Positions 1-51,589 of a stretch of DNA of 51,589 bases are shown in pieces. Under the pieces are notes generated by a model that saw nothing but the letters and a program-made list of their open reading frames with translations, was not told where the DNA came from and ran no database searches. The DNA comes from an uncultured Lachnospiraceae bacterium (GTDB lineage: Bacteria > Bacillota > Clostridia > Lachnospirales > Lachnospiraceae): the NCBI GenBank assembly GCA_947385425.1, contig CANDKY010000011.1, forward strand, positions 1-51,589. Reading direction: 5' to 3'. The translations under genes were made by a program, and so were the position numbers. The stretch's first letter is position 1. Each line of letters opens with the position of its first letter.

Positions 1-1680
1 TATCTCTTAAGGAGGGATAAAAACGAATGAGTATGAAAGTAGCTATTTACTGCCGGTTATCCGAGGAAGACAAAAACAAGCAATTTGAAACCGATGACTC
101 CGGCAGTATCCAAAACCAAAAAGCAATGTTACTGCAATATGCTATGGAACAGGGGTGGGAACTTTATAACATATACAGCGATGACGACTATGCGGGCGCA
201 GACAGGCGCCGCCCGGAATTTAACCATCTGCTAAACGACGCGGAACAGCATAAATTTGATATTATCCTCTGCAAAACGCAGTCACGTTTTACCCGTGAGC
301 TTGAGCTTGTAGAAAAGTACATACATGGGCTTTTCCCAATCTGGGGCATTCGCTTTATCAGTATTGTTGACAACGCGGACACCGCAAACAGAGGAAACAA
401 AAAGTCCCGACAGATCAACGGGCTTGTCAATGAATGGTACTTAGAGGATATGTCTGAGAATATCCGCAGCGTTTTGACAAACAGACGGGTAAACGGTTTT
501 CATATTGGCGCATTTGCTCTCTACGGTTACAAGAAAGATCCCGATCAAAAGGGACACTTGCTAATCGATGAAGAAGCCGCAGCCGTTGTCCGTGAAGTAT
601 TTACTCTGTTCGCACAAGGTTACGGAAAAAATGCAATCGCCCGTATGCTCAATGACAAGGGCATACCTAATCCAACTGAATACAAGCGCCTGCATGGCCT
701 GCGCTACCGGCAACCCAAAACGAAAAACAGCACCCTTTGGAAATATTTTGCTATCTCCGATATGCTTACAAACGAAATGTATATCGGAAATATGGTACAG
801 GGCAAATACGGCAGCGTATCCTATAAGACAAAGCAGAACAAGCCCCGCCCTAAGAGCGAATGGTATATTGTTGAGGGAACCCACGAGCCGATCATTGACC
901 GTGAATTATGGGACAGCGTACAGTCGCTAATCTCACAGAAAGCAAAACCTTTCACAACTGGCACGATAGGTCTGTTCTCAGGAAAAGTCCGGTGTGCTAA
1001 CTGCGGTTATACAATGCGCTCATCCAAAAACCACAGCAGGCATTATCTGAAATGTTCAAGCCGCCATATATCAAAGGACGCTTGTATCGGCTCCTTTATC
1101 TCCGTTGATAAATTGGAACAGCTTGTAATCGATGAGCTTAACCATTTAGCTGCGGAATATCTTGACAAAGACGAGTTAGAACAAAACATAGAATTGTGTG
1201 GTAACTTTCGGGAACAAAAAGCATGTCTGCTTTCTGATATAGCAGTCTATGAAAAAAAGATTGTGGAATATTCAAAAGGTATTCGGGAGCTATACATGGA
1301 CAAGGTAAAGGGGTTGTTGTCCGAAAGCGATTATCTGGAAATGTCAAAAGATTTTACCAAAGAGCGCAACCGTTTAGAACGTGTAGTCACGGAAAGAGAA
1401 AAGCAGTTATCTGAAACCGAAGAAAAAATTGCGGCTGGCGATAACCGCCGCGAACTGATCAAGCAATACACCAATCTGGAACACCTTACCCGTGAAATCG
1501 TGGAAACATTGATTGACTATATATCCGTTGGCAAGCGTATACCGGGGACAAAGGACGTTTCGATTGAAATTCACTGGAATTTCTAAGAGAAGCGCTGATT
1601 AAATCAATGCTTCCCTGCTTCCATACAACCTATTAGCCCTATCTTATTGAGCAGGCTCAATAAGCATGAGTTGTTCTTAT
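1..1680 (+). mobile_element. Right end of an integrative element inserted in cotJC
   Basis: The window opens inside an element whose last gene is a large serine recombinase ending at 1586. From about 1675 onward the sequence encodes the 3' part of a CotJC-type spore coat gene, so the element-chromosome junction (an attR or attL site) must lie between 1587 and about 1685. A near-perfect inverted repeat with 10-bp arms around AG lies at 1643-1664 and may be part of the attachment site or a terminator. The rest of the element is to the left and not visible, so it could be an ICE, a prophage or a smaller intervening element. Confidence 0.7.
27..1586 (+). CDS. Large serine recombinase (site-specific integrase/excisionase)
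   Basis: This 519-residue enzyme is expected to integrate and excise its host element by serine-mediated double-strand exchange. The N-terminal resolvase domain begins with VAIYCRLSEEDK, where Ser12 is the expected nucleophile, and contains the arginine-rich stretch TQSRFTRE. The central recombinase domain follows (about 160-290). A zinc ribbon comes next, with cysteines in VRCANCGYTM and further Cys in YLKCSS and KDACIG (about 330-365), then a coiled-coil segment (about 390-470). Length and order match TndX/TnpX-type recombinases of Clostridia. An AAGGAGGG site at 9-16 is 10 nt from the ATG at 27, so that start is preferred over the ATG at 33. It is the last gene of the element and faces the disrupted cotJC. 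Confidence 0.93.
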   Translation: MSMKVAIYCRLSEEDKNKQFETDDSGSIQNQKAMLLQYAMEQGWELYNIYSDDDYAGADRRRPEFNHLLNDAEQHKFDIILCKTQSRFTRELELVEKYIHGLFPIWGIRFISIVDNADTANRGNKKSRQINGLVNEWYLEDMSENIRSVLTNRRVNGFHIGAFALYGYKKDPDQKGHLLIDEEAAAVVREVFTLFAQGYGKNAIARMLNDKGIPNPTEYKRLHGLRYRQPKTKNSTLWKYFAISDMLTNEMYIGNMVQGKYGSVSYKTKQNKPRPKSEWYIVEGTHEPIIDRELWDSVQSLISQKAKPFTTGTIGLFSGKVRCANCGYTMRSSKNHSRHYLKCSSRHISKDACIGSFISVDKLEQLVIDELNHLAAEYLDKDELEQNIELCGNFREQKACLLSDIAVYEKKIVEYSKGIRELYMDKVKGLLSESDYLEMSKDFTKERNRLERVVTEREKQLSETEEKIAAGDNRRELIKQYTNLEHLTREIVETLIDYISVGKRIPGTKDVSIEIHWNF

Positions 1681-1893
1681 ATAATCGCAGCAGAGCAAAA
1701 GGCACGCTCCACCTACGATAACATACTGCGCTTAGTCCACGACCAGGAAGTATGCGATCCCATCCGCTTCCTGCGCGCAAGGGAAATCGTCCATTTCCAG
1801 CGTTTCGGTGAAGGGCTCCGCATTGTACAGGATCATCTGGATTCCAAAAATTTCTATGCCTTCAATCCGGAATTTGACAAATGCAAAGACTGA
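1666..1893 (+). pseudogene. cotJC: 3' fragment of spore coat protein CotJC (Mn-catalase family), cut by element insertion
   Basis: The frame reads IAAEQKARSTYDNILRL, then DPIRFLRAREIVHFQRFGE and a tail ending NFYAFNPEFDK, which is the C-terminal third of CotJC/manganese-catalase-like coat proteins, including conserved E and H ligand positions (REIVHFQRFGE). Frame-compatible similarity stops at about 1675. Upstream the same frame meets stops (1600-1602 and 1648-1650), and the recombinase gene lies directly before it. The ATG at 1666 has no SD site, so this is not an independent gene. The natural reading is a coat gene split by integration, with the 5' part at the other end of the element outside the window. 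Identification is by recognisable family sequence; the insertion is inferred. Confidence 0.8.
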
Positions 1894-1925
1894 TAAAGCA
1901 TGCATCAAAACCTCTGTATTTATAC

Positions 1926-1966
1926 CAGGGCGTGTCTGAATCCACAGACACGCCCTGCACATTTTT
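1926..1966 (+). terminator. Intrinsic terminator after cotJC
   Basis: A perfect 12-bp stem (AGGGCGTGTCTG with its complement) around a 6-nt loop at 1927-1956 is followed on the plus strand by a short T run (1962-1966). It would end transcription of the cotJC fragment and also separates it from the convergent carboxypeptidase gene. Confidence 0.75.
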
Positions 1967-2001
1967 ACCTGGAACATTTCCCGTCCGGCAGCCCATCCCA
2001 C

Positions 2002-3198
2002 TCAAACATTCCCGGACTGCTGTTTTGCCGCAAGCTCCAGAAACTCTTCCAGGCACAAATTATGTTCCTTTATATACATCGCCGCATCCCGTCCTACATA
2101 ACGGTAATGCCAGGATTCAAAATCAATCCCTGTAATATCCTCCTTATCTTCCGGATAACGAAGGATAAACCCATACTCACAGGCATGCTCCTCCAGCCAT
2201 TGCGCCTCTCTTGTATGCGCCTGCCCGGAATCCAGGCTCTGATAGCTTTCCCCTACAAGATCCACTGCCAGGCCCGTATGATGCTCACTGCACCCCAGCC
2301 GCCCTAACTGCCTATTCGACTCAAAAAAAGCATTCTCATAACTCATTCCTTTATGTACACCCTGGGCAATCGACTCATCTATCAGTTCATTCTGCTTTTC
2401 ATAATTGCGGTAAGCAGAACAGATAATCATTTTCAAACCTTCCGCTTCGGCTGCATCCAGCATCCGTTCCAGATTATATTTTATTCTCTGATCCACTTCC
2501 TTACCGTTCCTCGTACCCGCCAGTACCGGTTCATAATCCTGCGGCAAAGGGTGTTTATCATTGACCAGAAGATAATTCCAACTGTCAAAATCCACAATAA
2601 ACGGAATCGTGGAACTTTCCGCTCCCAACATCTGCACTACCGTTTTATTTTCCTCAAAAAACGCCGTCTCCCCCTGCTCTTCCGACACCGGGCCAGTCTG
2701 TCCGTCCTGCCGGCCATCCTCCAAAGCCGCCTGTCCGTCCTGCCGACCATCCTCTAAAGCCGCCTGTCCATTCTGCCGGCCGCCCCCGATGACAGCCTGT
2801 TCATCCTGCGGTTGCCCGTCCTCCATGACATCCTGCCCGTCCTGTTGCTGCCCGGCCTCCATAGCCGCCGTTTTCCCCTGCTGGCTGTTCCCTGCGGCCT
2901 GTTCCCCCTGCCGCACGGTTTCCACCGTCTGTTCTCCCGGCCCTTGCGTTTCCGCCGCCTGTCCATCCTGCCGCCCATTCTGAAAGATATACTCATCATA
3001 TTCCGTTCTCAAGTATACATACTGTTTTTCCAGATACTTATATTTACAGAAAATAATAACCAACAGAGTAGCAGGAACTATAATAAGAGCTGCAATCGTC
3101 AAAAGAATCATATGTTTGAAAAAGCGCACACTCCCCCAATAGCGCTGTTTATCCCCGCCCTGAGCGGGTACTTCTGCTTTTTTCAATGATTCTTCCAT
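2002..3198 (-). CDS. Membrane-anchored D,D-carboxypeptidase, VanY/M15B family
   Basis: Predicted zinc peptidase that trims the terminal D-Ala of peptidoglycan stem peptides outside the cell. The 398-residue protein has a cytoplasmic N-terminus, a membrane segment (about 29-52), and a Gln/Gly/Glu-rich spacer (about 75-180) built of imperfect 10-11-residue repeats such as EDGRQDGQAAL. The catalytic domain starts at about 200. Zinc ligands are visible as the S-x-H-x-x-G-x-A-x-D motif (His306, Asp313) and WHYRYVG (His364); SAYRNYEKQ is a further family motif. It starts right after the bactofilin gene, whose 3' end supplies the SD, so the two are co-transcribed. The repetitive spacer is expected to vary in length between strains. 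Confidence 0.9.
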   Translation of the reverse strand: MEESLKKAEVPAQGGDKQRYWGSVRFFKHMILLTIAALIIVPATLLVIIFCKYKYLEKQYVYLRTEYDEYIFQNGRQDGQAAETQGPGEQTVETVRQGEQAAGNSQQGKTAAMEAGQQQDGQDVMEDGQPQDEQAVIGGGRQNGQAALEDGRQDGQAALEDGRQDGQTGPVSEEQGETAFFEENKTVVQMLGAESSTIPFIVDFDSWNYLLVNDKHPLPQDYEPVLAGTRNGKEVDQRIKYNLERMLDAAEAEGLKMIICSAYRNYEKQNELIDESIAQGVHKGMSYENAFFESNRQLGRLGCSEHHTGLAVDLVGESYQSLDSGQAHTREAQWLEEHACEYGFILRYPEDKEDITGIDFESWHYRYVGRDAAMYIKEHNLCLEEFLELAAKQQSGNV

Positions 3199-3202
3199 TC
3201 AG

Positions 3203-3934
3203 CTATTCCCCACTTCCTCTGTCAATATCCTCTAATTCACCACCGATATCCAGCATACCGCGGACCCTTGACCCGTTATACATTACGATACCCGTCGCCT
3301 TAATGTTGCCAACCACGGAAGCCGTCTCCCGCAGCTCCAGATTCTCCCTGACAAGGAAACTTCCTTCTGCTTTCCCGCCAAAGACTGCATTTCCTGCCCT
3401 GACATCCCCGATTACCATTGTCTGTTTCTCTACCAGCATGTCCTCATTTACCGTAATATTCCCGTGTATGCTTCCGGTCTGGAACTTCAGGGAATTTGCG
3501 CTCAGATCCCCGTTTACATTCCCGGTCAGCACAACCGTCCCTTCACAATTAACATTTCCCTCGACCTTCCCCAATATCCTCAGATTGGAATGGGAAATAA
3601 TATTACCTTCAATAATAACATCCTGCGTAATTACAGTCTCCCATGTCGGCCTCTCCGGCACACCCGGCCGTTCCATCACACTTGTCCCTCCGGCATGGGG
3701 CTGTTCCACCACACTTATTTCATCCATCATTGGTTCTACCACACTCACTTCTTCCACTGTTTGTTTTGCCACAGGCGCGGACACTGATGCCTCCGGCTCT
3801 GTTCTTCCTCTTTCCTGGAAAAAATCAGAAGAATCGGGCGATTCCTGCCCCTGCTCTTCATCCATAGATCCGGAACCATCCATATTCAGCAGTTCATTAA
3901 CCGCTCTTCTGAAATTATTCTCGCTCTTTTTCAT
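3203..3934 (-). CDS. Bactofilin (polymer-forming cytoskeletal protein)
   Basis: The 243-residue product carries a bactofilin beta-helix domain in its C-terminal half (about 95-235). Short repeats of the type IIEGNIIS, KVEGNVNCEG and GNVNGDLSA recur every 16-20 residues, as expected for a right-handed beta-helix that polymerises without nucleotide. The N-terminal 90 residues are acidic and low-complexity, with repeated SVVEP/SVVEQ/SVMERP units, probably a flexible recruitment tail. Bactofilins scaffold cell-wall enzymes, and this gene is directly followed by a VanY-type peptidase, which fits a wall-shaping pair. The start has a GAGGAG site 8-9 nt upstream. Confidence 0.88.
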   Translation of the reverse strand: MKKSENNFRRAVNELLNMDGSGSMDEEQGQESPDSSDFFQERGRTEPEASVSAPVAKQTVEEVSVVEPMMDEISVVEQPHAGGTSVMERPGVPERPTWETVITQDVIIEGNIISHSNLRILGKVEGNVNCEGTVVLTGNVNGDLSANSLKFQTGSIHGNITVNEDMLVEKQTMVIGDVRAGNAVFGGKAEGSFLVRENLELRETASVVGNIKATGIVMYNGSRVRGMLDIGGELEDIDRGSGE

Positions 3935-4127
3935 GCCAATTGTCTCCTCGCATATGTATATAGCTTTAATTATACTCTCAAATTCGGATATTTACAAGAA
4001 AACAAATTCTTTTTTCATAAAAATCGCAGCAAAATCATGACAACTGCCGTTTTCACGCCTTCCTTTGTGTTCTAATGCCCTTGCTTTCAGCCATACCATG
4101 CACCAACATTTAACGAAAGCTTCCCGC

Positions 4128-4250
4128 ACCGCTTCCTTCTTCCGCCTTGCGCTGGCACAAACGATGCCGCCGCACCGCTTCCTTCTTCCGTCTTGCACCG
4201 ATACAAATATCAGGCACTTTGTATACGAGGATTAAGAAAACGGTGTACTG
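4128..4250 (-). repeat. Truncated copy of the MITE-like element found at 41794-42011
   Basis: Positions 4170-4250 are the reverse complement of the first ~80 bp of the full element at 41794-42011, including its terminal repeat (here ending CGGTGTACTG at 4241-4250). A second partial repeat of the CCGCACCGCTTCCTTCTTCC segment lies at 4128-4167. The other half and terminus are missing. The copy sits just downstream of the degV stop codon. Nothing else is visible in the 3935-4266 gap. Confidence 0.65.
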
Positions 4251-4266
4251 GCATATATCCGGTACG

Positions 4267-5136
4267 CTATCTCGATTCCCCCATAAAGAAAAGGGCGATA
4301 GTCCCCGGGCCGGAATGGGCGCCGATCGTCGGCCCGATATGGTTAACCAGGAAGCTGTCGATATGGAACCGCTCCCGGATCTCATCCCTCACTGCCTGCG
4401 CATCCTCCAACGCATCGCCGTGGCTGATAAAAATAACATCGTTGTTTTCCCGGTAATTTCCCATCCGCTCCTCCATATAATCCACCAGGGCATGCAATGA
4501 CTTCTTCCGCCCCCGCACCTTACGGATCGGAATCAGATGCCCTTCATCATCCACATGGAGGATCGGCTTGATACCTGCCAGCGTCCCTACAAAAGCCGCC
4601 GTCCTGCTTACCCTTCCGCCCCGGTACAGATGATTCAGATCATCCACGGTAAAAATATGTACCAGGTGGGGAATATTATCTTCCAGCCATGCAGCCGTTT
4701 CTTCCATGGTTTTCCCTGCCCTTTGCTGTTCCAGCGCTTTATGGACCAGCAGGCCCTCCCCCATGGAAGCGCATTTGCTGTCAACTACCATTATCCTGCA
4801 GCCCGGATGCTCCTCCATCACCATATCGGCCGCCAGGCAGGCGTTGCCGTAAGTCCCGCTTAACCCCGAGGAAAAACAGATATACAAAAGCTGCCTGCAT
4901 TCCTCCAGATATTCTTCAAAATACGCCTTGCACTCCTCCGGGTTCACCTGGGAAGTTGTGGGCATATTTCCTTCCCGCATCAGCCTGTAAAATTCTTTCC
5001 AGTCCAGTTCATGCCCCCTGCTGTAAGTCTCCTCTTTTATCGTATAGTTAAATACCATTAAGCCAAGATTATTTTCCCGGATATAATCCATCGGCAAATC
5101 TGCTGTAGTATTTGTGATGATTTTGAAATCAGGCAA
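4267..5136 (-). CDS. DegV family fatty-acid-binding protein
   Basis: A 289-residue DegV-domain protein. Family members bind fatty acids and several act as FakB subunits that present exogenous fatty acids to the FakA kinase. Visible family features are the N-terminal KIITNTTADLP, the FSSGLSGTYGNA loop that contacts the lipid head group, the VVDSKCASMGEG segment, and GRVSRTAAFVGTLAGIKPIL. The start codon is TTG at 5136, chosen because an AAGGAGG site lies 8 nt upstream. No fakA is visible nearby, so the specific ligand role is not proven. Confidence 0.9.
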   Translation of the reverse strand: MPDFKIITNTTADLPMDYIRENNLGLMVFNYTIKEETYSRGHELDWKEFYRLMREGNMPTTSQVNPEECKAYFEEYLEECRQLLYICFSSGLSGTYGNACLAADMVMEEHPGCRIMVVDSKCASMGEGLLVHKALEQQRAGKTMEETAAWLEDNIPHLVHIFTVDDLNHLYRGGRVSRTAAFVGTLAGIKPILHVDDEGHLIPIRKVRGRKKSLHALVDYMEERMGNYRENNDVIFISHGDALEDAQAVRDEIRERFHIDSFLVNHIGPTIGAHSGPGTIALFFMGESR

Positions 5137-5203
5137 GTCCTTTTCCTCCTTCTGCTTCTTTCCCCCTGTCCCGGAGATTCACGCACGGCAGGAGCATTCC
5201 TGT

Positions 5204-5236
5204 CCGTGGTAAAATCACATTGCCATTTTACCACGG
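5204..5236 (-). promoter_or_regulatory. Perfect hairpin between the GerA-type gene and degV
   Basis: An 11-bp perfect stem (CCGTGGTAAAA with its complement) encloses an 11-nt loop. It is not followed by a T run on the minus strand, so it is better read as an operator, processing site or weak terminator than as a classical terminator. Confidence 0.4.
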
Positions 5237-5254
5237 ATACGGTAAAAATACAAA

Positions 5255-6724
5255 TCATTGTTTTTCCGAATGGGGCAGACGGTATCGGATCAGCCGTTTC
5301 CAAAGCTGTTTCGGGTCGAACGGCACCAGGGGATACATATAGCTTCTCCCCGATATGGTCCGGTTCGACAGCATCGCGGCAATGAGCAGGATAACCGCGC
5401 CGATAAACCCGTAAATACCAAAAATATCCGTAAGGATCAGGTTAATGATGCGCATAAATTTAATGGCATAACTCAGTTCATAATTCTGCTGGGTATAGCT
5501 TGCAATGGCGACAAAAGCCATATACAGCATGACTTCCGAATTAAACCACCCGCTGTTCACGGAAAATTCCCCAAGGACAAGGGCCGCCATAACACTGAGA
5601 GGCGTACTCAGCATGTTCGGCGTATTTACCGCGGCAAGCCGCAGCCCGTCTATTGCCAGTTCCAGCAAAAGGAACTGCCACAGCAGCGGGATATTCGTCA
5701 CATCTTTTACCGCAATAAACTGGAAACCTTCCGGTATCCACTGCGGATTCTGCATCAGGAGCAGAAATACCGGGGTGACAAAATAGGTCAGCACCGCAAT
5801 CAAAAACCGCGACAGCCTCAGATAAGTCCCCGTTACAGGCGGGAAGTAATAATCATCCGCTTCCTCCACAATATCAAATATGGAAGTGGGCGTTACCATC
5901 GCGGAAGGCGAATTGTCCACCAGAATGACAATATCGCCCTCCAGAACCTGTGCCGCCGCCGTATCCGGCCTTTCCGTGAACTTGAATTTCGGGAACGGAT
6001 TGAACCATTTCCCTTTAAACAGGCATTCCGCCAGGCTTTCCTGATTCATCGTCAGGGCGTCCACTTTCACGTTTTGGATTCTCTGCTTTATATCATCCAG
6101 GAAACCATGATCCACACGGGAATCCATGTAGCAGAGCACAATATCCGTTTTGGAGCTCTCCCCGGCCTGCAGCATTTCCATCCTCAAATCCGTACTCCGA
6201 ATCCGGCGGCGGATCAATGCCGTATTAAAGACGATCGTTTCCACGAAACCATCCTTCGACCCGCGCAGGGCCTTGTCCTTCTCCGGCTCCGATACGCTCC
6301 TGGAAGGGTATGTCCTGGAATCAATCAGCAGACAGGTGTCATAGCCGTCGATAAACAGCGCAAACACACCCGACATAATAAAATAAATGATCTTTTCCCA
6401 CTGCGACTGCAGATCCACTTCCACATGGGGGATATTCTTCTTCGACATTTCATGGGCATCTTCCGGCAAATCCTCCGGTTTCAGCCCGATAAAATACTGC
6501 AGCATTTTCTGCATCATCTCATCCTTGCAGAAACCGTCGATAAAATACATGCAGGCATCCCTTCCTCCCACCTGTATCACCCGGTATACCACATCGAAAC
6601 TCGTCCCCACGCCCAACTGACTGTTTAAATACTCCATATTTTCTTTAAGGGACGCGGACATATCCCCCTGCCGGATCTCCTCCCCGGCGCTCCTCGTCCC
6701 TTTTGTATTCGTTTCCGTTCCCAT
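5255..6724 (-). CDS. GerA/SpoVAF family spore germination protein
   Basis: A protein of about 489 residues: a soluble N-terminal half typical of germinant-receptor A subunits, then about five membrane segments in the C-terminal half (about 320-465), ending with GRSYMYPLVPFD, the signature close to the C-terminus of the family. The absence of neighbouring B and C receptor subunits, and the overall form, make a SpoVAF-like role (spore inner membrane, DPA channel/germination) more likely than a full germinant receptor A subunit. The ATG at 6724 is chosen over 6742 because a GGAAGGAG site lies between the two ATGs. No spoVA genes are adjacent, so the precise role is uncertain. Confidence 0.87.
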   Translation of the reverse strand: MGTETNTKGTRSAGEEIRQGDMSASLKENMEYLNSQLGVGTSFDVVYRVIQVGGRDACMYFIDGFCKDEMMQKMLQYFIGLKPEDLPEDAHEMSKKNIPHVEVDLQSQWEKIIYFIMSGVFALFIDGYDTCLLIDSRTYPSRSVSEPEKDKALRGSKDGFVETIVFNTALIRRRIRSTDLRMEMLQAGESSKTDIVLCYMDSRVDHGFLDDIKQRIQNVKVDALTMNQESLAECLFKGKWFNPFPKFKFTERPDTAAAQVLEGDIVILVDNSPSAMVTPTSIFDIVEEADDYYFPPVTGTYLRLSRFLIAVLTYFVTPVFLLLMQNPQWIPEGFQFIAVKDVTNIPLLWQFLLLELAIDGLRLAAVNTPNMLSTPLSVMAALVLGEFSVNSGWFNSEVMLYMAFVAIASYTQQNYELSYAIKFMRIINLILTDIFGIYGFIGAVILLIAAMLSNRTISGRSYMYPLVPFDPKQLWKRLIRYRLPHSEKQ

Positions 6725-6758
6725 ACAAAAAACTCCTTCCATAAGACCTGTTAAACCT

Positions 6759-6894
6759 TAAAGCGTATCTTAAAATTGCTTTCTGCAAGACACCGTCAAA
6801 ATCCGCTTCCTGCTTTTCCAAAATAAAACAGGACATGAAGCCGGGGCAGTTGCACCGCGACAGATAGCGGGAAGGAATTTTAAGACACGCTTTA
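6759..6894. repeat. Inverted-repeat element upstream of the GerA-type gene
   Basis: Arms of 19 bp at 6759-6777 and 6876-6894 match at 18 positions (TAAAGCGTrTCTTAAAATT). Weaker pairing extends a further ~9 bp, around a 98-bp centre with no ORF. This resembles a short MITE or a long leader hairpin in the germination gene's 5' region. No second copy was found in the window. Confidence 0.5.
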
Positions 6895-7059
6895 GTATGC
6901 CTATGGAAAGGCTTTTTTATACAATACTTCTTTAACGCAAATATGCAAAATTATCTGCTCCCTGTTTCCATATCCATTTTTCTCCCGATATCTCCGGCCA
7001 TATAGTTTTTTGGGAAAAGCTGTCCAAGCGCGTCTAAAAAGCAATTCGGACAATATAAG

Positions 7060-7114
7060 GGCAAAAAATAAGCCGGAAATCTGAAAAAAAGATTTCCGGT
7101 TCTATTTTTTGCCC
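7060..7114 (-). terminator. Bidirectional intrinsic terminator after dUTPase
   Basis: A perfect 10-bp CCGGAAATCT stem with a short A/T-rich loop is flanked on both sides by A/T runs that also pair (GGGCAAAAAATA with TATTTTTTGCCC). It can therefore terminate on either strand. It lies about 70 bp downstream of the dUTPase stop. Confidence 0.8.
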
Positions 7115-7180
7115 TGATTTTAAATGTGCCCCATTTCTGTTTTATTCTGCCTGCCGCAAAGACAAACCGGATTTCCCTCC

Positions 7181-7615
7181 TCAATCCTTCCCTGTACTGC
7201 CAATTCCGCCCCGGTTTTCATTTTCCAGCGTCTCTACCTCATCAAATACCAATTCCGGCTGGTTCTCCACAATCCGAAACTGGCAGATCCTGTCGTTGAC
7301 CTCGATATGGGTATCCCTGAGGGCATAAACAGGCATATACCACTGGTCATTGTCCCCGCGGTAAGACGAATCAATTACCCCCTGATGGTTCGTCTGGATA
7401 ATCCCGAAATTCTTAAATGTACTGCTGCGCGGGACTACATGGGCCTCATACCCCTTTGGCAGTTCCATCGCCACCCCGAGCGGAATGAGCCGGTACTCCC
7501 CGGCTTCCATATCCACGCTCTCGGCGGCACGCAGATCTATCCAGTCCGATTTCCCGTCAATATATGCCAGTTTTTCTATTTTATCCGTGAAATATTTTAT
7601 CTTGATTGTCTCCAT
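7181..7615 (-). CDS. dut: dUTP diphosphatase (dUTPase)
   Basis: Hydrolyses dUTP to dUMP and pyrophosphate, keeping uracil out of DNA and feeding thymidylate synthesis. The 144-residue length and motifs of the trimeric enzyme are visible: [11 protein letters not shown] (motif 2), [10 protein letters not shown] with the catalytic Asp (motif 3), RICQFRIVE (motif 4) and the C-terminal [10 protein letters not shown] (motif 5). It follows nrdG and nrdD on the same strand, forming a dNTP-supply cluster. An internal segment of this gene (about 7355-7405) is duplicated at the 3' end of nrdG. Confidence 0.94.
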
Positions 7616-7732
7616 TGCAGGCCCTTTCTAATCCACAATATGGCTCCCGCCCGTTATTCTTCCATTTATCCGTGTCCGGCCGGGCTTTACGCCCTGCCAA
7701 TAAAATAGCCGTTATCCCCACGGTAAGACGAA

Positions 7733-8260
7733 TCAATCCCCTGATGGTTCGTCCGCATAATCCCCGCAATGCAGCACCGGCAGCCGGGCATCTTCCTGTC
7801 CCAGGGATGCCTGCACATCGATTACCCTCTGGTTGCTGCTCCCCTTCCACAGGAGCTTTGTATCCCTCTTCTGTACCTGAAACTCACCGTCCACGAGCAC
7901 GTCCACATACTTCATCATTGCATCACGGTACAGGTTTTCCCATACGTCCCCGGTATAAAGCCAGATTGTCTTATCCGGGTATTTCCCCTTGATTTCCTTC
8001 ATAAAATCCCGGACATCCGACCGGTTAGCGGAATGCAGGGGATCCCCGCCGGAAAAAGTAATTCCTGAAATATAAGGCTTATCCAACTGCCCGAAAATCT
8101 CCTGCCTTGCGGCCTCGTCAAAAAGAAGCCCGCCGTCCGGATCCCATGTGACCGGATTATGGCATTCCCTGCAGCAATGGGAACATCCTGCAACCCAAAG
8201 CACCACACGCAACCCGTCGCCGTTTAACATGTCATCCTTCGTTATGTTATGATACCTCAT
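7733..8260 (-). CDS. nrdG: Anaerobic ribonucleotide reductase activating protein (radical SAM)
   Basis: A radical-SAM activase that installs the glycyl radical in NrdD. From the preferred ATG at 8260 the product is 175 residues and begins MRYHNITKDD. The 4Fe-4S cysteines follow the C-x3-C-x2-C pattern in GCSHCCREC (Cys26, Cys30, Cys33), with TFSGGDPL as the SAM-binding region. An upstream in-frame ATG at 8374 would add a 38-residue Lys/Arg-rich tail not seen in the family. The last ten residues and stop (CGDYADEPSGD) come from a sequence duplicated from inside dut but read in another frame, so the natural C-terminus has been replaced. It follows nrdD by about 130 bp. Confidence 0.9.
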   Translation of the reverse strand: MRYHNITKDDMLNGDGLRVVLWVAGCSHCCRECHNPVTWDPDGGLLFDEAARQEIFGQLDKPYISGITFSGGDPLHSANRSDVRDFMKEIKGKYPDKTIWLYTGDVWENLYRDAMMKYVDVLVDGEFQVQKRDTKLLWKGSSNQRVIDVQASLGQEDARLPVLHCGDYADEPSGD

Positions 8261-8390
8261 TCCTACCTGCTTTTCCTTTCTGCAATTTTTCCCCTTCCCT
8301 ATGCTCCCGTCCCTGCGGTTCCTAATATTATCTTTTCCTCCCCATTCTTCTTTCCGGTTCTTTTCCTTCCCCATTCTTTCCGCGGCAGGC

Positions 8391-10571
8391 TCACATACTC
8401 TTCCGCTCCGCGATCTCCGCCATCTTCGCGTCGTTCAGCCTCGTATCCCCATGGACGCGGGAATAAGACAGATACCCGTTCATACGGTCGATTTTCGTCA
8501 GGTTCCTGCTCCCGCATTTCGGGCAGACATCCATTTCCAGCTCCTGATGCCCGCAGTCCTCGCAATAAGCCAGCGACAGGTTCACTCCCTCATAAAAGCC
8601 CATATCCATGGCACGGCGTATTAATGTCTTAATCGCATCCAGATTGTAATCAATCGGATACTTCACATACTGTATTTTCCCGCCGTTGGAAAGCTCCCAG
8701 AAACGGTATTCCAAATCCTGCTTCTCTATCGGCGTAATGTCCTCCGTCACATGGCAGTGGAAACTGTTGGATACATAATCCCTGTCGGAAACCCCCTCCA
8801 CAATACCGTACATAGCCCGGAACTGTTTTACCTGCAAACCGCACAGATTCTCCGCCGGCGTACCGTAAATCGCATACAGGTTCCCGTCCGCTTCCTTATA
8901 CTCATTGATTTTCTTATTGATATGTTCCAGCACTTCCAGCGCGAACTGGCCGTCTTCCACCAACGACTTCCCGTTGTACAGTTCCTGCAGTTCATTAAAT
9001 GCCGTAATACCGAAACTTGCCGTAGCCGATTTTAAAATCGGTTTAATCTTATCGCTTAGCTTCAGATGTCCTCCCAGAAAACCGCCTTCACAGTAAGCTA
9101 ACGGGTTCGTGGAAGCCCTCATTTCCCCCAGATAGGCATAGGTACGGATATGGAGCTGGCGGATCAGGTTCAGATAATAATCCAGCACCTCATAAAAATC
9201 CCTGCTTTCCTGCCTGGATTTCGCCAAGATCATGGGCAGATGCAGGGATACCGCACCGACATTGAACCGCCCTACGAAAATCGGCGTATCCTTATCATCC
9301 GCCGGATGCATACCGCCCCTTTCATACCAGGGGGAAAGGAACGCCCGGCAGCCCATAGGGGAAATGACCTTCCCGTAACGTTTGTACATGCTGGCGATAT
9401 ACCCCTTCCCCGTCAGGCTCAGCCAGTCGGGATACATCGTTTTCGCCGAACATTGCACCCCGGCCTCGAAAACATCCTCCAGCGGTTTCCCCGGCCCGTG
9501 CAGTTCCTCATCGTATAAGAAAACAATTTTCGGGAACAGTACCGGCTTTTTGCATTCTTTTTTCCCCTGCCCTTTGCGCCGCACATTCAGCATACAGATC
9601 GATGCCAGCTTCGCAAAACGGCCTGTGCCAATCCCTGCCGTCACTGTAATAAAAGGATAATCCCCCCGGCTGCTGGCAACCGTATTGAATTTATATTCCC
9701 AGCCCTGGAAACCCTGCTCAAATTCCCGCACCACATCCGCATAAGCTTCCCTTTCCGCCACTTCCTCGCCAACACCCAGGTTCCTGTATTTTTCCAGGCT
9801 TCTCTGATAGGTCTTCTCCGCATAAGGTTCCAGGATCTTATCCACCTCGGGAACCGTAAAACCGCCGTACTGCTGGCTCGCCGCGCTCAAAACAATATCC
9901 CCGATCACGTCAAAGGCCACATCCAGCGTCTTCGGCTCATTATACCAGATATTCCCCATCTCAAAACCGCCGGTCAGCACATTTGCAACATCAAACAGGC
10001 AGCAGTTCATCGTATCCCGCCGCGCCGACATATCATGCACATAAATATAACCGTCCCGGCACGCCTGTATTTCCTCTGTCGTCATAAAAAATTTCTGATA
10101 CAGTTCCTTATTGAACTGGTTAAAAATCAAACTCCTTTTTGTGGACACCAATGCACTGTCCGTATTCGCATTTTCCTTGTCCCCCACGTACATAATAGAC
10201 TGGCTCTTCTTGTATACGTCATCCATCATCCGGACAAAATCCTGCTTATAATTGCGGTAATCCCGGTAGCTCTTGGCGACAATCGGCTTTACCTCTTCCA
10301 GTGCGCTTTCCACAATATTATGCATAACCGGAATCGGGATCCTGTCCTGCTCCAGTTCCATGACTTTATCCACCACATATCTGCAGATATGTTTCTTCTC
10401 CTCTTCCGTAAATTTAGTCAGGGCCCTGTACGCGCTTTTCCCTACAGCATCAATCACCTTCTGCACATTAAAATCTTCCAGGCTCCCGTCCTTTTTCACA
10501 ACACGGATGTTCCCTTCCGGCTTGAACTCTTCCCCGTAGTTTACTGCATTTTCCGTTACCGCTGCTTCCAT
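8391..10571 (-). CDS. nrdD: Anaerobic (class III) ribonucleoside-triphosphate reductase
   Basis: Reduces ribonucleoside triphosphates to dNTPs under anoxia using a glycyl radical. The protein of about 726 residues has an N-terminal ATP-cone (IRVVKKDGSLEDF, about 20-110), a long catalytic barrel, a four-cysteine zinc site near the C-terminus (CEDCG and CPKCG), and the radical loop RMNGYLSYSR, whose Gly carries the radical. The ATG at 10571 is preferred over 10577, because AGGAGG at 10580-10585 is 8 nt from the first but only 2 nt from the second. Its leader contains a consensus promoter, possible NrdR boxes, a terminator-like hairpin and a GGA-rich structured element. Confidence 0.96.
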   Translation of the reverse strand: MEAAVTENAVNYGEEFKPEGNIRVVKKDGSLEDFNVQKVIDAVGKSAYRALTKFTEEEKKHICRYVVDKVMELEQDRIPIPVMHNIVESALEEVKPIVAKSYRDYRNYKQDFVRMMDDVYKKSQSIMYVGDKENANTDSALVSTKRSLIFNQFNKELYQKFFMTTEEIQACRDGYIYVHDMSARRDTMNCCLFDVANVLTGGFEMGNIWYNEPKTLDVAFDVIGDIVLSAASQQYGGFTVPEVDKILEPYAEKTYQRSLEKYRNLGVGEEVAEREAYADVVREFEQGFQGWEYKFNTVASSRGDYPFITVTAGIGTGRFAKLASICMLNVRRKGQGKKECKKPVLFPKIVFLYDEELHGPGKPLEDVFEAGVQCSAKTMYPDWLSLTGKGYIASMYKRYGKVISPMGCRAFLSPWYERGGMHPADDKDTPIFVGRFNVGAVSLHLPMILAKSRQESRDFYEVLDYYLNLIRQLHIRTYAYLGEMRASTNPLAYCEGGFLGGHLKLSDKIKPILKSATASFGITAFNELQELYNGKSLVEDGQFALEVLEHINKKINEYKEADGNLYAIYGTPAENLCGLQVKQFRAMYGIVEGVSDRDYVSNSFHCHVTEDITPIEKQDLEYRFWELSNGGKIQYVKYPIDYNLDAIKTLIRRAMDMGFYEGVNLSLAYCEDCGHQELEMDVCPKCGSRNLTKIDRMNGYLSYSRVHGDTRLNDAKMAEIAERKSM

Positions 10572-10582
10572 GTACATGCCCT

Positions 10583-10697
10583 CCTATTCCAGTTCCGTAT
10601 CTGCCCACGCAATGCCCCTCTCTATGGAAGCATTTCCGGCTGCTTCCGCATCCTGAAATCCTTCCGGGCATTCCGTGGGCAGATACTGTTCCAGTCC
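10583..10697 (-). promoter_or_regulatory. GGA-rich hairpin leader element, copy 1 (nrdD)
   Basis: Read on the minus strand: GGACTGGAACA, a 21-bp nearly perfect stem (arms 10597-10617 and 10666-10686), an inner hairpin, then GGAACTGGAATAGGAGG, in which the last six bases are the nrdD SD. The loop region contains several more GGA motifs. It shares about 20 bases of loop sequence with copy 3 at 19634-19750, although their stems differ. Confidence 0.75.
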
Positions 10698-10718
10698 GTC
10701 CCCGTTTTTTTATAAGGT

Positions 10719-10759
10719 AAAAATACGCATTGCGGGTATTGGAAATACCCGAAATGCGT
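10719..10759 (-). terminator. Terminator-like hairpin inside the nrdD leader
   Basis: A 16-bp stem with one mismatch (arms 10725-10740 and 10744-10759) and a tiny loop is followed on the minus strand by TATTTTTACC. Because a consensus promoter lies upstream at 10830-10858, this hairpin is within the nrdD leader. It could act as an attenuator rather than only as the end of the aminotransferase transcript. Confidence 0.6.
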
Positions 10760-10772
10760 GTACATATCTACC

Positions 10773-10822
10773 ATTTACTATATGTGGTATGAATATGTTT
10801 CATCTGTCCATATTTAGTGGTC
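10773..10822 (-). promoter_or_regulatory. Possible NrdR boxes upstream of nrdD
   Basis: Two related A/T-rich sites, TTACTATATGTGGTA (about 10775-10789) and CCATATTTAGTGGTC (about 10808-10822) on the plus strand, are spaced by about three helical turns just downstream of the -10 box. Paired sites at whole-turn spacing near class III RNR promoters are typical of NrdR, but the match to the consensus is partial. Confidence 0.4.
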
Positions 10823-10829
10823 ACGTACT

Positions 10830-10858
10830 AGTATAACGAAACCCTGTCACTCTGTCAA
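10830..10858 (-). promoter_or_regulatory. nrdD promoter
   Basis: On the minus strand TTGACA (10853-10858) and TATACT (10830-10835) are separated by exactly 17 bp, an almost perfect housekeeping promoter. It gives a leader of about 250 nt before the nrdD start. Confidence 0.8.
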
Positions 10859-10927
10859 TGACAGGATGGACTAAAAAATAACCAAAAAGGCGGATACATT
10901 TTGTGGCAGATTACCCATTGACAAAAA

Positions 10928-12103
10928 CTACGCGCCAATCATCCCGGACTGTCTCACAGCCTCCACAGCCTCTTTTATCTTTTCCACCGGCATAGTAAGC
11001 GCAAACCGGACATGTCCCTTCCCCAAAGATCCGAAGCTGCTCCCCGGCGTACACAATACACCGGATTTTTCCATCAGTTCCATCACAAACGCCACATCAT
11101 CCTCCCCGTATTTTTCGGGAATCTTCCCCCAAGCGAACATAGTCCCCTCGCTGTCCGGTATCTCCCAGCCAATCCGGCGGAATCCCCCGCAAAGCGCGTC
11201 CCTTCTCTCCTGATACCGGGCGCATTGTTCCTTAATCCTGCCATCATCACCGGTCAGCGCCGCTATCGCGCCGTACTGCACCGGAAGAAACGTCCCATAA
11301 TCAATCTGTGACCGCAATTTCTTAAAATTCGCCACAATATCCTTATTGCCGACAAGAAACCCCATCCGCGCCCCTGTATAGTTAAAAGATTTAGACAGGG
11401 AATAAAATTCGACACACACCTCTTTCGCCCCCGGTATCGAAAGAATCGATATCCCCTCCCTGCCGTCATAAATAATATCCGAATACGCATTGTCATGGAC
11501 AATCACAATCCCGTTTTCCTTCGCCCATGGGATCAGTTTCTCATAAAAACTGCGCGGCGCCGCCTTGCATACAGGGTTTAACGGATAGGATACCACCATA
11601 AATTTAGCATCCCGGCATACCTGCCTGTCCATACCTTCCAGATCCGGCAGATATTGATGCTCCGGCAATAATTCATAAGTTACCAGCTTCGCCCCCACAA
11701 GGGAAGGGCCGATAGAAAAAATCGGATACCCCGGATCCGGCACCAGCACCACATCCCCCTCGTTGCATAAAGTCAGACCGATATGTGTGATCCCTTCCTG
11801 TGAACCATATACCGACATTATTTCCTCCGCTTCCAGCTCCACCCCATACCGCTTCCGGAACCTGTGGATCACCGCCTCTGTCAGCTCCGGCAAATCAGCC
11901 AGAGCATACTTATAATTCTCCGGCTTCTTCGCCGCCTCCACCACCGCGTCTATAATATACTGCGCCGGCTTAAAATCCGGTGTCCCCACCGAAAGATTAT
12001 AAACCTTCCTCCCCTGCGCCTCCAATTCATTCTTCTTTTCATTTAATACCTGAAAAATCCCTTCCTCAAAATCCTTCATCCTGTCTGCAAATACAATCTC
12101 CAT
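10928..12103 (-). CDS. Class I/II PLP-dependent aminotransferase
   Basis: A 391-residue fold-type I aminotransferase resembling the LL-diaminopimelate/alanine aminotransferase branch. Visible landmarks are NLSVGTPDFKP near the N-terminus, YGSQEGITH at the cofactor-phosphate region, YPLNPVCKAA, the HDNAYSDI Asp/Tyr pair that contacts the pyridine ring, and YSLSKSFNYTGARMGF with the Schiff-base lysine. Substrate cannot be assigned from sequence alone. It lies downstream of the WYL regulator, separated by a very long inverted repeat and by leader element copy 2. Confidence 0.88.
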   Translation of the reverse strand: MEIVFADRMKDFEEGIFQVLNEKKNELEAQGRKVYNLSVGTPDFKPAQYIIDAVVEAAKKPENYKYALADLPELTEAVIHRFRKRYGVELEAEEIMSVYGSQEGITHIGLTLCNEGDVVLVPDPGYPIFSIGPSLVGAKLVTYELLPEHQYLPDLEGMDRQVCRDAKFMVVSYPLNPVCKAAPRSFYEKLIPWAKENGIVIVHDNAYSDIIYDGREGISILSIPGAKEVCVEFYSLSKSFNYTGARMGFLVGNKDIVANFKKLRSQIDYGTFLPVQYGAIAALTGDDGRIKEQCARYQERRDALCGGFRRIGWEIPDSEGTMFAWGKIPEKYGEDDVAFVMELMEKSGVLCTPGSSFGSLGKGHVRFALTMPVEKIKEAVEAVRQSGMIGA

Positions 12104-12115
12104 TTTTTGCCCTTT

Positions 12116-12238
12116 CTATTCCAGTTCCGAATCTGTCAGGAAAAGGCGCATAACAGCAGAAGAATAATTGTCCATAATGACGGCCAATTTTTCTTCTGGC
12201 GCCTTTTCCTGACAAATTCTGTTTTTATTCCAATTCCG
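12116..12238 (-). promoter_or_regulatory. GGA-rich hairpin leader element, copy 2 (aminotransferase)
   Basis: Minus strand: GGAATTGGAATA, a 20-bp stem with one mismatch (AATyTGTCAGGAAAAGGCGC and complement), an inner AGAAGAA stem, an apical loop containing ATGGACA, and the closing GGAACTGGAATAG. The downstream SD here is the weaker AAAGGG. The copy ends 13 nt before the ATG. Confidence 0.72.
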
Positions 12239-12257
12239 TACCTTTCCTGAACAACCA

Positions 12258-12500
12258 GCTCCGCTGCCTTAATGCCGGCCACTGCCGCACAGGATAGCAG
12301 AAATCCATTCAAAAAAATGTTGATATTTCTTACTGCTTTTCCTGACTGGCCTGCTGCTGTTTTGGCGGTGTTGTCTGACCGAAGGGAGTTTCACCGCCAT
12401 AGCAGCAGGCCAGACAGGAAAAACAGTTAGAAATATCCCATTTTTGCAGTTGGATTTCTGCTATCCTGTGCGGCAGCGGCCGGCATTAAGGCAGCGGAGC
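12258..12500. repeat. Very long inverted repeat (about 110-bp arms)
   Basis: Arms at 12258-12370 and 12392-12500 are nearly complementary along their full length, with a few mismatches and small indels, around a 21-nt loop. The outer 45 bp are almost perfect. It fills the space between the WYL regulator stop and leader copy 2. No ORF is present. In RNA it would form an exceptionally stable rod; in DNA, a cruciform. Confidence 0.85.
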
Positions 12501-12519
12501 GTCCTCCCCCCCCTCCCCT

Positions 12520-13530
12520 TCAATTCCCATACTCCCCCAAAATCCCCGCCAGATAATCCCTGTACCGTCCCGCCACACCTTCCGGCGATACAATTCTCAC
12601 CTCTTTGCCCAGCCCCGTAACCCAGCCGAAAAACTGGCTGCTGACAGCCGCCTCCACCCTCACAAGAAACCTCTCTTCCCCTTCCCCACTCAAATCCTTC
12701 TTACGGACATCAATCTCCCGCCCAAACCGATCCAGGGCAATCCCCACCATATGCCCCGGCATTTCCAAAACAACCCTGGTTTCCTCACCGCCAAACATAC
12801 CGAAAGTCCTGTTCGTATAAGCCGCAATATCAAACTGCCGGAAACTGTCCGCGCCAGCCCTGACAGCCCCTTCCGCCAGTTCAATCCTGTCCATTTTATC
12901 CACACGGTAATGCTTGATTTTATCCTCCGCCCCGTCATAAGCAACAAGATAATAATTCTCATCCTTACACGTCAGCGCCCACGGGCTCACCTGATATTTC
13001 TCCCCGTTCCGGCGCGGCTTAAGCTCCTTGCCCGGTGTCCATTCCATGTACCGGAACCTTATCTGGCAGTCCTCCCCGATCGCCCTGTGAATATGTTCCA
13101 CATTATAATATACACTTTCATTCTCCGTTTTAATCCGCCCGGCCACATATACCTGGCGGCGCAGCTGCTTCGCCCCGTGCTTCCCCGCCAGCTTTTCAAT
13201 TTTCCGTATCAAATCCCTGGATTTCTTCAGTGTCAGAAACCGGGAAGACTGCACCGCATCCGCCAAAAGTTTTAACTCCGCCAGTTCGAACTGCCTCCCT
13301 GCCAGATAATAACCGCCCCCGGCGCGCGCTTTTACATACACAATATCATACCCAAACCGCATTAACTGCTCTATATCATTATAAATCGATTTCCTCTCCG
13401 CCGAAATATCATATTTCCCTAATTCTTCAATTAGCTGCTGCGTAGACATACAATGCTGTTCATCTGTCTCTTCTTCCAGTATCTTAACGATATACAACAG
13501 CTTCAGCTTCTGGTTTGCCGATTTTGCCAT
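12520..13530 (-). CDS. WYL-domain transcriptional regulator (DeoR-type HTH)
   Basis: A 336-residue regulator with an N-terminal helix-turn-helix (about 1-70; STQQLIEELGKYDISAERKS followed by a Y-N-D-I recognition segment) and a WYL ligand-sensing domain (about 145-230) containing ICQ-like strands and SPWALTCKDENYYLVAYD. WYL regulators typically respond to nucleotides or nucleic-acid ligands. GGGAGGAG lies just upstream of the ATG. No defence or CRISPR genes are adjacent, so its target is unknown; the downstream aminotransferase is the only candidate in the window. Confidence 0.88.
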   Translation of the reverse strand: MAKSANQKLKLLYIVKILEEETDEQHCMSTQQLIEELGKYDISAERKSIYNDIEQLMRFGYDIVYVKARAGGGYYLAGRQFELAELKLLADAVQSSRFLTLKKSRDLIRKIEKLAGKHGAKQLRRQVYVAGRIKTENESVYYNVEHIHRAIGEDCQIRFRYMEWTPGKELKPRRNGEKYQVSPWALTCKDENYYLVAYDGAEDKIKHYRVDKMDRIELAEGAVRAGADSFRQFDIAAYTNRTFGMFGGEETRVVLEMPGHMVGIALDRFGREIDVRKKDLSGEGEERFLVRVEAAVSSQFFGWVTGLGKEVRIVSPEGVAGRYRDYLAGILGEYGN

Positions 13531-13554
13531 CCGTCTCCTCCCTCAGGACATACT

Positions 13555-14253
13555 TTAACAGCCCTCCAGAACCGCCCGGATCTCATTCAGATTCTTAATT
13601 TCATAATCCGCCTTAACCTCCGAAAGATTCCCAGCCCCGCCCGGATTATACCAGCAGGAGGCAATCCCCGCCCGTTTCCCTCCCAGTATATCGCTGGTCA
13701 GGGAATCCCCGACAATGACAGCCCGCTCTTTCCTGAAACCGGGAATCAGGGCAAAACACCGGTCAAAATATTCCTTCTGCGGCTTCGGCGCCCCCATCTC
13801 CTCCGACACAAAAATACCGTCCGCCAGCTTATCCAGCCCGGATAATGCCAGTTTCTTCCGCTGCGTCCGGCTGACACCGTTTGTCACCAGATACTGCCTG
13901 CAGACTCCCCGCAGGCTTTTCACTATCTCATACGAATTGTCCAGAAAATAATAAACGCTCCCCAACGCCTCCGCATATTCTTCCTGGAATGCCGCCGCGT
14001 CCACACCCACAGCCCCTATCTCCTGGAATAATGTCCGGAAACGTCCCTGCAGCGCTTCTTTCTTCCCTATCTCCCCTGTCTCTATCCGCCTCCAATACCC
14101 TTCGTTAATCTCCGAATACCTCGCCACAATTTCATCATCCGCTTTCAGCCCAAACACTTCAAAGCAGTACCGCAACGCATAATCTTCCGATCTTTTAAAA
14201 TCCAACAACGTCTGATCCACATCCCACAATATTATATCAAACCTGCCCACCAT
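13555..14253 (-). CDS. HAD-superfamily hydrolase, YjjG-type nucleotidase
   Basis: A 232-residue HAD phosphatase. Motif I is WDVDQTLLDF (Asp11, Asp13), motif II VTNGVS, motif III Lys in GAPKPQKEYF, and motif IV GDSLTSDILGG. The TNG and long cap resemble YjjG (5'-nucleotidase acting on non-canonical pyrimidine nucleotides). That fits the nucleotide-metabolism genes nearby, but specificity is inferred. The ATG at 14253 is used since it has GGGGAGG just upstream and begins the conserved domain. The 25-bp gap to the WYL gene suggests co-transcription. Confidence 0.87.
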   Translation of the reverse strand: MVGRFDIILWDVDQTLLDFKRSEDYALRYCFEVFGLKADDEIVARYSEINEGYWRRIETGEIGKKEALQGRFRTLFQEIGAVGVDAAAFQEEYAEALGSVYYFLDNSYEIVKSLRGVCRQYLVTNGVSRTQRKKLALSGLDKLADGIFVSEEMGAPKPQKEYFDRCFALIPGFRKERAVIVGDSLTSDILGGKRAGIASCWYNPGGAGNLSEVKADYEIKNLNEIRAVLEGC

Positions 14254-14584
14254 TTCCTCCCCATACTGCCAATGCCGCCCCTGTCCGCAGCCCGGACGCA
14301 AACCAAACGGAACATACAATCAGACAGGGGAACATCCGTCCCCTGCCCCGCCCTTCCTCAGCACAAACCACAAAAGGGCATCCATAACCCATGGACACCC
14401 CTCCTTTCCCGCCGCAGCATAATCCCCTCTGTGCGTACATTCTCCCTTTTCCCACTGCATGGCCAAGACTGGCAGCAGGAAAACAAAGCCCTCATAAGCG
14501 GGACAGGGTATTCTTCACAAGTACGCCAAATTCACAGCCCTGCCTTCCCGCCAGCCGGAACTGCTACAACACCTAAGACGGAAC

Positions 14585-14767
14585 CTACTTCCCGGCATTG
14601 ACAGTATCCGGCATGGAAGGCTGCCCTGTGCCACCTGACTTTTTCCGGTCTGAGCTCTTGCTCCATTTCACACCAAGGACACACGCAACAATTACCAATG
14701 CCACGATCAACGCAAACAACAAAAGATAAGATAAAAAAGAATTTATGAACAAAACTAAACTTGCCAT
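14585..14767 (-). CDS. Small single-pass membrane protein, unknown function
   Basis: Sixty residues with one strong hydrophobic segment (about 4-33, FINSFLSYLLLFALIVALV...) followed by a basic, polar C-terminal tail. The start has GGAGGG 8 nt upstream, which supports translation. It lies alone between RNase H and the HAD gene. No family recognised. The 14254-14584 stretch downstream shows no gene or clear signal. Confidence 0.6.
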   Translation of the reverse strand: MASLVLFINSFLSYLLLFALIVALVIVACVLGVKWSKSSDRKKSGGTGQPSMPDTVNAGK

Positions 14768-14829
14768 AATGCTGACCCTCCGCTCGTCCTATTCTCACAG
14801 AAATTCCTATTCTGCCTTTCCGCTATTTA

Positions 14830-15312
14830 TCATACCACCTTTTCTACCGTATCGTCAAGTAGCCCGTCGCCATCCGCCGCACTTGTCGCCAGAAAATCAC
14901 ATCTTTCGTTCTGCGGATGCCCGTCATGCCCCTTTACCCAGGTAAATTTCACCTGATGAGGCTCCCTGGCCTTTAAAAGCCGTTTCCACAAATCAATGTT
15001 TTTTACCGGCTGGTTGCTGCTGTTCTTCCAATTCCTTTTCAGCCATCCGTCCACCCAATGTTTGTTAAAAGCATCCGTCACATACTTAGAATCCGATATA
15101 ACCTCTACCTCGCAGGGCCTTGTCAGTGCCTCCAGGCCGACAATAACCGCCATCAGTTCCATCCGGTTATTGGTAGTCTTCTTATATCCTGCCGAATATT
15201 CCCGCTCATGCAGCGTCCCTTTGGAATCAATATAATGCAATACCGTCCCATATCCCCCCGGCCCGTCCGGGTTCCCTCTTGCAGAACCATCCGTATAAAT
15301 TGTTACCTTCAT
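14830..15312 (-). CDS. rnhA: Ribonuclease HI
   Basis: Cleaves the RNA strand of RNA-DNA hybrids (R-loops, primers). The 160-residue length is canonical. The catalytic DEDD residues are visible: Asp8 (YTDGSARGNPDGPGGYG), Glu52 (NNRMELMA), Asp74 (ISDSKYV) and Asp139 (NERCD), with the catalytic-loop His129 in WVKGHDG. No extra N-terminal hybrid-binding domain. The SD GAGGG lies 4 nt before the ATG. Its upstream region holds tandem structured elements. Confidence 0.95.
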   Translation of the reverse strand: MKVTIYTDGSARGNPDGPGGYGTVLHYIDSKGTLHEREYSAGYKKTTNNRMELMAVIVGLEALTRPCEVEVISDSKYVTDAFNKHWVDGWLKRNWKNSSNQPVKNIDLWKRLLKAREPHQVKFTWVKGHDGHPQNERCDFLATSAADGDGLLDDTVEKVV

Positions 15313-15407
15313 ATTTCCCTCATTCCTGTACCACTACATACACACACTTAATTCATCCCTTCTGCACCACCACATATACCTGCTGCAATGCTGCCGCCCA
15401 AATCCGC

Positions 15408-15546
15408 CATAAAAAGCCTGGAAGAATGCCCTCTTTCTGGGCATTCTTCCGCGTGAAACGGGTTTGCCCATGCATCCTGCATGGCAAACCCTAGAAGCTC
15501 TTAGGCGGCGTCCTTTGACGCCTTAGAACTTCTTTTCACGCTAACC
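15408..15546 (-). repeat. Structured 3' element, copy A
   Basis: Minus strand, 5' to 3': closing stem GCGTGAAA, hairpin GAAGTTCT...AGAGCTTC capped by GGCGTC-AAAG-GACGCC, hairpin GGGTTTGCC...GGCAAACCC, closing TTTCACGC, then a 12-bp stem (GGAAGAATGCCC with its complement) and GGCTTTTTATGG, which is an intrinsic terminator. It is a tandem duplicate of copy B. Confidence 0.8.
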
Positions 15547-15579
15547 AACATGCTGCCGCCTGCGACAGCACAAACCTGC

Positions 15580-15714
15580 CATAAAAAACCTGGAAAAACG
15601 CCTCTTTCCCGGCGTTTTTCCGCGTGAAATGGATTTGCAATGCTACGCATGGCAAATCCTAGAAGCTCTTAGGCGGCGTCCTTTGACGCCTTAGAGCTTC
15701 TTTTCACGCTAACC
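15580..15714 (-). repeat. Structured 3' element, copy B (supplies the stop codon of the MutS-like gene)
   Basis: Same architecture as copy A with compensatory differences: third helix GGATTTGC with GCAAATCC, terminator stem GGAAAAACGCC with GGCGTTTTTCC, then a T6 run. The element begins inside the end of the MutS-like gene: its TGA stop is the TGA of GCGTGAAA. Confidence 0.8.
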
Positions 15715-17389
15715 ATGTCCCGCTCTCCAGGAAATGCTCCGCCAGCCGTTCCGCTTCTTCGATAATATCCTCCTCATAGCCCATCACCCCCAGCAGCCGG
15801 ATAGCATTGCGCGAGCCCGCCCTTCCCTTTTTCAGTTGATAGCCAAACACCACATCGTCCCCGTCTACCTCTTCCTCAAAGTGATAATTATTATAATGCA
15901 TTTCCAGCAGATGTGTCAATTCGATATCATGGGTTGCCGCAAAGCAAAGTACATTTCTCCCTGCCAGGCTCTTCAATATCTGTGTGGAAGCCGCAATCCG
16001 CTCCACCGTATTGGTGCCGCGCAGCACTTCATCCACAAAGCAGAGCACCGGATTCCCCCCGTCGGAAGGCTGATCCAGAATCCGCTTCAACGATTTTATT
16101 TCCACAATATAATAACTTTCGCCCCCTGCCAGATCGTCCCGCAATGCCATGGAAGACAAAATCCGGTACAGGCCGCCGCTGTACTTTTCCGCCAGACAGG
16201 TATGCACCGTCTGGGCCAAAATTGCATTGATGGCAACCGTCTTTAAGAAAGTAGATTTTCCCGAAGCATTGGAACCGGTCAGCAATACCCCCTTCTTGGT
16301 CATAATACTGTTTTTCACCGGGCTTTCTATCATAGGATGATAACCGTCCTCTATCAGCAGCTCCTTCCCGCCATGGAAACAGGGCAGGCACCAGGTTTCC
16401 TTGGAAGCCCGGTAACAGCCTATGGCAATCACCGCTTCCATATATCCGAGAAGCGTGATCATCCGGTCTATGCCCTCACTGTTTTTCCTCACCTCAGCCA
16501 GCATACTGTTAAACTTAATCAAATCCACATGGAAAACCATCCGCACATAGTCCATCAGTATTTCCAGCGGATTCCCGGATGCCCCCATGCGGGCAGGCGA
16601 CATCAGGATATAAGAACCGGTTTTGAATTTCCCCATTTTCTTCCGGTATCCACCCAATTCCTCCAGCTCCCTTGCCAAAACAGAGACAGGCAGTTTTTCT
16701 ATCTCCTCCGCATTTTTCAGCAGCCGCAGAATATAAGAAAAACTTGTAATATACGGGTCAATTTCATTTTTTGTCTTAAAATAGGAAACGATATTGTAAC
16801 TCATCGCCGCCGTGAAAGCAAGCACGCCTGCCTGGACGGAAGCAAACATAAGAAGCAGGGCCGCCGCAATGGCCAAATCTCCCAGATAATGCTTTGCGCT
16901 GCTCCTCTCCCCAAGCAAATCCAGATAATGCAGATAATCATAAATGGAATATTTCCCGGTTTTCCCAATCTGGGCAAACCGTATCTGGTATTCCACCCTC
17001 TTATCCCTGTTTGCCGAAAAATACTGTATCTGCTGCTCCATTACCTCCATATTCTCCGTATCCTGCATGGGTGTGCGCAACAGATAATAAAGATATTCCT
17101 CCCCCGCCGCCGAATAGGTATGGTTCATCTGCTGGAACACTTTATCCATGCTCAAGTCATTCCATGTAATATCATCAATATGGAACCCTTCCGCCTTATG
17201 CTCCCGGAAATAACGGGAAATCTTCTCCATTTCCTCCGGCTTGTATTCCTCCCGTTCCGGAAGCACACCGTAATTTTCCCGCAGCCATTCCACAAACCTG
17301 GCCTTTTTCTTCCGTTCACCATACCAGCCGTTCAGCATAATCAGCGCCAGTATACCAAAGATCGTCAATGCAAGCACTATATATTCCAT
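15704..17389 (-). CDS. Membrane-associated MutS-like ATPase
   Basis: A 561-residue protein with the MutS core and C-terminal ATPase domains but without the mismatch-binding N-terminal domains. A hydrophobic segment occupies residues 3-20, and a second hydrophobic pair lies at about 170-200, so it is probably membrane-attached. Walker A is TGSNASGKSTFLKT (about 375); Walker B and the following signature are VLCFVDEVLRGTNTVER. The organisation matches the group of small MutS homologues in Firmicutes whose function is unknown; classical mismatch repair is unlikely. Its SD (AGGAGTTT) derives from a 38-bp tandem duplication of the preceding gene's 3' end, and its stop lies in structured element copy B. 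Confidence 0.85.
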   Translation of the reverse strand: MEYIVLALTIFGILALIMLNGWYGERKKKARFVEWLRENYGVLPEREEYKPEEMEKISRYFREHKAEGFHIDDITWNDLSMDKVFQQMNHTYSAAGEEYLYYLLRTPMQDTENMEVMEQQIQYFSANRDKRVEYQIRFAQIGKTGKYSIYDYLHYLDLLGERSSAKHYLGDLAIAAALLLMFASVQAGVLAFTAAMSYNIVSYFKTKNEIDPYITSFSYILRLLKNAEEIEKLPVSVLARELEELGGYRKKMGKFKTGSYILMSPARMGASGNPLEILMDYVRMVFHVDLIKFNSMLAEVRKNSEGIDRMITLLGYMEAVIAIGCYRASKETWCLPCFHGGKELLIEDGYHPMIESPVKNSIMTKKGVLLTGSNASGKSTFLKTVAINAILAQTVHTCLAEKYSGGLYRILSSMALRDDLAGGESYYIVEIKSLKRILDQPSDGGNPVLCFVDEVLRGTNTVERIAASTQILKSLAGRNVLCFAATHDIELTHLLEMHYNNYHFEEEVDGDDVVFGYQLKKGRAGSRNAIRLLGVMGYEEDIIEEAERLAEHFLESGTWLA

Positions 17390-17393
17390 AAAC

Positions 17394-17492
17394 CAAACTC
17401 CTGTCCCGCTTCCGCTTTATACTTCATAAATCGAACTCCCGCCCCGCTTACGCTTTATACTTCACAAATCGAACTCCTGTCCTGCTTCCGCT
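17394..17492 (-). repeat. 38-bp tandem repeat spanning the stop codon of the MBL gene
   Basis: Two full units and one partial unit of 38 bp (CGAACTCCyGyCCyGCTT...). The right-most unit encodes the last codons of the MBL hydrolase (GQEFDL and stop); the other copies are non-coding and lead into the SD of the MutS-like gene. Slippage would change intergenic length without altering the protein. Confidence 0.8.
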
Positions 17493-18178
17493 ATATCCAT
17501 AATCCGCTCCCGATACCGCTTCCCCATATCCGTCCCTTTATACCTGCCAATCAGCCCGTAATCCTCCCACATGTGCATAGGGAACACATACCGGGCATCC
17601 GCATGCTCCAGAAAATAATCCATGCCCCAGCCGTAAGCCCGGTCCAGACGCGGGTCCAGCGGCACGAAAGCCGCCTCAAAAGAAATATCCCGCAGCGCGT
17701 CGATTTCCCGTTTATAATCCCGCTCCATATTTTCATTCCACTGAGTATCCTCTTCATCCCAATGCCACCAGTTGAGATCCCCTGCATGGTAAAACCACAT
17801 GCCTTCCGCATATACCGCAAAAGCAACCCCCGCGTCGGTGGAACGCAGCGTCCGTATCCTAAGCCCGTCCCATTCCAGTTCCCTGTTTTTTCCCGCCGTT
17901 GTTATTTTCTCTTTAACAGAAACCGGCACCCCGTTCCTCTCCAGATATTTCCCGCTCAGCTTTATATCGCTTCCAAGGAAAAAATGCACCTTCCCATACT
18001 GCTGCGCCAGCCCGAAGATTTCCATACTGAAATGATCCCTGTGCTTGTGGGAAGCAAACACATAAACCGCTTTATCCCTTTCCCATTCCGGAAGTTTCCC
18101 TTTATAGTAATCAAAGAGCAGGACACATCTTTCCAATTCCACGGCAAAACCGCTGTGATAAATATAAGTCACTTTCAT
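17462..18178 (-). CDS. Metallo-beta-lactamase-fold hydrolase
   Basis: A 238-residue MBL-fold protein related to the YtnP/UlaG-like small hydrolases. It begins MKVTYIYHSGFAVEL. The metal-binding signature is SHKHRDHF, and a further ligand region is HAGDLNWWHW; PMHMWEDY near the C-terminus carries the last histidine. Substrate unknown. Start choice: the ATG at 18178 opens the conserved fold. An in-frame ATG at 18244 would add a tail made of the repeat IRKGN, encoded by a 15-bp tandem repeat that itself contains SD-like AAGGAAAGG sequences. It belongs to the row permease-MBL-MutS. Confidence 0.85.
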   Translation of the reverse strand: MKVTYIYHSGFAVELERCVLLFDYYKGKLPEWERDKAVYVFASHKHRDHFSMEIFGLAQQYGKVHFFLGSDIKLSGKYLERNGVPVSVKEKITTAGKNRELEWDGLRIRTLRSTDAGVAFAVYAEGMWFYHAGDLNWWHWDEEDTQWNENMERDYKREIDALRDISFEAAFVPLDPRLDRAYGWGMDYFLEHADARYVFPMHMWEDYGLIGRYKGTDMGKRYRERIMDIAEAGQEFDL

Positions 18179-18198
18179 ACACTTTTTTTGCCCGCCTA

Positions 18199-18240
18199 TC
18201 CTTATATTTCCTTTCCTTATATTTCCTTTCCTTATATTTG
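18199..18240 (-). repeat. 15-bp tandem repeat in the MBL gene leader
   Basis: Nearly three units of CTTATATTTCCTTTC. On the minus strand each unit reads as an AAGGAAAGG purine run, so copy number could change the number of SD-like sites or, if the upstream ATG is used, the N-terminal length in steps of five residues. Confidence 0.7.
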
Positions 18241-18249
18241 GCAAGCCCC

Positions 18250-19620
18250 TTATAAAAAGATATATTTCAAAATAAACAAAACCGTCAGGACATACATCAG
18301 CACACTGACCTTCTTCTCTTTCGCCTTACCGGTAAGCAGGCAAAGCAGCGTCCAGGAAATCACCCCTATTGAAATCCCTTCGGAAATGCTGTATGCCAGC
18401 GGCATTGCAATAATGCACAAAAATGCCGGGATAGCATCCGTCATATCGTCAAAGTCAATCTTCGCGACAGCCCCCATCATATAAAAGCCTACAATAATAA
18501 GCGCCGGCGCTGTGGCAAAAGAGGGAATCGTTAAAAACAAAGGGGAGAAAATCAACGCCAGAAGGAATAATAATCCTGTCGTAACCGCGGTAAGCCCTGT
18601 CCTGCCGCCCTCCGTCACACCGGAAGCGCTTTCCACGAAAGTCGTTGTTGTGGAAGTACCAAGCACCGCACCCGCACTGGTAGCCACGGCGTCCGCCATC
18701 AAAGCACCTTTAATCCTCGGAAGCCTGCCGTTTTTATCCAGCATATTCGCCTTGGAAGATACCCCGATCAAAGTACCCAGCGTATCAAACAGATCTACAA
18801 ACAGGAAGGAAAAAATAACTACAAAGAAATCCAAAAGCTGTATGGATGAGAAATCAGCCCGGAACAACTGCCCGAACGTATTGCCGATGGAAGTGAAATC
18901 AAAACTTATAATAGCATGGGGAATGGTAGAGTACCAGCCCGCATCCGGATTTGGCACATACAGCCCTGCGGCCTCACATATTATACCCAAAACCCATGTA
19001 GCAAGTATACCGAACAAAATACCGCCTTTTACCTTAAGAATCAAAAGAACCGCCGTAACAAGTACGCCAACCAATGCCAGCAGCGCGGTGATCCCTACCG
19101 TGGAAAATTCCTCCCCTGCAAATTCCTGATATGTCAATAAAGTGGTATCGTCATTGACAATGATTTTTGCATTCTGCAGGCCGATGAATGCGATAAAAAG
19201 GCCGATGCCCACACTTACCGCGGACTTAAGCGTCATCGGGATCGCGTTGAAAATGGCTTCCCGCACATTCGTAAGGGAAAGTACAATGAAAATCAGCCCC
19301 TCCACAAATACCGCCAGCAAAGCAACCTGCCAGGAATAACCCATCTGCCCTACTACGGTGAATGCAAAATAAGCATTGAGCCCCATCCCCGGCGCCAGCG
19401 CAAAAGGGTAATTGGCAAATAATGCCATCAGTAACGTACCAAGGAAAGAAGCCAGCGCAGTGGCAATCAATACCGCACTTTTGTCCATCCCGGACGCGGA
19501 AAGTATATTCGGGTTTACTGCCAGTATGTACGCCATTGTCATAAATGTCGTTACACCGGCCATAACTTCTGTCCTAACGTCCGTCTTATTCTCTTTCAGC
19601 TTAAAAAACTTCTCCAACAT
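18250..19620 (-). CDS. NCS2 purine permease (AzgA/PbuG-like)
   Basis: A 456-residue transporter with 12-14 hydrophobic segments, expected to import adenine, guanine or hypoxanthine by proton symport. The AzgA-type signature is seen in AGVTTFMTMAYIL near the N-terminus, LAPGMGLNAYFAF, and the central LGTSTTTTFVESASG. It follows the nucleoside-salvage genes mtaD, cdd and punA, which fits purine base uptake. Translation uses the SD carried by leader element copy 3; no purine riboswitch is visible in its upstream region. Confidence 0.92.
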   Translation of the reverse strand: MLEKFFKLKENKTDVRTEVMAGVTTFMTMAYILAVNPNILSASGMDKSAVLIATALASFLGTLLMALFANYPFALAPGMGLNAYFAFTVVGQMGYSWQVALLAVFVEGLIFIVLSLTNVREAIFNAIPMTLKSAVSVGIGLFIAFIGLQNAKIIVNDDTTLLTYQEFAGEEFSTVGITALLALVGVLVTAVLLILKVKGGILFGILATWVLGIICEAAGLYVPNPDAGWYSTIPHAIISFDFTSIGNTFGQLFRADFSSIQLLDFFVVIFSFLFVDLFDTLGTLIGVSSKANMLDKNGRLPRIKGALMADAVATSAGAVLGTSTTTTFVESASGVTEGGRTGLTAVTTGLLFLLALIFSPLFLTIPSFATAPALIIVGFYMMGAVAKIDFDDMTDAIPAFLCIIAMPLAYSISEGISIGVISWTLLCLLTGKAKEKKVSVLMYVLTVLFILKYIFL

Positions 19621-19633
19621 ATCTCCTGTGCCT

Positions 19634-19750
19634 CCTATTCCAGTTCCGCCAAAGTGTCATAAAGACCCATTTTAGGGAAGAATTTCCGGCCGCTCCTGCG
19701 TCCTGAAATCCTTCCGGGCCTTTGCGATGCTCTGGCTGTTCCAGTTCTGC
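19634..19750 (-). promoter_or_regulatory. GGA-rich hairpin leader element, copy 3 (purine permease)
   Basis: Minus strand: AGAACTGGAACA, a 17-bp stem weakened by wobbles and mismatches (arms 19720-19736 and 19648-19664), a GGA-rich loop that is homologous to copy 1 (CGGAAGGATTTCAGGA), then GGAACTGGAATAGGAGG. It occupies almost all of the space between the mtaD stop (19763) and the permease ATG (19620). Confidence 0.72.
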
Positions 19751-19762
19751 CAACTGCAAATA

Positions 19763-21064
19763 TTACTGTCTCATTTTTCCGATAATTTCATTTGCTTTCG
19801 CATAAATCTCTTCCGGTTCTTCCGGTACGTAGAATACTCCGTCATGGTAACAGATTTTCCCGTGGATCATTGTCATCTTCACATTCTGTTTGCTCCCGCT
19901 GTATACAATATTCTTCGCTATGTTGTTCAGCGGCTGCATATTGGGCTGATGAAGGTCTATCATGATAATGTCTGCCAGCTTCCCTTCCGCCAGCACGTCC
20001 GCATCGGCAAGGCCCATAGCTTCCGCGCCGTTTACCGTCGCCATCCGGAGCACTTCCATCGCGTCCACGGCGGAAGCATCCTTCTCCCTCACCTTCGCCA
20101 GGCCCGTCACAAGGAACATTTCACGGAACATGTCCAGGCAATTATTGCTCGCCGGGCCGTCCGTGCCGATAGCCACATTCAATCCCGCCTCAAGGAAATC
20201 CCGTATCGGCGCTATCCCGCTGGCCAGTTTCAGATTGGAAGCCGGGTTGGTGATTACACTGACTTTCTTCTTTTTAAAAAGGCTGATTTCTTCCGGCGTC
20301 AGCCATACGCAGTGGTAAGCCCCTCCCCCGTACTCAAACATCCCCAGGGAATCCAGGAATACGCCCGGTGTCACGCCGTAACGTTCCACACAGTCCTCCA
20401 CTTCCTTTTTCGTTTCCGACAGATGCATATATACCGGAGCCTTCAGCTTCCCGGCCAATCCGGCCATCTGCTCCATTAATTCCCTGGAACAGGTGTATTC
20501 CGCATGGAAACCCAGCCGGAAGGATAACAGCGGATCCTTCCCGTTCAGCTCATGATACCACTTCTCCGCCAAATCCACCGACTGGCTGAAATTATTCACC
20601 GCCCCGGTCTGCACACAGCGCATCCCCATCTCACTGCATGCCCGGGCAATGCTTTCCGGTGTCAGATACATATCAAAAATAGCCGTAATCCCGCTGGTCA
20701 GATATTCCAAAACCGCCAGCTTTGTCAAATGATAAATATCCTCCGCCGTCATCCTGGCCTCAATGGGGAATACCTGCTCGTTCAGCCATGACTGCAGCGG
20801 CAGGTCGTCCGCATAAGACCTCAGAAGCGTCATCCCGGAATGGGTATGGGCATCCTTGAACCCGGGCATCAGCAGGTTCCCCTTACAGTCAATCTCCTCA
20901 TCCCATATCATACAGTCTATCCCGTTTTTCCGGAAAACAGCCTCCCTGTCCGCGCCGTCCCCCACATACAGGATACGTTCTTCCCTTACCCACAATTCAC
21001 CTTCCAATACAGGCATGTCCGCTTCCATTGTCAGTATCCTTGCATTATAAAAACGAATGTTCAT
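19763..21064 (-). CDS. mtaD: 5-methylthioadenosine/S-adenosylhomocysteine deaminase-type amidohydrolase
   Basis: A 433-residue metal-dependent amidohydrolase. HTHSGM in GFKDAHTHSG holds the first metal ligands, FHAEYTC and HLSETKKE the next two histidines, and GTDGPASNNCLDMF the metal-binding Asp and the loop typical of MtaD/SAH deaminases. It deaminates adenosine-type thioethers to inosine analogues. It is followed by a purine permease and preceded by cdd and punA, so the block degrades nucleosides to bases. The exact substrate (MTA, SAH, adenosine or guanine) is inferred. Confidence 0.87.
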   Translation of the reverse strand: MNIRFYNARILTMEADMPVLEGELWVREERILYVGDGADREAVFRKNGIDCMIWDEEIDCKGNLLMPGFKDAHTHSGMTLLRSYADDLPLQSWLNEQVFPIEARMTAEDIYHLTKLAVLEYLTSGITAIFDMYLTPESIARACSEMGMRCVQTGAVNNFSQSVDLAEKWYHELNGKDPLLSFRLGFHAEYTCSRELMEQMAGLAGKLKAPVYMHLSETKKEVEDCVERYGVTPGVFLDSLGMFEYGGGAYHCVWLTPEEISLFKKKKVSVITNPASNLKLASGIAPIRDFLEAGLNVAIGTDGPASNNCLDMFREMFLVTGLAKVREKDASAVDAMEVLRMATVNGAEAMGLADADVLAEGKLADIIMIDLHQPNMQPLNNIAKNIVYSGSKQNVKMTMIHGKICYHDGVFYVPEEPEEIYAKANEIIGKMRQ

Positions 21065-21093
21065 AAAACTTCCGCCTTTCCCTATCCGTCCTT

Positions 21094-21531
21094 TTATACA
21101 TCCGGCCTCCCGGCCAGATTCGCCGGCCCGAAGCCGTCCGGCAAAAGTTCCCCCAGCGTCCGGGTATAATACTCCCCGGCCATGTTTGCTATAATGATCT
21201 CAAACTCCTCCGGCCGGCAGAATTCCGCCATCACCTGCCGGCAGATACCGCAGGGCGCGGCATACTTCTCCTGATCCGTATCCCCTGCACCGACTACTGC
21301 TATCGCACGGAAAGAACGCTCCCCTTCGCTGACCGCTTTGAAAAAAGCAGTGCGCTCCGCACAGTTGCTCGGCCCGTATGCGGCGTTTTCAATGTTACAG
21401 CCTGTATAGACGCGTCCCTCTTCCGTCAGCAGGGCTGCACCTACCCGGAAATGGGAATATGGAACATACGCCATTTCCCGCGCTTTCTGCGCTTCCCTGA
21501 TCAGCATCACGGCTGTCTCTTTGTCTGCCAT
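21094..21531 (-). CDS. cdd: Cytidine deaminase
   Basis: A 145-residue homotetramer-type zinc deaminase converting cytidine and deoxycytidine to uridine forms. The catalytic motif is CAERTAFF (zinc Cys plus Glu) with the second zinc pair in PCGICRQ; YSHFRVGAAL and GCNIENAAYG are substrate-binding signatures. The ATG at 21531 has GGGGAGG at ideal spacing; the earlier ATG (21561) lacks a site. It lies 65 bp after punA and 30 bp before mtaD, consistent with one salvage operon. Confidence 0.95.
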   Translation of the reverse strand: MADKETAVMLIREAQKAREMAYVPYSHFRVGAALLTEEGRVYTGCNIENAAYGPSNCAERTAFFKAVSEGERSFRAIAVVGAGDTDQEKYAAPCGICRQVMAEFCRPEEFEIIIANMAGEYYTRTLGELLPDGFGPANLAGRPDV

Positions 21532-21595
21532 ACTATACCTCCCCGGATACGTGCTTTGCACTTCCTGAAATTTCAGTTTCTGAAAACTTCGCTTC

Positions 21596-22417
21596 TTAAA
21601 ATTTCTTTACCGATTCCGCCACCAGCTTCGTAAACAACGGCTCTGTCTTATCCGCCGCTGCCTGCACTTCCTCATGGGTAAGCGGGCTGTCCGTCATACC
21701 TGCCGCCAGGTTGCATACACAGGAAATACCGCAGATTCTCATGCCCATATGGTTCGCTGCAATCGCTTCCACCACTGTACTCATACCTACCGCATCCCCG
21801 CCAAGGGTACGTACCATGCGTATCTCCGCCGGAGACTCGAAAGACGGCCCTGTAAACTGCACATAAACACCTTCTTTCATTTCTATCCCGTTTTCCTGCG
21901 CCGTCTGCCGCAAAATGTCCTGCAGTTCCCTGTCATACACCGTACTCATATCCGGGAACCGCGTCCCGAGTTCCTCGATGTTAGGCCCGATCAAAGGGTT
22001 CGGCGCAAAACTGGAAATATGATCCGTAATCAGCATCAGATCCCCTGCTTTAAAATCATGGTTCACCCCGCCGGATGCATTGGTCAGAAAGAGGATTTCT
22101 GCCCCCATCATTTTCATCAGCCGCGCCGGAAGCACCACATCACCAATCGGATAACCTTCGTAATAATGTACCCTGCCTTTCATACATACTACAGGTACTT
22201 CACCGATATAGCCGAAGATAAATTTCCCTGCATGCCCCGGTACGGTGGATACCGGAAATTCCTCTATTTCGCTGTAGGAAAGCTCAGCCTCGATCTTTAT
22301 GGTATCCGCAAAATGCCCCAGGCCGGAACCCAGCACAATCGCTACACGCGGCTGAAAATCAATTTTCTTCCGGAAGCTTTCATAACACCGCATCAGTTTC
22401 TCATAATCTTTGTTCAT
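21596..22417 (-). CDS. punA: Purine nucleoside phosphorylase
   Basis: Phosphorolyses guanosine, inosine and deoxy forms to base plus (deoxy)ribose 1-phosphate. The 273-residue trimeric-type enzyme shows VLGSGLGHFAD (phosphate site), STVPGHAGKF, GRVHYYEGY, FLTNASGGVN and the Glu-Met region VVEAIAANHMG. The ATG at 22417 starts the conserved region; the in-frame ATG at 22507 would place the promoter inside the coding region. It is the first gene of the punA-cdd-mtaD block. Confidence 0.94.
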   Translation of the reverse strand: MNKDYEKLMRCYESFRKKIDFQPRVAIVLGSGLGHFADTIKIEAELSYSEIEEFPVSTVPGHAGKFIFGYIGEVPVVCMKGRVHYYEGYPIGDVVLPARLMKMMGAEILFLTNASGGVNHDFKAGDLMLITDHISSFAPNPLIGPNIEELGTRFPDMSTVYDRELQDILRQTAQENGIEMKEGVYVQFTGPSFESPAEIRMVRTLGGDAVGMSTVVEAIAANHMGMRICGISCVCNLAAGMTDSPLTHEEVQAAADKTEPLFTKLVAESVKKF

Positions 22418-22443
22418 CTTCCACACCCCGTTTTTCTGTTTAT

Positions 22444-22494
22444 TTGATAGCGTATCAACATAATTAATATAACATGAGTGGGAAAAAAAGGCAA
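22444..22494 (-). promoter_or_regulatory. punA promoter with palindromic operator candidate
   Basis: Minus strand TTGCCT (22489-22494) and TATATT (22466-22471) are 17 bp apart. Just downstream TTGATAcgcTATCAA (22444-22458) is a perfect 6-bp inverted repeat, well placed for a repressor. Confidence 0.55.
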
Positions 22495-22535
22495 TGTTGT
22501 TTCGCACAACAGAATAGAAATCCTTAGGTTACAGT

Positions 22536-22826
22536 TCAGTATCCTATATTATCGCAGCCCTCCGCACCAGTCGCGCCCTGTGCCGCATCTTCAGGCAATT
22601 CTTTCATAGCCTGTGTCTGGAAAGCCATAAAGGCTTTCATCGCGTTTTCCTTCGCCACTTCCGATACAGGGGACATAATTTCAAAGGGTATCTTACGTTC
22701 CCGCACCACCGCCCTCGCATATATATTAATCGCTGTAGATGCAGTCATACCAAAATCAGCACATAAAGCATCAAACTGCTTTTTCAAAGATTCCTCCATA
22801 CGCACACTAAATGTTGCCTGAGCCAT
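22536..22826 (-). CDS. RelB/DinJ-type antitoxin, apparently orphan
   Basis: A 96-residue ribbon-helix-helix protein. The N-terminus ATFSVRMEESLKKQFDAL followed by FGMTASTAINIYARAVVRERKIPFEI is the DinJ/RelB DNA-binding and dimerisation pattern. The C-terminal half, which would neutralise a YafQ/RelE toxin, is short and ends AEGCDNIGY. No toxin ORF follows: only about 30 bp separate its stop from the punA promoter region. It may be a repurposed regulator or the remnant of a toxin-antitoxin pair. Its SD is supplied by leader element copy 4. Confidence 0.8.
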   Translation of the reverse strand: MAQATFSVRMEESLKKQFDALCADFGMTASTAINIYARAVVRERKIPFEIMSPVSEVAKENAMKAFMAFQTQAMKELPEDAAQGATGAEGCDNIGY

Positions 22827-22837
22827 ACTTATATCCT

Positions 22838-22912
22838 CCTATTCCAGTACCGCATATATAGTAGAAGAATCCTTCCCGTCTCTTCTGCTATATATGCTGT
22901 TTCCAGTTCCGC
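22838..22912 (-). promoter_or_regulatory. GGA-rich hairpin leader element, copy 4 (RelB-like gene)
   Basis: The most compact copy. Minus strand: GCGGAACTGGAAACA, a 17-18-bp stem with one mismatch (GCATATATAGyAGAAGA and complement), loop GACGGGAAGGA, then GGTACTGGAATAGGAGG ending 12 nt before the ATG. Confidence 0.78.
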
Positions 22913-22921
22913 AAATCCATG

Positions 22922-24226
22922 TCATGGTACATTCATAATCAGCCTGAAAACAAATGTCCCGTTATCGTTTTTAAAATCCGGTTCCCCTCCATACCCCTTC
23001 GATGCTTTCACTATACTCGACACACCAATACCTCCCGTAAACTCCGGTTTCGGATAACCGTTCCTGAATTCCGCTTCCACCCGGCAGGTATTGATACAGC
23101 AAATAACCAGCTTATTTTTCTTCTTTTTCACTGTGATATCTATAAAGCACTCTCTCCCGGCCTCCTGTTCCCTGGCCCCCAGACATCCATAGATGGCATT
23201 CTCATATGCATTGGACAAAATTGTCACAAGGTCAATATCCAAAACCGTACATTCCCTGTCCACATGGACATCCAGGGATACCCTTATCCCCTCCCGCTCC
23301 GCCTTTTTCGTATAAGCGGACAAAATGTTGTTGACTGCTATATTCTCACATATTACGGTCGCCTGCCCTTCCTCCATATTTTTCTCATATTCCCCCAGAT
23401 ATTCCAAAAGCTCGTCAGTCTGCCCCCTGCGGGCATACTCCGCTATTACCATATTATGGTGCCTGGCATCGTGCCGTATGCGTCTTCCTGATTCCACGGA
23501 CTCCTCTAAGAACTCCATCTGCCGTTCCAGCAGCCTGTGGTTCATCTGCATCAGTTGGTTTTCCGTGCGGTATTCCGATTCCTTCCCGATATGCAGATAC
23601 AGCCGGAATACCATAAGCTGCAAAGAACCTATCAGGAAAAAGTTCATCACAATCTGCAGCAGGCGGTATTTCATTTCCTTCTCATCCAGCGGCCTGATAA
23701 CAAATGCAATGCCAAAGAAAAGGCTGATAATCAAAACAGTAAGGCTGAACCAGTCCAGCTCATCTTCCACATATACGCCAAACTCCTTTATCGAATTCCG
23801 CAGATATTTGTCAATGAAAAAAGCCAGCAGCGCAATCAGCAATATCCGGACAATTATGTCCGCCCATACATTCCCCCCAAAAAAGCTTTCGGAACATATA
23901 ATCCCGCCAACTACAAATACCGCCATCAGATAAAACGTAAATCCAAGCTTATAAAATGTCAGAAATAAATGTGTGCTGCTGATATATAAAGAAAAAAGAC
24001 AGAATACTATGAAAAGGCTGAGCGGCGCAAGACGCACAAAACTCTCATGCCCCACTACATACCAGATACAGGACGGCGGCAATACTATTATAAACATACT
24101 GCCGTAAAGGAACCATGTCTTTTTACGTCCGAAGCGCGGCTCATCCATCAATGTAAACAACAGGACCGTCCCCAAAATACTTATTATCAACCGAATAAAC
24201 GCTACATATACAGAGCCTCCTAACAT
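22922..24226 (-). CDS. GHKL-type sensor histidine kinase, AgrC-like (paralogue 1)
   Basis: A 434-residue membrane kinase. Six or seven hydrophobic segments fill the first ~225 residues, followed by a coiled coil, the H-box region RRIRHDARHHNMVI (about 255), and a GHKL ATPase domain with LVTILSNAYENAI (N-box) and GGIGVSSIV (G-box). This form is typical of peptide-sensing AgrC/ComD-like kinases. No LytTR response regulator or AgrB/AgrD-type peptide genes are adjacent, so the partner is elsewhere or missing. It is clearly paralogous to the kinase at 26304-27596 (same MLGGS start, same layout). GGAGGGAC lies before the ATG. Confidence 0.88.
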   Translation of the reverse strand: MLGGSVYVAFIRLIISILGTVLLFTLMDEPRFGRKKTWFLYGSMFIIVLPPSCIWYVVGHESFVRLAPLSLFIVFCLFSLYISSTHLFLTFYKLGFTFYLMAVFVVGGIICSESFFGGNVWADIIVRILLIALLAFFIDKYLRNSIKEFGVYVEDELDWFSLTVLIISLFFGIAFVIRPLDEKEMKYRLLQIVMNFFLIGSLQLMVFRLYLHIGKESEYRTENQLMQMNHRLLERQMEFLEESVESGRRIRHDARHHNMVIAEYARRGQTDELLEYLGEYEKNMEEGQATVICENIAVNNILSAYTKKAEREGIRVSLDVHVDRECTVLDIDLVTILSNAYENAIYGCLGAREQEAGRECFIDITVKKKKNKLVICCINTCRVEAEFRNGYPKPEFTGGIGVSSIVKASKGYGGEPDFKNDNGTFVFRLIMNVP

Positions 24227-24310
24227 ACCGCCTGTCCCTCCTTTCTTTGCTTCCCGCAGCCCGATTTCTCCCTGCGCATGCCCCCCGATTCCTATATTCT
24301 TCCTTTTATT

Positions 24311-24450
24311 GCTATCTGCTTATTTTTACTGTTATTTGTTTATTTTTACTGCTATTTGATTACGTTTACTGCTATCTGCTTATTTTTACTGCTATTTACT
24401 TACTTTTTCTGCCATTTGCTTATTTTTACTACTATTTGATTACGTTTAAT
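24311..24450 (-). repeat. Seven-unit 20-bp tandem repeat overlapping a gene end
   Basis: Units of GCTATyTGcTTATTTTTACT, degenerate at a few positions, repeat seven times without gaps. The last unit contains the final codons and stop of the flavodoxin-fold reductase (NVIK then TAG at 24432), so the array seems to have grown from the 3' end of that gene into the spacer before the kinase. It is A/T-rich on the coding strand and has no hairpin. Confidence 0.85.
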
Positions 24451-25013
24451 TCCTGCAGCATACGCCGGATCCGGATTCCCTGGTTTAGCACTTCCTCCCG
24501 TTTGGAAACCTCCATGTCCAGCCCTTCGATCACAAAAGAATGGATTTCCCGGATTCCCAGCATATTGGCAAATGCCTTTACATACTCTGCCCCCATATTC
24601 CTCCCGCCCGCATATCTCCCGCTTGTGGAAAAATAGGACAGCTTTTCCGCCCTGCAATACCCCGCGCTCCGGTTCCCCTCATATCCGAAAGTCAATCCGC
24701 ACACCGCAACATGTTCGAAATAAACCTTTAACAAAGATGGGAAGGAAAGATTCCAGCAGGGTGCGGCTACCACAATCTCATCCGCCTCCTTAAATTGTTT
24801 CGCATAGCGGAACATCTCATGCTGCAGCTCCCCTCTTTCCATTAATTGCTCCCGCAGCTCTATCCCCTCCGCAGTTAAAGGCGATATCTGCTGCTCACTC
24901 AATATGACTGTTTCCGTTTCCGTATCTTCACCCAATGCCTGCAGATAACTTTCATATAACCTTTTTGTCGCTGATTTTTCCCCACGGACACAGCAATCCA
25001 CTACAAGTACCAT
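24432..25013 (-). CDS. Flavodoxin-fold NAD(P)H oxidoreductase (azoreductase/AcpD-like)
   Basis: A 193-residue FMN-dependent reductase of the azoreductase/NAD(P)H quinone oxidoreductase fold. It starts MVLVVDCCVRG, where family members have a phosphate-binding loop after the first strand. The flavin-contact motif AAPCWNLSFPSLLKVYFEHV and the later YFSTSGRY loop are clear. The natural substrate is unknown (quinones, azo dyes or nitro compounds are usual). Its 3' end is the seed of a 20-bp tandem array. Confidence 0.83.
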   Translation of the reverse strand: MVLVVDCCVRGEKSATKRLYESYLQALGEDTETETVILSEQQISPLTAEGIELREQLMERGELQHEMFRYAKQFKEADEIVVAAPCWNLSFPSLLKVYFEHVAVCGLTFGYEGNRSAGYCRAEKLSYFSTSGRYAGGRNMGAEYVKAFANMLGIREIHSFVIEGLDMEVSKREEVLNQGIRIRRMLQELNVIK

Positions 25014-25393
25014 ACCTCTTACCTCTTACCGGCTTTTTCCTACACGGTTCCCAACCGCACCGCGCGTTATACCTTCCATCCCCTGCGATTCCCCTTCCTC
25101 CGGCCGCGGCACAGCACATCCATATCCCCGCTTCCTTCCTGCCTCTTTATTGACTATACCAAAATACTTTCTTTTTGGACACTTTTTTTGCACGCTTTGC
25201 ACTTTTTCCGTCATACATTGCCGTACAATTCCATCGCCTTAAATCTTACCACGCTTCCGAATACCTTCCTGTGCCAAACCGAAGGCGGCGTAGTTATAAA
25301 GCCTGTCTCATCCGAAAAAATATTGCAATATTACAGAAACAGTAATAAACTGAAAGAAACCGTAACAAACCGAATGTAAGGGAGGCGCCTTCA

Positions 25394-26206
25394 ATGACTG
25401 AAAAAACTTACAAAACACGATCCGGCATTATCCATTACTGGTCCAACATAATAGATCCCGATTCCGTAACACTGGCCTTTTTGCCGGGACTGACTGCGGA
25501 CCACCGGTTATTTAACAGGCAGATAAAATATTTTAAAAGCAGATACAATATTCTGGTGTGGGATGCCCCGGCCCATGGCGCTTCATGGCCGTTTACCTTT
25601 GATTTTGATCTGATGGACAAAGCCGAATGGCTGAATGGGATTTTCGACCAGGAAAAAACAGCAAAGCCCGTTATCATCGGGCAATCCATGGGCGGCTATG
25701 TAGGACAGGCTTATGCAGAATTGTACCCCGACAGGCTGAAAGGCTTCATCGCCATTGATTCCGCCCCTCTGCAAAGAAAATATGTGACGGCAATCGAAAT
25801 CCGGCTCCTGAAAAGAATGGAACCCGTTTATTATTACTATCCCTGGAAATCCCTCTTAAAATCCGGCTCCAACGGCGTCGCCGTATCTATATACGGCCGG
25901 AAACTGATGCGCAGAATCATGATGACATATGACGGTGACAAGAAACGTTATTCCCAAATAGCGGGCCATGGCTTCCGAATCCTTGCCCAAGCAATGGAAA
26001 AAGATTTGCCCTATGAAATAAAATGCCCTGCACTGCTGATTTGCGGCAAACAGGATCATGCCGGTTCCTGTATCCGATATAATAAGAAATGGCACAAAAA
26101 CACAGGCATCCCCATCAAATGGATCCAGGGTGCCGGGCATAACTCAAACACAGACAGGCCGGAAATTGTAAACCGCCTCATTGAAAATCTGGTAAAACAA
26201 ATATAG
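25394..26206 (+). CDS. Alpha/beta hydrolase
   Basis: A 270-residue alpha/beta-fold hydrolase on the opposite strand to its neighbours. The nucleophile elbow is IIGQSMGGYVG (Ser98), the oxyanion region is FLPGLTADHR, and the probable acid and base are the Asp in CGKQDHAG and the His in GAGHNSN. There is no signal peptide, so it acts in the cytosol. GGGAGGCGCCTTCA precedes the ATG. Substrate unknown. It sits between two paralogous histidine kinases, which may mean a mobile or recently rearranged module. Confidence 0.87.
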   Translation: MTEKTYKTRSGIIHYWSNIIDPDSVTLAFLPGLTADHRLFNRQIKYFKSRYNILVWDAPAHGASWPFTFDFDLMDKAEWLNGIFDQEKTAKPVIIGQSMGGYVGQAYAELYPDRLKGFIAIDSAPLQRKYVTAIEIRLLKRMEPVYYYYPWKSLLKSGSNGVAVSIYGRKLMRRIMMTYDGDKKRYSQIAGHGFRILAQAMEKDLPYEIKCPALLICGKQDHAGSCIRYNKKWHKNTGIPIKWIQGAGHNSNTDRPEIVNRLIENLVKQI

Positions 26207-26251
26207 GAACCTGAATTTGTTTGTAAATACCTAAACCCGGACAAACCGAAA

Positions 26252-26283
26252 CTAAAATTTTGCCATCCTGGGCAAAATTTTGG
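26252..26283. terminator. Bidirectional terminator between convergent genes
   Basis: A 13-bp stem (CyAAAATTTTGCC with complement) with a short loop lies between the alpha/beta hydrolase stop and the convergent kinase stop. Its A/T-rich stem base can serve as a U tract on either strand. Confidence 0.7.
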
Positions 26284-26303
26284 TTATAAGTGCCTAATAA
26301 ATT

Positions 26304-27596
26304 TCATGCCGGAAGGTTTAACAGCACCCTGGCAACAAACATACCGTTTTCCACGGAAAAATCCGTCTCCCCCTCATACCGCGCTGCCGTCTTTACTATG
26401 CTGGCAATCCCCAATCCGCTGTCGCCATCCATAACCGGCACGCCTTTATGGAGCCGCATCTGTTCAGCGCATGTATTCCGGCACCGGATGACAATTTTGT
26501 GCCCTTTCTGTGCGATACGTATATCGATCTCCTGCTGCTGCTTCCGGGAACCGAGACAGCCGGAAATCGCATATTCAAAAATATTTGCAAGGATAGCGAC
26601 CAAATCAATATCCCGGATTTTCAGACTGTCCGCGATCGCCACATCCATATTCACGCATATCTTCTCATTTCCGGCATACCTGCCATAAACCGACAGGATG
26701 CTGTTCACAGCCGTATTCCGGCAAATCGGTTCCTCCGTCTTCCTTCCCGCATCCTGGCTATACTGCTGTACATATTTAAGAAGCGCCTCCGTCTCCCCGT
26801 TTTTGATATATTCTTCTATCAGCCTGCAATGATGGCGGATATCATGGCGTAACCTGGCTGCTTCCTCCTGCGCCTCTTCCTCAAGTTCCAACTGGCGGCG
26901 CAGGAATTGTTCATTCATTTCCAGCAGTTGGTTTTCCTTCTCATAACTATGTTCCTTTCCCAAGTGGATATACAGATACAAAATAAGGTATTGGATAATC
27001 CCCGCCATTAACATAATCATAAACATCCGCACAATATTCTCAACGGAAAAAATATGGAAAGAAGGCCAATAAGCCGAAGAAGCCGCAAGCAAAGAAGAAC
27101 CAACCAGCGTAACAGCGCTGAACAAATCCATCTCTTCCCTTAAATAATCCACATTTTCCCGCAATACCACCCGAAGCTTCCTTTTCACACCAATCAAAAC
27201 AAACGCTGTCAACAGGAACCGTATCAGAATATCCACACCCATATTCCCGTCAAACCACAGGCGCGCCGTATCCACACCAATAAACACAACCAGGGAAAGC
27301 AAATAAAAACCAAAGCATATCTTATATAAAGCCAGATATATACCCTCGCTGCTCATCAATGCGCAGAAAGTCCCGAGACACAACAGTACCGCCAGGCCGG
27401 AAAACTGGACGAAGTTCTCCGCATTCCCTAAATACCATACACTGAATATAATATTGAAGAATACCCCGCCCACAGCATAATACAATATCGTTTTCTTCAT
27501 TGAAAACCTCGGGCAATCCAACAGCAGAAACACTGCCATCACCAACGCCGCCCCAATCCCATTCCGAAGAAATGCTATCCAAAAAGAACCACCTAA
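26304..27596 (-). CDS. GHKL-type sensor histidine kinase, AgrC-like (paralogue 2)
   Basis: A protein of about 430 residues with six or seven membrane segments, the phospho-acceptor region RLRHDIRHHCRLIEEY, N-box LVAILANIFEYAI and G-box GLGIASIVKTA. It shares start (MLGGS), topology and domain order with the kinase at 22922-24226, so the two arose by duplication. The ATG at 27596 is chosen because it aligns with the paralogue's start and has a G-rich SD; 27656 would add 20 polar residues. No response regulator follows. Confidence 0.87.
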   Translation of the reverse strand, partial: LGGSFWIAFLRNGIGAALVMAVFLLLDCPRFSMKKTILYYAVGGVFFNIIFSVWYLGNAENFVQFSGLAVLLCLGTFCALMSSEGIYLALYKICFGFYLLSLVVFIGVDTARLWFDGNMGVDILIRFLLTAFVLIGVKRKLRVVLRENVDYLREEMDLFSAVTLVGSSLLAASSAYWPSFHIFSVENIVRMFMIMLMAGIIQYLILYLYIHLGKEHSYEKENQLLEMNEQFLRRQLELEEEAQEEAARLRHDIRHHCRLIEEYIKNGETEALLKYVQQYSQDAGRKTEEPICRNTAVNSILSVYGRYAGNEKICVNMDVAIADSLKIRDIDLVAILANIFEYAISGCLGSRKQQQEIDIRIAQKGHKIVIRCRNTCAEQMRLHKGVPVMDGDSGLGIASIVKTAARYEGETDFSVENGMFVARVLLNLPA

Positions 27597-27805
27597 CATA
27601 CCCTGTCCCCCCGCACGTTTCCTATTGCCAACACTTTTACTCATATAATATAGCACAAAATATACTTCTTATAATATTTTTGACATGCATCGCATTTTTT
27701 TTGACATACTTTGCTTCCCTCATAAAACCATGCCTCCCCGTGGGATGTCATCTGCCCCAAGCATAAACTGGTAAAACCCAGTTGCGTTTAGCAACAAAAC
27801 ACAGC

Positions 27806-27856
27806 AGAGCAAAAAAAAGCCTGGGAACACCCTTTTTATAAGGCTTCCCAGACTTA
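27806..27856 (-). terminator. Intrinsic terminator of the gap-pgk-tpiA block
   Basis: On the minus strand AGTCTGGGAA pairs with TTCCCAGGCT (27818-27854) and is followed by nine T residues, about 80 bp after the tpiA stop. Confidence 0.85.
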
Positions 27857-27933
27857 TAACTACTATTATCCGATATTATCCGAACTCATCCATCTCCAAA
27901 AATATTAATAATTGGCAATTACTATTTTTACAA

Positions 27934-28680
27934 TCAATAATTCACGATTTTCCCGAAATCAGCCTTAAGCGACGCGCCGCCGACAAGCCCGCCGTCGATA
28001 TCAGGCTGTGCAAAAAGCTCTGCCGCATTGCCTGCATTTACGGAACCGCCGTACTGGATCCTTACCGCCTGTGCCGTAGCTTCATCATACACTTCTGCGA
28101 TACAGTCACGGATTGCCTTACATACCTCCTGTGCCTGCTCTGTAGTCGCCGTCTTGCCGGTCCCGATTGCCCAGATAGGTTCATAAGCAATCACCATAGA
28201 TGCCACCTGCTCTGCAGTCACGTCAACCAAATCAGACTTAATCTGCATACGGATCCAATCAAGCGTAATACCCATTTCCCTCTGCTCCAGAGTCTCGCCG
28301 CAGCAAAGAATCGGTGTAAGCCCTGCTTCAAGAGCTTTCTTTACTTTCTTATTCAACAGCGCATCATCTTCTTTGAAGTAATCACGCCTCTCAGAATGGC
28401 CGATAATCACATACTTAACGCCTGCGTCTACCAGCATTGCCGCAGAAATCTCCCCTGTATAAGCGCCCTTCTCTTCAAAATACATATTTTCTGCGCCGAC
28501 TTCCACATTACTTCCCTTTACGGCTTCCACTACCGGAACAATATCAATTGCAGGTACACAATAAACTACATCCACATCATCCGATTTTACAAGATCCTTC
28601 AGCTCGCCACATAATGCCACCGCCTGGCTGGGAGTCATATTCATCTTCCAGTTGCCTGCAACAATTTTCCTTCTTGCCAT
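27934..28680 (-). CDS. tpiA: Triosephosphate isomerase
   Basis: Interconverts dihydroxyacetone phosphate and glyceraldehyde 3-phosphate. The 248-residue product starts [14 protein letters not shown] with the substrate Lys12, and contains the catalytic His in [10 protein letters not shown], the catalytic Glu in [12 protein letters not shown], and the phosphate loop GGSVNAGN. The ATG at 28680 (SD GGAGAGAGG) is the true start; the upstream in-frame extension has no family support. It is third in the glycolytic order gap, pgk, tpiA, with a 13-bp perfect hairpin before it. Confidence 0.96.
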
Positions 28681-28821
28681 TTTCCTCTCTCCTTCAATCC
28701 AACAAATTCTCCATACCAACCCACACAACCCGCAAACCCGAAAAAATGCCGCTTTTCGAAACGGTACTTCGCCCTGCATTTTTCCAGACATTAAAAACCT
28801 CTCAGGTTATGTCCATCCAAA

Positions 28822-28876
28822 TTTGTGCTGCCGCGGTGCGGCAGCACAAACCCAGCCATAAAAGCCCTGGAAATCC
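28822..28876 (-). repeat. Hairpin and partial structured element (copy D) between pgk and tpiA
   Basis: TTTGTGCTGCCGC forms a perfect 13-bp stem with its complement (28822-28850). On the minus strand the preceding bases, TTCCAGGGCTTTTATGGCTGG, match in most positions the sequence that follows the terminators of structured elements A and B, including the GTTTGTGCTG...GGCAGCA portion. The main four-helix body is absent. It may set relative expression of pgk and tpiA. Confidence 0.55.
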
Positions 28877-30100
28877 TTATTTATCATCAGCCGCCACAAC
28901 ACCCGGCAATTCCTTCCCTTCCAGGAATTCAAGGGAAGCGCCGCCGCCTGTGGAAATATGGCTCATCTTGTCTGCAAAACCTAACTGATTTACAGCCGCC
29001 GCACTGTCGCCGCCGCCGATAATCGTGGTCGCATCCGTCTCAGCCAAAGCCTTTGCCACTGCAATAGTGCCTTTTGCGAGGATCGGGTTCTCAAACACAC
29101 CCATAGGCCCGTTCCATACAACCGTCTTGGCAGATTTCACTGCATCCGCATACAGGGCTGCAGTCTTCTCGCCGATGTCAAGGCCCTCCATATCCGCAGG
29201 AATCTTATCCGCATCTACCATGGAAACTTCAATTTCCGCATCAATCGGGTTCGGGAACCCTGCAGCAATCGTGGTATCCACAGGAAGCAATAACTTCTTG
29301 CCCATTTTCTCTGCCTTTTCCATCATTTCCTTACAATAATCAAGCTTCTCCTCATCTACAAGGGAATTGCCGATCTCATAACCCTTTGCCTTTAAGAAAG
29401 TAAACGCCATACCGCCGCCAATGATAAGAGTATCGCATTTCTCAAGCAGGTTGTTGATAACATTCAGCTTGTCGGCAACCTTTGCACCGCCCAGGATTGC
29501 AACGAAGGGCCTTACCGGATTCTCTACCGCATTGCCGAGGAAATCAATTTCCTTCTGCATTAAGTAACCAACCGCGCACTCGCCGCCTTTTGCACGTACC
29601 ACATCGGTAACGCCTGCAACGGATGCATGTGCCCTGTGGGAAGAACCGAACGCGTCGCATACATATACATCAGCCAGCTCAGCCAGCTCCTTGCTGAACT
29701 CTTCGCCGTTTTTCGTTTCTTCTTTTCCGCGGAAACGTGTATTCTGAAGCAATACCACATCCCCGTCCTTCATAGCTGCAACCGCCGCGGTAGCCGCCTC
29801 ACCGGTCACATTATAATCGGAAACAAAATTAACTTCCTTGCCAAGCTTCTCGGAAAGCCTCTTAGCAACCGGTGCAAGAGATTCCCCTTCGTTCGGGCCG
29901 TTCTTCACTTTCCCAAGATGCGAGCAGAGGATTACCTTCCCGCCGTCCTTAATCAGCTTCTGAATCGTAGGAAGTGCTGCCACGATACGGGTTTCATCTG
30001 TAATCTCTCCATTTTTCAACGGTACATTGAAATCGCACCTTACCAGGACACGTTTCCCGCTGACATTAATATCATCTACTGATTTCTTATTTAATCCCAT
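28877..30100 (-). CDS. pgk: Phosphoglycerate kinase
   Basis: Transfers the phosphoryl group of 1,3-bisphosphoglycerate to ADP in glycolysis. About 407 residues: N-domain [23 protein letters not shown] (substrate basic patch) and hinge; C-domain [20 protein letters not shown] and [17 protein letters not shown]. The ATG at 30100 has GGAGG at good spacing. It lies between gap and tpiA on the same strand. A terminator-like hairpin precedes it, so part of the transcription from the gap promoter probably stops before pgk. Confidence 0.96.
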
Positions 30101-30144
30101 GACTACCGTTCCTCCATACATAAAAAATAAATAACAAAATGATA

Positions 30145-30176
30145 AAAAGGCCCGGCCCTCCAAGACCGGACCTTTT
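30145..30176 (-). terminator. Terminator-like hairpin between gap and pgk
   Basis: Minus strand AAAAGGTCCGG pairs with CCGGGCCTTTT around a short loop, followed by a TTTTTAT tract. It should be a partial terminator that lets gap be expressed above pgk. Confidence 0.7.
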
Positions 30177-30216
30177 CTAGGTCTTCCAACATCAAAATGG
30201 GAACAAACTCCTCAGC

Positions 30217-31218
30217 TTATGCTAATTCGGAGAAGTACTTGATTGTTCTTACCATCTGGCTTGTGTAGGAGTTCTCATTGTCATACCATGAAACTACCTG
30301 TACAAGGTTATCAGCGCCAACCATGGTCTGTGTAGCATCGAAGATGGAACCATAGGTGCTTCCAACGATATCGGAGGAAACGATCTCATCTTCATTGTAC
30401 CCGAAGGACTCTGTAGCTGCTGCTTTCATAGCTGCATTGATTTCTTCTTTCGTTACGGATTTCTCAACAGTTGCAACCAGGATTGTTGTGGAACCTGTCG
30501 GTGTAGGTACACGCTGTGCGGAACCGATCAGTTTGCCGTTCAGTTCAGGGATAACAAGGCCGATAGCCTTAGCAGCGCCTGTAGAGTTAGGAACGATATT
30601 TACAGCGCCTGCACGGCTTCTTCTCAAATCGCCTTTCCTCTGAGGTCCGTCAAGGATCATCTGGTCGCCTGTGTAAGCATGGATTGTGCTCATGATACCG
30701 GATTTAATTCCAGCCAGGTCATTCAGTGCCTTAGCCATAGGAGCAAGGCAGTTTGTTGTACAGGATGCAGCGGAAATGATGGTATCTTCCGGTTTCAAAG
30801 TCTCATGGTTTACATTGTAAACGATGGTCGGAAGATCATTTCCTGCAGGTGCGGAAATAACAACCTTACGGGCACCGGCATCGATATGAGCCTGAGCTTT
30901 CGCTTTGGATGTATAGAAACCTGTACACTCAAGAACAACATCAACTTTCAGCTCACCCCAGGGAAGATTCTTTGCATCTGCTTCTTTGTAGATCGTAATA
31001 GTCTGCCCATCAACGGTAATGGAATCCTCACCAGCCGTTACTGTGTCTGCTTTCGCATATTTGCCCTGTGAAGAATCATATTTCAACAAGTGTGCCAGCA
31101 TTTTAGGGCTTGTCAAATCGTTGATTGCCACTACTTCGTATCCTTCTGCTCCAAACATCTGTCTGAAAGCAAGACGACCAATACGGCCAAAACCATTAAT
31201 TGCTACTCTTACTGCCAT
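30217..31218 (-). CDS. gap: Glyceraldehyde-3-phosphate dehydrogenase, type I
   Basis: Oxidises glyceraldehyde 3-phosphate with NAD. A canonical 333-residue enzyme: Rossmann start [16 protein letters not shown], catalytic Cys in [20 protein letters not shown]-like region [14 protein letters not shown], and C-terminal [14 protein letters not shown]. The first gene of the gap-pgk-tpiA block, with a strong promoter and an AGGAGG site 8 nt before the ATG. Confidence 0.97.
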
Positions 31219-31254
31219 TTTTCGTTTCCTCCTAGAAATGAATTTGTTTATATT

Positions 31255-31284
31255 ATTTTACAACCACTGTAAAATGATTGTCAA
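31255..31284 (-). promoter_or_regulatory. gap promoter
   Basis: Minus strand TTGACA (31279-31284), 18-bp spacer, TAAAAT (31255-31260). The surrounding 31219-31360 stretch is A/T-rich and carries no ORF. Confidence 0.7.
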
Positions 31285-31518
31285 AAAATTATCAACAACA
31301 TTATTTTACCTAATTTGTCCTGAAAATTCAAGACATAAATGAAAAAATATTTACAATTAGACCTTTATTTTACAATTTCCCCGTGACATTGCCCAATCCG
31401 GGTACTTTTGTACTATTTTCTGTCCATTTATTCCGGCAATCCGCCGCGGCGCAGCCGTTTCCCCGGTACGCCTCCGTTTTTTGCATGGCGATACCCCTGC
31501 ATGGAGCTGCGCATAAAA

Positions 31519-31550
31519 CAAGGGACGCATTTTCCAACATACGTCCCTTG
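31519..31550 (-). terminator. Terminator after the CotF-like genes
   Basis: CAAGGGACGTA pairs with TGCGTCCCTTG on the minus strand, followed by TTTTATG. It lies about 70 bp past the coat gene stop at 31621. Confidence 0.7.
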
Positions 31551-31620
31551 CCTTTGCCATCAGATATTCCCCGGATCGGAATACCATACCCTGGCCTTTT
31601 TTACATAATCCTGTCAGCCC

Positions 31621-31875
31621 TTATAAAGTCCCGCTGGAAAAAAGGGATTTCACATGATCCACTTCTTCCTGGGTTGCCTTTGCAGCCGGAACATAATAGG
31701 ACTTTTCCCTTGCGATCTGATACAATTCTTCCTGCGACTGCTCACATGCGTTACGGAACTGCTTCAAAGTCTGCTTCAATTCCTTATTTTCCGTCTGGGC
31801 AATCATGCCGCCGTAACGGACAAGTTCCCCGTTGATCCCTGCCAAAGTATCTGCCACCATTGTTTTTTCCTGCAT
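31621..31875 (-). CDS. CotF-family spore coat protein (C-terminal-type half)
   Basis: An 84-residue helical protein of the coat protein F family. DTLAGINGELVRYGGMIAQTENKELKQTL followed by the helix ending REKSYYVPAAKA is the pattern seen in small CotF-like proteins of Clostridia. Together with the 61-residue ORF just upstream it resembles a split version of the longer Bacillus protein. GGAGGG is 7 nt before the ATG, and the gap between the two ORFs is 12 bp, so they are translated from one message in the mother cell. Expression under a late sporulation sigma factor is expected but no promoter was identified. Confidence 0.75.
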   Translation of the reverse strand: MQEKTMVADTLAGINGELVRYGGMIAQTENKELKQTLKQFRNACEQSQEELYQIAREKSYYVPAAKATQEEVDHVKSLFSSGTL

Positions 31876-31887
31876 CTTTACACCCTC

Positions 31888-32073
31888 CTACTGCAAAAAT
31901 TTCATCAACTGCTGCTTATTGTCCATTGCGGATTTCGCGCCTTTTTCAAAAAACTGCTTCACGCTGGAATCCGATGCGCATTCCGCATACTCTTTCATTT
32001 TGCAATGGGTTGTGTCATAACCGCCAATCAAATGACGCAGGTTCTGTAAATCCAATTCTGATAAATTAGCCAT
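31888..32073 (-). CDS. CotF-like small spore coat protein (N-terminal-type half)
   Basis: Sixty-one residues starting MANLSELDLQNLRHLIGGYD, a beginning common among small clostridial coat proteins annotated as CotF-like, followed by helical segments with regularly placed Lys, Glu and Gln. SD AGGAGG at good spacing. Pairs with the next ORF. Function is structural by family; not verified. Confidence 0.75.
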   Translation of the reverse strand: MANLSELDLQNLRHLIGGYDTTHCKMKEYAECASDSSVKQFFEKGAKSAMDNKQQLMKFLQ

Positions 32074-32161
32074 TTTCTACACCTCCTGAAATAATAGACT
32101 GCCCTCCTATTATTTCCGTGAGGTTTATCCTTATTCGCATTTTCCCGTTTTACCAGAAAAA

Positions 32162-32725
32162 TCAAAAAAACATATGTTCCAGCAGTATTTTAACGCCGAG
32201 TAAAATCAAAATTCCCCCGCCGGCCAGCTCCGCCTTTGCCTTATATCTGCCGCCGAACACATAACCCGCTTTTACGCCGGCCATGGCGAACAGGAAAGTA
32301 ACCGCGCCGATAAAAGATACCGCCGTCAAAATATTTACCTCCAGAAAAGCAAATGTAACCCCTGCCGCCAGCGCGTCCATACTGGTAGCAAGGGCAAGGA
32401 ACAGCATGGCGCGCCATGAAAAAGAGCCGTCTGCCTCCCCTTCCTTCCCTGCGCCAGTACACGCATCCCTTATCATGTCCACCCCAATCACACCTAACAG
32501 TACAAATGCAATCCAGTGATCCACGAATACAATCTTCTCCTTAAACCGTACCCCCAGCCCGTATCCGGCAAGGGGCATAAGCGCCTGGAAACCGCCGAAC
32601 CAGCCCCCCGCAGCCAACATATGCCTTACCGACAGCTTCTCAAGCGCCAGCCCCTTGCAGACCGCCGCCGCAAAGGCATCCATCGACAGCCCTGCCGCCA
32701 ACATAAAAAGTGTAAAAACATCCAT
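32162..32725 (-). CDS. mntP: Manganese efflux pump MntP
   Basis: A 187-residue protein of six membrane segments that exports Mn(II). The duplicated signature is clear: GLSMDAFAAAVCKG in the first half and ATSMDALAAGVTFA in the second, each with the Asp that coordinates metal. The cytoplasmic loop between halves is short and acidic. Only about 55 bp separate it from the CBS gene, so there is no room for a yybP-ykoY Mn riboswitch. Confidence 0.92.
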   Translation of the reverse strand: MDVFTLFMLAAGLSMDAFAAAVCKGLALEKLSVRHMLAAGGWFGGFQALMPLAGYGLGVRFKEKIVFVDHWIAFVLLGVIGVDMIRDACTGAGKEGEADGSFSWRAMLFLALATSMDALAAGVTFAFLEVNILTAVSFIGAVTFLFAMAGVKAGYVFGGRYKAKAELAGGGILILLGVKILLEHMFF

Positions 32726-32781
32726 CTGCCCGAATCATTTTTATCCAGTCTTCCATTCCATATATTCTATAACCCGGGGAT

Positions 32782-33219
32782 TCAAAGTATGCCTGAATAC
32801 AGCAATTTTTCTTCCATTCCGCACTTACGCGACAGATATTGGATCACATCTTTTCTTGTAATAATACCGATAAAACGATCGTCATCATCAATCACCGGCA
32901 CAAAATTCTGGTTCATAACCTTACTGATCAAATCTTCGATATCGGCATCCGCCGCCACCGGCTCATTGTCCCTCTTCCTCCTGACTGCCAGGATCGGGAT
33001 ATCCTCTGCCTCCCGCAGGTTCAGATCATGCCGCTCCTTTAAATCCCACAGAAGATCACCTTCCGTCAGCGTACCTATATAAGTCCCGTCAATATGGTCA
33101 ATAATCGGCACCGCCATATATCTGTGGTATTCCATTTTTTCCAGTGCCTGCCGCAGCGTATCATCATCATAAATATAAGCAACTTCACTCTTTGGTGTCA
33201 AAAAAAACAAAATATTCAT
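32782..33219 (-). CDS. CBS-domain pair protein
   Basis: A 145-residue protein made of two CBS motifs (about 8-60 and 75-135), each ending in the usual G-x-I/L-T-x-x-D form: IGTLTEGDLL and IGIITRKDVI. Such stand-alone pairs bind adenosyl ligands and act as energy or ligand sensors. The ATG at 33219 is preferred to the GTG two codons earlier, since GGAG is 5 nt upstream of it. A DJ-1 gene ends 20 bp before its start, so they are likely co-transcribed. Confidence 0.87.
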   Translation of the reverse strand: MNILFFLTPKSEVAYIYDDDTLRQALEKMEYHRYMAVPIIDHIDGTYIGTLTEGDLLWDLKERHDLNLREAEDIPILAVRRKRDNEPVAADADIEDLISKVMNQNFVPVIDDDDRFIGIITRKDVIQYLSRKCGMEEKLLYSGIL

Positions 33220-33239
33220 AGGCACTCCAATCCCGACCC

Positions 33240-33797
33240 TTATTTATAGTGTCCGTATACCACCCTCTCAGCGAGTGCAGCCGCCTGTCCCTTACCCTGC
33301 AGCTTCTCCACAATGGCAAGCCCGAAATCAACCGCACAGCCCATCCCCCTGCCTGTAATAATATTGCCTGCAATCTGTGCCGGTTCCTTCACCACCTCCG
33401 CGCCTTCCAAATGGCTCTCAAAACTCGGGAAAGAACATGCTTTCCTTCCCTTTAACATCCCCCGGTGCCCCAAAATGCTTGGTGCGGCGCAGATAGCGCC
33501 GATATATTTCCCTGCCTTATAAAAAGCATCCACCTGCTCCATCAGCGGCTCACAGGCTTCCAGATTCTTAGTCCCCGGCATCCCTCCCGGAAGGACGATC
33601 ATATCCACCCCGCCGAAATCCACCTCTTCCAGAAGCCTGTCCATCTTCACTGTCACCCCATGGGAACTCTCCACCATATCCTCACCGGTAATGGATACCA
33701 TTTCCGTATCAATCCCCGCCCGGCGCAGCAAATCCACTACCGCCAGCGCTTCAATCTCCTCATAACCTGTCCCGAAAAAAACACATACCTTACCCAT
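33240..33797 (-). CDS. DJ-1/PfpI family protein (YajL-like)
   Basis: A 185-residue class I glutamine amidotransferase-like protein. It starts MGKVCVFFGTGYEEIEA with the conserved Glu near the active site, contains IVLPGGMPG and the nucleophile elbow AICAAPSILG with the reactive Cys (about 105). DJ-1 relatives act as chaperones or glyoxalase/deglycase-like enzymes; which applies is unknown. The start has GGGAGAGAGGG upstream. Confidence 0.88.
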   Translation of the reverse strand: MGKVCVFFGTGYEEIEALAVVDLLRRAGIDTEMVSITGEDMVESSHGVTVKMDRLLEEVDFGGVDMIVLPGGMPGTKNLEACEPLMEQVDAFYKAGKYIGAICAAPSILGHRGMLKGRKACSFPSFESHLEGAEVVKEPAQIAGNIITGRGMGCAVDFGLAIVEKLQGKGQAAALAERVVYGHYK

Positions 33798-34019
33798 CCT
33801 AATCCCTCTCTCCCATAATCTTTTACCGCAATCTCCTGCCATTCCTGCCCCATTATCTGTAAAACATGTACAATCCATTTCCGTTTTATACAAACGGCAT
33901 AACAGCACCCTGCACAACAGGAATGCCGGAAGCAGTATGAACTATGTATTATTTTACCACTTTCCCGTTATATTTAAAAGGGTGGAAATCTTATATTGTT
34001 ATAAAAAAAAGATAAACTG

Positions 34020-34688
34020 TCAGAATTCCTTCTTTTCCATGATCCTCCGGCTCACGGACAGGGATATCACGAAACAGACGATACACAGCAATACCGCACC
34101 GATCCCTGCAACGGCAGCATCCAGCCCCTTTATCCCCTCCGCCATACGCGCCGCAAACTCCTGCAGGCCCTCCGACCCTGCCAGAGCCCTTTCCCATACT
34201 TTTCTTCCCCAGGTAAACATAAGCACACCCCCGGCAAAAACCCCCAGCAGCACCATCCGGCCCCTCTCCCCTCCGTACTTTAACTGGGCGGGGAGCATCA
34301 CCATCTGCAGCATCAGCATAACAGCCATGATAACCACAGCCAGATACAAAGTATCCGCCACCCGATCCGGCCTCAGCACACAATAAGGAACCACAGCCAG
34401 GAAAAAACCAACCAGATTACACAAAAAAGAAAACACATACTTCTCCAGCGCATAATCGGCCCGCCGGACAGGCAGCGTCATAAGAAACGCCATACTTTTA
34501 TTATACTCATCCGTCGTTATCGTAGCAAGCACCAGCATCCCGCAGCCCATCATCATATACCCCATAACAAAAGACGCGCTGCCGGCCCCCTGCATCACAA
34601 GAAACACAGCCTCAATCACCACCAGCATAACCATCATCTTCTTATTCTGCAGGGCAAACCTGAAATCCTTAACCAACAAACCTCTCAT
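34020..34688 (-). CDS. ABC-2 type transporter permease
   Basis: A 222-residue membrane protein with six predicted helices, starting MRGLLVKDFRFALQNKK, a typical beginning for ABC-2 permeases. It partners the ATPase at 34943-35803 and the YtrA-type regulator, forming a regulator-ATPase-permease cassette like those responding to cell-envelope or antibiotic stress. GGAGG is 5 nt from the ATG at 34688. The 254-bp gap to the ATPase gene holds structured element copy C, which could tune permease levels. Confidence 0.85.
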   Translation of the reverse strand: MRGLLVKDFRFALQNKKMMVMLVVIEAVFLVMQGAGSASFVMGYMMMGCGMLVLATITTDEYNKSMAFLMTLPVRRADYALEKYVFSFLCNLVGFFLAVVPYCVLRPDRVADTLYLAVVIMAVMLMLQMVMLPAQLKYGGERGRMVLLGVFAGGVLMFTWGRKVWERALAGSEGLQEFAARMAEGIKGLDAAVAGIGAVLLCIVCFVISLSVSRRIMEKKEF

Positions 34689-34845
34689 ACCAACCTCCAC
34701 ATCCTTGCCCTGCGGCACCCCGCAGCCGCAGCCGGCAAAATTCCAATCAATCCCCAACAACCCAGTATCCAAAATTCAAATCCCACAACACATCCGACAA
34801 CTAAAAACCCAGCCCGGATACCCCCCGATTTCCCAATTCCCCTGT

Positions 34846-34968
34846 CAGAATGCCCTGGGGAGGGCATTCTGCCGCGCGAAATGGATTGTCCATGCTGCGC
34901 ATGGCCAATCCTAGAAGCTCTTAGGCGGCGTCCTTTGACGCCTTAGAGCTTCTTTTCGCGCTCAGCCC
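34846..34968 (-). repeat. Structured 3' element, copy C (encodes the end of the ABC ATPase)
   Basis: Same core as copies A and B. The closing helix reads GCGCGAAA with TTTCGCGC, a paired change from GCGTGAAA/TTTCACGC; the third helix is GGATTG with CAATCC; the last stem is CAGAATGCCCT with AGGGCATTCTG, without a T tract. The ATPase's last codons (REKKL, TAA) lie inside the element. Confidence 0.78.
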
Positions 34969-35803
34969 TGGTCATCATCAGCATTACATCATCAATATTC
35001 CCCTTTTCCACCGCAATCCCCGGATAATTATCCAGATAGAACTGCTTCTGTTTTGTCAGCAATGCATACCCGAAAGGCTCCTTCATCCGATACTCGATAT
35101 ATTGTTTATCCATTTCCCCATACTGCTTCTGATTCACCTTCAGGATTGCATAATCGGAAAGAATCACATCCGTATCCTCATGGAACTGAATCCTTCCGTC
35201 CTGTATAAAATAGAGATCGTCACACAGCCCCTCCAAATCCGATGAAATATGGGAACTAATCAGAATAGCCCTCCCGTCCTTTTCCATATACCGGCGCATT
35301 TCATCCAATAGCTCCCTGCGCACCACACTGTCCAGCCCCACCGTCGGCTCATCCAAAACCAGCAGCCTTGCTTCATGGCTCATAGCCGCAAGCAGCTTGA
35401 ATTTCGCATTCATCCCTGTGGAAAAATCCTTTAACGGCTTCTCCACGGGCAGGCCGTACCTGGCACACTTATCATAAAAATAATCTTTGTCAAACTTACG
35501 GTACAAAGCCTCCATAATCGCCGCCGTATCCTTTATAGTCAGCATCCCGTTAAAAGAACTTTCCGCAAGCACTACACCAAGCTCTTCCTTATCCGCCGCC
35601 GTAAAATCTTCCCGGTTTTTGCCTAAAACTTCCACTCTCCCCGCATCGGTATGGATCAATCCAAGTATGGCCTTAAACGCAGTGCTCTTCCCGGCTCCGT
35701 TGGCGCCGATCAGCCCCGTGATATATCCCTCCCGCACTTCCAGGGAACACTGAAGGGTGAAATCCCCGTACCTTTTCTCCACATTTTCCATTTTTACCAA
35801 CAT
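34943..35803 (-). CDS. ABC transporter ATP-binding protein
   Basis: A 286-residue ATPase of the YtrB-like branch. Walker A GANGAGKST (about 33-41), an ABC signature of the divergent form FSTGMNAKFKL (about 130), Walker B LLVLDEPTVGLD, and switch His in SSHISSD. A C-terminal extension of about 65 residues follows the core. It starts 4 nt after the GntR regulator stop, so the two are translationally coupled. The final residues and the stop codon are provided by structured element copy C. Confidence 0.92.
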   Translation of the reverse strand: MLVKMENVEKRYGDFTLQCSLEVREGYITGLIGANGAGKSTAFKAILGLIHTDAGRVEVLGKNREDFTAADKEELGVVLAESSFNGMLTIKDTAAIMEALYRKFDKDYFYDKCARYGLPVEKPLKDFSTGMNAKFKLLAAMSHEARLLVLDEPTVGLDSVVRRELLDEMRRYMEKDGRAILISSHISSDLEGLCDDLYFIQDGRIQFHEDTDVILSDYAILKVNQKQYGEMDKQYIEYRMKEPFGYALLTKQKQFYLDNYPGIAVEKGNIDDVMLMMTRAEREKKL

Positions 35804-35807
35804 AACT

Positions 35808-36182
35808 TTATGATTCCTCCATAATCAAATTAAACAGTTCCCTGATCTCCCCGTCTTCCATCCCGCAGCTCCGGCCCTCCCTGACCGCTTCCTCCAGCTT
35901 CGCTTCCACCCCCCTGCGCTTTTCCTCCTGCAAAAGGTTCTCATTGCCAGGCGCCACGAAACTGCCTTTCCCATGCACGGTAACAATAAACCCGTCCCGT
36001 TCCAGACAATCATATGCCTTTTTCACAGTCAGCGCACTGATCTTTAACTCCCTGGAAAGAGTACGGACCGATGGGAGCAAAGTCTCTTCCTGCAGGCTCC
36101 CGTCTAAAATCATGGCCTTTATCTGGCCAAGAATCTGTTCATATATTGGTTCCATCGATGAATTGCTTATAATTATCTCCAT
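35808..36182 (-). CDS. GntR-family regulator, YtrA type
   Basis: A 124-residue regulator: winged helix-turn-helix (about 10-75; YEQILGQIKAMIL, LPSVRTLSRELKISALTVKKAYDCLERDGF) and a short helical dimerisation tail, as in YtrA. It is expected to repress its own ABC transporter operon until a ligand or envelope stress is sensed. The ATG at 36182 has GGAGG at 8-9 nt; earlier in-frame ATGs would overlap the promoter. Confidence 0.9.
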   Translation of the reverse strand: MEIIISNSSMEPIYEQILGQIKAMILDGSLQEETLLPSVRTLSRELKISALTVKKAYDCLERDGFIVTVHGKGSFVAPGNENLLQEEKRRGVEAKLEEAVREGRSCGMEDGEIRELFNLIMEES

Positions 36183-36196
36183 TTGAGGCGCCTCCA

Positions 36197-36233
36197 TGAT
36201 AAACAGTATATAACAGTATAAAACAGTTGTCAA
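36197..36233 (-). promoter_or_regulatory. Promoter and operator repeats of the YtrA-type operon
   Basis: Minus strand TTGACA (36228-36233), 17 bp, TATACT (36205-36210). The motif ACTGTT occurs three times in register at about one helical turn (ACTGTTtTAT, ACTGTTaTAT, ACTGTTTA), covering the spacer and the -10 box, as expected for autorepression by the GntR protein. Confidence 0.75.
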
Positions 36234-36295
36234 CAAAAAAAATCCACCTGTGCGGTTCACCCTGTAGGATGACAACTGCACAAGTGGAAATTTTC
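36234..36295 (-). terminator. Terminator of the zinc dehydrogenase gene
   Basis: Minus strand AAAATTTCCACTTGTGC pairs with GCACAGGTGGATTTT around a 20-odd-nt loop and runs into eight T residues that directly abut the -35 box of the next promoter. The remaining 36296-36457 stretch holds only a weaker imperfect hairpin (about 36318-36360). Confidence 0.75.
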
Positions 36296-36457
36296 GGTGC
36301 CTGCCTCTATATACATTTTATCTGCTGCATACTGCAATTTTAACTGGTGTGCAGCATATATTCAGGAAACCTCCCCGTCCCCACTCCTCTGCCCGTTCGT
36401 AGTCATTAACAGTATCCATTTCCCTTGTCCCCGCCGCTTTTCACTGCAGCCCCGGGC

Positions 36458-37549
36458 CTACTGCATACTCACCATAATCTTCATATAATCTTCCGTCTTA
36501 TCACGCATGATAAGCGTCCCTTTCCCCAATTCTTCCATTGTGAGCCTGTGGGATATCAGCCCCGCCGGGGCAATCCTCTTTTCCGCCAGCCTGCTTAAGA
36601 CATAATGCCAGTCGTCCTCTTCCCCGTGCAGGAAAGAAGAATTCCATGTTCCTGTCACCGTCAACTGATTGCGCAGAATCTTCCAGTATACATCCTTCCC
36701 GAATGCCATATCCCCATAGGGATTGCCCACCAGGCAGATCCTTCCGCCGGGAGCGGACAGATTAACCGCCTGTAAAACCGTCTCATTCCTGCCCACGCAC
36801 TCAAAAAAAACATCCGCGCCTGCCCTGCCTTCCGATTCCTTTTCCAGGCCCGATTCCGCCTGCCGCATTTGCTCCATGAACCATTTCCCCGCCGCTTCAT
36901 CCCTGCTGTCACAATACCGGCTTTCCGGCAGGCCCATCCTCAGAACTGCCTGCCTCTGGAATTCCTTATTCCCGAACACAAAAACATCCTTTACCCCCGC
37001 CTCAAGCAGAAACATAAGCAGAAGCGTCCCTATTGTCCCCAGCCCGCAGACCGCCGCAATATCCCCCGTTCCCGGCACAGCCCGGCGCATGGCGTGGACG
37101 GCAACCGCCATAGGCTCCAGCATCGCCCCTTCTTCAAAAGATACGCTTTCGGGCAATTCTATCAGGTTCTTTGCCGGTACGGCCACATATTCCGCAAAAG
37201 CGCCGTCCCTCCGGGAACCCGTATAACTGTAATTCCTGCACATTTCATATGCTTTCTTCCGGCATGGCTGGCATACCCCGCACGGAATCAGCGGGAATAC
37301 CCCCACCCGCTTATTTATCCACGCGGCATCCGCCCCTCTGCCGGCTTCCGTTACCACTCCCGAAAATTCATGCCCCGGAATAAGCGGATAGGAATAAGCC
37401 CCTGTCCGGTAAATCCGCGGGATATCCGAACCGCAGATTCCCGCCGCCTTTACGGCCACCAATACCTCACCGTCCCCCGGCTCCGGTTTTTTTGCTTCTT
37501 CCAGCCTGAAATCCCCTATGCCATGCAATACCCATGCTTTCATCTGCAT
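36458..37549 (-). CDS. Zinc-dependent medium-chain alcohol/polyol dehydrogenase
   Basis: A 363-residue MDR enzyme close to galactitol-1-phosphate/sorbitol-type dehydrogenases. Catalytic zinc: Cys in AAGICGSDI and His-Glu in PGHEFSGVV. Structural zinc: CGVCQPCRKKAYEMC (four Cys). Rossmann segment AAVCGLGTIGTLLLMFL. The substrate is not certain because no PTS or polyol operon is adjacent. SD GGAGTGG precedes the ATG at 37549. Confidence 0.88.
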   Translation of the reverse strand: MQMKAWVLHGIGDFRLEEAKKPEPGDGEVLVAVKAAGICGSDIPRIYRTGAYSYPLIPGHEFSGVVTEAGRGADAAWINKRVGVFPLIPCGVCQPCRKKAYEMCRNYSYTGSRRDGAFAEYVAVPAKNLIELPESVSFEEGAMLEPMAVAVHAMRRAVPGTGDIAAVCGLGTIGTLLLMFLLEAGVKDVFVFGNKEFQRQAVLRMGLPESRYCDSRDEAAGKWFMEQMRQAESGLEKESEGRAGADVFFECVGRNETVLQAVNLSAPGGRICLVGNPYGDMAFGKDVYWKILRNQLTVTGTWNSSFLHGEEDDWHYVLSRLAEKRIAPAGLISHRLTMEELGKGTLIMRDKTEDYMKIMVSMQ

Positions 37550-37591
37550 CTTTCCACTCCTTGTCCACGTAATTTTACCCTTCGCCGAGGT

Positions 37592-38200
37592 TCACTCCTG
37601 GTTTTCTTTATCCCTGCGCTTACGGACTGCCGGCTTCCCTGCCATAACCTCCTCAAACCGGAAACACCCCTGCATATGGTCATTGATAATCCCGCAGGCC
37701 TGCAGATGGGAATATACCGTGACAGACCCAAGATATTTGAATCCCCTCTTCTTCAAATCCCTGCCCACCGCATCAGAAAGCCCGTTCCTTGCCGGAATTT
37801 TGCCCTTTTGATGCCCCATATACAATATGGTCTTCCCGCCCGAAAACCTCCATAAATAATCACTGAACGAACCGAACTCATCCCGGACTTTCAGAAAACA
37901 CCCTGCATTATGTATGACCGCTTCTATTTTCCTCCGCGACCGGATCATCCCCTCCGTCTCCATAATCCTCTGGATATCCGTTTCCGTATAACCCGCTACC
38001 TTTTGAAAATCAAACCCGTCAAAACACTTCCTGAATATCTCCCTTTTCTGTATCATCATATTCCAGTTCAGGCCGCACTGCATAGCTTCCATCATTAAAA
38101 ACTCAAACTGCTTCCTGTCGTCATGCAAAGGCACCCCCCATTCCTCGTCATGATATTTTATCATCTTTTCATTACACAAGCACCATGCACACCGTTCCAT
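37592..38200 (-). CDS. tag: DNA-3-methyladenine glycosylase I
   Basis: Removes 3-methyladenine from alkylated DNA. Visible family marks are the N-terminal RCAWC (zinc Cys), YHDEEWGVPLHDD (His plus conserved acidic patch), the helix-hairpin-helix region and the C-terminal SHLQACGIINDHMQGC holding the last zinc His and Cys. About 202 residues, with a basic C-terminal tail. The start could be 38200 or 38212; neither has a strong SD. Confidence 0.93.
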   Translation of the reverse strand: MERCAWCLCNEKMIKYHDEEWGVPLHDDRKQFEFLMMEAMQCGLNWNMMIQKREIFRKCFDGFDFQKVAGYTETDIQRIMETEGMIRSRRKIEAVIHNAGCFLKVRDEFGSFSDYLWRFSGGKTILYMGHQKGKIPARNGLSDAVGRDLKKRGFKYLGSVTVYSHLQACGIINDHMQGCFRFEEVMAGKPAVRKRRDKENQE

Positions 38201-38319
38201 ATACAACCCCATTTCATTTTTTCCTCAATTTGTATTATAACATATCCCGCCGCTTTTACAACTGCATTCGCTGCTATCCGCCATCTGCACGCCACACTTT
38301 GCACGATATTAAAACTAGA

Positions 38320-38480
38320 GCATGTTTGAAAAATGCTTTCCCTGAGATGTGCGTCACAATTTGTGGGAGATTTGCGCCAAATTCAGGTTACATAGCCCGC
38401 TATGAGCCCAATGCTTCATCCGTTAAGAACCCGGATTGCCTTTTTACATGGTCTGCGCCAGTCAAAGAAAAAAGTATCCA
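38320..38480. repeat. Degenerate repeat sharing a motif with 42815-42986
   Basis: This gene-free stretch contains GTTACATAGCCCGCTATGAG (about 38388-38407), matching GTTACATAGCCCACTATG within the palindromic element at 42815-42986. It appears to be a decayed copy or a relative. The rest of 38201-38751 is A/T-rich with no convincing gene. Confidence 0.45.
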
Positions 38481-38751
38481 CTGCACAGGTAAAAAAATTC
38501 TCTATTTTGTTGCCAAAAGTATTGCATATTTTCATCCCCCATGATACAATATCTCCATCACTTATGATACTTCTCTATGATACATTTAATCATAATGTGT
38601 TTGTAATTTCTAAATCGGCCATTTCCTATACAATAGTCTGTATACACAATAAAAATGCAACAGCTATAACATGTAAATACAGAAAAGAAATAACCGATTT
38701 TCCGGCTTTTCGCCATCAATTCAAGCTATAGATAAAATAAAGGAGCGCCAA

Positions 38752-39054
38752 ATGGGATATTGGTTTGAAAACATGGAAAAAATGGATATACAGGAAGAAC
38801 GCCGAAAGACAGAAGAACAACGTAAAAGAGCTGACAAACAACAAAGGAAAGCCGAAAGACAGCAAAAAAGAGCTGACGAAGCCGAGAAAAAACTAATAGA
38901 GAGAGACGAGCAGGAAATCAAAGTCATTGTTTCTTTATGCCGGAAATTCAATGCCCCGGAAGAGGAAACTATCCTGCAGGTAATGGAAAACCGCAGCTTA
39001 TCCTACGAAGAAGCCCGAAAGAAAGTAGAATTTTACAGGAACGCTTCCAAATAA
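38752..39054 (+). CDS. Short coiled-coil protein, possibly the C-terminal part of a Rpn/PD-(D/E)XK transposase-like protein
   Basis: One hundred residues: an N-terminal third rich in charged heptads (EEQRKRADKQQRKAERQQKRA, coiled coil), then VIVSLCRKFNAPEEETILQVM and LSYEEARKKVEFY. The second part looks like the C-terminal regulatory helices of Rpn-family nuclease/transposase-like proteins. A clear SD (AAAGGAG) is 6-7 nt before the ATG, so it may be translated. No nuclease domain is present upstream. On the plus strand, alone among minus-strand genes and next to repeats, it is best viewed as an accessory remnant. Confidence 0.55.
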   Translation: MGYWFENMEKMDIQEERRKTEEQRKRADKQQRKAERQQKRADEAEKKLIERDEQEIKVIVSLCRKFNAPEEETILQVMENRSLSYEEARKKVEFYRNASK

Positions 39055-39076
39055 TTCCCAATACCGGAAATACTTT

Positions 39077-39931
39077 TCACTCAGCAGATATAAACACCTG
39101 CAGGCTTTCCCCATCGCACAGGCAGGTAACTGTCCCATCTGCGGTCAGATAAATTTCCGCCCCCAGCCCCGTAAGCATATCACATATTTTATCACTTGCG
39201 GGCTTTTCCTCAGAACAGGTAATCACCGCAGCCTCCGGTGAAACGGCCGCCAGAAATTCGCCGGAATTATCCTCCTTTTTTCCATGATGGGGCACCTTCA
39301 GCACATCATGGGACAAACCGAAATCTGTCTGAGCCAGAAGTTCATCCAACCGTTCCTTTTCGCAGTCTCCGGCGAACAGAAAACTTTTTTCCCTGTAAAC
39401 CATACTGATCACAAGGGAAAAATCATTATCTTCTTCTTTATATTGTTCCTTCTGGGGCGGATAAATATAAAATTCCGCCCCGTCCAGCCCAAACTGCAAA
39501 GGCTCGGTCACAGAAACAGGCTGCACCCCTTTTTCTTCCATGGCGGAGCAGTATTCCAGATACTGCCCCGCATCCGATTCATAATCAGGCTGCAGCACCT
39601 GCCCTATGTCAAAATTGTTTACAATACGGTCGGCCCCGCCCACATGATCCTTATCAAAATGGGTAATTGCCAGATAATCCAGTTTCTGTATCCCCTGCTT
39701 TTTAAGATAACCTTCAATAACAGGGAAAGTATCATCATATCCGGCATCAATCAGCACCGTATGTCCCTGCGTTTCGATCAGGATGGCATCCCCTTTTCCG
39801 ACATCAAAATAAGTCACCCTCACTCCCGGATTGCCCGTACTGAATTCCGCATCCTTCCCGGCACATCCGGAAAAGACAAACAATATGCAGATTAAAAAAA
39901 TGTACCATTTCCTGATTTGCTGTTTTCCCAT
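39077..39931 (-). CDS. Lipoprotein with ComEC-type metallo-beta-lactamase domain
   Basis: A 284-residue MBL-fold hydrolase like the extracellular domain of ComEC/Rec2, but free-standing and lipid-anchored. The signal sequence ends in the lipobox VFSGC (Cys about 23). FDVGKGDAILIETQG and the metal site THFDKDHVGG are typical, with AGDCEKERL and VPHHGKKEDN carrying later ligands. Such secreted proteins may degrade extracellular DNA or phosphodiesters; the role here is not known. The gene follows the MATE pump gene by about 50 bp. Confidence 0.88.
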   Translation of the reverse strand: MGKQQIRKWYIFLICILFVFSGCAGKDAEFSTGNPGVRVTYFDVGKGDAILIETQGHTVLIDAGYDDTFPVIEGYLKKQGIQKLDYLAITHFDKDHVGGADRIVNNFDIGQVLQPDYESDAGQYLEYCSAMEEKGVQPVSVTEPLQFGLDGAEFYIYPPQKEQYKEEDNDFSLVISMVYREKSFLFAGDCEKERLDELLAQTDFGLSHDVLKVPHHGKKEDNSGEFLAAVSPEAAVITCSEEKPASDKICDMLTGLGAEIYLTADGTVTCLCDGESLQVFISAE

Positions 39932-39980
39932 AACTTTCCCTTTTTCAAACGCTATATGCCATAAGAGCCTGTTTAAAATC

Positions 39981-41384
39981 TCATTTCACCATTTTGCGGG
40001 ATCTTTGCCCGCCTAAAACCATACAGTCCCCTTCCGAAAGCGTATTTACCCTGTCCCGGTACACTTTATGATAGGAAACACCTAACAGGATCATAGCCCC
40101 CAGCCATCCGAGGGAATTTGCAAAATACACGGCCCAGCGCCCCAGGAACCCGGACAGCAGCACCACAGAAACAAGGCGGAGGCCAAGTTCCGTGAACCCG
40201 GAAAGAGTCGGCGCAAAAGTACTCCCCATCCCCTGCAGCCCGGATCGGTACAGGCACAGCAGGAACATCAGCGGCACCGTAAGCGCCATCACCACAAGAT
40301 ACTCGTACCCCGACTGAATAATCTGCTCCAGATCACCTGCTTCCCCTGCTACCAGCAGGCCGATAAATTCCCGGCCGAAAACTACAACCAGCAATGCCAC
40401 ACAAACAGCCCCGGCCAGCGAAAGCAGTATGCAGCACCTCAGCCCTTCCTTTAAACGCCCCATTTTCCCGGCTCCGTAATTCTGGGCGCTGTAAGTGGCA
40501 AAAGCGCCTTCGAAAGCACTTCCGGTAAGGGAAATCAAACCGAAAAACTTCTCTGAAGCTGCCATCCCGGCCACAAACAGTTTACCATAACTGTTTATCG
40601 CCGCCTGCACAAAAAGCCCTCCGACGGCAATCACACCGCTGCGGAAAGCCATTGGCCCGCCCAAACGGAGCAGTTCCCGCACCAAAGACGGCTCAAAAGC
40701 AAAATCCTCCGCGGAAAGCTTCATATACGGAATCCCATACAATTTCCGGAAGCAGTACGCAAAAGAGCCAATCTGCGCCGCTATAGTCGCCGCGGCGACT
40801 CCGGCTACCCCCCAGTGGAACACCCCCACAAAGACCAAATCCAGTACAATATTCAACACACAGGAAGCCGCATTTGCCATAACCGGAGCTCTGCTGTTTC
40901 CCAGCGCCAGAAGAAGCGTAGATGAAAACCGGTTGGCCAGTGTAATTACCACGCCGCCAAACATCCACCGCACATATAGCAATGCCCCCGGCAAAATTTC
41001 GGCGGGGGTATTCATGAGAACAAGTACCGGCCTTGCGCAAAACAGCCCGGCCGCTGTCAGCACGGCGCTGATCCCCACAGAAAGAAGGACAGACATCGAT
41101 ACCGCTTTGCGCAGTTCCCCGTGAGCCTTCCTGCCAAATACCTGTGCAAACAGCACGCCAAACCCCTGCACCAGCCCGAAGATAATTTCATAAACCAGCC
41201 AGGTCAGAAAATTTGCCGCGCCCACTGCCGCAAAAGCATCCACCCCGATAAGCCTGCCTGCCACCGCACTGTCCACAGTAGTGTAAAGTAACTGGCACAG
41301 ACTTCCAAGCATCAGCGGCACAGCAAAGCCCATAAGCAGCCCCAACGGCCTGCCCTGTGTCATATCCGTTGTTTTATTCTTCAT
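39981..41384 (-). CDS. MATE family efflux transporter
   Basis: A 467-residue pump with 12 membrane segments arranged as two homologous halves. It opens with GRPLGLLMGFAVPLMLGSLCQLLYTTVDSAVAGRLIG, and the second half begins LLRLGGPMAFRSGV. Members export drugs or metabolites in exchange for Na or H ions. The substrate is unknown. A TATAAT box is visible about 25 bp before the start (41408-41420), and GAGG precedes the ATG. Confidence 0.92.
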   Translation of the reverse strand: MKNKTTDMTQGRPLGLLMGFAVPLMLGSLCQLLYTTVDSAVAGRLIGVDAFAAVGAANFLTWLVYEIIFGLVQGFGVLFAQVFGRKAHGELRKAVSMSVLLSVGISAVLTAAGLFCARPVLVLMNTPAEILPGALLYVRWMFGGVVITLANRFSSTLLLALGNSRAPVMANAASCVLNIVLDLVFVGVFHWGVAGVAAATIAAQIGSFAYCFRKLYGIPYMKLSAEDFAFEPSLVRELLRLGGPMAFRSGVIAVGGLFVQAAINSYGKLFVAGMAASEKFFGLISLTGSAFEGAFATYSAQNYGAGKMGRLKEGLRCCILLSLAGAVCVALLVVVFGREFIGLLVAGEAGDLEQIIQSGYEYLVVMALTVPLMFLLCLYRSGLQGMGSTFAPTLSGFTELGLRLVSVVLLSGFLGRWAVYFANSLGWLGAMILLGVSYHKVYRDRVNTLSEGDCMVLGGQRSRKMVK

Positions 41385-41793
41385 TATAATGCCTCTTTTC
41401 TCTGTTTTTTATTATACAGTAAACGGCATAACAACTTTCCGCTTCCGGCTCCTGCCATATATGAAAGCTTTTTGCAGAGCCAAAACCGAGATTTCTAATA
41501 CCGTTAACTATAACAAAACCGGGCAGGAGTAAAACTTTCCCCTACCCGCACACCGGACACCCGCCATATTTCCTCCGGATGCCCATGTACACAAAGAGGC
41601 CCGAAAAGGCATTTACCGCCTTCCGCCCCGAAGCATTGCCCCGGGGAGATCTGCCCTGTGACCCGCCTTTTCAGGCCCGGAAGGCATTTACACCGGTCAC
41701 CCGCTGTACGGATACCGCATCAGAAATGATTTTTTTCTTCCTTTTTTTCATCATAAACATAGTTTTTCTTCTCCGATATCAAGTTACTGCGTA

Positions 41794-42011
41794 ACTAGTA
41801 CTCCGTTTTCTTAATCCTCGTATACAAAGTGTTTGATATTTGTATCAGTGCAAGGCGGAGGAAGGAAGCGATGCGGTGGACACGCCTGCTGACGATGCTA
41901 TGTGCCGGTGGCACATGTTTAGCACGGACCGAAACGGAGTGTAGACCAACGCGGCAATGATGCAAATAGCGAGTGCTTGGTATATGAGGAATTAAAAAAC
42001 GGGGTACTAGT
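41794..42011. mobile_element. 218-bp MITE-like element with 31-bp terminal inverted repeats
   Basis: Ends ACTAGTACTCCGTTTTCTTA... and its inverse ...AACGGGGTACTAGT (41794-41824 and 41981-42011) match at most positions. The interior has no ORF but folds into a local hairpin (ATGTGCC-ggt-GGCACAT, about 41900-41916). A truncated inverse copy is at 4128-4250. The 25 bp before it (41771-41796, CTCCGATATCAAGTTACT) recur inside the palindrome at 42815-42986. The preceding 41385-41770 shows no supported gene. Confidence 0.7.
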
Positions 42012-42013
42012 GC

Positions 42014-42746
42014 TTATTTCCGTATCCCGATAATGCATATGACAGCCGGGGCTGATGCCATATTCCCGATGGCCTCCCGCAAAGTACTGTATCTGCCTTT
42101 CGCCGCATAGCAGCGGCGGCTGCGGTCATATGCATAAACATTATGGAGGGTATATTTCCCCTCCCGGTCTTTTGTCACCGATATGGTATGTATTTCCCCG
42201 GTAATATCATTCCGGTTATTATATGCTGTCACAATCACCGTGTCGCTCTTTCGCCCCGTTTCTTCCACAACATCCGGATCCTGGCTGTCTGTCATCCGCA
42301 CCTGATAACCGTTTTCCTCAAAATATGCGGCAATCTCCCTCGGAGATGTGCCTATCGCACCGTTCAGGGCGGCGCCTTTTCTCTCATACCGGGCAATCAA
42401 TCCTGCCATATCCTGCACAGACATCCTCTCTCCCAACGCCAGCTTTGCATTGTAGGTCGCCAGGATCTCACAACCGGAATATGCCATATTGGAGCGTTTG
42501 GACAGCCCGAACCTGACAGCCCCCCCATTCTGCCTGGTTTTCAACATATTCCCCCTGCCTCAGGGGGCTTCCCTCACCGGCAAGCAGACGGCGGTTTTCT
42601 TTTTCATGCTCCTCTACCTTATGTTCCGGGATGCGCGAAAACCGGGCGGCTTTCTTATAAAATGCAAGCATCAGCCCATTGGAAATATACCGCGGAATAA
42701 ATGCCCTGCCCCATGCCGCAAGACGTCCCTTCGCAGGCTTTCCCAT
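42014..42746 (-). pseudogene. Frameshifted C39-like/papain-like peptidase domain protein
   Basis: Two overlapping frames join into one protein. The first (42746 down to about 42535) begins MGKPAKGRLAAWGRAF and runs to VENQAEWG. The second continues AVRFGLSKRSNMAYSGCEILATYNAKLALGE to 42014. The junction is a run of seven G on the coding strand (42520-42526); with six G the reading would be continuous AEWGAVRFGL. NMAYSGCEI has the look of a C39-like active-site Cys, followed by GYQVRMTDSQ and a late HNVYAYDRS. It could be a real frameshift, a phase-variable tract or a sequencing error. Function unknown. Confidence 0.75.
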
Positions 42747-42814
42747 TTTTCCCTTTTCCTTTCTTTCCTATCGCTTTTTACACAAAGGGAGGTGCGCACG
42801 CACACCTCCATATA

Positions 42815-42986
42815 AGGAACTGTCAAGAAATAACTTGCGCAATCTGCTGGTCTTTTTCTCCGATATCAAGTTACTACGTAACTGGTCAAAAATCAGTTAC
42901 ATAGCCCACTATGCGCCTGATTTTTGACCGGCACTCTCGAAGAAAAATCCTGCGCATCTTGCACAAGTTATTTCTTGCCAGTTCCT
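42815..42986. repeat. 170-bp palindromic element upstream of serA's 3' side
   Basis: Outer arms GGAACTGkCAAGAAATAACTTG pair with their complement at the far end, and an inner hairpin CTGGTCAAAAATCAG/CTGATTTTTGACCGG surrounds CATAGCCCACTATG. No ORF. A separate small hairpin (GGAGGTGCGC...GCACACCTCC) is at 42788-42809. It shares segments with 41771-41796 and 38388-38407. Confidence 0.7.
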
Positions 42987-42999
42987 AAGAGCCTCCCGC

Positions 43000-44163
43000 C
43001 TATTTCACCACCCTGACACGGAACACGCCGCCAATTGACTGCAGTTTCTTTATCATTTCCTCCGTAGCCGGGCTTTCCAGATCCAGCATGGTATATGCCA
43101 CTTCCCCTTTGGACTTATTCACCATGTCCGTAATATTGATCCCCTGATCGCCGAAGCATGCGGTAAACTTTGTAATCATATTTGCAATATTTTTATGGAA
43201 AATGGCAATCCGCCCGGCCTGCACACAGATGCCCATATCACAGGTCGGATAGTTCACGCTGTTAATAATATTTCCGTTCTGCAGATAATTCATCATCTGA
43301 TCCACTGCCATCTTCGCGCAGTTATCCTCCGATTCCTCTGTGGATGCCCCAAGATGCGGAATTACGATACACCCTTCCTGCCCGGCTGTCGTCGGGTTTG
43401 CAAAATCCGATACATATTTACGGATTTTACCTGCCTTAATCCCTTCCAGCAGTTCCGCTTCATTTACGATTTTATCCCTGGAGAAATTCAGCACAATGAC
43501 GCCGTTTTTCATTTTCTCAATGGCATCCCTTCCAATCATGCCCCTCGTACTGTCCATCAGCGGGACGTGAAGCGTGATGATATCACAGTTCTCATAGATT
43601 TCATCCACATTCATCGCATGTTTGATATCCCGGCTCAGATTCCACGCCGCATGCACCGATACATAAGGGTCATAGCCATATACTTCCATCCCCATATGCT
43701 TTGCCACGTTTGCAACCTTTACACCGATAGCGCCCAGGCCGATGACACCCAGCTTCTTATCCTGCAGCTCCGTGCCGGCAAAATTCTTCTTTGCCTTCTC
43801 CGCCGTTTTCGCAATATCCGGATCCTCCTTGTTGGCTGTCACCCAATTGATGCCGCCCACAATGTCACGGCTCGCCAGCAGCATGCCTGCAATCACCATT
43901 TCCTTTACACCGTTGGCGTTTGCCCCGGGCGTATTAAACACCACGACACCCTTCTCCGCGCATTTATCCAGAGGGATATTGTTGACCCCGGCCCCGGCCC
44001 TGGCCACCGCCAGAAGATTATCCGGCAGTTCCATATCGTGCATCGATGCGCTGCGGACCAGAATGCCTTCCGCCTCCTCCACCTTCTCCGTCTTTTCATA
44101 CAAATCCGTAAACCGATCCAGCCCTACCGCTGCAATCGGGTTCAGGCAATGATATTTAAACAT
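43000..44163 (-). CDS. serA: D-3-phosphoglycerate dehydrogenase
   Basis: First step of serine synthesis from 3-phosphoglycerate. A 387-residue protein: substrate domain (AGAGVNNIPLDKCAEKGV), Rossmann NAD domain (LGVIGLGAIGVKVANVA), catalytic His in PHLGASTEESEDN, and a C-terminal ACT domain (about 320-387) that usually binds serine for feedback. The ATG at 44163 has GGAGG at proper spacing; the longer frame to 44253 lacks family similarity. It follows serC by about 130 bp. Confidence 0.95.
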   Translation of the reverse strand: MFKYHCLNPIAAVGLDRFTDLYEKTEKVEEAEGILVRSASMHDMELPDNLLAVARAGAGVNNIPLDKCAEKGVVVFNTPGANANGVKEMVIAGMLLASRDIVGGINWVTANKEDPDIAKTAEKAKKNFAGTELQDKKLGVIGLGAIGVKVANVAKHMGMEVYGYDPYVSVHAAWNLSRDIKHAMNVDEIYENCDIITLHVPLMDSTRGMIGRDAIEKMKNGVIVLNFSRDKIVNEAELLEGIKAGKIRKYVSDFANPTTAGQEGCIVIPHLGASTEESEDNCAKMAVDQMMNYLQNGNIINSVNYPTCDMGICVQAGRIAIFHKNIANMITKFTACFGDQGINITDMVNKSKGEVAYTMLDLESPATEEMIKKLQSIGGVFRVRVVK

Positions 44164-44292
44164 CTTCTTCCCATCCTCCTGTTTCCTAAGCTTCTTCACC
44201 AAACCCCGGCAGACATTCCCTGTCAGGGAGCGTATCTCAAAATCCATTCCCACAATCAGGCACGATCCCGCCCTTCATGAGGACACACCGTT

Positions 44293-45378
44293 TCAGAGCT
44301 TGTTCTCACTCTCAAATTTCTTCATAAACTCCACTAATTTCTCAACGCCCTCGATCGGCATGGCATTATAAATGCTGGCACGCATACCGCCGACACTCCT
44401 GTGCCCTTTCAGGTTCTCAAAACCTGCTTCCTTTGCCTTCTTAACAAATTCCGCATCCAGATCTCCATCCCCGGTTACAAAAGGCACATTCATAAGGGAA
44501 CGGTCTTCCGGCCTTACCGTCCCTTTAAAAAGACTGCTCCCGTCAAGGAAATCGTATAAAATCTTTGCTTTCTTTTCATTATATTCCTTCATTGCCGCAA
44601 GGCCGCCCTGCTTTTTCAGCCATTTAAATACCTTGCCGCATATATAAATCCCGTAGGCAGGGGGCGTATTATAAAGGGAATCCGCATCCGCATGAGTCTT
44701 ATATTTTAACATGGTAGGCGTACCCGGAAGCACCTCCTCCGTGATCAGGTCTTCCCTGATAATTACGATAACCACTCCGGCCGGCCCTACATTTTTCTGT
44801 ACGCCGCCATAAATCACACCGTATTTTGTCACATCTACCGGCTCTGACAAGAAACAGGAGGACACATCCGCTACCAGCGTATGGCCTTTCGTATTCGGCA
44901 GAGTCTTAAATTTTGTACCGTAAATCGTATTATTCTCGCATATGTAAACATAATCCGCATCCTCCGGAATCGGAAGATCCGAACAGTCCGGAATATAAGA
45001 AAATGTCTTATCCGCCGAAGAAGCCACTTCCACCGCTTCACCGTAAATCTTAGCCTCCTGATATGCCTTCTTAGCCCACTGCCCGGTAACGATATAAGCC
45101 GCCTTCCTGTTTTTCATCAGATTCATCGGTATCATGGCAAACTGCTGGCTTGCCCCGCCCTGCAGGAACAGTACCTTATAATTGTCAGGGATATCCATCA
45201 GATCCCTTAAATCCGCTTCCGCTTCCTTAATAATAGTATCGTATGCCTTGGAACGGTGGCTCATCTCCATCACGGACATGCCGGTTCCCCTGTAATCTAA
45301 CATCTCATCTGCTGCTTCTTTTAACACTTCTTCAGGCAAAACCGCAGGCCCTGCCGAAAAATTATAAACTCTGGACAC
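44293..45378 (-). CDS. serC: Phosphoserine aminotransferase
   Basis: Second step of serine synthesis (and 3-hydroxypyruvate-type transamination in pyridoxal synthesis). About 361 residues starting VSRVYNFSAGPAVLPE, the family N-terminus. The PLP lysine is in YGGVQKNVGPAGV, with GGASQQFAMIP and the C-terminal GHRSVGGMRASIYNA. The GTG at 45378 is favoured because AGGAGG lies 9 nt before it; the ATG at 45402 has no SD and the SD would be inside the coding region. With serA downstream it forms a serC-serA unit; no serB is visible. Confidence 0.93.
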   Translation of the reverse strand: MSRVYNFSAGPAVLPEEVLKEAADEMLDYRGTGMSVMEMSHRSKAYDTIIKEAEADLRDLMDIPDNYKVLFLQGGASQQFAMIPMNLMKNRKAAYIVTGQWAKKAYQEAKIYGEAVEVASSADKTFSYIPDCSDLPIPEDADYVYICENNTIYGTKFKTLPNTKGHTLVADVSSCFLSEPVDVTKYGVIYGGVQKNVGPAGVVIVIIREDLITEEVLPGTPTMLKYKTHADADSLYNTPPAYGIYICGKVFKWLKKQGGLAAMKEYNEKKAKILYDFLDGSSLFKGTVRPEDRSLMNVPFVTGDGDLDAEFVKKAKEAGFENLKGHRSVGGMRASIYNAMPIEGVEKLVEFMKKFESENKL

Positions 45379-45435
45379 TTTTTCTTCCTCCTGTATATTC
45401 ATACACTTTCTTTTTACATTTTATACATAAATTTT

Positions 45436-45464
45436 ATTCTAACTCCCTTAACCTTATTCGTCAA
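45436..45464 (-). promoter_or_regulatory. serC promoter
   Basis: Minus strand TTGACG (45459-45464) and TAGAAT (45436-45441) with a 17-bp spacer, about 55 bp before the GTG start. No T-box or riboswitch fold was recognised. Confidence 0.65.
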
Positions 45465-45541
45465 CCATTAATCGGAGGAAAACCCGGAAATAAATTTATT
45501 CCGCCTGTGCGGTTAGTCTCCTGTGCCCTTCCGGCTCCTCC

Positions 45542-47449
45542 CTAATAAAACATCACCACCGGAGTCCCTACCTCTGCCATCTCATATATCCTGCTCATGG
45601 CATCATAAGGCGTATTGATACAGCCATGGGAACCCCCTGTTTTATAGATTTCCCCTCCGTATTCGCTGCGCCATGACGCGTCATGAATCCCGATATTACC
45701 CTTCACAGGCATCCAGAAATTCACATGGGCAGCATAGCCAGGCCCCTGCAGGACGCGGTTCCTCGCTTTCCCATACACGTAATTAACACCTTCCGGCGTT
45801 CCCATCCGCCGTCCCGTATTGCCTGTTACAACGGGCGTCTCAACTTCCAGCGTCCCGTCCTTATAATAGTACATCATCTGTTCTGTCATATCCACTTCGA
45901 TATAAGTATCGCCGATATCGTTTTTGCCTTCTGCCCATCCCTTCTGCAGGTAAACCGGTTCACGGACTTCCGCCGCCCTGTCCCGGAATGCCTGTTTCAG
46001 ATACTCCTTTTCCGCTTTCCTGTCTATTTTATTCCCATAAATACCGCCCTTTACCATAACCGTCTCCCCCCGGGTAGCATGAAACGGCCGGACGCCTCCC
46101 AGAGTATCATATTCGTCCGCCAGTGCTTCGATAAACGCCTCAATTTTCATGTCATCCGGCAGCAGCCTTCCTTCCCCGTCCGTCAGAAAATTCCCGTCTT
46201 CATCCACGGCAATCCAGTCACAGGCCACCGAAGCGTCAACCGGTACTTCGTTTGCCCCGAAACGGTAAACAATATGGCAATCCTGAAATTCCTCAATCAA
46301 TTCCCACCGTTCCAGCACTTCCTTCATCTCGCTGCTGTAAGGCAGATCCGTGTAACAGCCTGCCTCCGCCAAATCAACCTGTGTTTCCATGGAAAGCAGC
46401 GCCCTTTCCACTGCTTCCATCGCCTTTTCCTTATCAAGGACATGTTTCCGTTCATCCGCTAATATATATCCGGCCGCCGTCTTCCGTATTTCCACACGGC
46501 GTTCCTTCTCCGTCCGCGGATCCGCATAGTCCGGAATCCGCCCCAATGCGGCGGATAATTTCTCTTTTTCAAAGGAAATGGCCGGCAGCAGTTTCCCCGA
46601 CTTTGCCGACGCCAAATTCTTCACCCACAAATACGGGTCCTGCCTGTCCAGATACTTTTGGAGTTCCTCCCTGAAACAGAAGGTATAGCCGATTTCCTCC
46701 GGCGAAATCACATACGCGCCGCCCTGCCCGTCATAAACAGTAATCCCGTCATAATGGCACGACTGTAAAAGTTCCCGCTCCACTTCCTCCACTGTCTTCC
46801 CGGTACAATAAACGCCGTTCATCCAGGTGCCGTAACTGAACCCGTCCTCATAATACACAGCAAGCGCCATGTAAAGCCCGAATAACACAAATAAAAGCAG
46901 CGCTGCCGCCGCTGCTGCCCATGCCGCTGCCTTTCCAATCCGTTTCCTGTACTTCCCTTTGCTGTGTTTCTTCTCCCCTTCCCCTACGGAAGCCGCCTTT
47001 CCTTCCCATCCCGGCCCATGCCGCACATCTTCTCTTTCCAATCCCGGCTTTGGGCTTTCAAGCCCATTCCAGGCAGCCTTCTCTTCCATTCCCGGCCCTG
47101 GCTCTTCCAATTCCTCCCAGAGAACCTCATCCTCTTTCATTTCCTCCCCTGGCTTTTCCGGCTCATTCCGGACTGCCTCCCACTCTAATTTCCCCCTGTT
47201 CCGGGCTGCTTCTAATTCCGGCTCTGACATCCCAGGCCACTTCCAGGCCGCCGGCTCTTCTTCCGGCTCATCCCAATCCTCCAGTTCAACGATAACCAGT
47301 TCCCGGTTTCCGGCGTCTTTATTCTCACTATCCTTATTATTCTTACGCCCCCGGTATTTCTTCCTCCCCTGTATCGTGGCCCCTTCTTCTTTCTTACTTC
47401 TCTTTTCCCTTTTCTTTTTTCTTTCCGTCCCTTCACCCCAGTTTTTCAT
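45542..47449 (-). CDS. Membrane-bound L,D-transpeptidase (YkuD) with long acidic cytoplasmic tail
   Basis: A 635-residue bitopic protein that should make 3-3 cross-links in peptidoglycan. Residues 1-170 are cytoplasmic: a basic stretch, then a Glu/Pro/Trp-rich tail with loosely repeated AAxN and EEPGPG units. TM 173-199; then one or more peptidoglycan-binding/YkuD-associated domains (about 210-500). The catalytic domain ends with HDASW and SHGCINTP, with Cys610 as nucleophile. The tail is far longer than in typical family members and may receive intracellular signals. It overlaps the HAD gene's end by 17 nt, so they are coupled. Confidence 0.9.
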   Translation of the reverse strand: MKNWGEGTERKKKREKRSKKEEGATIQGRKKYRGRKNNKDSENKDAGNRELVIVELEDWDEPEEEPAAWKWPGMSEPELEAARNRGKLEWEAVRNEPEKPGEEMKEDEVLWEELEEPGPGMEEKAAWNGLESPKPGLEREDVRHGPGWEGKAASVGEGEKKHSKGKYRKRIGKAAAWAAAAAALLLFVLFGLYMALAVYYEDGFSYGTWMNGVYCTGKTVEEVERELLQSCHYDGITVYDGQGGAYVISPEEIGYTFCFREELQKYLDRQDPYLWVKNLASAKSGKLLPAISFEKEKLSAALGRIPDYADPRTEKERRVEIRKTAAGYILADERKHVLDKEKAMEAVERALLSMETQVDLAEAGCYTDLPYSSEMKEVLERWELIEEFQDCHIVYRFGANEVPVDASVACDWIAVDEDGNFLTDGEGRLLPDDMKIEAFIEALADEYDTLGGVRPFHATRGETVMVKGGIYGNKIDRKAEKEYLKQAFRDRAAEVREPVYLQKGWAEGKNDIGDTYIEVDMTEQMMYYYKDGTLEVETPVVTGNTGRRMGTPEGVNYVYGKARNRVLQGPGYAAHVNFWMPVKGNIGIHDASWRSEYGGEIYKTGGSHGCINTPYDAMSRIYEMAEVGTPVVMFY

Positions 47450-48272
47450 TTGCCCTCACATGTTCCTCCAGCCATTTTGCTACCCCGTCCTCCTCGTTGC
47501 TCCCTATGATCCCGGTTGCCGCGGCCTTTAGTTCCTCCACTGCATTTTCCACTGCATATGCCTCATCGGATATCTCAAACATAGGGATATCGTTGACGGC
47601 ATCCCCAAAAGAAATCACCCTGCCGCAGCCCCACAGCTCTTTCAGCTTCGCGATGGCTTTTGCCTTCGTTGCATTGGCAGGCATTATTTCACACCAGTAT
47701 TCCGGCCTGTACAGTTCCTGCTGAATCGTACACCGGTAACGGGAATCTTTGGAAAAAATATCATAAACCGGCCACAGCTCTTCCTGTTCCCCGATACAGG
47801 TAAAATAAAACATTTCGCCCTGGTACAATTCCTCCCTGCCTGCCACGGGCCGGAGCCGCCTGTCCCCTTTCCTGTTTCCCAAATACCGCCGTATCCCGTC
47901 ATTTTCCTCTCCCGCTATCCAGGACAGTTTTTCCTCACCCTGGATAAAAGAATAAACCAACGGGCTGATCCCGCACTGCCCGAAAGCCTTCTCCGCCTGC
48001 GCCATTTCCTCTCCGGAAAACCCTTCCTGCGACAATACTTCCCCGGTTGAAGCCTGAAATATAAAGGCTCCGTTATACGCAATCACCGGGATCCTGGCAG
48101 ACAGCCCTTTTGTCACTACGGAAGCGGAAACCAGTGACCTCGCCGTAGCATAAGTAAACAGCATCCCTTTCTCCACCAGGCCATTAATAATGTCCAAACT
48201 TTTCGGAGAGATCCTGTCGCTTCTGTTCAACAGCGTTCCGTCCAAATCCGATACATACAATATCCTTTCCAT
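47433..48272 (-). CDS. Cof-type HAD phosphatase
   Basis: A 279-residue type IIB HAD phosphatase. Motif I VSDLDGTLLNRSD, motif II YATARS, the Lys region NATKAKAIAKL and motif IV ISFGDAVNDIPMFE. Such enzymes dephosphorylate sugar phosphates or cofactors such as FMN; specificity is not readable. Its last 17 nt overlap the L,D-transpeptidase gene and contain that gene's SD. Confidence 0.9.
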   Translation of the reverse strand: MERILYVSDLDGTLLNRSDRISPKSLDIINGLVEKGMLFTYATARSLVSASVVTKGLSARIPVIAYNGAFIFQASTGEVLSQEGFSGEEMAQAEKAFGQCGISPLVYSFIQGEEKLSWIAGEENDGIRRYLGNRKGDRRLRPVAGREELYQGEMFYFTCIGEQEELWPVYDIFSKDSRYRCTIQQELYRPEYWCEIMPANATKAKAIAKLKELWGCGRVISFGDAVNDIPMFEISDEAYAVENAVEELKAAATGIIGSNEEDGVAKWLEEHVRANEKLG

Positions 48273-48303
48273 TTCTGCCCATCCTGTAACTTTAGAACTT
48301 TTT

Positions 48304-49685
48304 TCACACTACGGTTTCAAGAATCCTCTTCCCATCATATTCTGTTTCCGTCACACCGCAAACTTTATTCTTATTAAAATTGAAACTAAGGAGATAACCT
48401 CTATCCAACCGATATGCATCCAAATACTGTGCCAGTTGTTCTTTCCCCTGGCGGTTATACTCCTGCCCGCGGTAAGTTTTCATTTCAATAACATATTGCC
48501 TGCCATGATAATCCACAATCACATCTGTACGTTGCTGGTTACGTGTCTGTGCTTCTATATAATAATTCCCGGTACCATTAATGATGGGTTTTAAATACAT
48601 GAGAAAGATAAGCCCTCCAGAAACTGATTTTTATCCTGGGGCACCAATTTCCCTTCCTGATTTTTCAGCAATTCTTCCGACAGGAAATAATTATACATAT
48701 GTGTCTCAAAAATACGGTTTGCAACAGCCACATTCCCATCCTTCTCTACAACAAAACCAAACATGACGCCAATACTGATATTCCGATTATACACATTATA
48801 CGGATAAACCCACCCATTGAACAAAATATTCTGCAGCATAGAACTTAATTCCGGGTACTCCGCCAGATGTTTTACCATATCTTCGAACAGTGTATTTGGC
48901 TCTTTTAACACAATCTTTACCGCCTCAGCCACACCGGCGCCTGTCCATCTCCTGTTTTCAGCATCATACCGGCAATTCCCGTCAGTTTCCGCCATAACTT
49001 TACAAATATATGACACCAAAAATGGATAGCCTGAAGTATTTGCATAAATATCACGGGCAACCGCTTCTATATCCATCCCTGTCCCATTTTCTTTTTCATA
49101 TTCCTGCAGCATCCCTGCAATATCCTTTTCTGAAAAATCCATTTTTACCGGAAACCTCGCCGCAATATTCCAGGGGCTGTTATACTGCCCGCCTCCTTCT
49201 TTTCCTATTTTCTGTTTTAGGTTCTTAACGTCATATACCCCGGCCAGTATTACTGACTGGAAAGCCGGCCGGTTCCTCCTTTTCAGATACTTGTCCCGCA
49301 GCATACCAAGAAACGCAAGGAAAATTTCCTGATTACCGGCCTGATCCACTTCGTCCACAATCAATACCACCTGCTTTTCATTTTCCATGCATAACCTCGA
49401 TATGAAATTGGACAGCACACGCAAATCCACGCCCCCGGCTTCTTCCAGGCTCATCCTGCGGCATTCCTCCCTTATTCCCTCAGGTATACCTTCCACTTCG
49501 CCATAAAACATAGTATCATACAGTAAACCGCATACTCTCCTGCAAAAAGCATACTCATCTGTATAAGCCGATCCCCCCATTCCCTCAAGGCTGATGGAAA
49601 ATACTGTATAGGAACCTGCCAATGAACGTGCTAAACTATAAATCATAGTAGTCTTTCCATATAGACATCCATTGCACCATCTTCT
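48304..49685 (-). pseudogene. Broken AAA-ATPase/PD-(D/E)XK nuclease-type protein
   Basis: Two frames belong to one family (AAA ATPase with C-terminal DUF1703-type nuclease fold). The larger (49646 to 48591, 351 residues) has the ATPase: QVVLIVDEVDQAG is Walker B, and the P-loop remnant YGKTT lies just upstream of its first ATG without a start codon. It ends FLEGLSFSCI. The smaller (48600 to 48304, 98 residues) resumes in another frame with YLKPIINGTGNYYIEA, then TDVIVDYHGRQYVIEMK, the nuclease core (D and E-x-K). About 50 residues between them are missing. N-terminal truncation plus internal deletion and frameshift indicate a dead gene. Confidence 0.82.
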
Positions 49686-49770
49686 CTACACGGCGGCAAC
49701 TGTTTTCATCATACCATAGACGGGGTTCTTTTTCAAATCCTTAATACTGTTCGCAGCCAATGCCATTTCT

Positions 49771-50727
49771 TCAAATAATATTTCCGGCTAAATACTGTAC
49801 CGCCGCATCTATATCAGCCACATGCTCCGCCCGTTCCCCTTCATACTCTGCCGGATAACTCGTGCAGATCAATATTTCTTTATACTGTGCAGGCGTCAGC
49901 GAATCGTCTATCTCCATCAAAATAGCTACAAACCCGGCCGTTACTACTGACATGGAGGAAACGGATGTGTATAATTGCCCTTTATATATTTCATTGTAAT
50001 CCGGTTCTTCCGCTATGCTCAGATAATCATTCGTAAATAGCGTATTATAATCATACTGAAAAATATTAATGTCCGCATCCCGGTTATAATACCCGTCTCC
50101 ACTGCTGTCCCAAATCCCCCACGGCAAAATATTCCCCGGGTTATCATAATGGATAAAAGTGGTCACTATCCCTTTCCCGATCGCCTCATTTACCGCCTCG
50201 TCTAACCGCCCCCGGTTCTCTGCGGATATTGCCTGATGGGAAAGTGTCAGGATATCAATCTCCTGCTCTTCGGCCCAACGGATTGCTTCAACCAATGCAT
50301 CCACCCATTCCTTTTCACTGTCAGGATCATATGTCCCCAACGCATATATTTCCACACTGGGCGCAATTTCCCGCAATGTCTGCGCCATCCAGTACCCATG
50401 CTCGCTGGCATGGTTAAATGCCTCCTCATGATCCTCAAAAACAGTAAAGTCCTTGCCGCCCGCATATAACCCTTCATGCTCTTCATATCCGAAACACCAG
50501 TCCAGGATGCCTACCCTGATACCGGCCCCGGTGCTCACCTTATGCGCCTCCTTGACATGATGCATGGAATCATAGGTTTCCCTCAAATTCGCATCCGGGA
50601 AATGGATATTCCAAAGTTCCCCGCCCATGCCCTTATGCAGCAAATAACCGTTAAATGCCGCCGAACAACCAAAGGCAAACGCCAACAATACCACCATGAC
50701 CCTTTCCCATTTTCCTGCATTCCTCAT
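49771..50727 (-). CDS. Membrane-anchored subtilisin-like (S8) serine protease, divergent
   Basis: A 318-residue protein with one N-terminal membrane anchor (about 9-28) and a reduced S8 fold facing outward. The triad is inferred as Asp76 (RVGILDWCF), His110 (SEHGYWMAQTL) and Ser258 (TSVSSMSVVTAGFVAI), where the usual GTSMAAP is replaced by SSMSVV. The Asn of the oxyanion hole is not obvious (HYDNPGN is the nearest). No prodomain. The ATG at 50727 follows AGGAGG from leader element copy 5; the longer frame to 50766 would read through that element. It could be a low-activity protease or a pseudo-enzyme. Substrate unknown. Confidence 0.8.
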   Translation of the reverse strand: MRNAGKWERVMVVLLAFAFGCSAAFNGYLLHKGMGGELWNIHFPDANLRETYDSMHHVKEAHKVSTGAGIRVGILDWCFGYEEHEGLYAGGKDFTVFEDHEEAFNHASEHGYWMAQTLREIAPSVEIYALGTYDPDSEKEWVDALVEAIRWAEEQEIDILTLSHQAISAENRGRLDEAVNEAIGKGIVTTFIHYDNPGNILPWGIWDSSGDGYYNRDADINIFQYDYNTLFTNDYLSIAEEPDYNEIYKGQLYTSVSSMSVVTAGFVAILMEIDDSLTPAQYKEILICTSYPAEYEGERAEHVADIDAAVQYLAGNII

Positions 50728-50736
50728 ATTAATCCT

Positions 50737-50860
50737 CCTATTCCAGTACCGCAGCAGCCCCTGCACGAACCCCCCTCTTGTGGAAGAATAACTGTCCGCA
50801 AATACATGGCCACTTATTCTTCCAGGTTCCGGCCAGGGCTGCTGTTGTTTCCAATTCCGC
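50737..50860 (-). promoter_or_regulatory. GGA-rich hairpin leader element, copy 5 (S8 protease)
   Basis: Minus strand: GCGGAATTGGAAACA, outer stem CAGCAGCCC with complement, inner stem TGGAAGAATAA with complement (50781-50822), an apical loop with TGCGGACA, then GGTACTGGAATAGGAGG. The inner stem and loop resemble copy 2. Confidence 0.75.
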
Positions 50861-51039
50861 AGCTTCCCATCCCATACGCACTTAATATATACGGAAAATC
50901 TTACAATCCCCTTAAGATATTCCTTAACAATTCCTTACGAAAAAGCACACAAGGAAGAATACTCCCTTTTTCGCAATAACCTGTTATTTCTGCCTCTTTG
51001 GGGCTTAAAATGGAACGCTGGCAGAGCCTTTGAAAAATC

Positions 51040-51165
51040 GAGCAGGGGAGGCTTTTCCCCCTACTCGCCGCGCGGGGTGCGTGCAGCAAAGCTGCTAATT
51101 TCCTTACGCACCCCTGTGCATAAAAAAACTCGGGAACCCAGTAAAATCAGGTTTCCGAGTTTTCT
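51040..51165 (-). terminator. Cluster of hairpins with terminator
   Basis: Three hairpins follow each other: CGAG-AGGGG/CCCCcTaCTCG (about 51041-51067), GGGTGCGT with ACGCACCC enclosing GCAGCaaaGCTGC (about 51074-51115), and AAAACTCGGGAACC with its complement (about 51125-51163). The last runs into a T7 stretch on the minus strand, about 165 bp after the small gene at 51331. The rest of 50861-51330 holds direct repeats TATAGTCTTT and TGGTTCyA but no gene. Confidence 0.6.
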
Positions 51166-51330
51166 ATCCGCTACTCGAACTCGTCCCGCAATATAGTCTT
51201 TCTCCCTATATTGTAGTCTTTTTCCGCCCCTTCCGTCTTTTAAATCTACAAAAAAACATTATTTCTACATCGTTTCAACTGTTTTTAGAACCAGAGTGGA
51301 ACCAAACGGGCAGAATAGAACCAGAAACTT

Positions 51331-51510
51331 CTATACCAATTGTAGTCCTGCCAGCTCTCTTACCTCTTCAAGGGGCAAGCCTATATCTTCTGCAATTTCT
51401 TCAAGTGTCTGCTTTCCTCTTACAATCATTCGACGGGCAGACTCCTTTTTTTCCTCTGTAACCCTTTCTTTTGCCCACTTCTCTGCTAAATCTTCAAATA
51501 CCTGGCACAT
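51331..51510 (-). CDS. Small helical protein resembling the C-terminus of Rpn-family nuclease/transposase-like proteins
   Basis: Fifty-nine residues: MCQVFEDLAEKWAKERV, a charged helix, then KQTLEEIAEDIGLPLEEVRELAG, a helix-turn pattern common at the end of Rpn/PD-(D/E)XK transposase-like proteins in gut Clostridia. The ATG at 51510 is preferred: GGAGGCCAGGAG lies just upstream. A TTG at 51567 would extend the protein but has no SD, and a 26-bp perfect palindrome (51539-51564) falls there. It may be a stand-alone small gene or a fragment. Confidence 0.6.
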   Translation of the reverse strand: MCQVFEDLAEKWAKERVTEEKKESARRMIVRGKQTLEEIAEDIGLPLEEVRELAGLQLV

Positions 51511-51538
51511 AATCTCCTGGCCTCCTTCCGTCTCCTTA

Positions 51539-51564
51539 AAAAAATCCAAATATTTGGATTTTTT
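51539..51564. promoter_or_regulatory. 26-bp perfect palindrome
   Basis: An uninterrupted A/T-rich palindrome centred on TATTTGG/CCAAATA just before the start of the small gene at 51331-51510. It could be a repressor site or, with its T run, a compact terminator. Confidence 0.5.
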
Positions 51565-51589
51565 CAATTATCCAAACTTTATGAAAATC

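Follow-up and report, generated by a model that had tools for sequence, protein, structure and literature searches.

Hairpin units in a Lachnospiraceae contig

The window analysed here is the complete stretch of 51,589 nucleotides of contig CANDKY010000011.1 from an uncultured Lachnospiraceae bacterium (assembly GCA_947385425.1). It carries five copies of a hairpin-forming element, as an initial annotation of the sequence had described; all are on the minus strand and each is located directly 5' of a start codon (Table 1). All five are far better folded than their shuffled counterparts (z from -7.9 to -3.6), and a covariance model recognised the units with E values from 6e-23 to 1.7e-10, copy 1 being part of its training set.

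Table 1: Hairpin units and associated features in the window.
Feature	Position	Strand	Evidence
Unit 1, A-type inner hairpin, 5' of nrdD (anaerobic ribonucleotide reductase)	10587..10691	-	covariance model E 6.1e-23; fold z -7.9
Unit 1 left terminal repeat, degenerate, GGACTGGAA	10689..10697	-	read from sequence
Unit 2, B-type inner hairpin, 5' of class I/II aminotransferase	12119..12224	-	covariance model E 1.6e-20; fold z -7.6
Unit 2 left terminal repeat GGAATTGGAA	12228..12237	-	motif scan; repeat membership from sibling copies
SD core AGGAGG of the permease gene, after GGAAT of unit 3; landing place, outside the unit	19631..19636	-	empty-site tails and 17-site permutation test
Unit 3, A-type, 5' of xanthine/uracil-type permease	19638..19741	-	covariance model E 2e-19; fold z -4.4
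Unit 3 left terminal repeat AGAACTGGAA	19739..19748	-	motif scan
Unit 4, short form with P1 but without P2, 5' of RelB-like gene	22842..22902	-	covariance model E 1.7e-10; fold z -4.3
Unit 4 left terminal repeat GGAACTGGAA	22901..22910	-	motif scan
Unit 5, B-type, 5' of S8-like protease gene	50741..50850	-	covariance model E 2.9e-19; fold z -3.6
Unit 5 left terminal repeat GGAATTGGAA	50849..50858	-	motif scan

A hairpin unit reads in the order GGAACTGGAA-(A)nCAGC, outer stem P1, inner hairpin P2, P1' and GCGGAACTGGAAT. It is about 105 nt long and frequently occurs in tandem copies arranged head-to-tail, with 51, 26, 7 and 5 arrays of one, two, three and four units, respectively, in the stretches extracted. 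The termini of the unit are direct repeats and the P1 arms themselves are inverted; P2 contains an A.G or G.A mismatch near the loop. With up to one mismatch, GGAACTGGAA occurs 24 times in the window compared to 3.95 occurrences expected. Loss of the hairpin would leave a 'solo' right end GGAACTGGAAT. The inner hairpin P2 is lacking in copy 4, where the model alignment replaces 47 inner positions by 2. The conserved flanks and the Shine-Dalgarno sequence (SD) had been regarded as one leader: sibling copies elsewhere showed that the flanks are indeed part of the unit, as terminal direct repeats, but empty orthologous sites place the end of the unit at GGAAT and assign the SD next to it to the host gene. 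As the first ATG of the nrdD open reading frame lies just 2 nt past GGAGG, translation of this gene probably begins at the second ATG (10571).

Paired stems and conserved sequence

In the covariance model and the covariation test we used 52 diverse units, out of 60 of 100 listed. Changes on both sides of the pair were found for 26 of the 27 pairs and the covariation score was 0.729 compared to 0.212 in shuffles, which answers the earlier question whether the stems covary. Paired cells made up 90.6% against 62.2% after shuffling and 39–49% when slid, in line with the claim that the stems differ but remain paired; as the 52 units had been preselected for P1 pairing, this percentage is inflated, whereas the variety of pair types is not. 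For the outer stem it is thus the pairing rather than the sequence that is kept. P2 (0.81–0.89) and the ends (0.95–0.98), in contrast, are kept by sequence, and the P1 outer arms and the loop (0.36) as well as the bulge (0.50) are variable.

This pattern of conservation would also be expected if the hairpins had been domesticated as leaders and, whatever their origin, kept as cis-acting RNA, be it as a 5' barrier against RNase J-type decay, an intercistronic insulator or a P2 site for an unknown protein; their persistence would then reflect regulation. Counting one unit per locus, G.U is favoured over A.C in P2 (58 to 17, p 2e-6) and less clearly in P1 (30 to 17, p 0.08), a sign of constraint at the RNA level that also fits a mobile element; the P1 count is limited to units in which 11 or more of the 15 pairs are Watson-Crick, which are 114 of 154 (83 loci), and across all 114 units instead of one per locus it amounts to 50 to 17. 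P1 also shows two-sided paired changes at orthologous sites, and at some genes units are present in several species, which could reflect a host function rather than mobility. On the other hand, for 2 to 5 of the 20 pairs of P1 only one of two orthologs is able to pair, some relatives have retained the right end at a gene but lack the hairpin, and the units lie 5' of unrelated genes with no common function, as the initial annotation had already stated for the five genes. We therefore consider domestication a possible explanation, though a tentative one.

Location, empty sites and dispersal of the units

The family is far larger than the five copies: this genome of 4.4 Mb alone contains at least 150 hairpin units. 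Of 16 genomes of the genus, six are carriers, with at least 150, 79, 68 (G009), 51 (G003), 25 and 4 (G013) units, and the other ten have none. In a two-gene tree of the genus the carriers appear at three separate places, and within the family Lachnospiraceae carriers were found in 8 of 299 sampled genera.

The expectation that matches lie immediately 5' of start codons was borne out. At SD-blind loci, which had been found without using the SD, an SD plus start followed downstream in 21 of 27 arrays, six failing this test, compared to 95 of 410 random positions and, on the antisense side, none of 25 arrays; five of 32 loci had been skipped because of contig ends or because the unit was not re-found. 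Taking all arrays, many of whose loci came from a pattern that includes the SD, the numbers were 76 of 85, with 1 of 85 in antisense and 289 of 1381 at random positions. We preferred this test over a plain open reading frame test (80 of 85 arrays, 805 of 1381 random positions), which has little power on its own since so many random positions pass it. Upstream of the unit, an open frame was present in 68 of 84 cases, a count that has no random control.

These data bear on one alternative, an ordinary interspersed repeat of the MITE, REP or BOX type that inserts anywhere and of which we would only see the survivors in sense position before an SD. In their size, number of copies, tandem modules and patchy distribution the units are indeed similar to BOX and other small repeats as described in the sources cited below, and they resemble MITEs in that many short non-coding copies are found at variable positions, with empty sites, between species. 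However, on the antisense side none of 25 SD-blind arrays precedes an SD and start, and the junction abuts the edge of the SD more closely than survival alone would demand, making an ordinary repeat rather unlikely.

Empty sites are common. The permease site was found in seven of seven relatives examined with both neighbour genes present and the unit absent, and these empty sites have a similar TAGGAGG..AGGAGATATG tail; at the amidohydrolase gene beside the permease, units are present in both G002 and G003, and G001 has a remnant of the right end. The nrdD start could be read in 13 relatives, all of them lacking the unit, and the aminotransferase ortholog of 12 relatives has no unit 5' of the gene. 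At least 89 leader insertions are present in one genome, and for many of them the relatives provide the corresponding empty ortholog. For a systematic comparison we used 1.2 Mb of the nearest relative, G009, where 21 right-end sites matched at 70% identity or more; after removal of two spurious coding-sequence matches (L001 at 2703 and L071), 17 of the 19 comparable sites were empty and two occupied, a few of the 17 empty-site loci (such as L051) having a right end without a clear hairpin. Without the two loci occupied in G009 (L043 and L084), the SD and spacer matched those of the empty ortholog better than any of 10,000 permutations (17 sites), as exemplified by AGGATCTTTTTATG versus AGGATTTTGTATATG. 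Thus the SD is native to the host gene.

The units have also dispersed within and between genomes. Sibling units on different contigs of G002 are 93% identical in the inner and 92% in the outer part, in a comparison of siblings and neighbours that left out G001, G009 and G000, and by eye their homology spans from terminal repeat to terminal repeat. Arrays differ between species: at orthologous genes of G001–G003 the hairpin is found in one species and the right end alone in another, a comparison that covers only sites carrying the right end, so that its 19 pairs do not represent a co-occupation rate. Both the sibling units and this turnover of sites show dispersal, and together with the empty sites they agree with the mobile 5'-UTR cassette that had been offered as one option. 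The copies of the home genome appear to be old, as free sites are saturated and near-identical units were seen within arrays only (80 units, 54 loci), and any present activity there would be hypothetical.

Exchange between GGAACTGGAATAGGAGG leaders already in place, by homologous recombination or gene conversion and without any dedicated mobility, might account for inner parts that are alike within a genome next to unrelated outer arms, and the terminal direct repeats would allow arrays to change. The 17 empty sites in G009 and the seven empty permease sites have no flank motif, however, and thus offer too little homology, and the distribution is patchy across genera. We regard this explanation as improbable.

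Even less can be said for a regulon of the CsrA/RsmA type, in which GGA motifs at the SD and in the loops would be bound and translation repressed, as had been proposed from the GGA present in many loops and at the SD. The gene csrA is present in this genome, but no match was detected in three of the six carriers, namely G003 (97% complete), G009 (83%) and G013 (65%), and nine of the ten genus genomes without units do possess it. Moreover, the GGA of the SD is host sequence. The core of the CsrA motif is A-N-GGA, which by eye is found in part of the P2 loops (ATGGA), whereas the GGAs of the conserved flanks and the SD do not fit it, and helices of this length are unlike known CsrA sites. A fixed regulon is furthermore contradicted because 17 of the 19 comparable starts in G009 are empty, and the CsrA explanation thus appears extremely unlikely.

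Origin of the units and comparison with known systems

The best explanation in our opinion, with a probability of roughly 0.7, is a non-autonomous mobile hairpin element that lodges directly 5' of SDs. Its family is made up of units of about 105 nt with direct terminal repeats GGAACTGGAA and one long imperfect hairpin combining a hypervariable but paired P1 with a conserved P2. The units lie in sense immediately before the native SD core, usually within the short gap behind an upstream open frame. Transcription would be expected to include them in the mRNA leader or the intercistronic region, where folding suggests that the SD is unpaired or partly paired. Transposition would presumably depend on a trans-acting enzyme, recombination between the direct repeats would lengthen and shorten the arrays, and after insertion the unit might insulate the mRNA or form a barrier that affects its stability.

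The enzyme family examined was the IS200/IS605 Y1 transposase, and neither a transposase nor an integrase or reverse transcriptase could be tied to the unit. The Y1 transposase was rejected as mover, as its distribution does not track the units: G001 (97% complete) gave no match despite 26 pattern copies, and G010 has ten Y1 matches and no units. Membership in the REP/RAYT group was also set aside, as no match to the Y1 REP-transposase was obtained in G001, a carrier. No larger A-type copy bearing an open reading frame was seen among 46 sense 5' P2 halves in this genome, of which 43 have the 3' half at normal distance, two belong to intact units and the last is followed by the next unit 102 nt on. 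A target-site duplication could not be defined. Copying of the P1 arms from the target was discarded, as two loci drive the permutation result for the right arm against the native upstream sequence (p 0.021, 17 sites). A flat outer identity at any level of inner identity had suggested a renewal of the arms at every move, which was dismissed as well, with loop and bulge similarly free and the G002 siblings sharing their arms. A phage vehicle was rejected too: each of two exact patterns matched once in viral contigs, one being a GC-rich chance match; the second is a decayed unit with a low score (17.5 bits) whose contig neighbours look bacterial.

A more far-reaching version of the mobile hairpin element would have its landing chosen by SD recognition. 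The unit might be copied within the mRNA leader; for instance, the 3' tail of the 16S rRNA (anti-SD) paired to the SD might prime or guide reverse transcription, and the cDNA might anneal to other SDs. Such a route would explain the exact SD edge, the sense-only orientation, the retained native SD and the 5'-shortened copies, but we consider it very improbable. The family uses housekeeping ribosome-binding sites as landing place and leaves gene and SD intact. If this placement results from a mechanism, SD recognition would be a new targeting principle; if it results from selection, natural insertions with empty orthologs, arrays of one to four units and solo ends can be used to test the effects of long hairpins on mRNA decay and translation.

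The structured 5'-end element had been proposed as a possible new family, which agrees with Rfam, where no matches were obtained in the window and positions 10500–12300 at E ≤5 gave only weak miRNA-precursor matches and one chance-like match. We found no published description of the hairpin family in the literature, supplementary tables and subscription papers aside; judging from the accessible part of PMC8040213, its human-microbiome RNA set could hold a relative. The family is thus apparently uncatalogued, large, structured and mobile.

Several known systems resemble it in part. TwoAYGGAY and CsrA-type leader RNAs have GGA-containing hairpin loops, which the units share, but csrA does not track the units and this element has no match in Rfam. 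ERIC and Correia elements have fixed-sequence terminal inverted repeats, whereas the units here end in direct repeats. What they have in common with the units is that they are small mobile repeats within transcripts, and according to the available text ERIC and Correia (NEMIS) alter the mRNA via RNase E or RNase III (PMC3049150, PMC10969869); the terms 'Shine-Dalgarno' and 'ribosome binding' are absent from the main text of the MITE review (PMC10969869) as available. REP and REPIN sequences are described in the accessible part of PMC2817692 as high-copy extragenic palindromes in clusters, with REPs alternating in orientation within BIMEs; here the units are arranged head-to-tail and are not tracked by the Y1 transposase. 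BOX and RUP of Streptococcus pneumoniae are likewise high-copy interspersed repeats with predicted stem-loops, which extend operon transcripts at the 5' or 3' end, BOX having tandem inner modules of variable number with 5' and 3' modules around the boxB arrays (PMC3049150, available part). In the same part of this source BOX and RUP are not described at the SD edge and 'ribosome binding' does not occur. Unlike BOX with its distinct 5' and 3' modules, the family described here consists of like units with direct repeats, which lie in sense orientation before an SD and have an outer stem that varies freely and yet is paired.

Architecture and covariation of the units

The five places named in the initial annotation are real copies of one unit: in each of them a flank-stem-hairpin-stem-flank arrangement is followed by a Shine-Dalgarno (SD) sequence and the start of a gene. 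Read in gene direction (minus strand), a GGAAyTGGAA-like flank leads into (A)nCAGC, a stem, an inner hairpin, the stem again and GCGGwACTGGAA, and then into SD and start; copy 4 has lost the inner hairpin. In all five the predicted fold is far superior to those of dinucleotide shuffles and leaves the SD unpaired or partly paired. The observation is confirmed and enlarged beyond these copies. When up to three mismatches are allowed, the combination of end motif and SD occurs 153 times in the home genome (4.42 Mb), and the reversed control 29 times. From fetched loci 168 unit candidates were taken through pairing to the end motif, and the length is tight (104–108 nt in 78 of 86 home-genome candidates). 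At L433, L434, L441, L444 and L450 the right end, i.e. the terminal repeat adjoining the SD (AACTGGAATA-like), is reiterated in short tandem after the last unit.

An alignment of 52 diverse units gave one helix system with an outer stem P1 of 17 pairs, an inner hairpin P2 of 8 pairs and a further 2 close to its loop, an asymmetric bulge on the 3' side and nearly invariant ends. The stems do covary, with two-sided changes in 26 of 27 pairs; 90.6% of the pair cells are paired versus 62.2% in shuffles and 39–49% with the partner slid, and at many P1 pairs each of the four Watson-Crick types occurs. That pairing and not sequence is kept, as originally proposed, holds for P1 but not for P2 and the ends: among 13 same-length home-genome loci with the A-type class of inner hairpin, identity is high at the ends (0.98 and 0.95) and in P2 (0.89 and 0.81) and low in the P1 outer arms (0.36), the P2 loop (0.36) and the bulge (0.50), thus P2 and ends are kept by sequence and P1 by pairing. 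As a sense G.U is an A.C on the other strand, an excess of G.U over A.C would point to selection on the sense RNA. With one unit per locus the counts are 58 to 17 in P2 (p 2e-6) and 30 to 17 in P1 (p 0.08), and 19 to 13 in P1 of the home genome alone (p 0.38), all p values being optimistic because the units share ancestry. In units from the relatives G001–G003, e.g. L110, L117, L499 and L504, P1 is often interrupted by a symmetric internal loop of purines, in which GGA faces a GGA-like sequence (tandem G.A); most home-genome copies seem to be without it.

Position relative to genes and the origin of the SD

The fetched stretches of the home genome hold 89 head-to-tail arrays, of which 51 consist of one unit, 26 of two, 7 of three and 5 of four. 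SD and start closely follow 76 of the 85 arrays examined; on the antisense side this holds for 1 of 85, and at random positions for 289 of 1381. Because many loci came from a pattern containing the SD, this test was redone on SD-blind loci (32 places listed by covariance search only, 27 testable), where SD and start again follow in 21 of 27, while the antisense side gave 0 of 25 and random positions 95 of 410. In 68 of 84 cases the 200 nt upstream contain the end of an open frame that has 90 codons or more and runs in the direction of the units (median distance 36 nt; counted without random control). The host genes are indeed unrelated. In the window they are nrdD, an aminotransferase, a permease, a RelB-like gene and a gene for an S8-like protein (weak match); elsewhere in the home genome, reading of translations suggests proteins like asparagine synthase, ClpP, YebC, IlvB, LeuA, TrpE and Rex. 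An asnB-like gene is a recurrent host, with a unit in four genomes (L001, L092, L094, L154) and none in G009.

For G009, the nearest relative (83.5% nucleotide identity over nrdD and aminotransferase), 1.2 Mb were compared, giving 19 comparable starts, 17 without a unit in G009 and 2 with. For the 17 sites empty in G009, SD plus spacer of the home genome match the G009 ortholog better than all 10,000 permuted pairings, e.g. AGGAGGGATAAGATG in both genomes or AGGATCTTTTTATG versus AGGATTTTGTATATG, and at SD-blind loci differing SDs follow GGAAT (e.g. AAGGAGAATAAAAATG, GGAGGAAAG, CAGGAGGAATT). The SD is native to the gene, and the unit stops before it.

Site turnover and distribution

Empty sites and sibling units in other species support the suggestion of a mobile cassette. 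At the permease both neighbours are kept and the unit is absent in 7 of 7 relatives examined; the adjacent amidohydrolase gene is preceded by units in G002 and G003 and by a right-end remnant in G001. No unit is present at the aminotransferase start in 12 relatives or at the nrdD start in 13 with a readable start, a count omitting G010 (partial match, start not visible) and G005 (weak distant match only). Units on different contigs of G002 are whole-length siblings (inner 93%, outer 92% identity), and since their homology begins at the left terminal repeat and ends with GGAAT, both GGAACTGGAA flanks are part of the unit, as direct repeats. Right-end sites sampled in G001 (13), G002 (26) and G003 (24) gave 19 cross-species pairs at 11 genes, several with the hairpin in one species and the right end only in another, as expected of recombination between direct repeats. 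In six comparisons of orthologous hairpin units, not all independent, 1–6 of the 20 P1 pairs differ at both positions and remain paired, and 2–5 are paired in one species only. It is the comparison of species that demonstrates mobility, and the units are classed here among the small mobile repeats, their landing place being unusual.

The covariance search found at least 150 units in the home genome, 79, 68, 51, 25 and 4 in five relatives and none in ten relatives' genomes, the carriers being placed at three spots of the genus tree. When each genus of the family is represented by a single genome (299 in all), 8 of them, home genome counted, match at E 1e-5 or better, six with at least 10 matches among those listed (at most 13 scored) and two with one. 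Of the exact-pattern matches listed for named genomes, most bear Lachnospiraceae, Clostridia or uncultured bacteria in their titles, and they include Acetatifactor muris DSM 23669, IMSAGC_002, 526-35 and 1XD8-76; going by such names, we take many to be mouse-gut isolates or MAGs. Those in Flavobacterium and Allomuricauda seem to be chance matches.

The window holds further features, listed in the table. The long inverted repeat was not seen before the aminotransferase ortholog in relatives. The conserved nrdD leader block probably represents NrdR boxes, at a guess, and is followed by a terminator-like hairpin in many genus genomes.

Further repeats and conserved blocks in the window
Feature	Position	Strand	Sequence	Remark
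Second repeat of about 100 nt with palindrome	15443-15542, 15611-15710, 34863-34962		..TAGAAGCTCTTAGGCGGCGTCCTTTGACGCCTTAGAGCTTC..	65-90% identity to reference copy
Very long inverted repeat upstream of aminotransferase	about 12255-12600		GCTCCGCTGCCTTAATGCCGGCC + complement	arms around this sequence
nrdD leader block kept across genus	about 10700-10860	minus	..CTATACTATA..CCACTAAATATTGG..ATATATAGTG..	
Tandem array, 20-nt period	24272-24468		CTATTTGCTTATTTTTACTG-like	seven overlapping copies reported

Machinery and known repeat families

The GGA motifs had initially been read as targets of a CsrA-type repressor. This part of the interpretation is not supported: among the genus genomes presence of csrA does not track the units. 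A Y1 transposase was considered as mover and rejected, its presence not tracking the units in these genomes either. The home genome has 46 sense-strand 5' halves of A-type P2. For 43 the 3' half stands at normal distance, two of the other three belong to intact units and one has the next unit 102 nt on; all 46 being accounted for, no ORF-bearing A-type relative was seen there. The viral contigs searched gave no convincing unit copy, and no Rfam family matched in the window.

Pneumococcal BOX and RUP elements and other MITEs are described as small repeats with tandem modules and effects on transcripts (PMC3049150, PMC10969869); the main text of the MITE review (PMC10969869) does not contain the terms "Shine-Dalgarno" or "ribosome binding". 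The units are like these elements in size and in their tandem modules, effects on transcripts being a feature of the known repeats.
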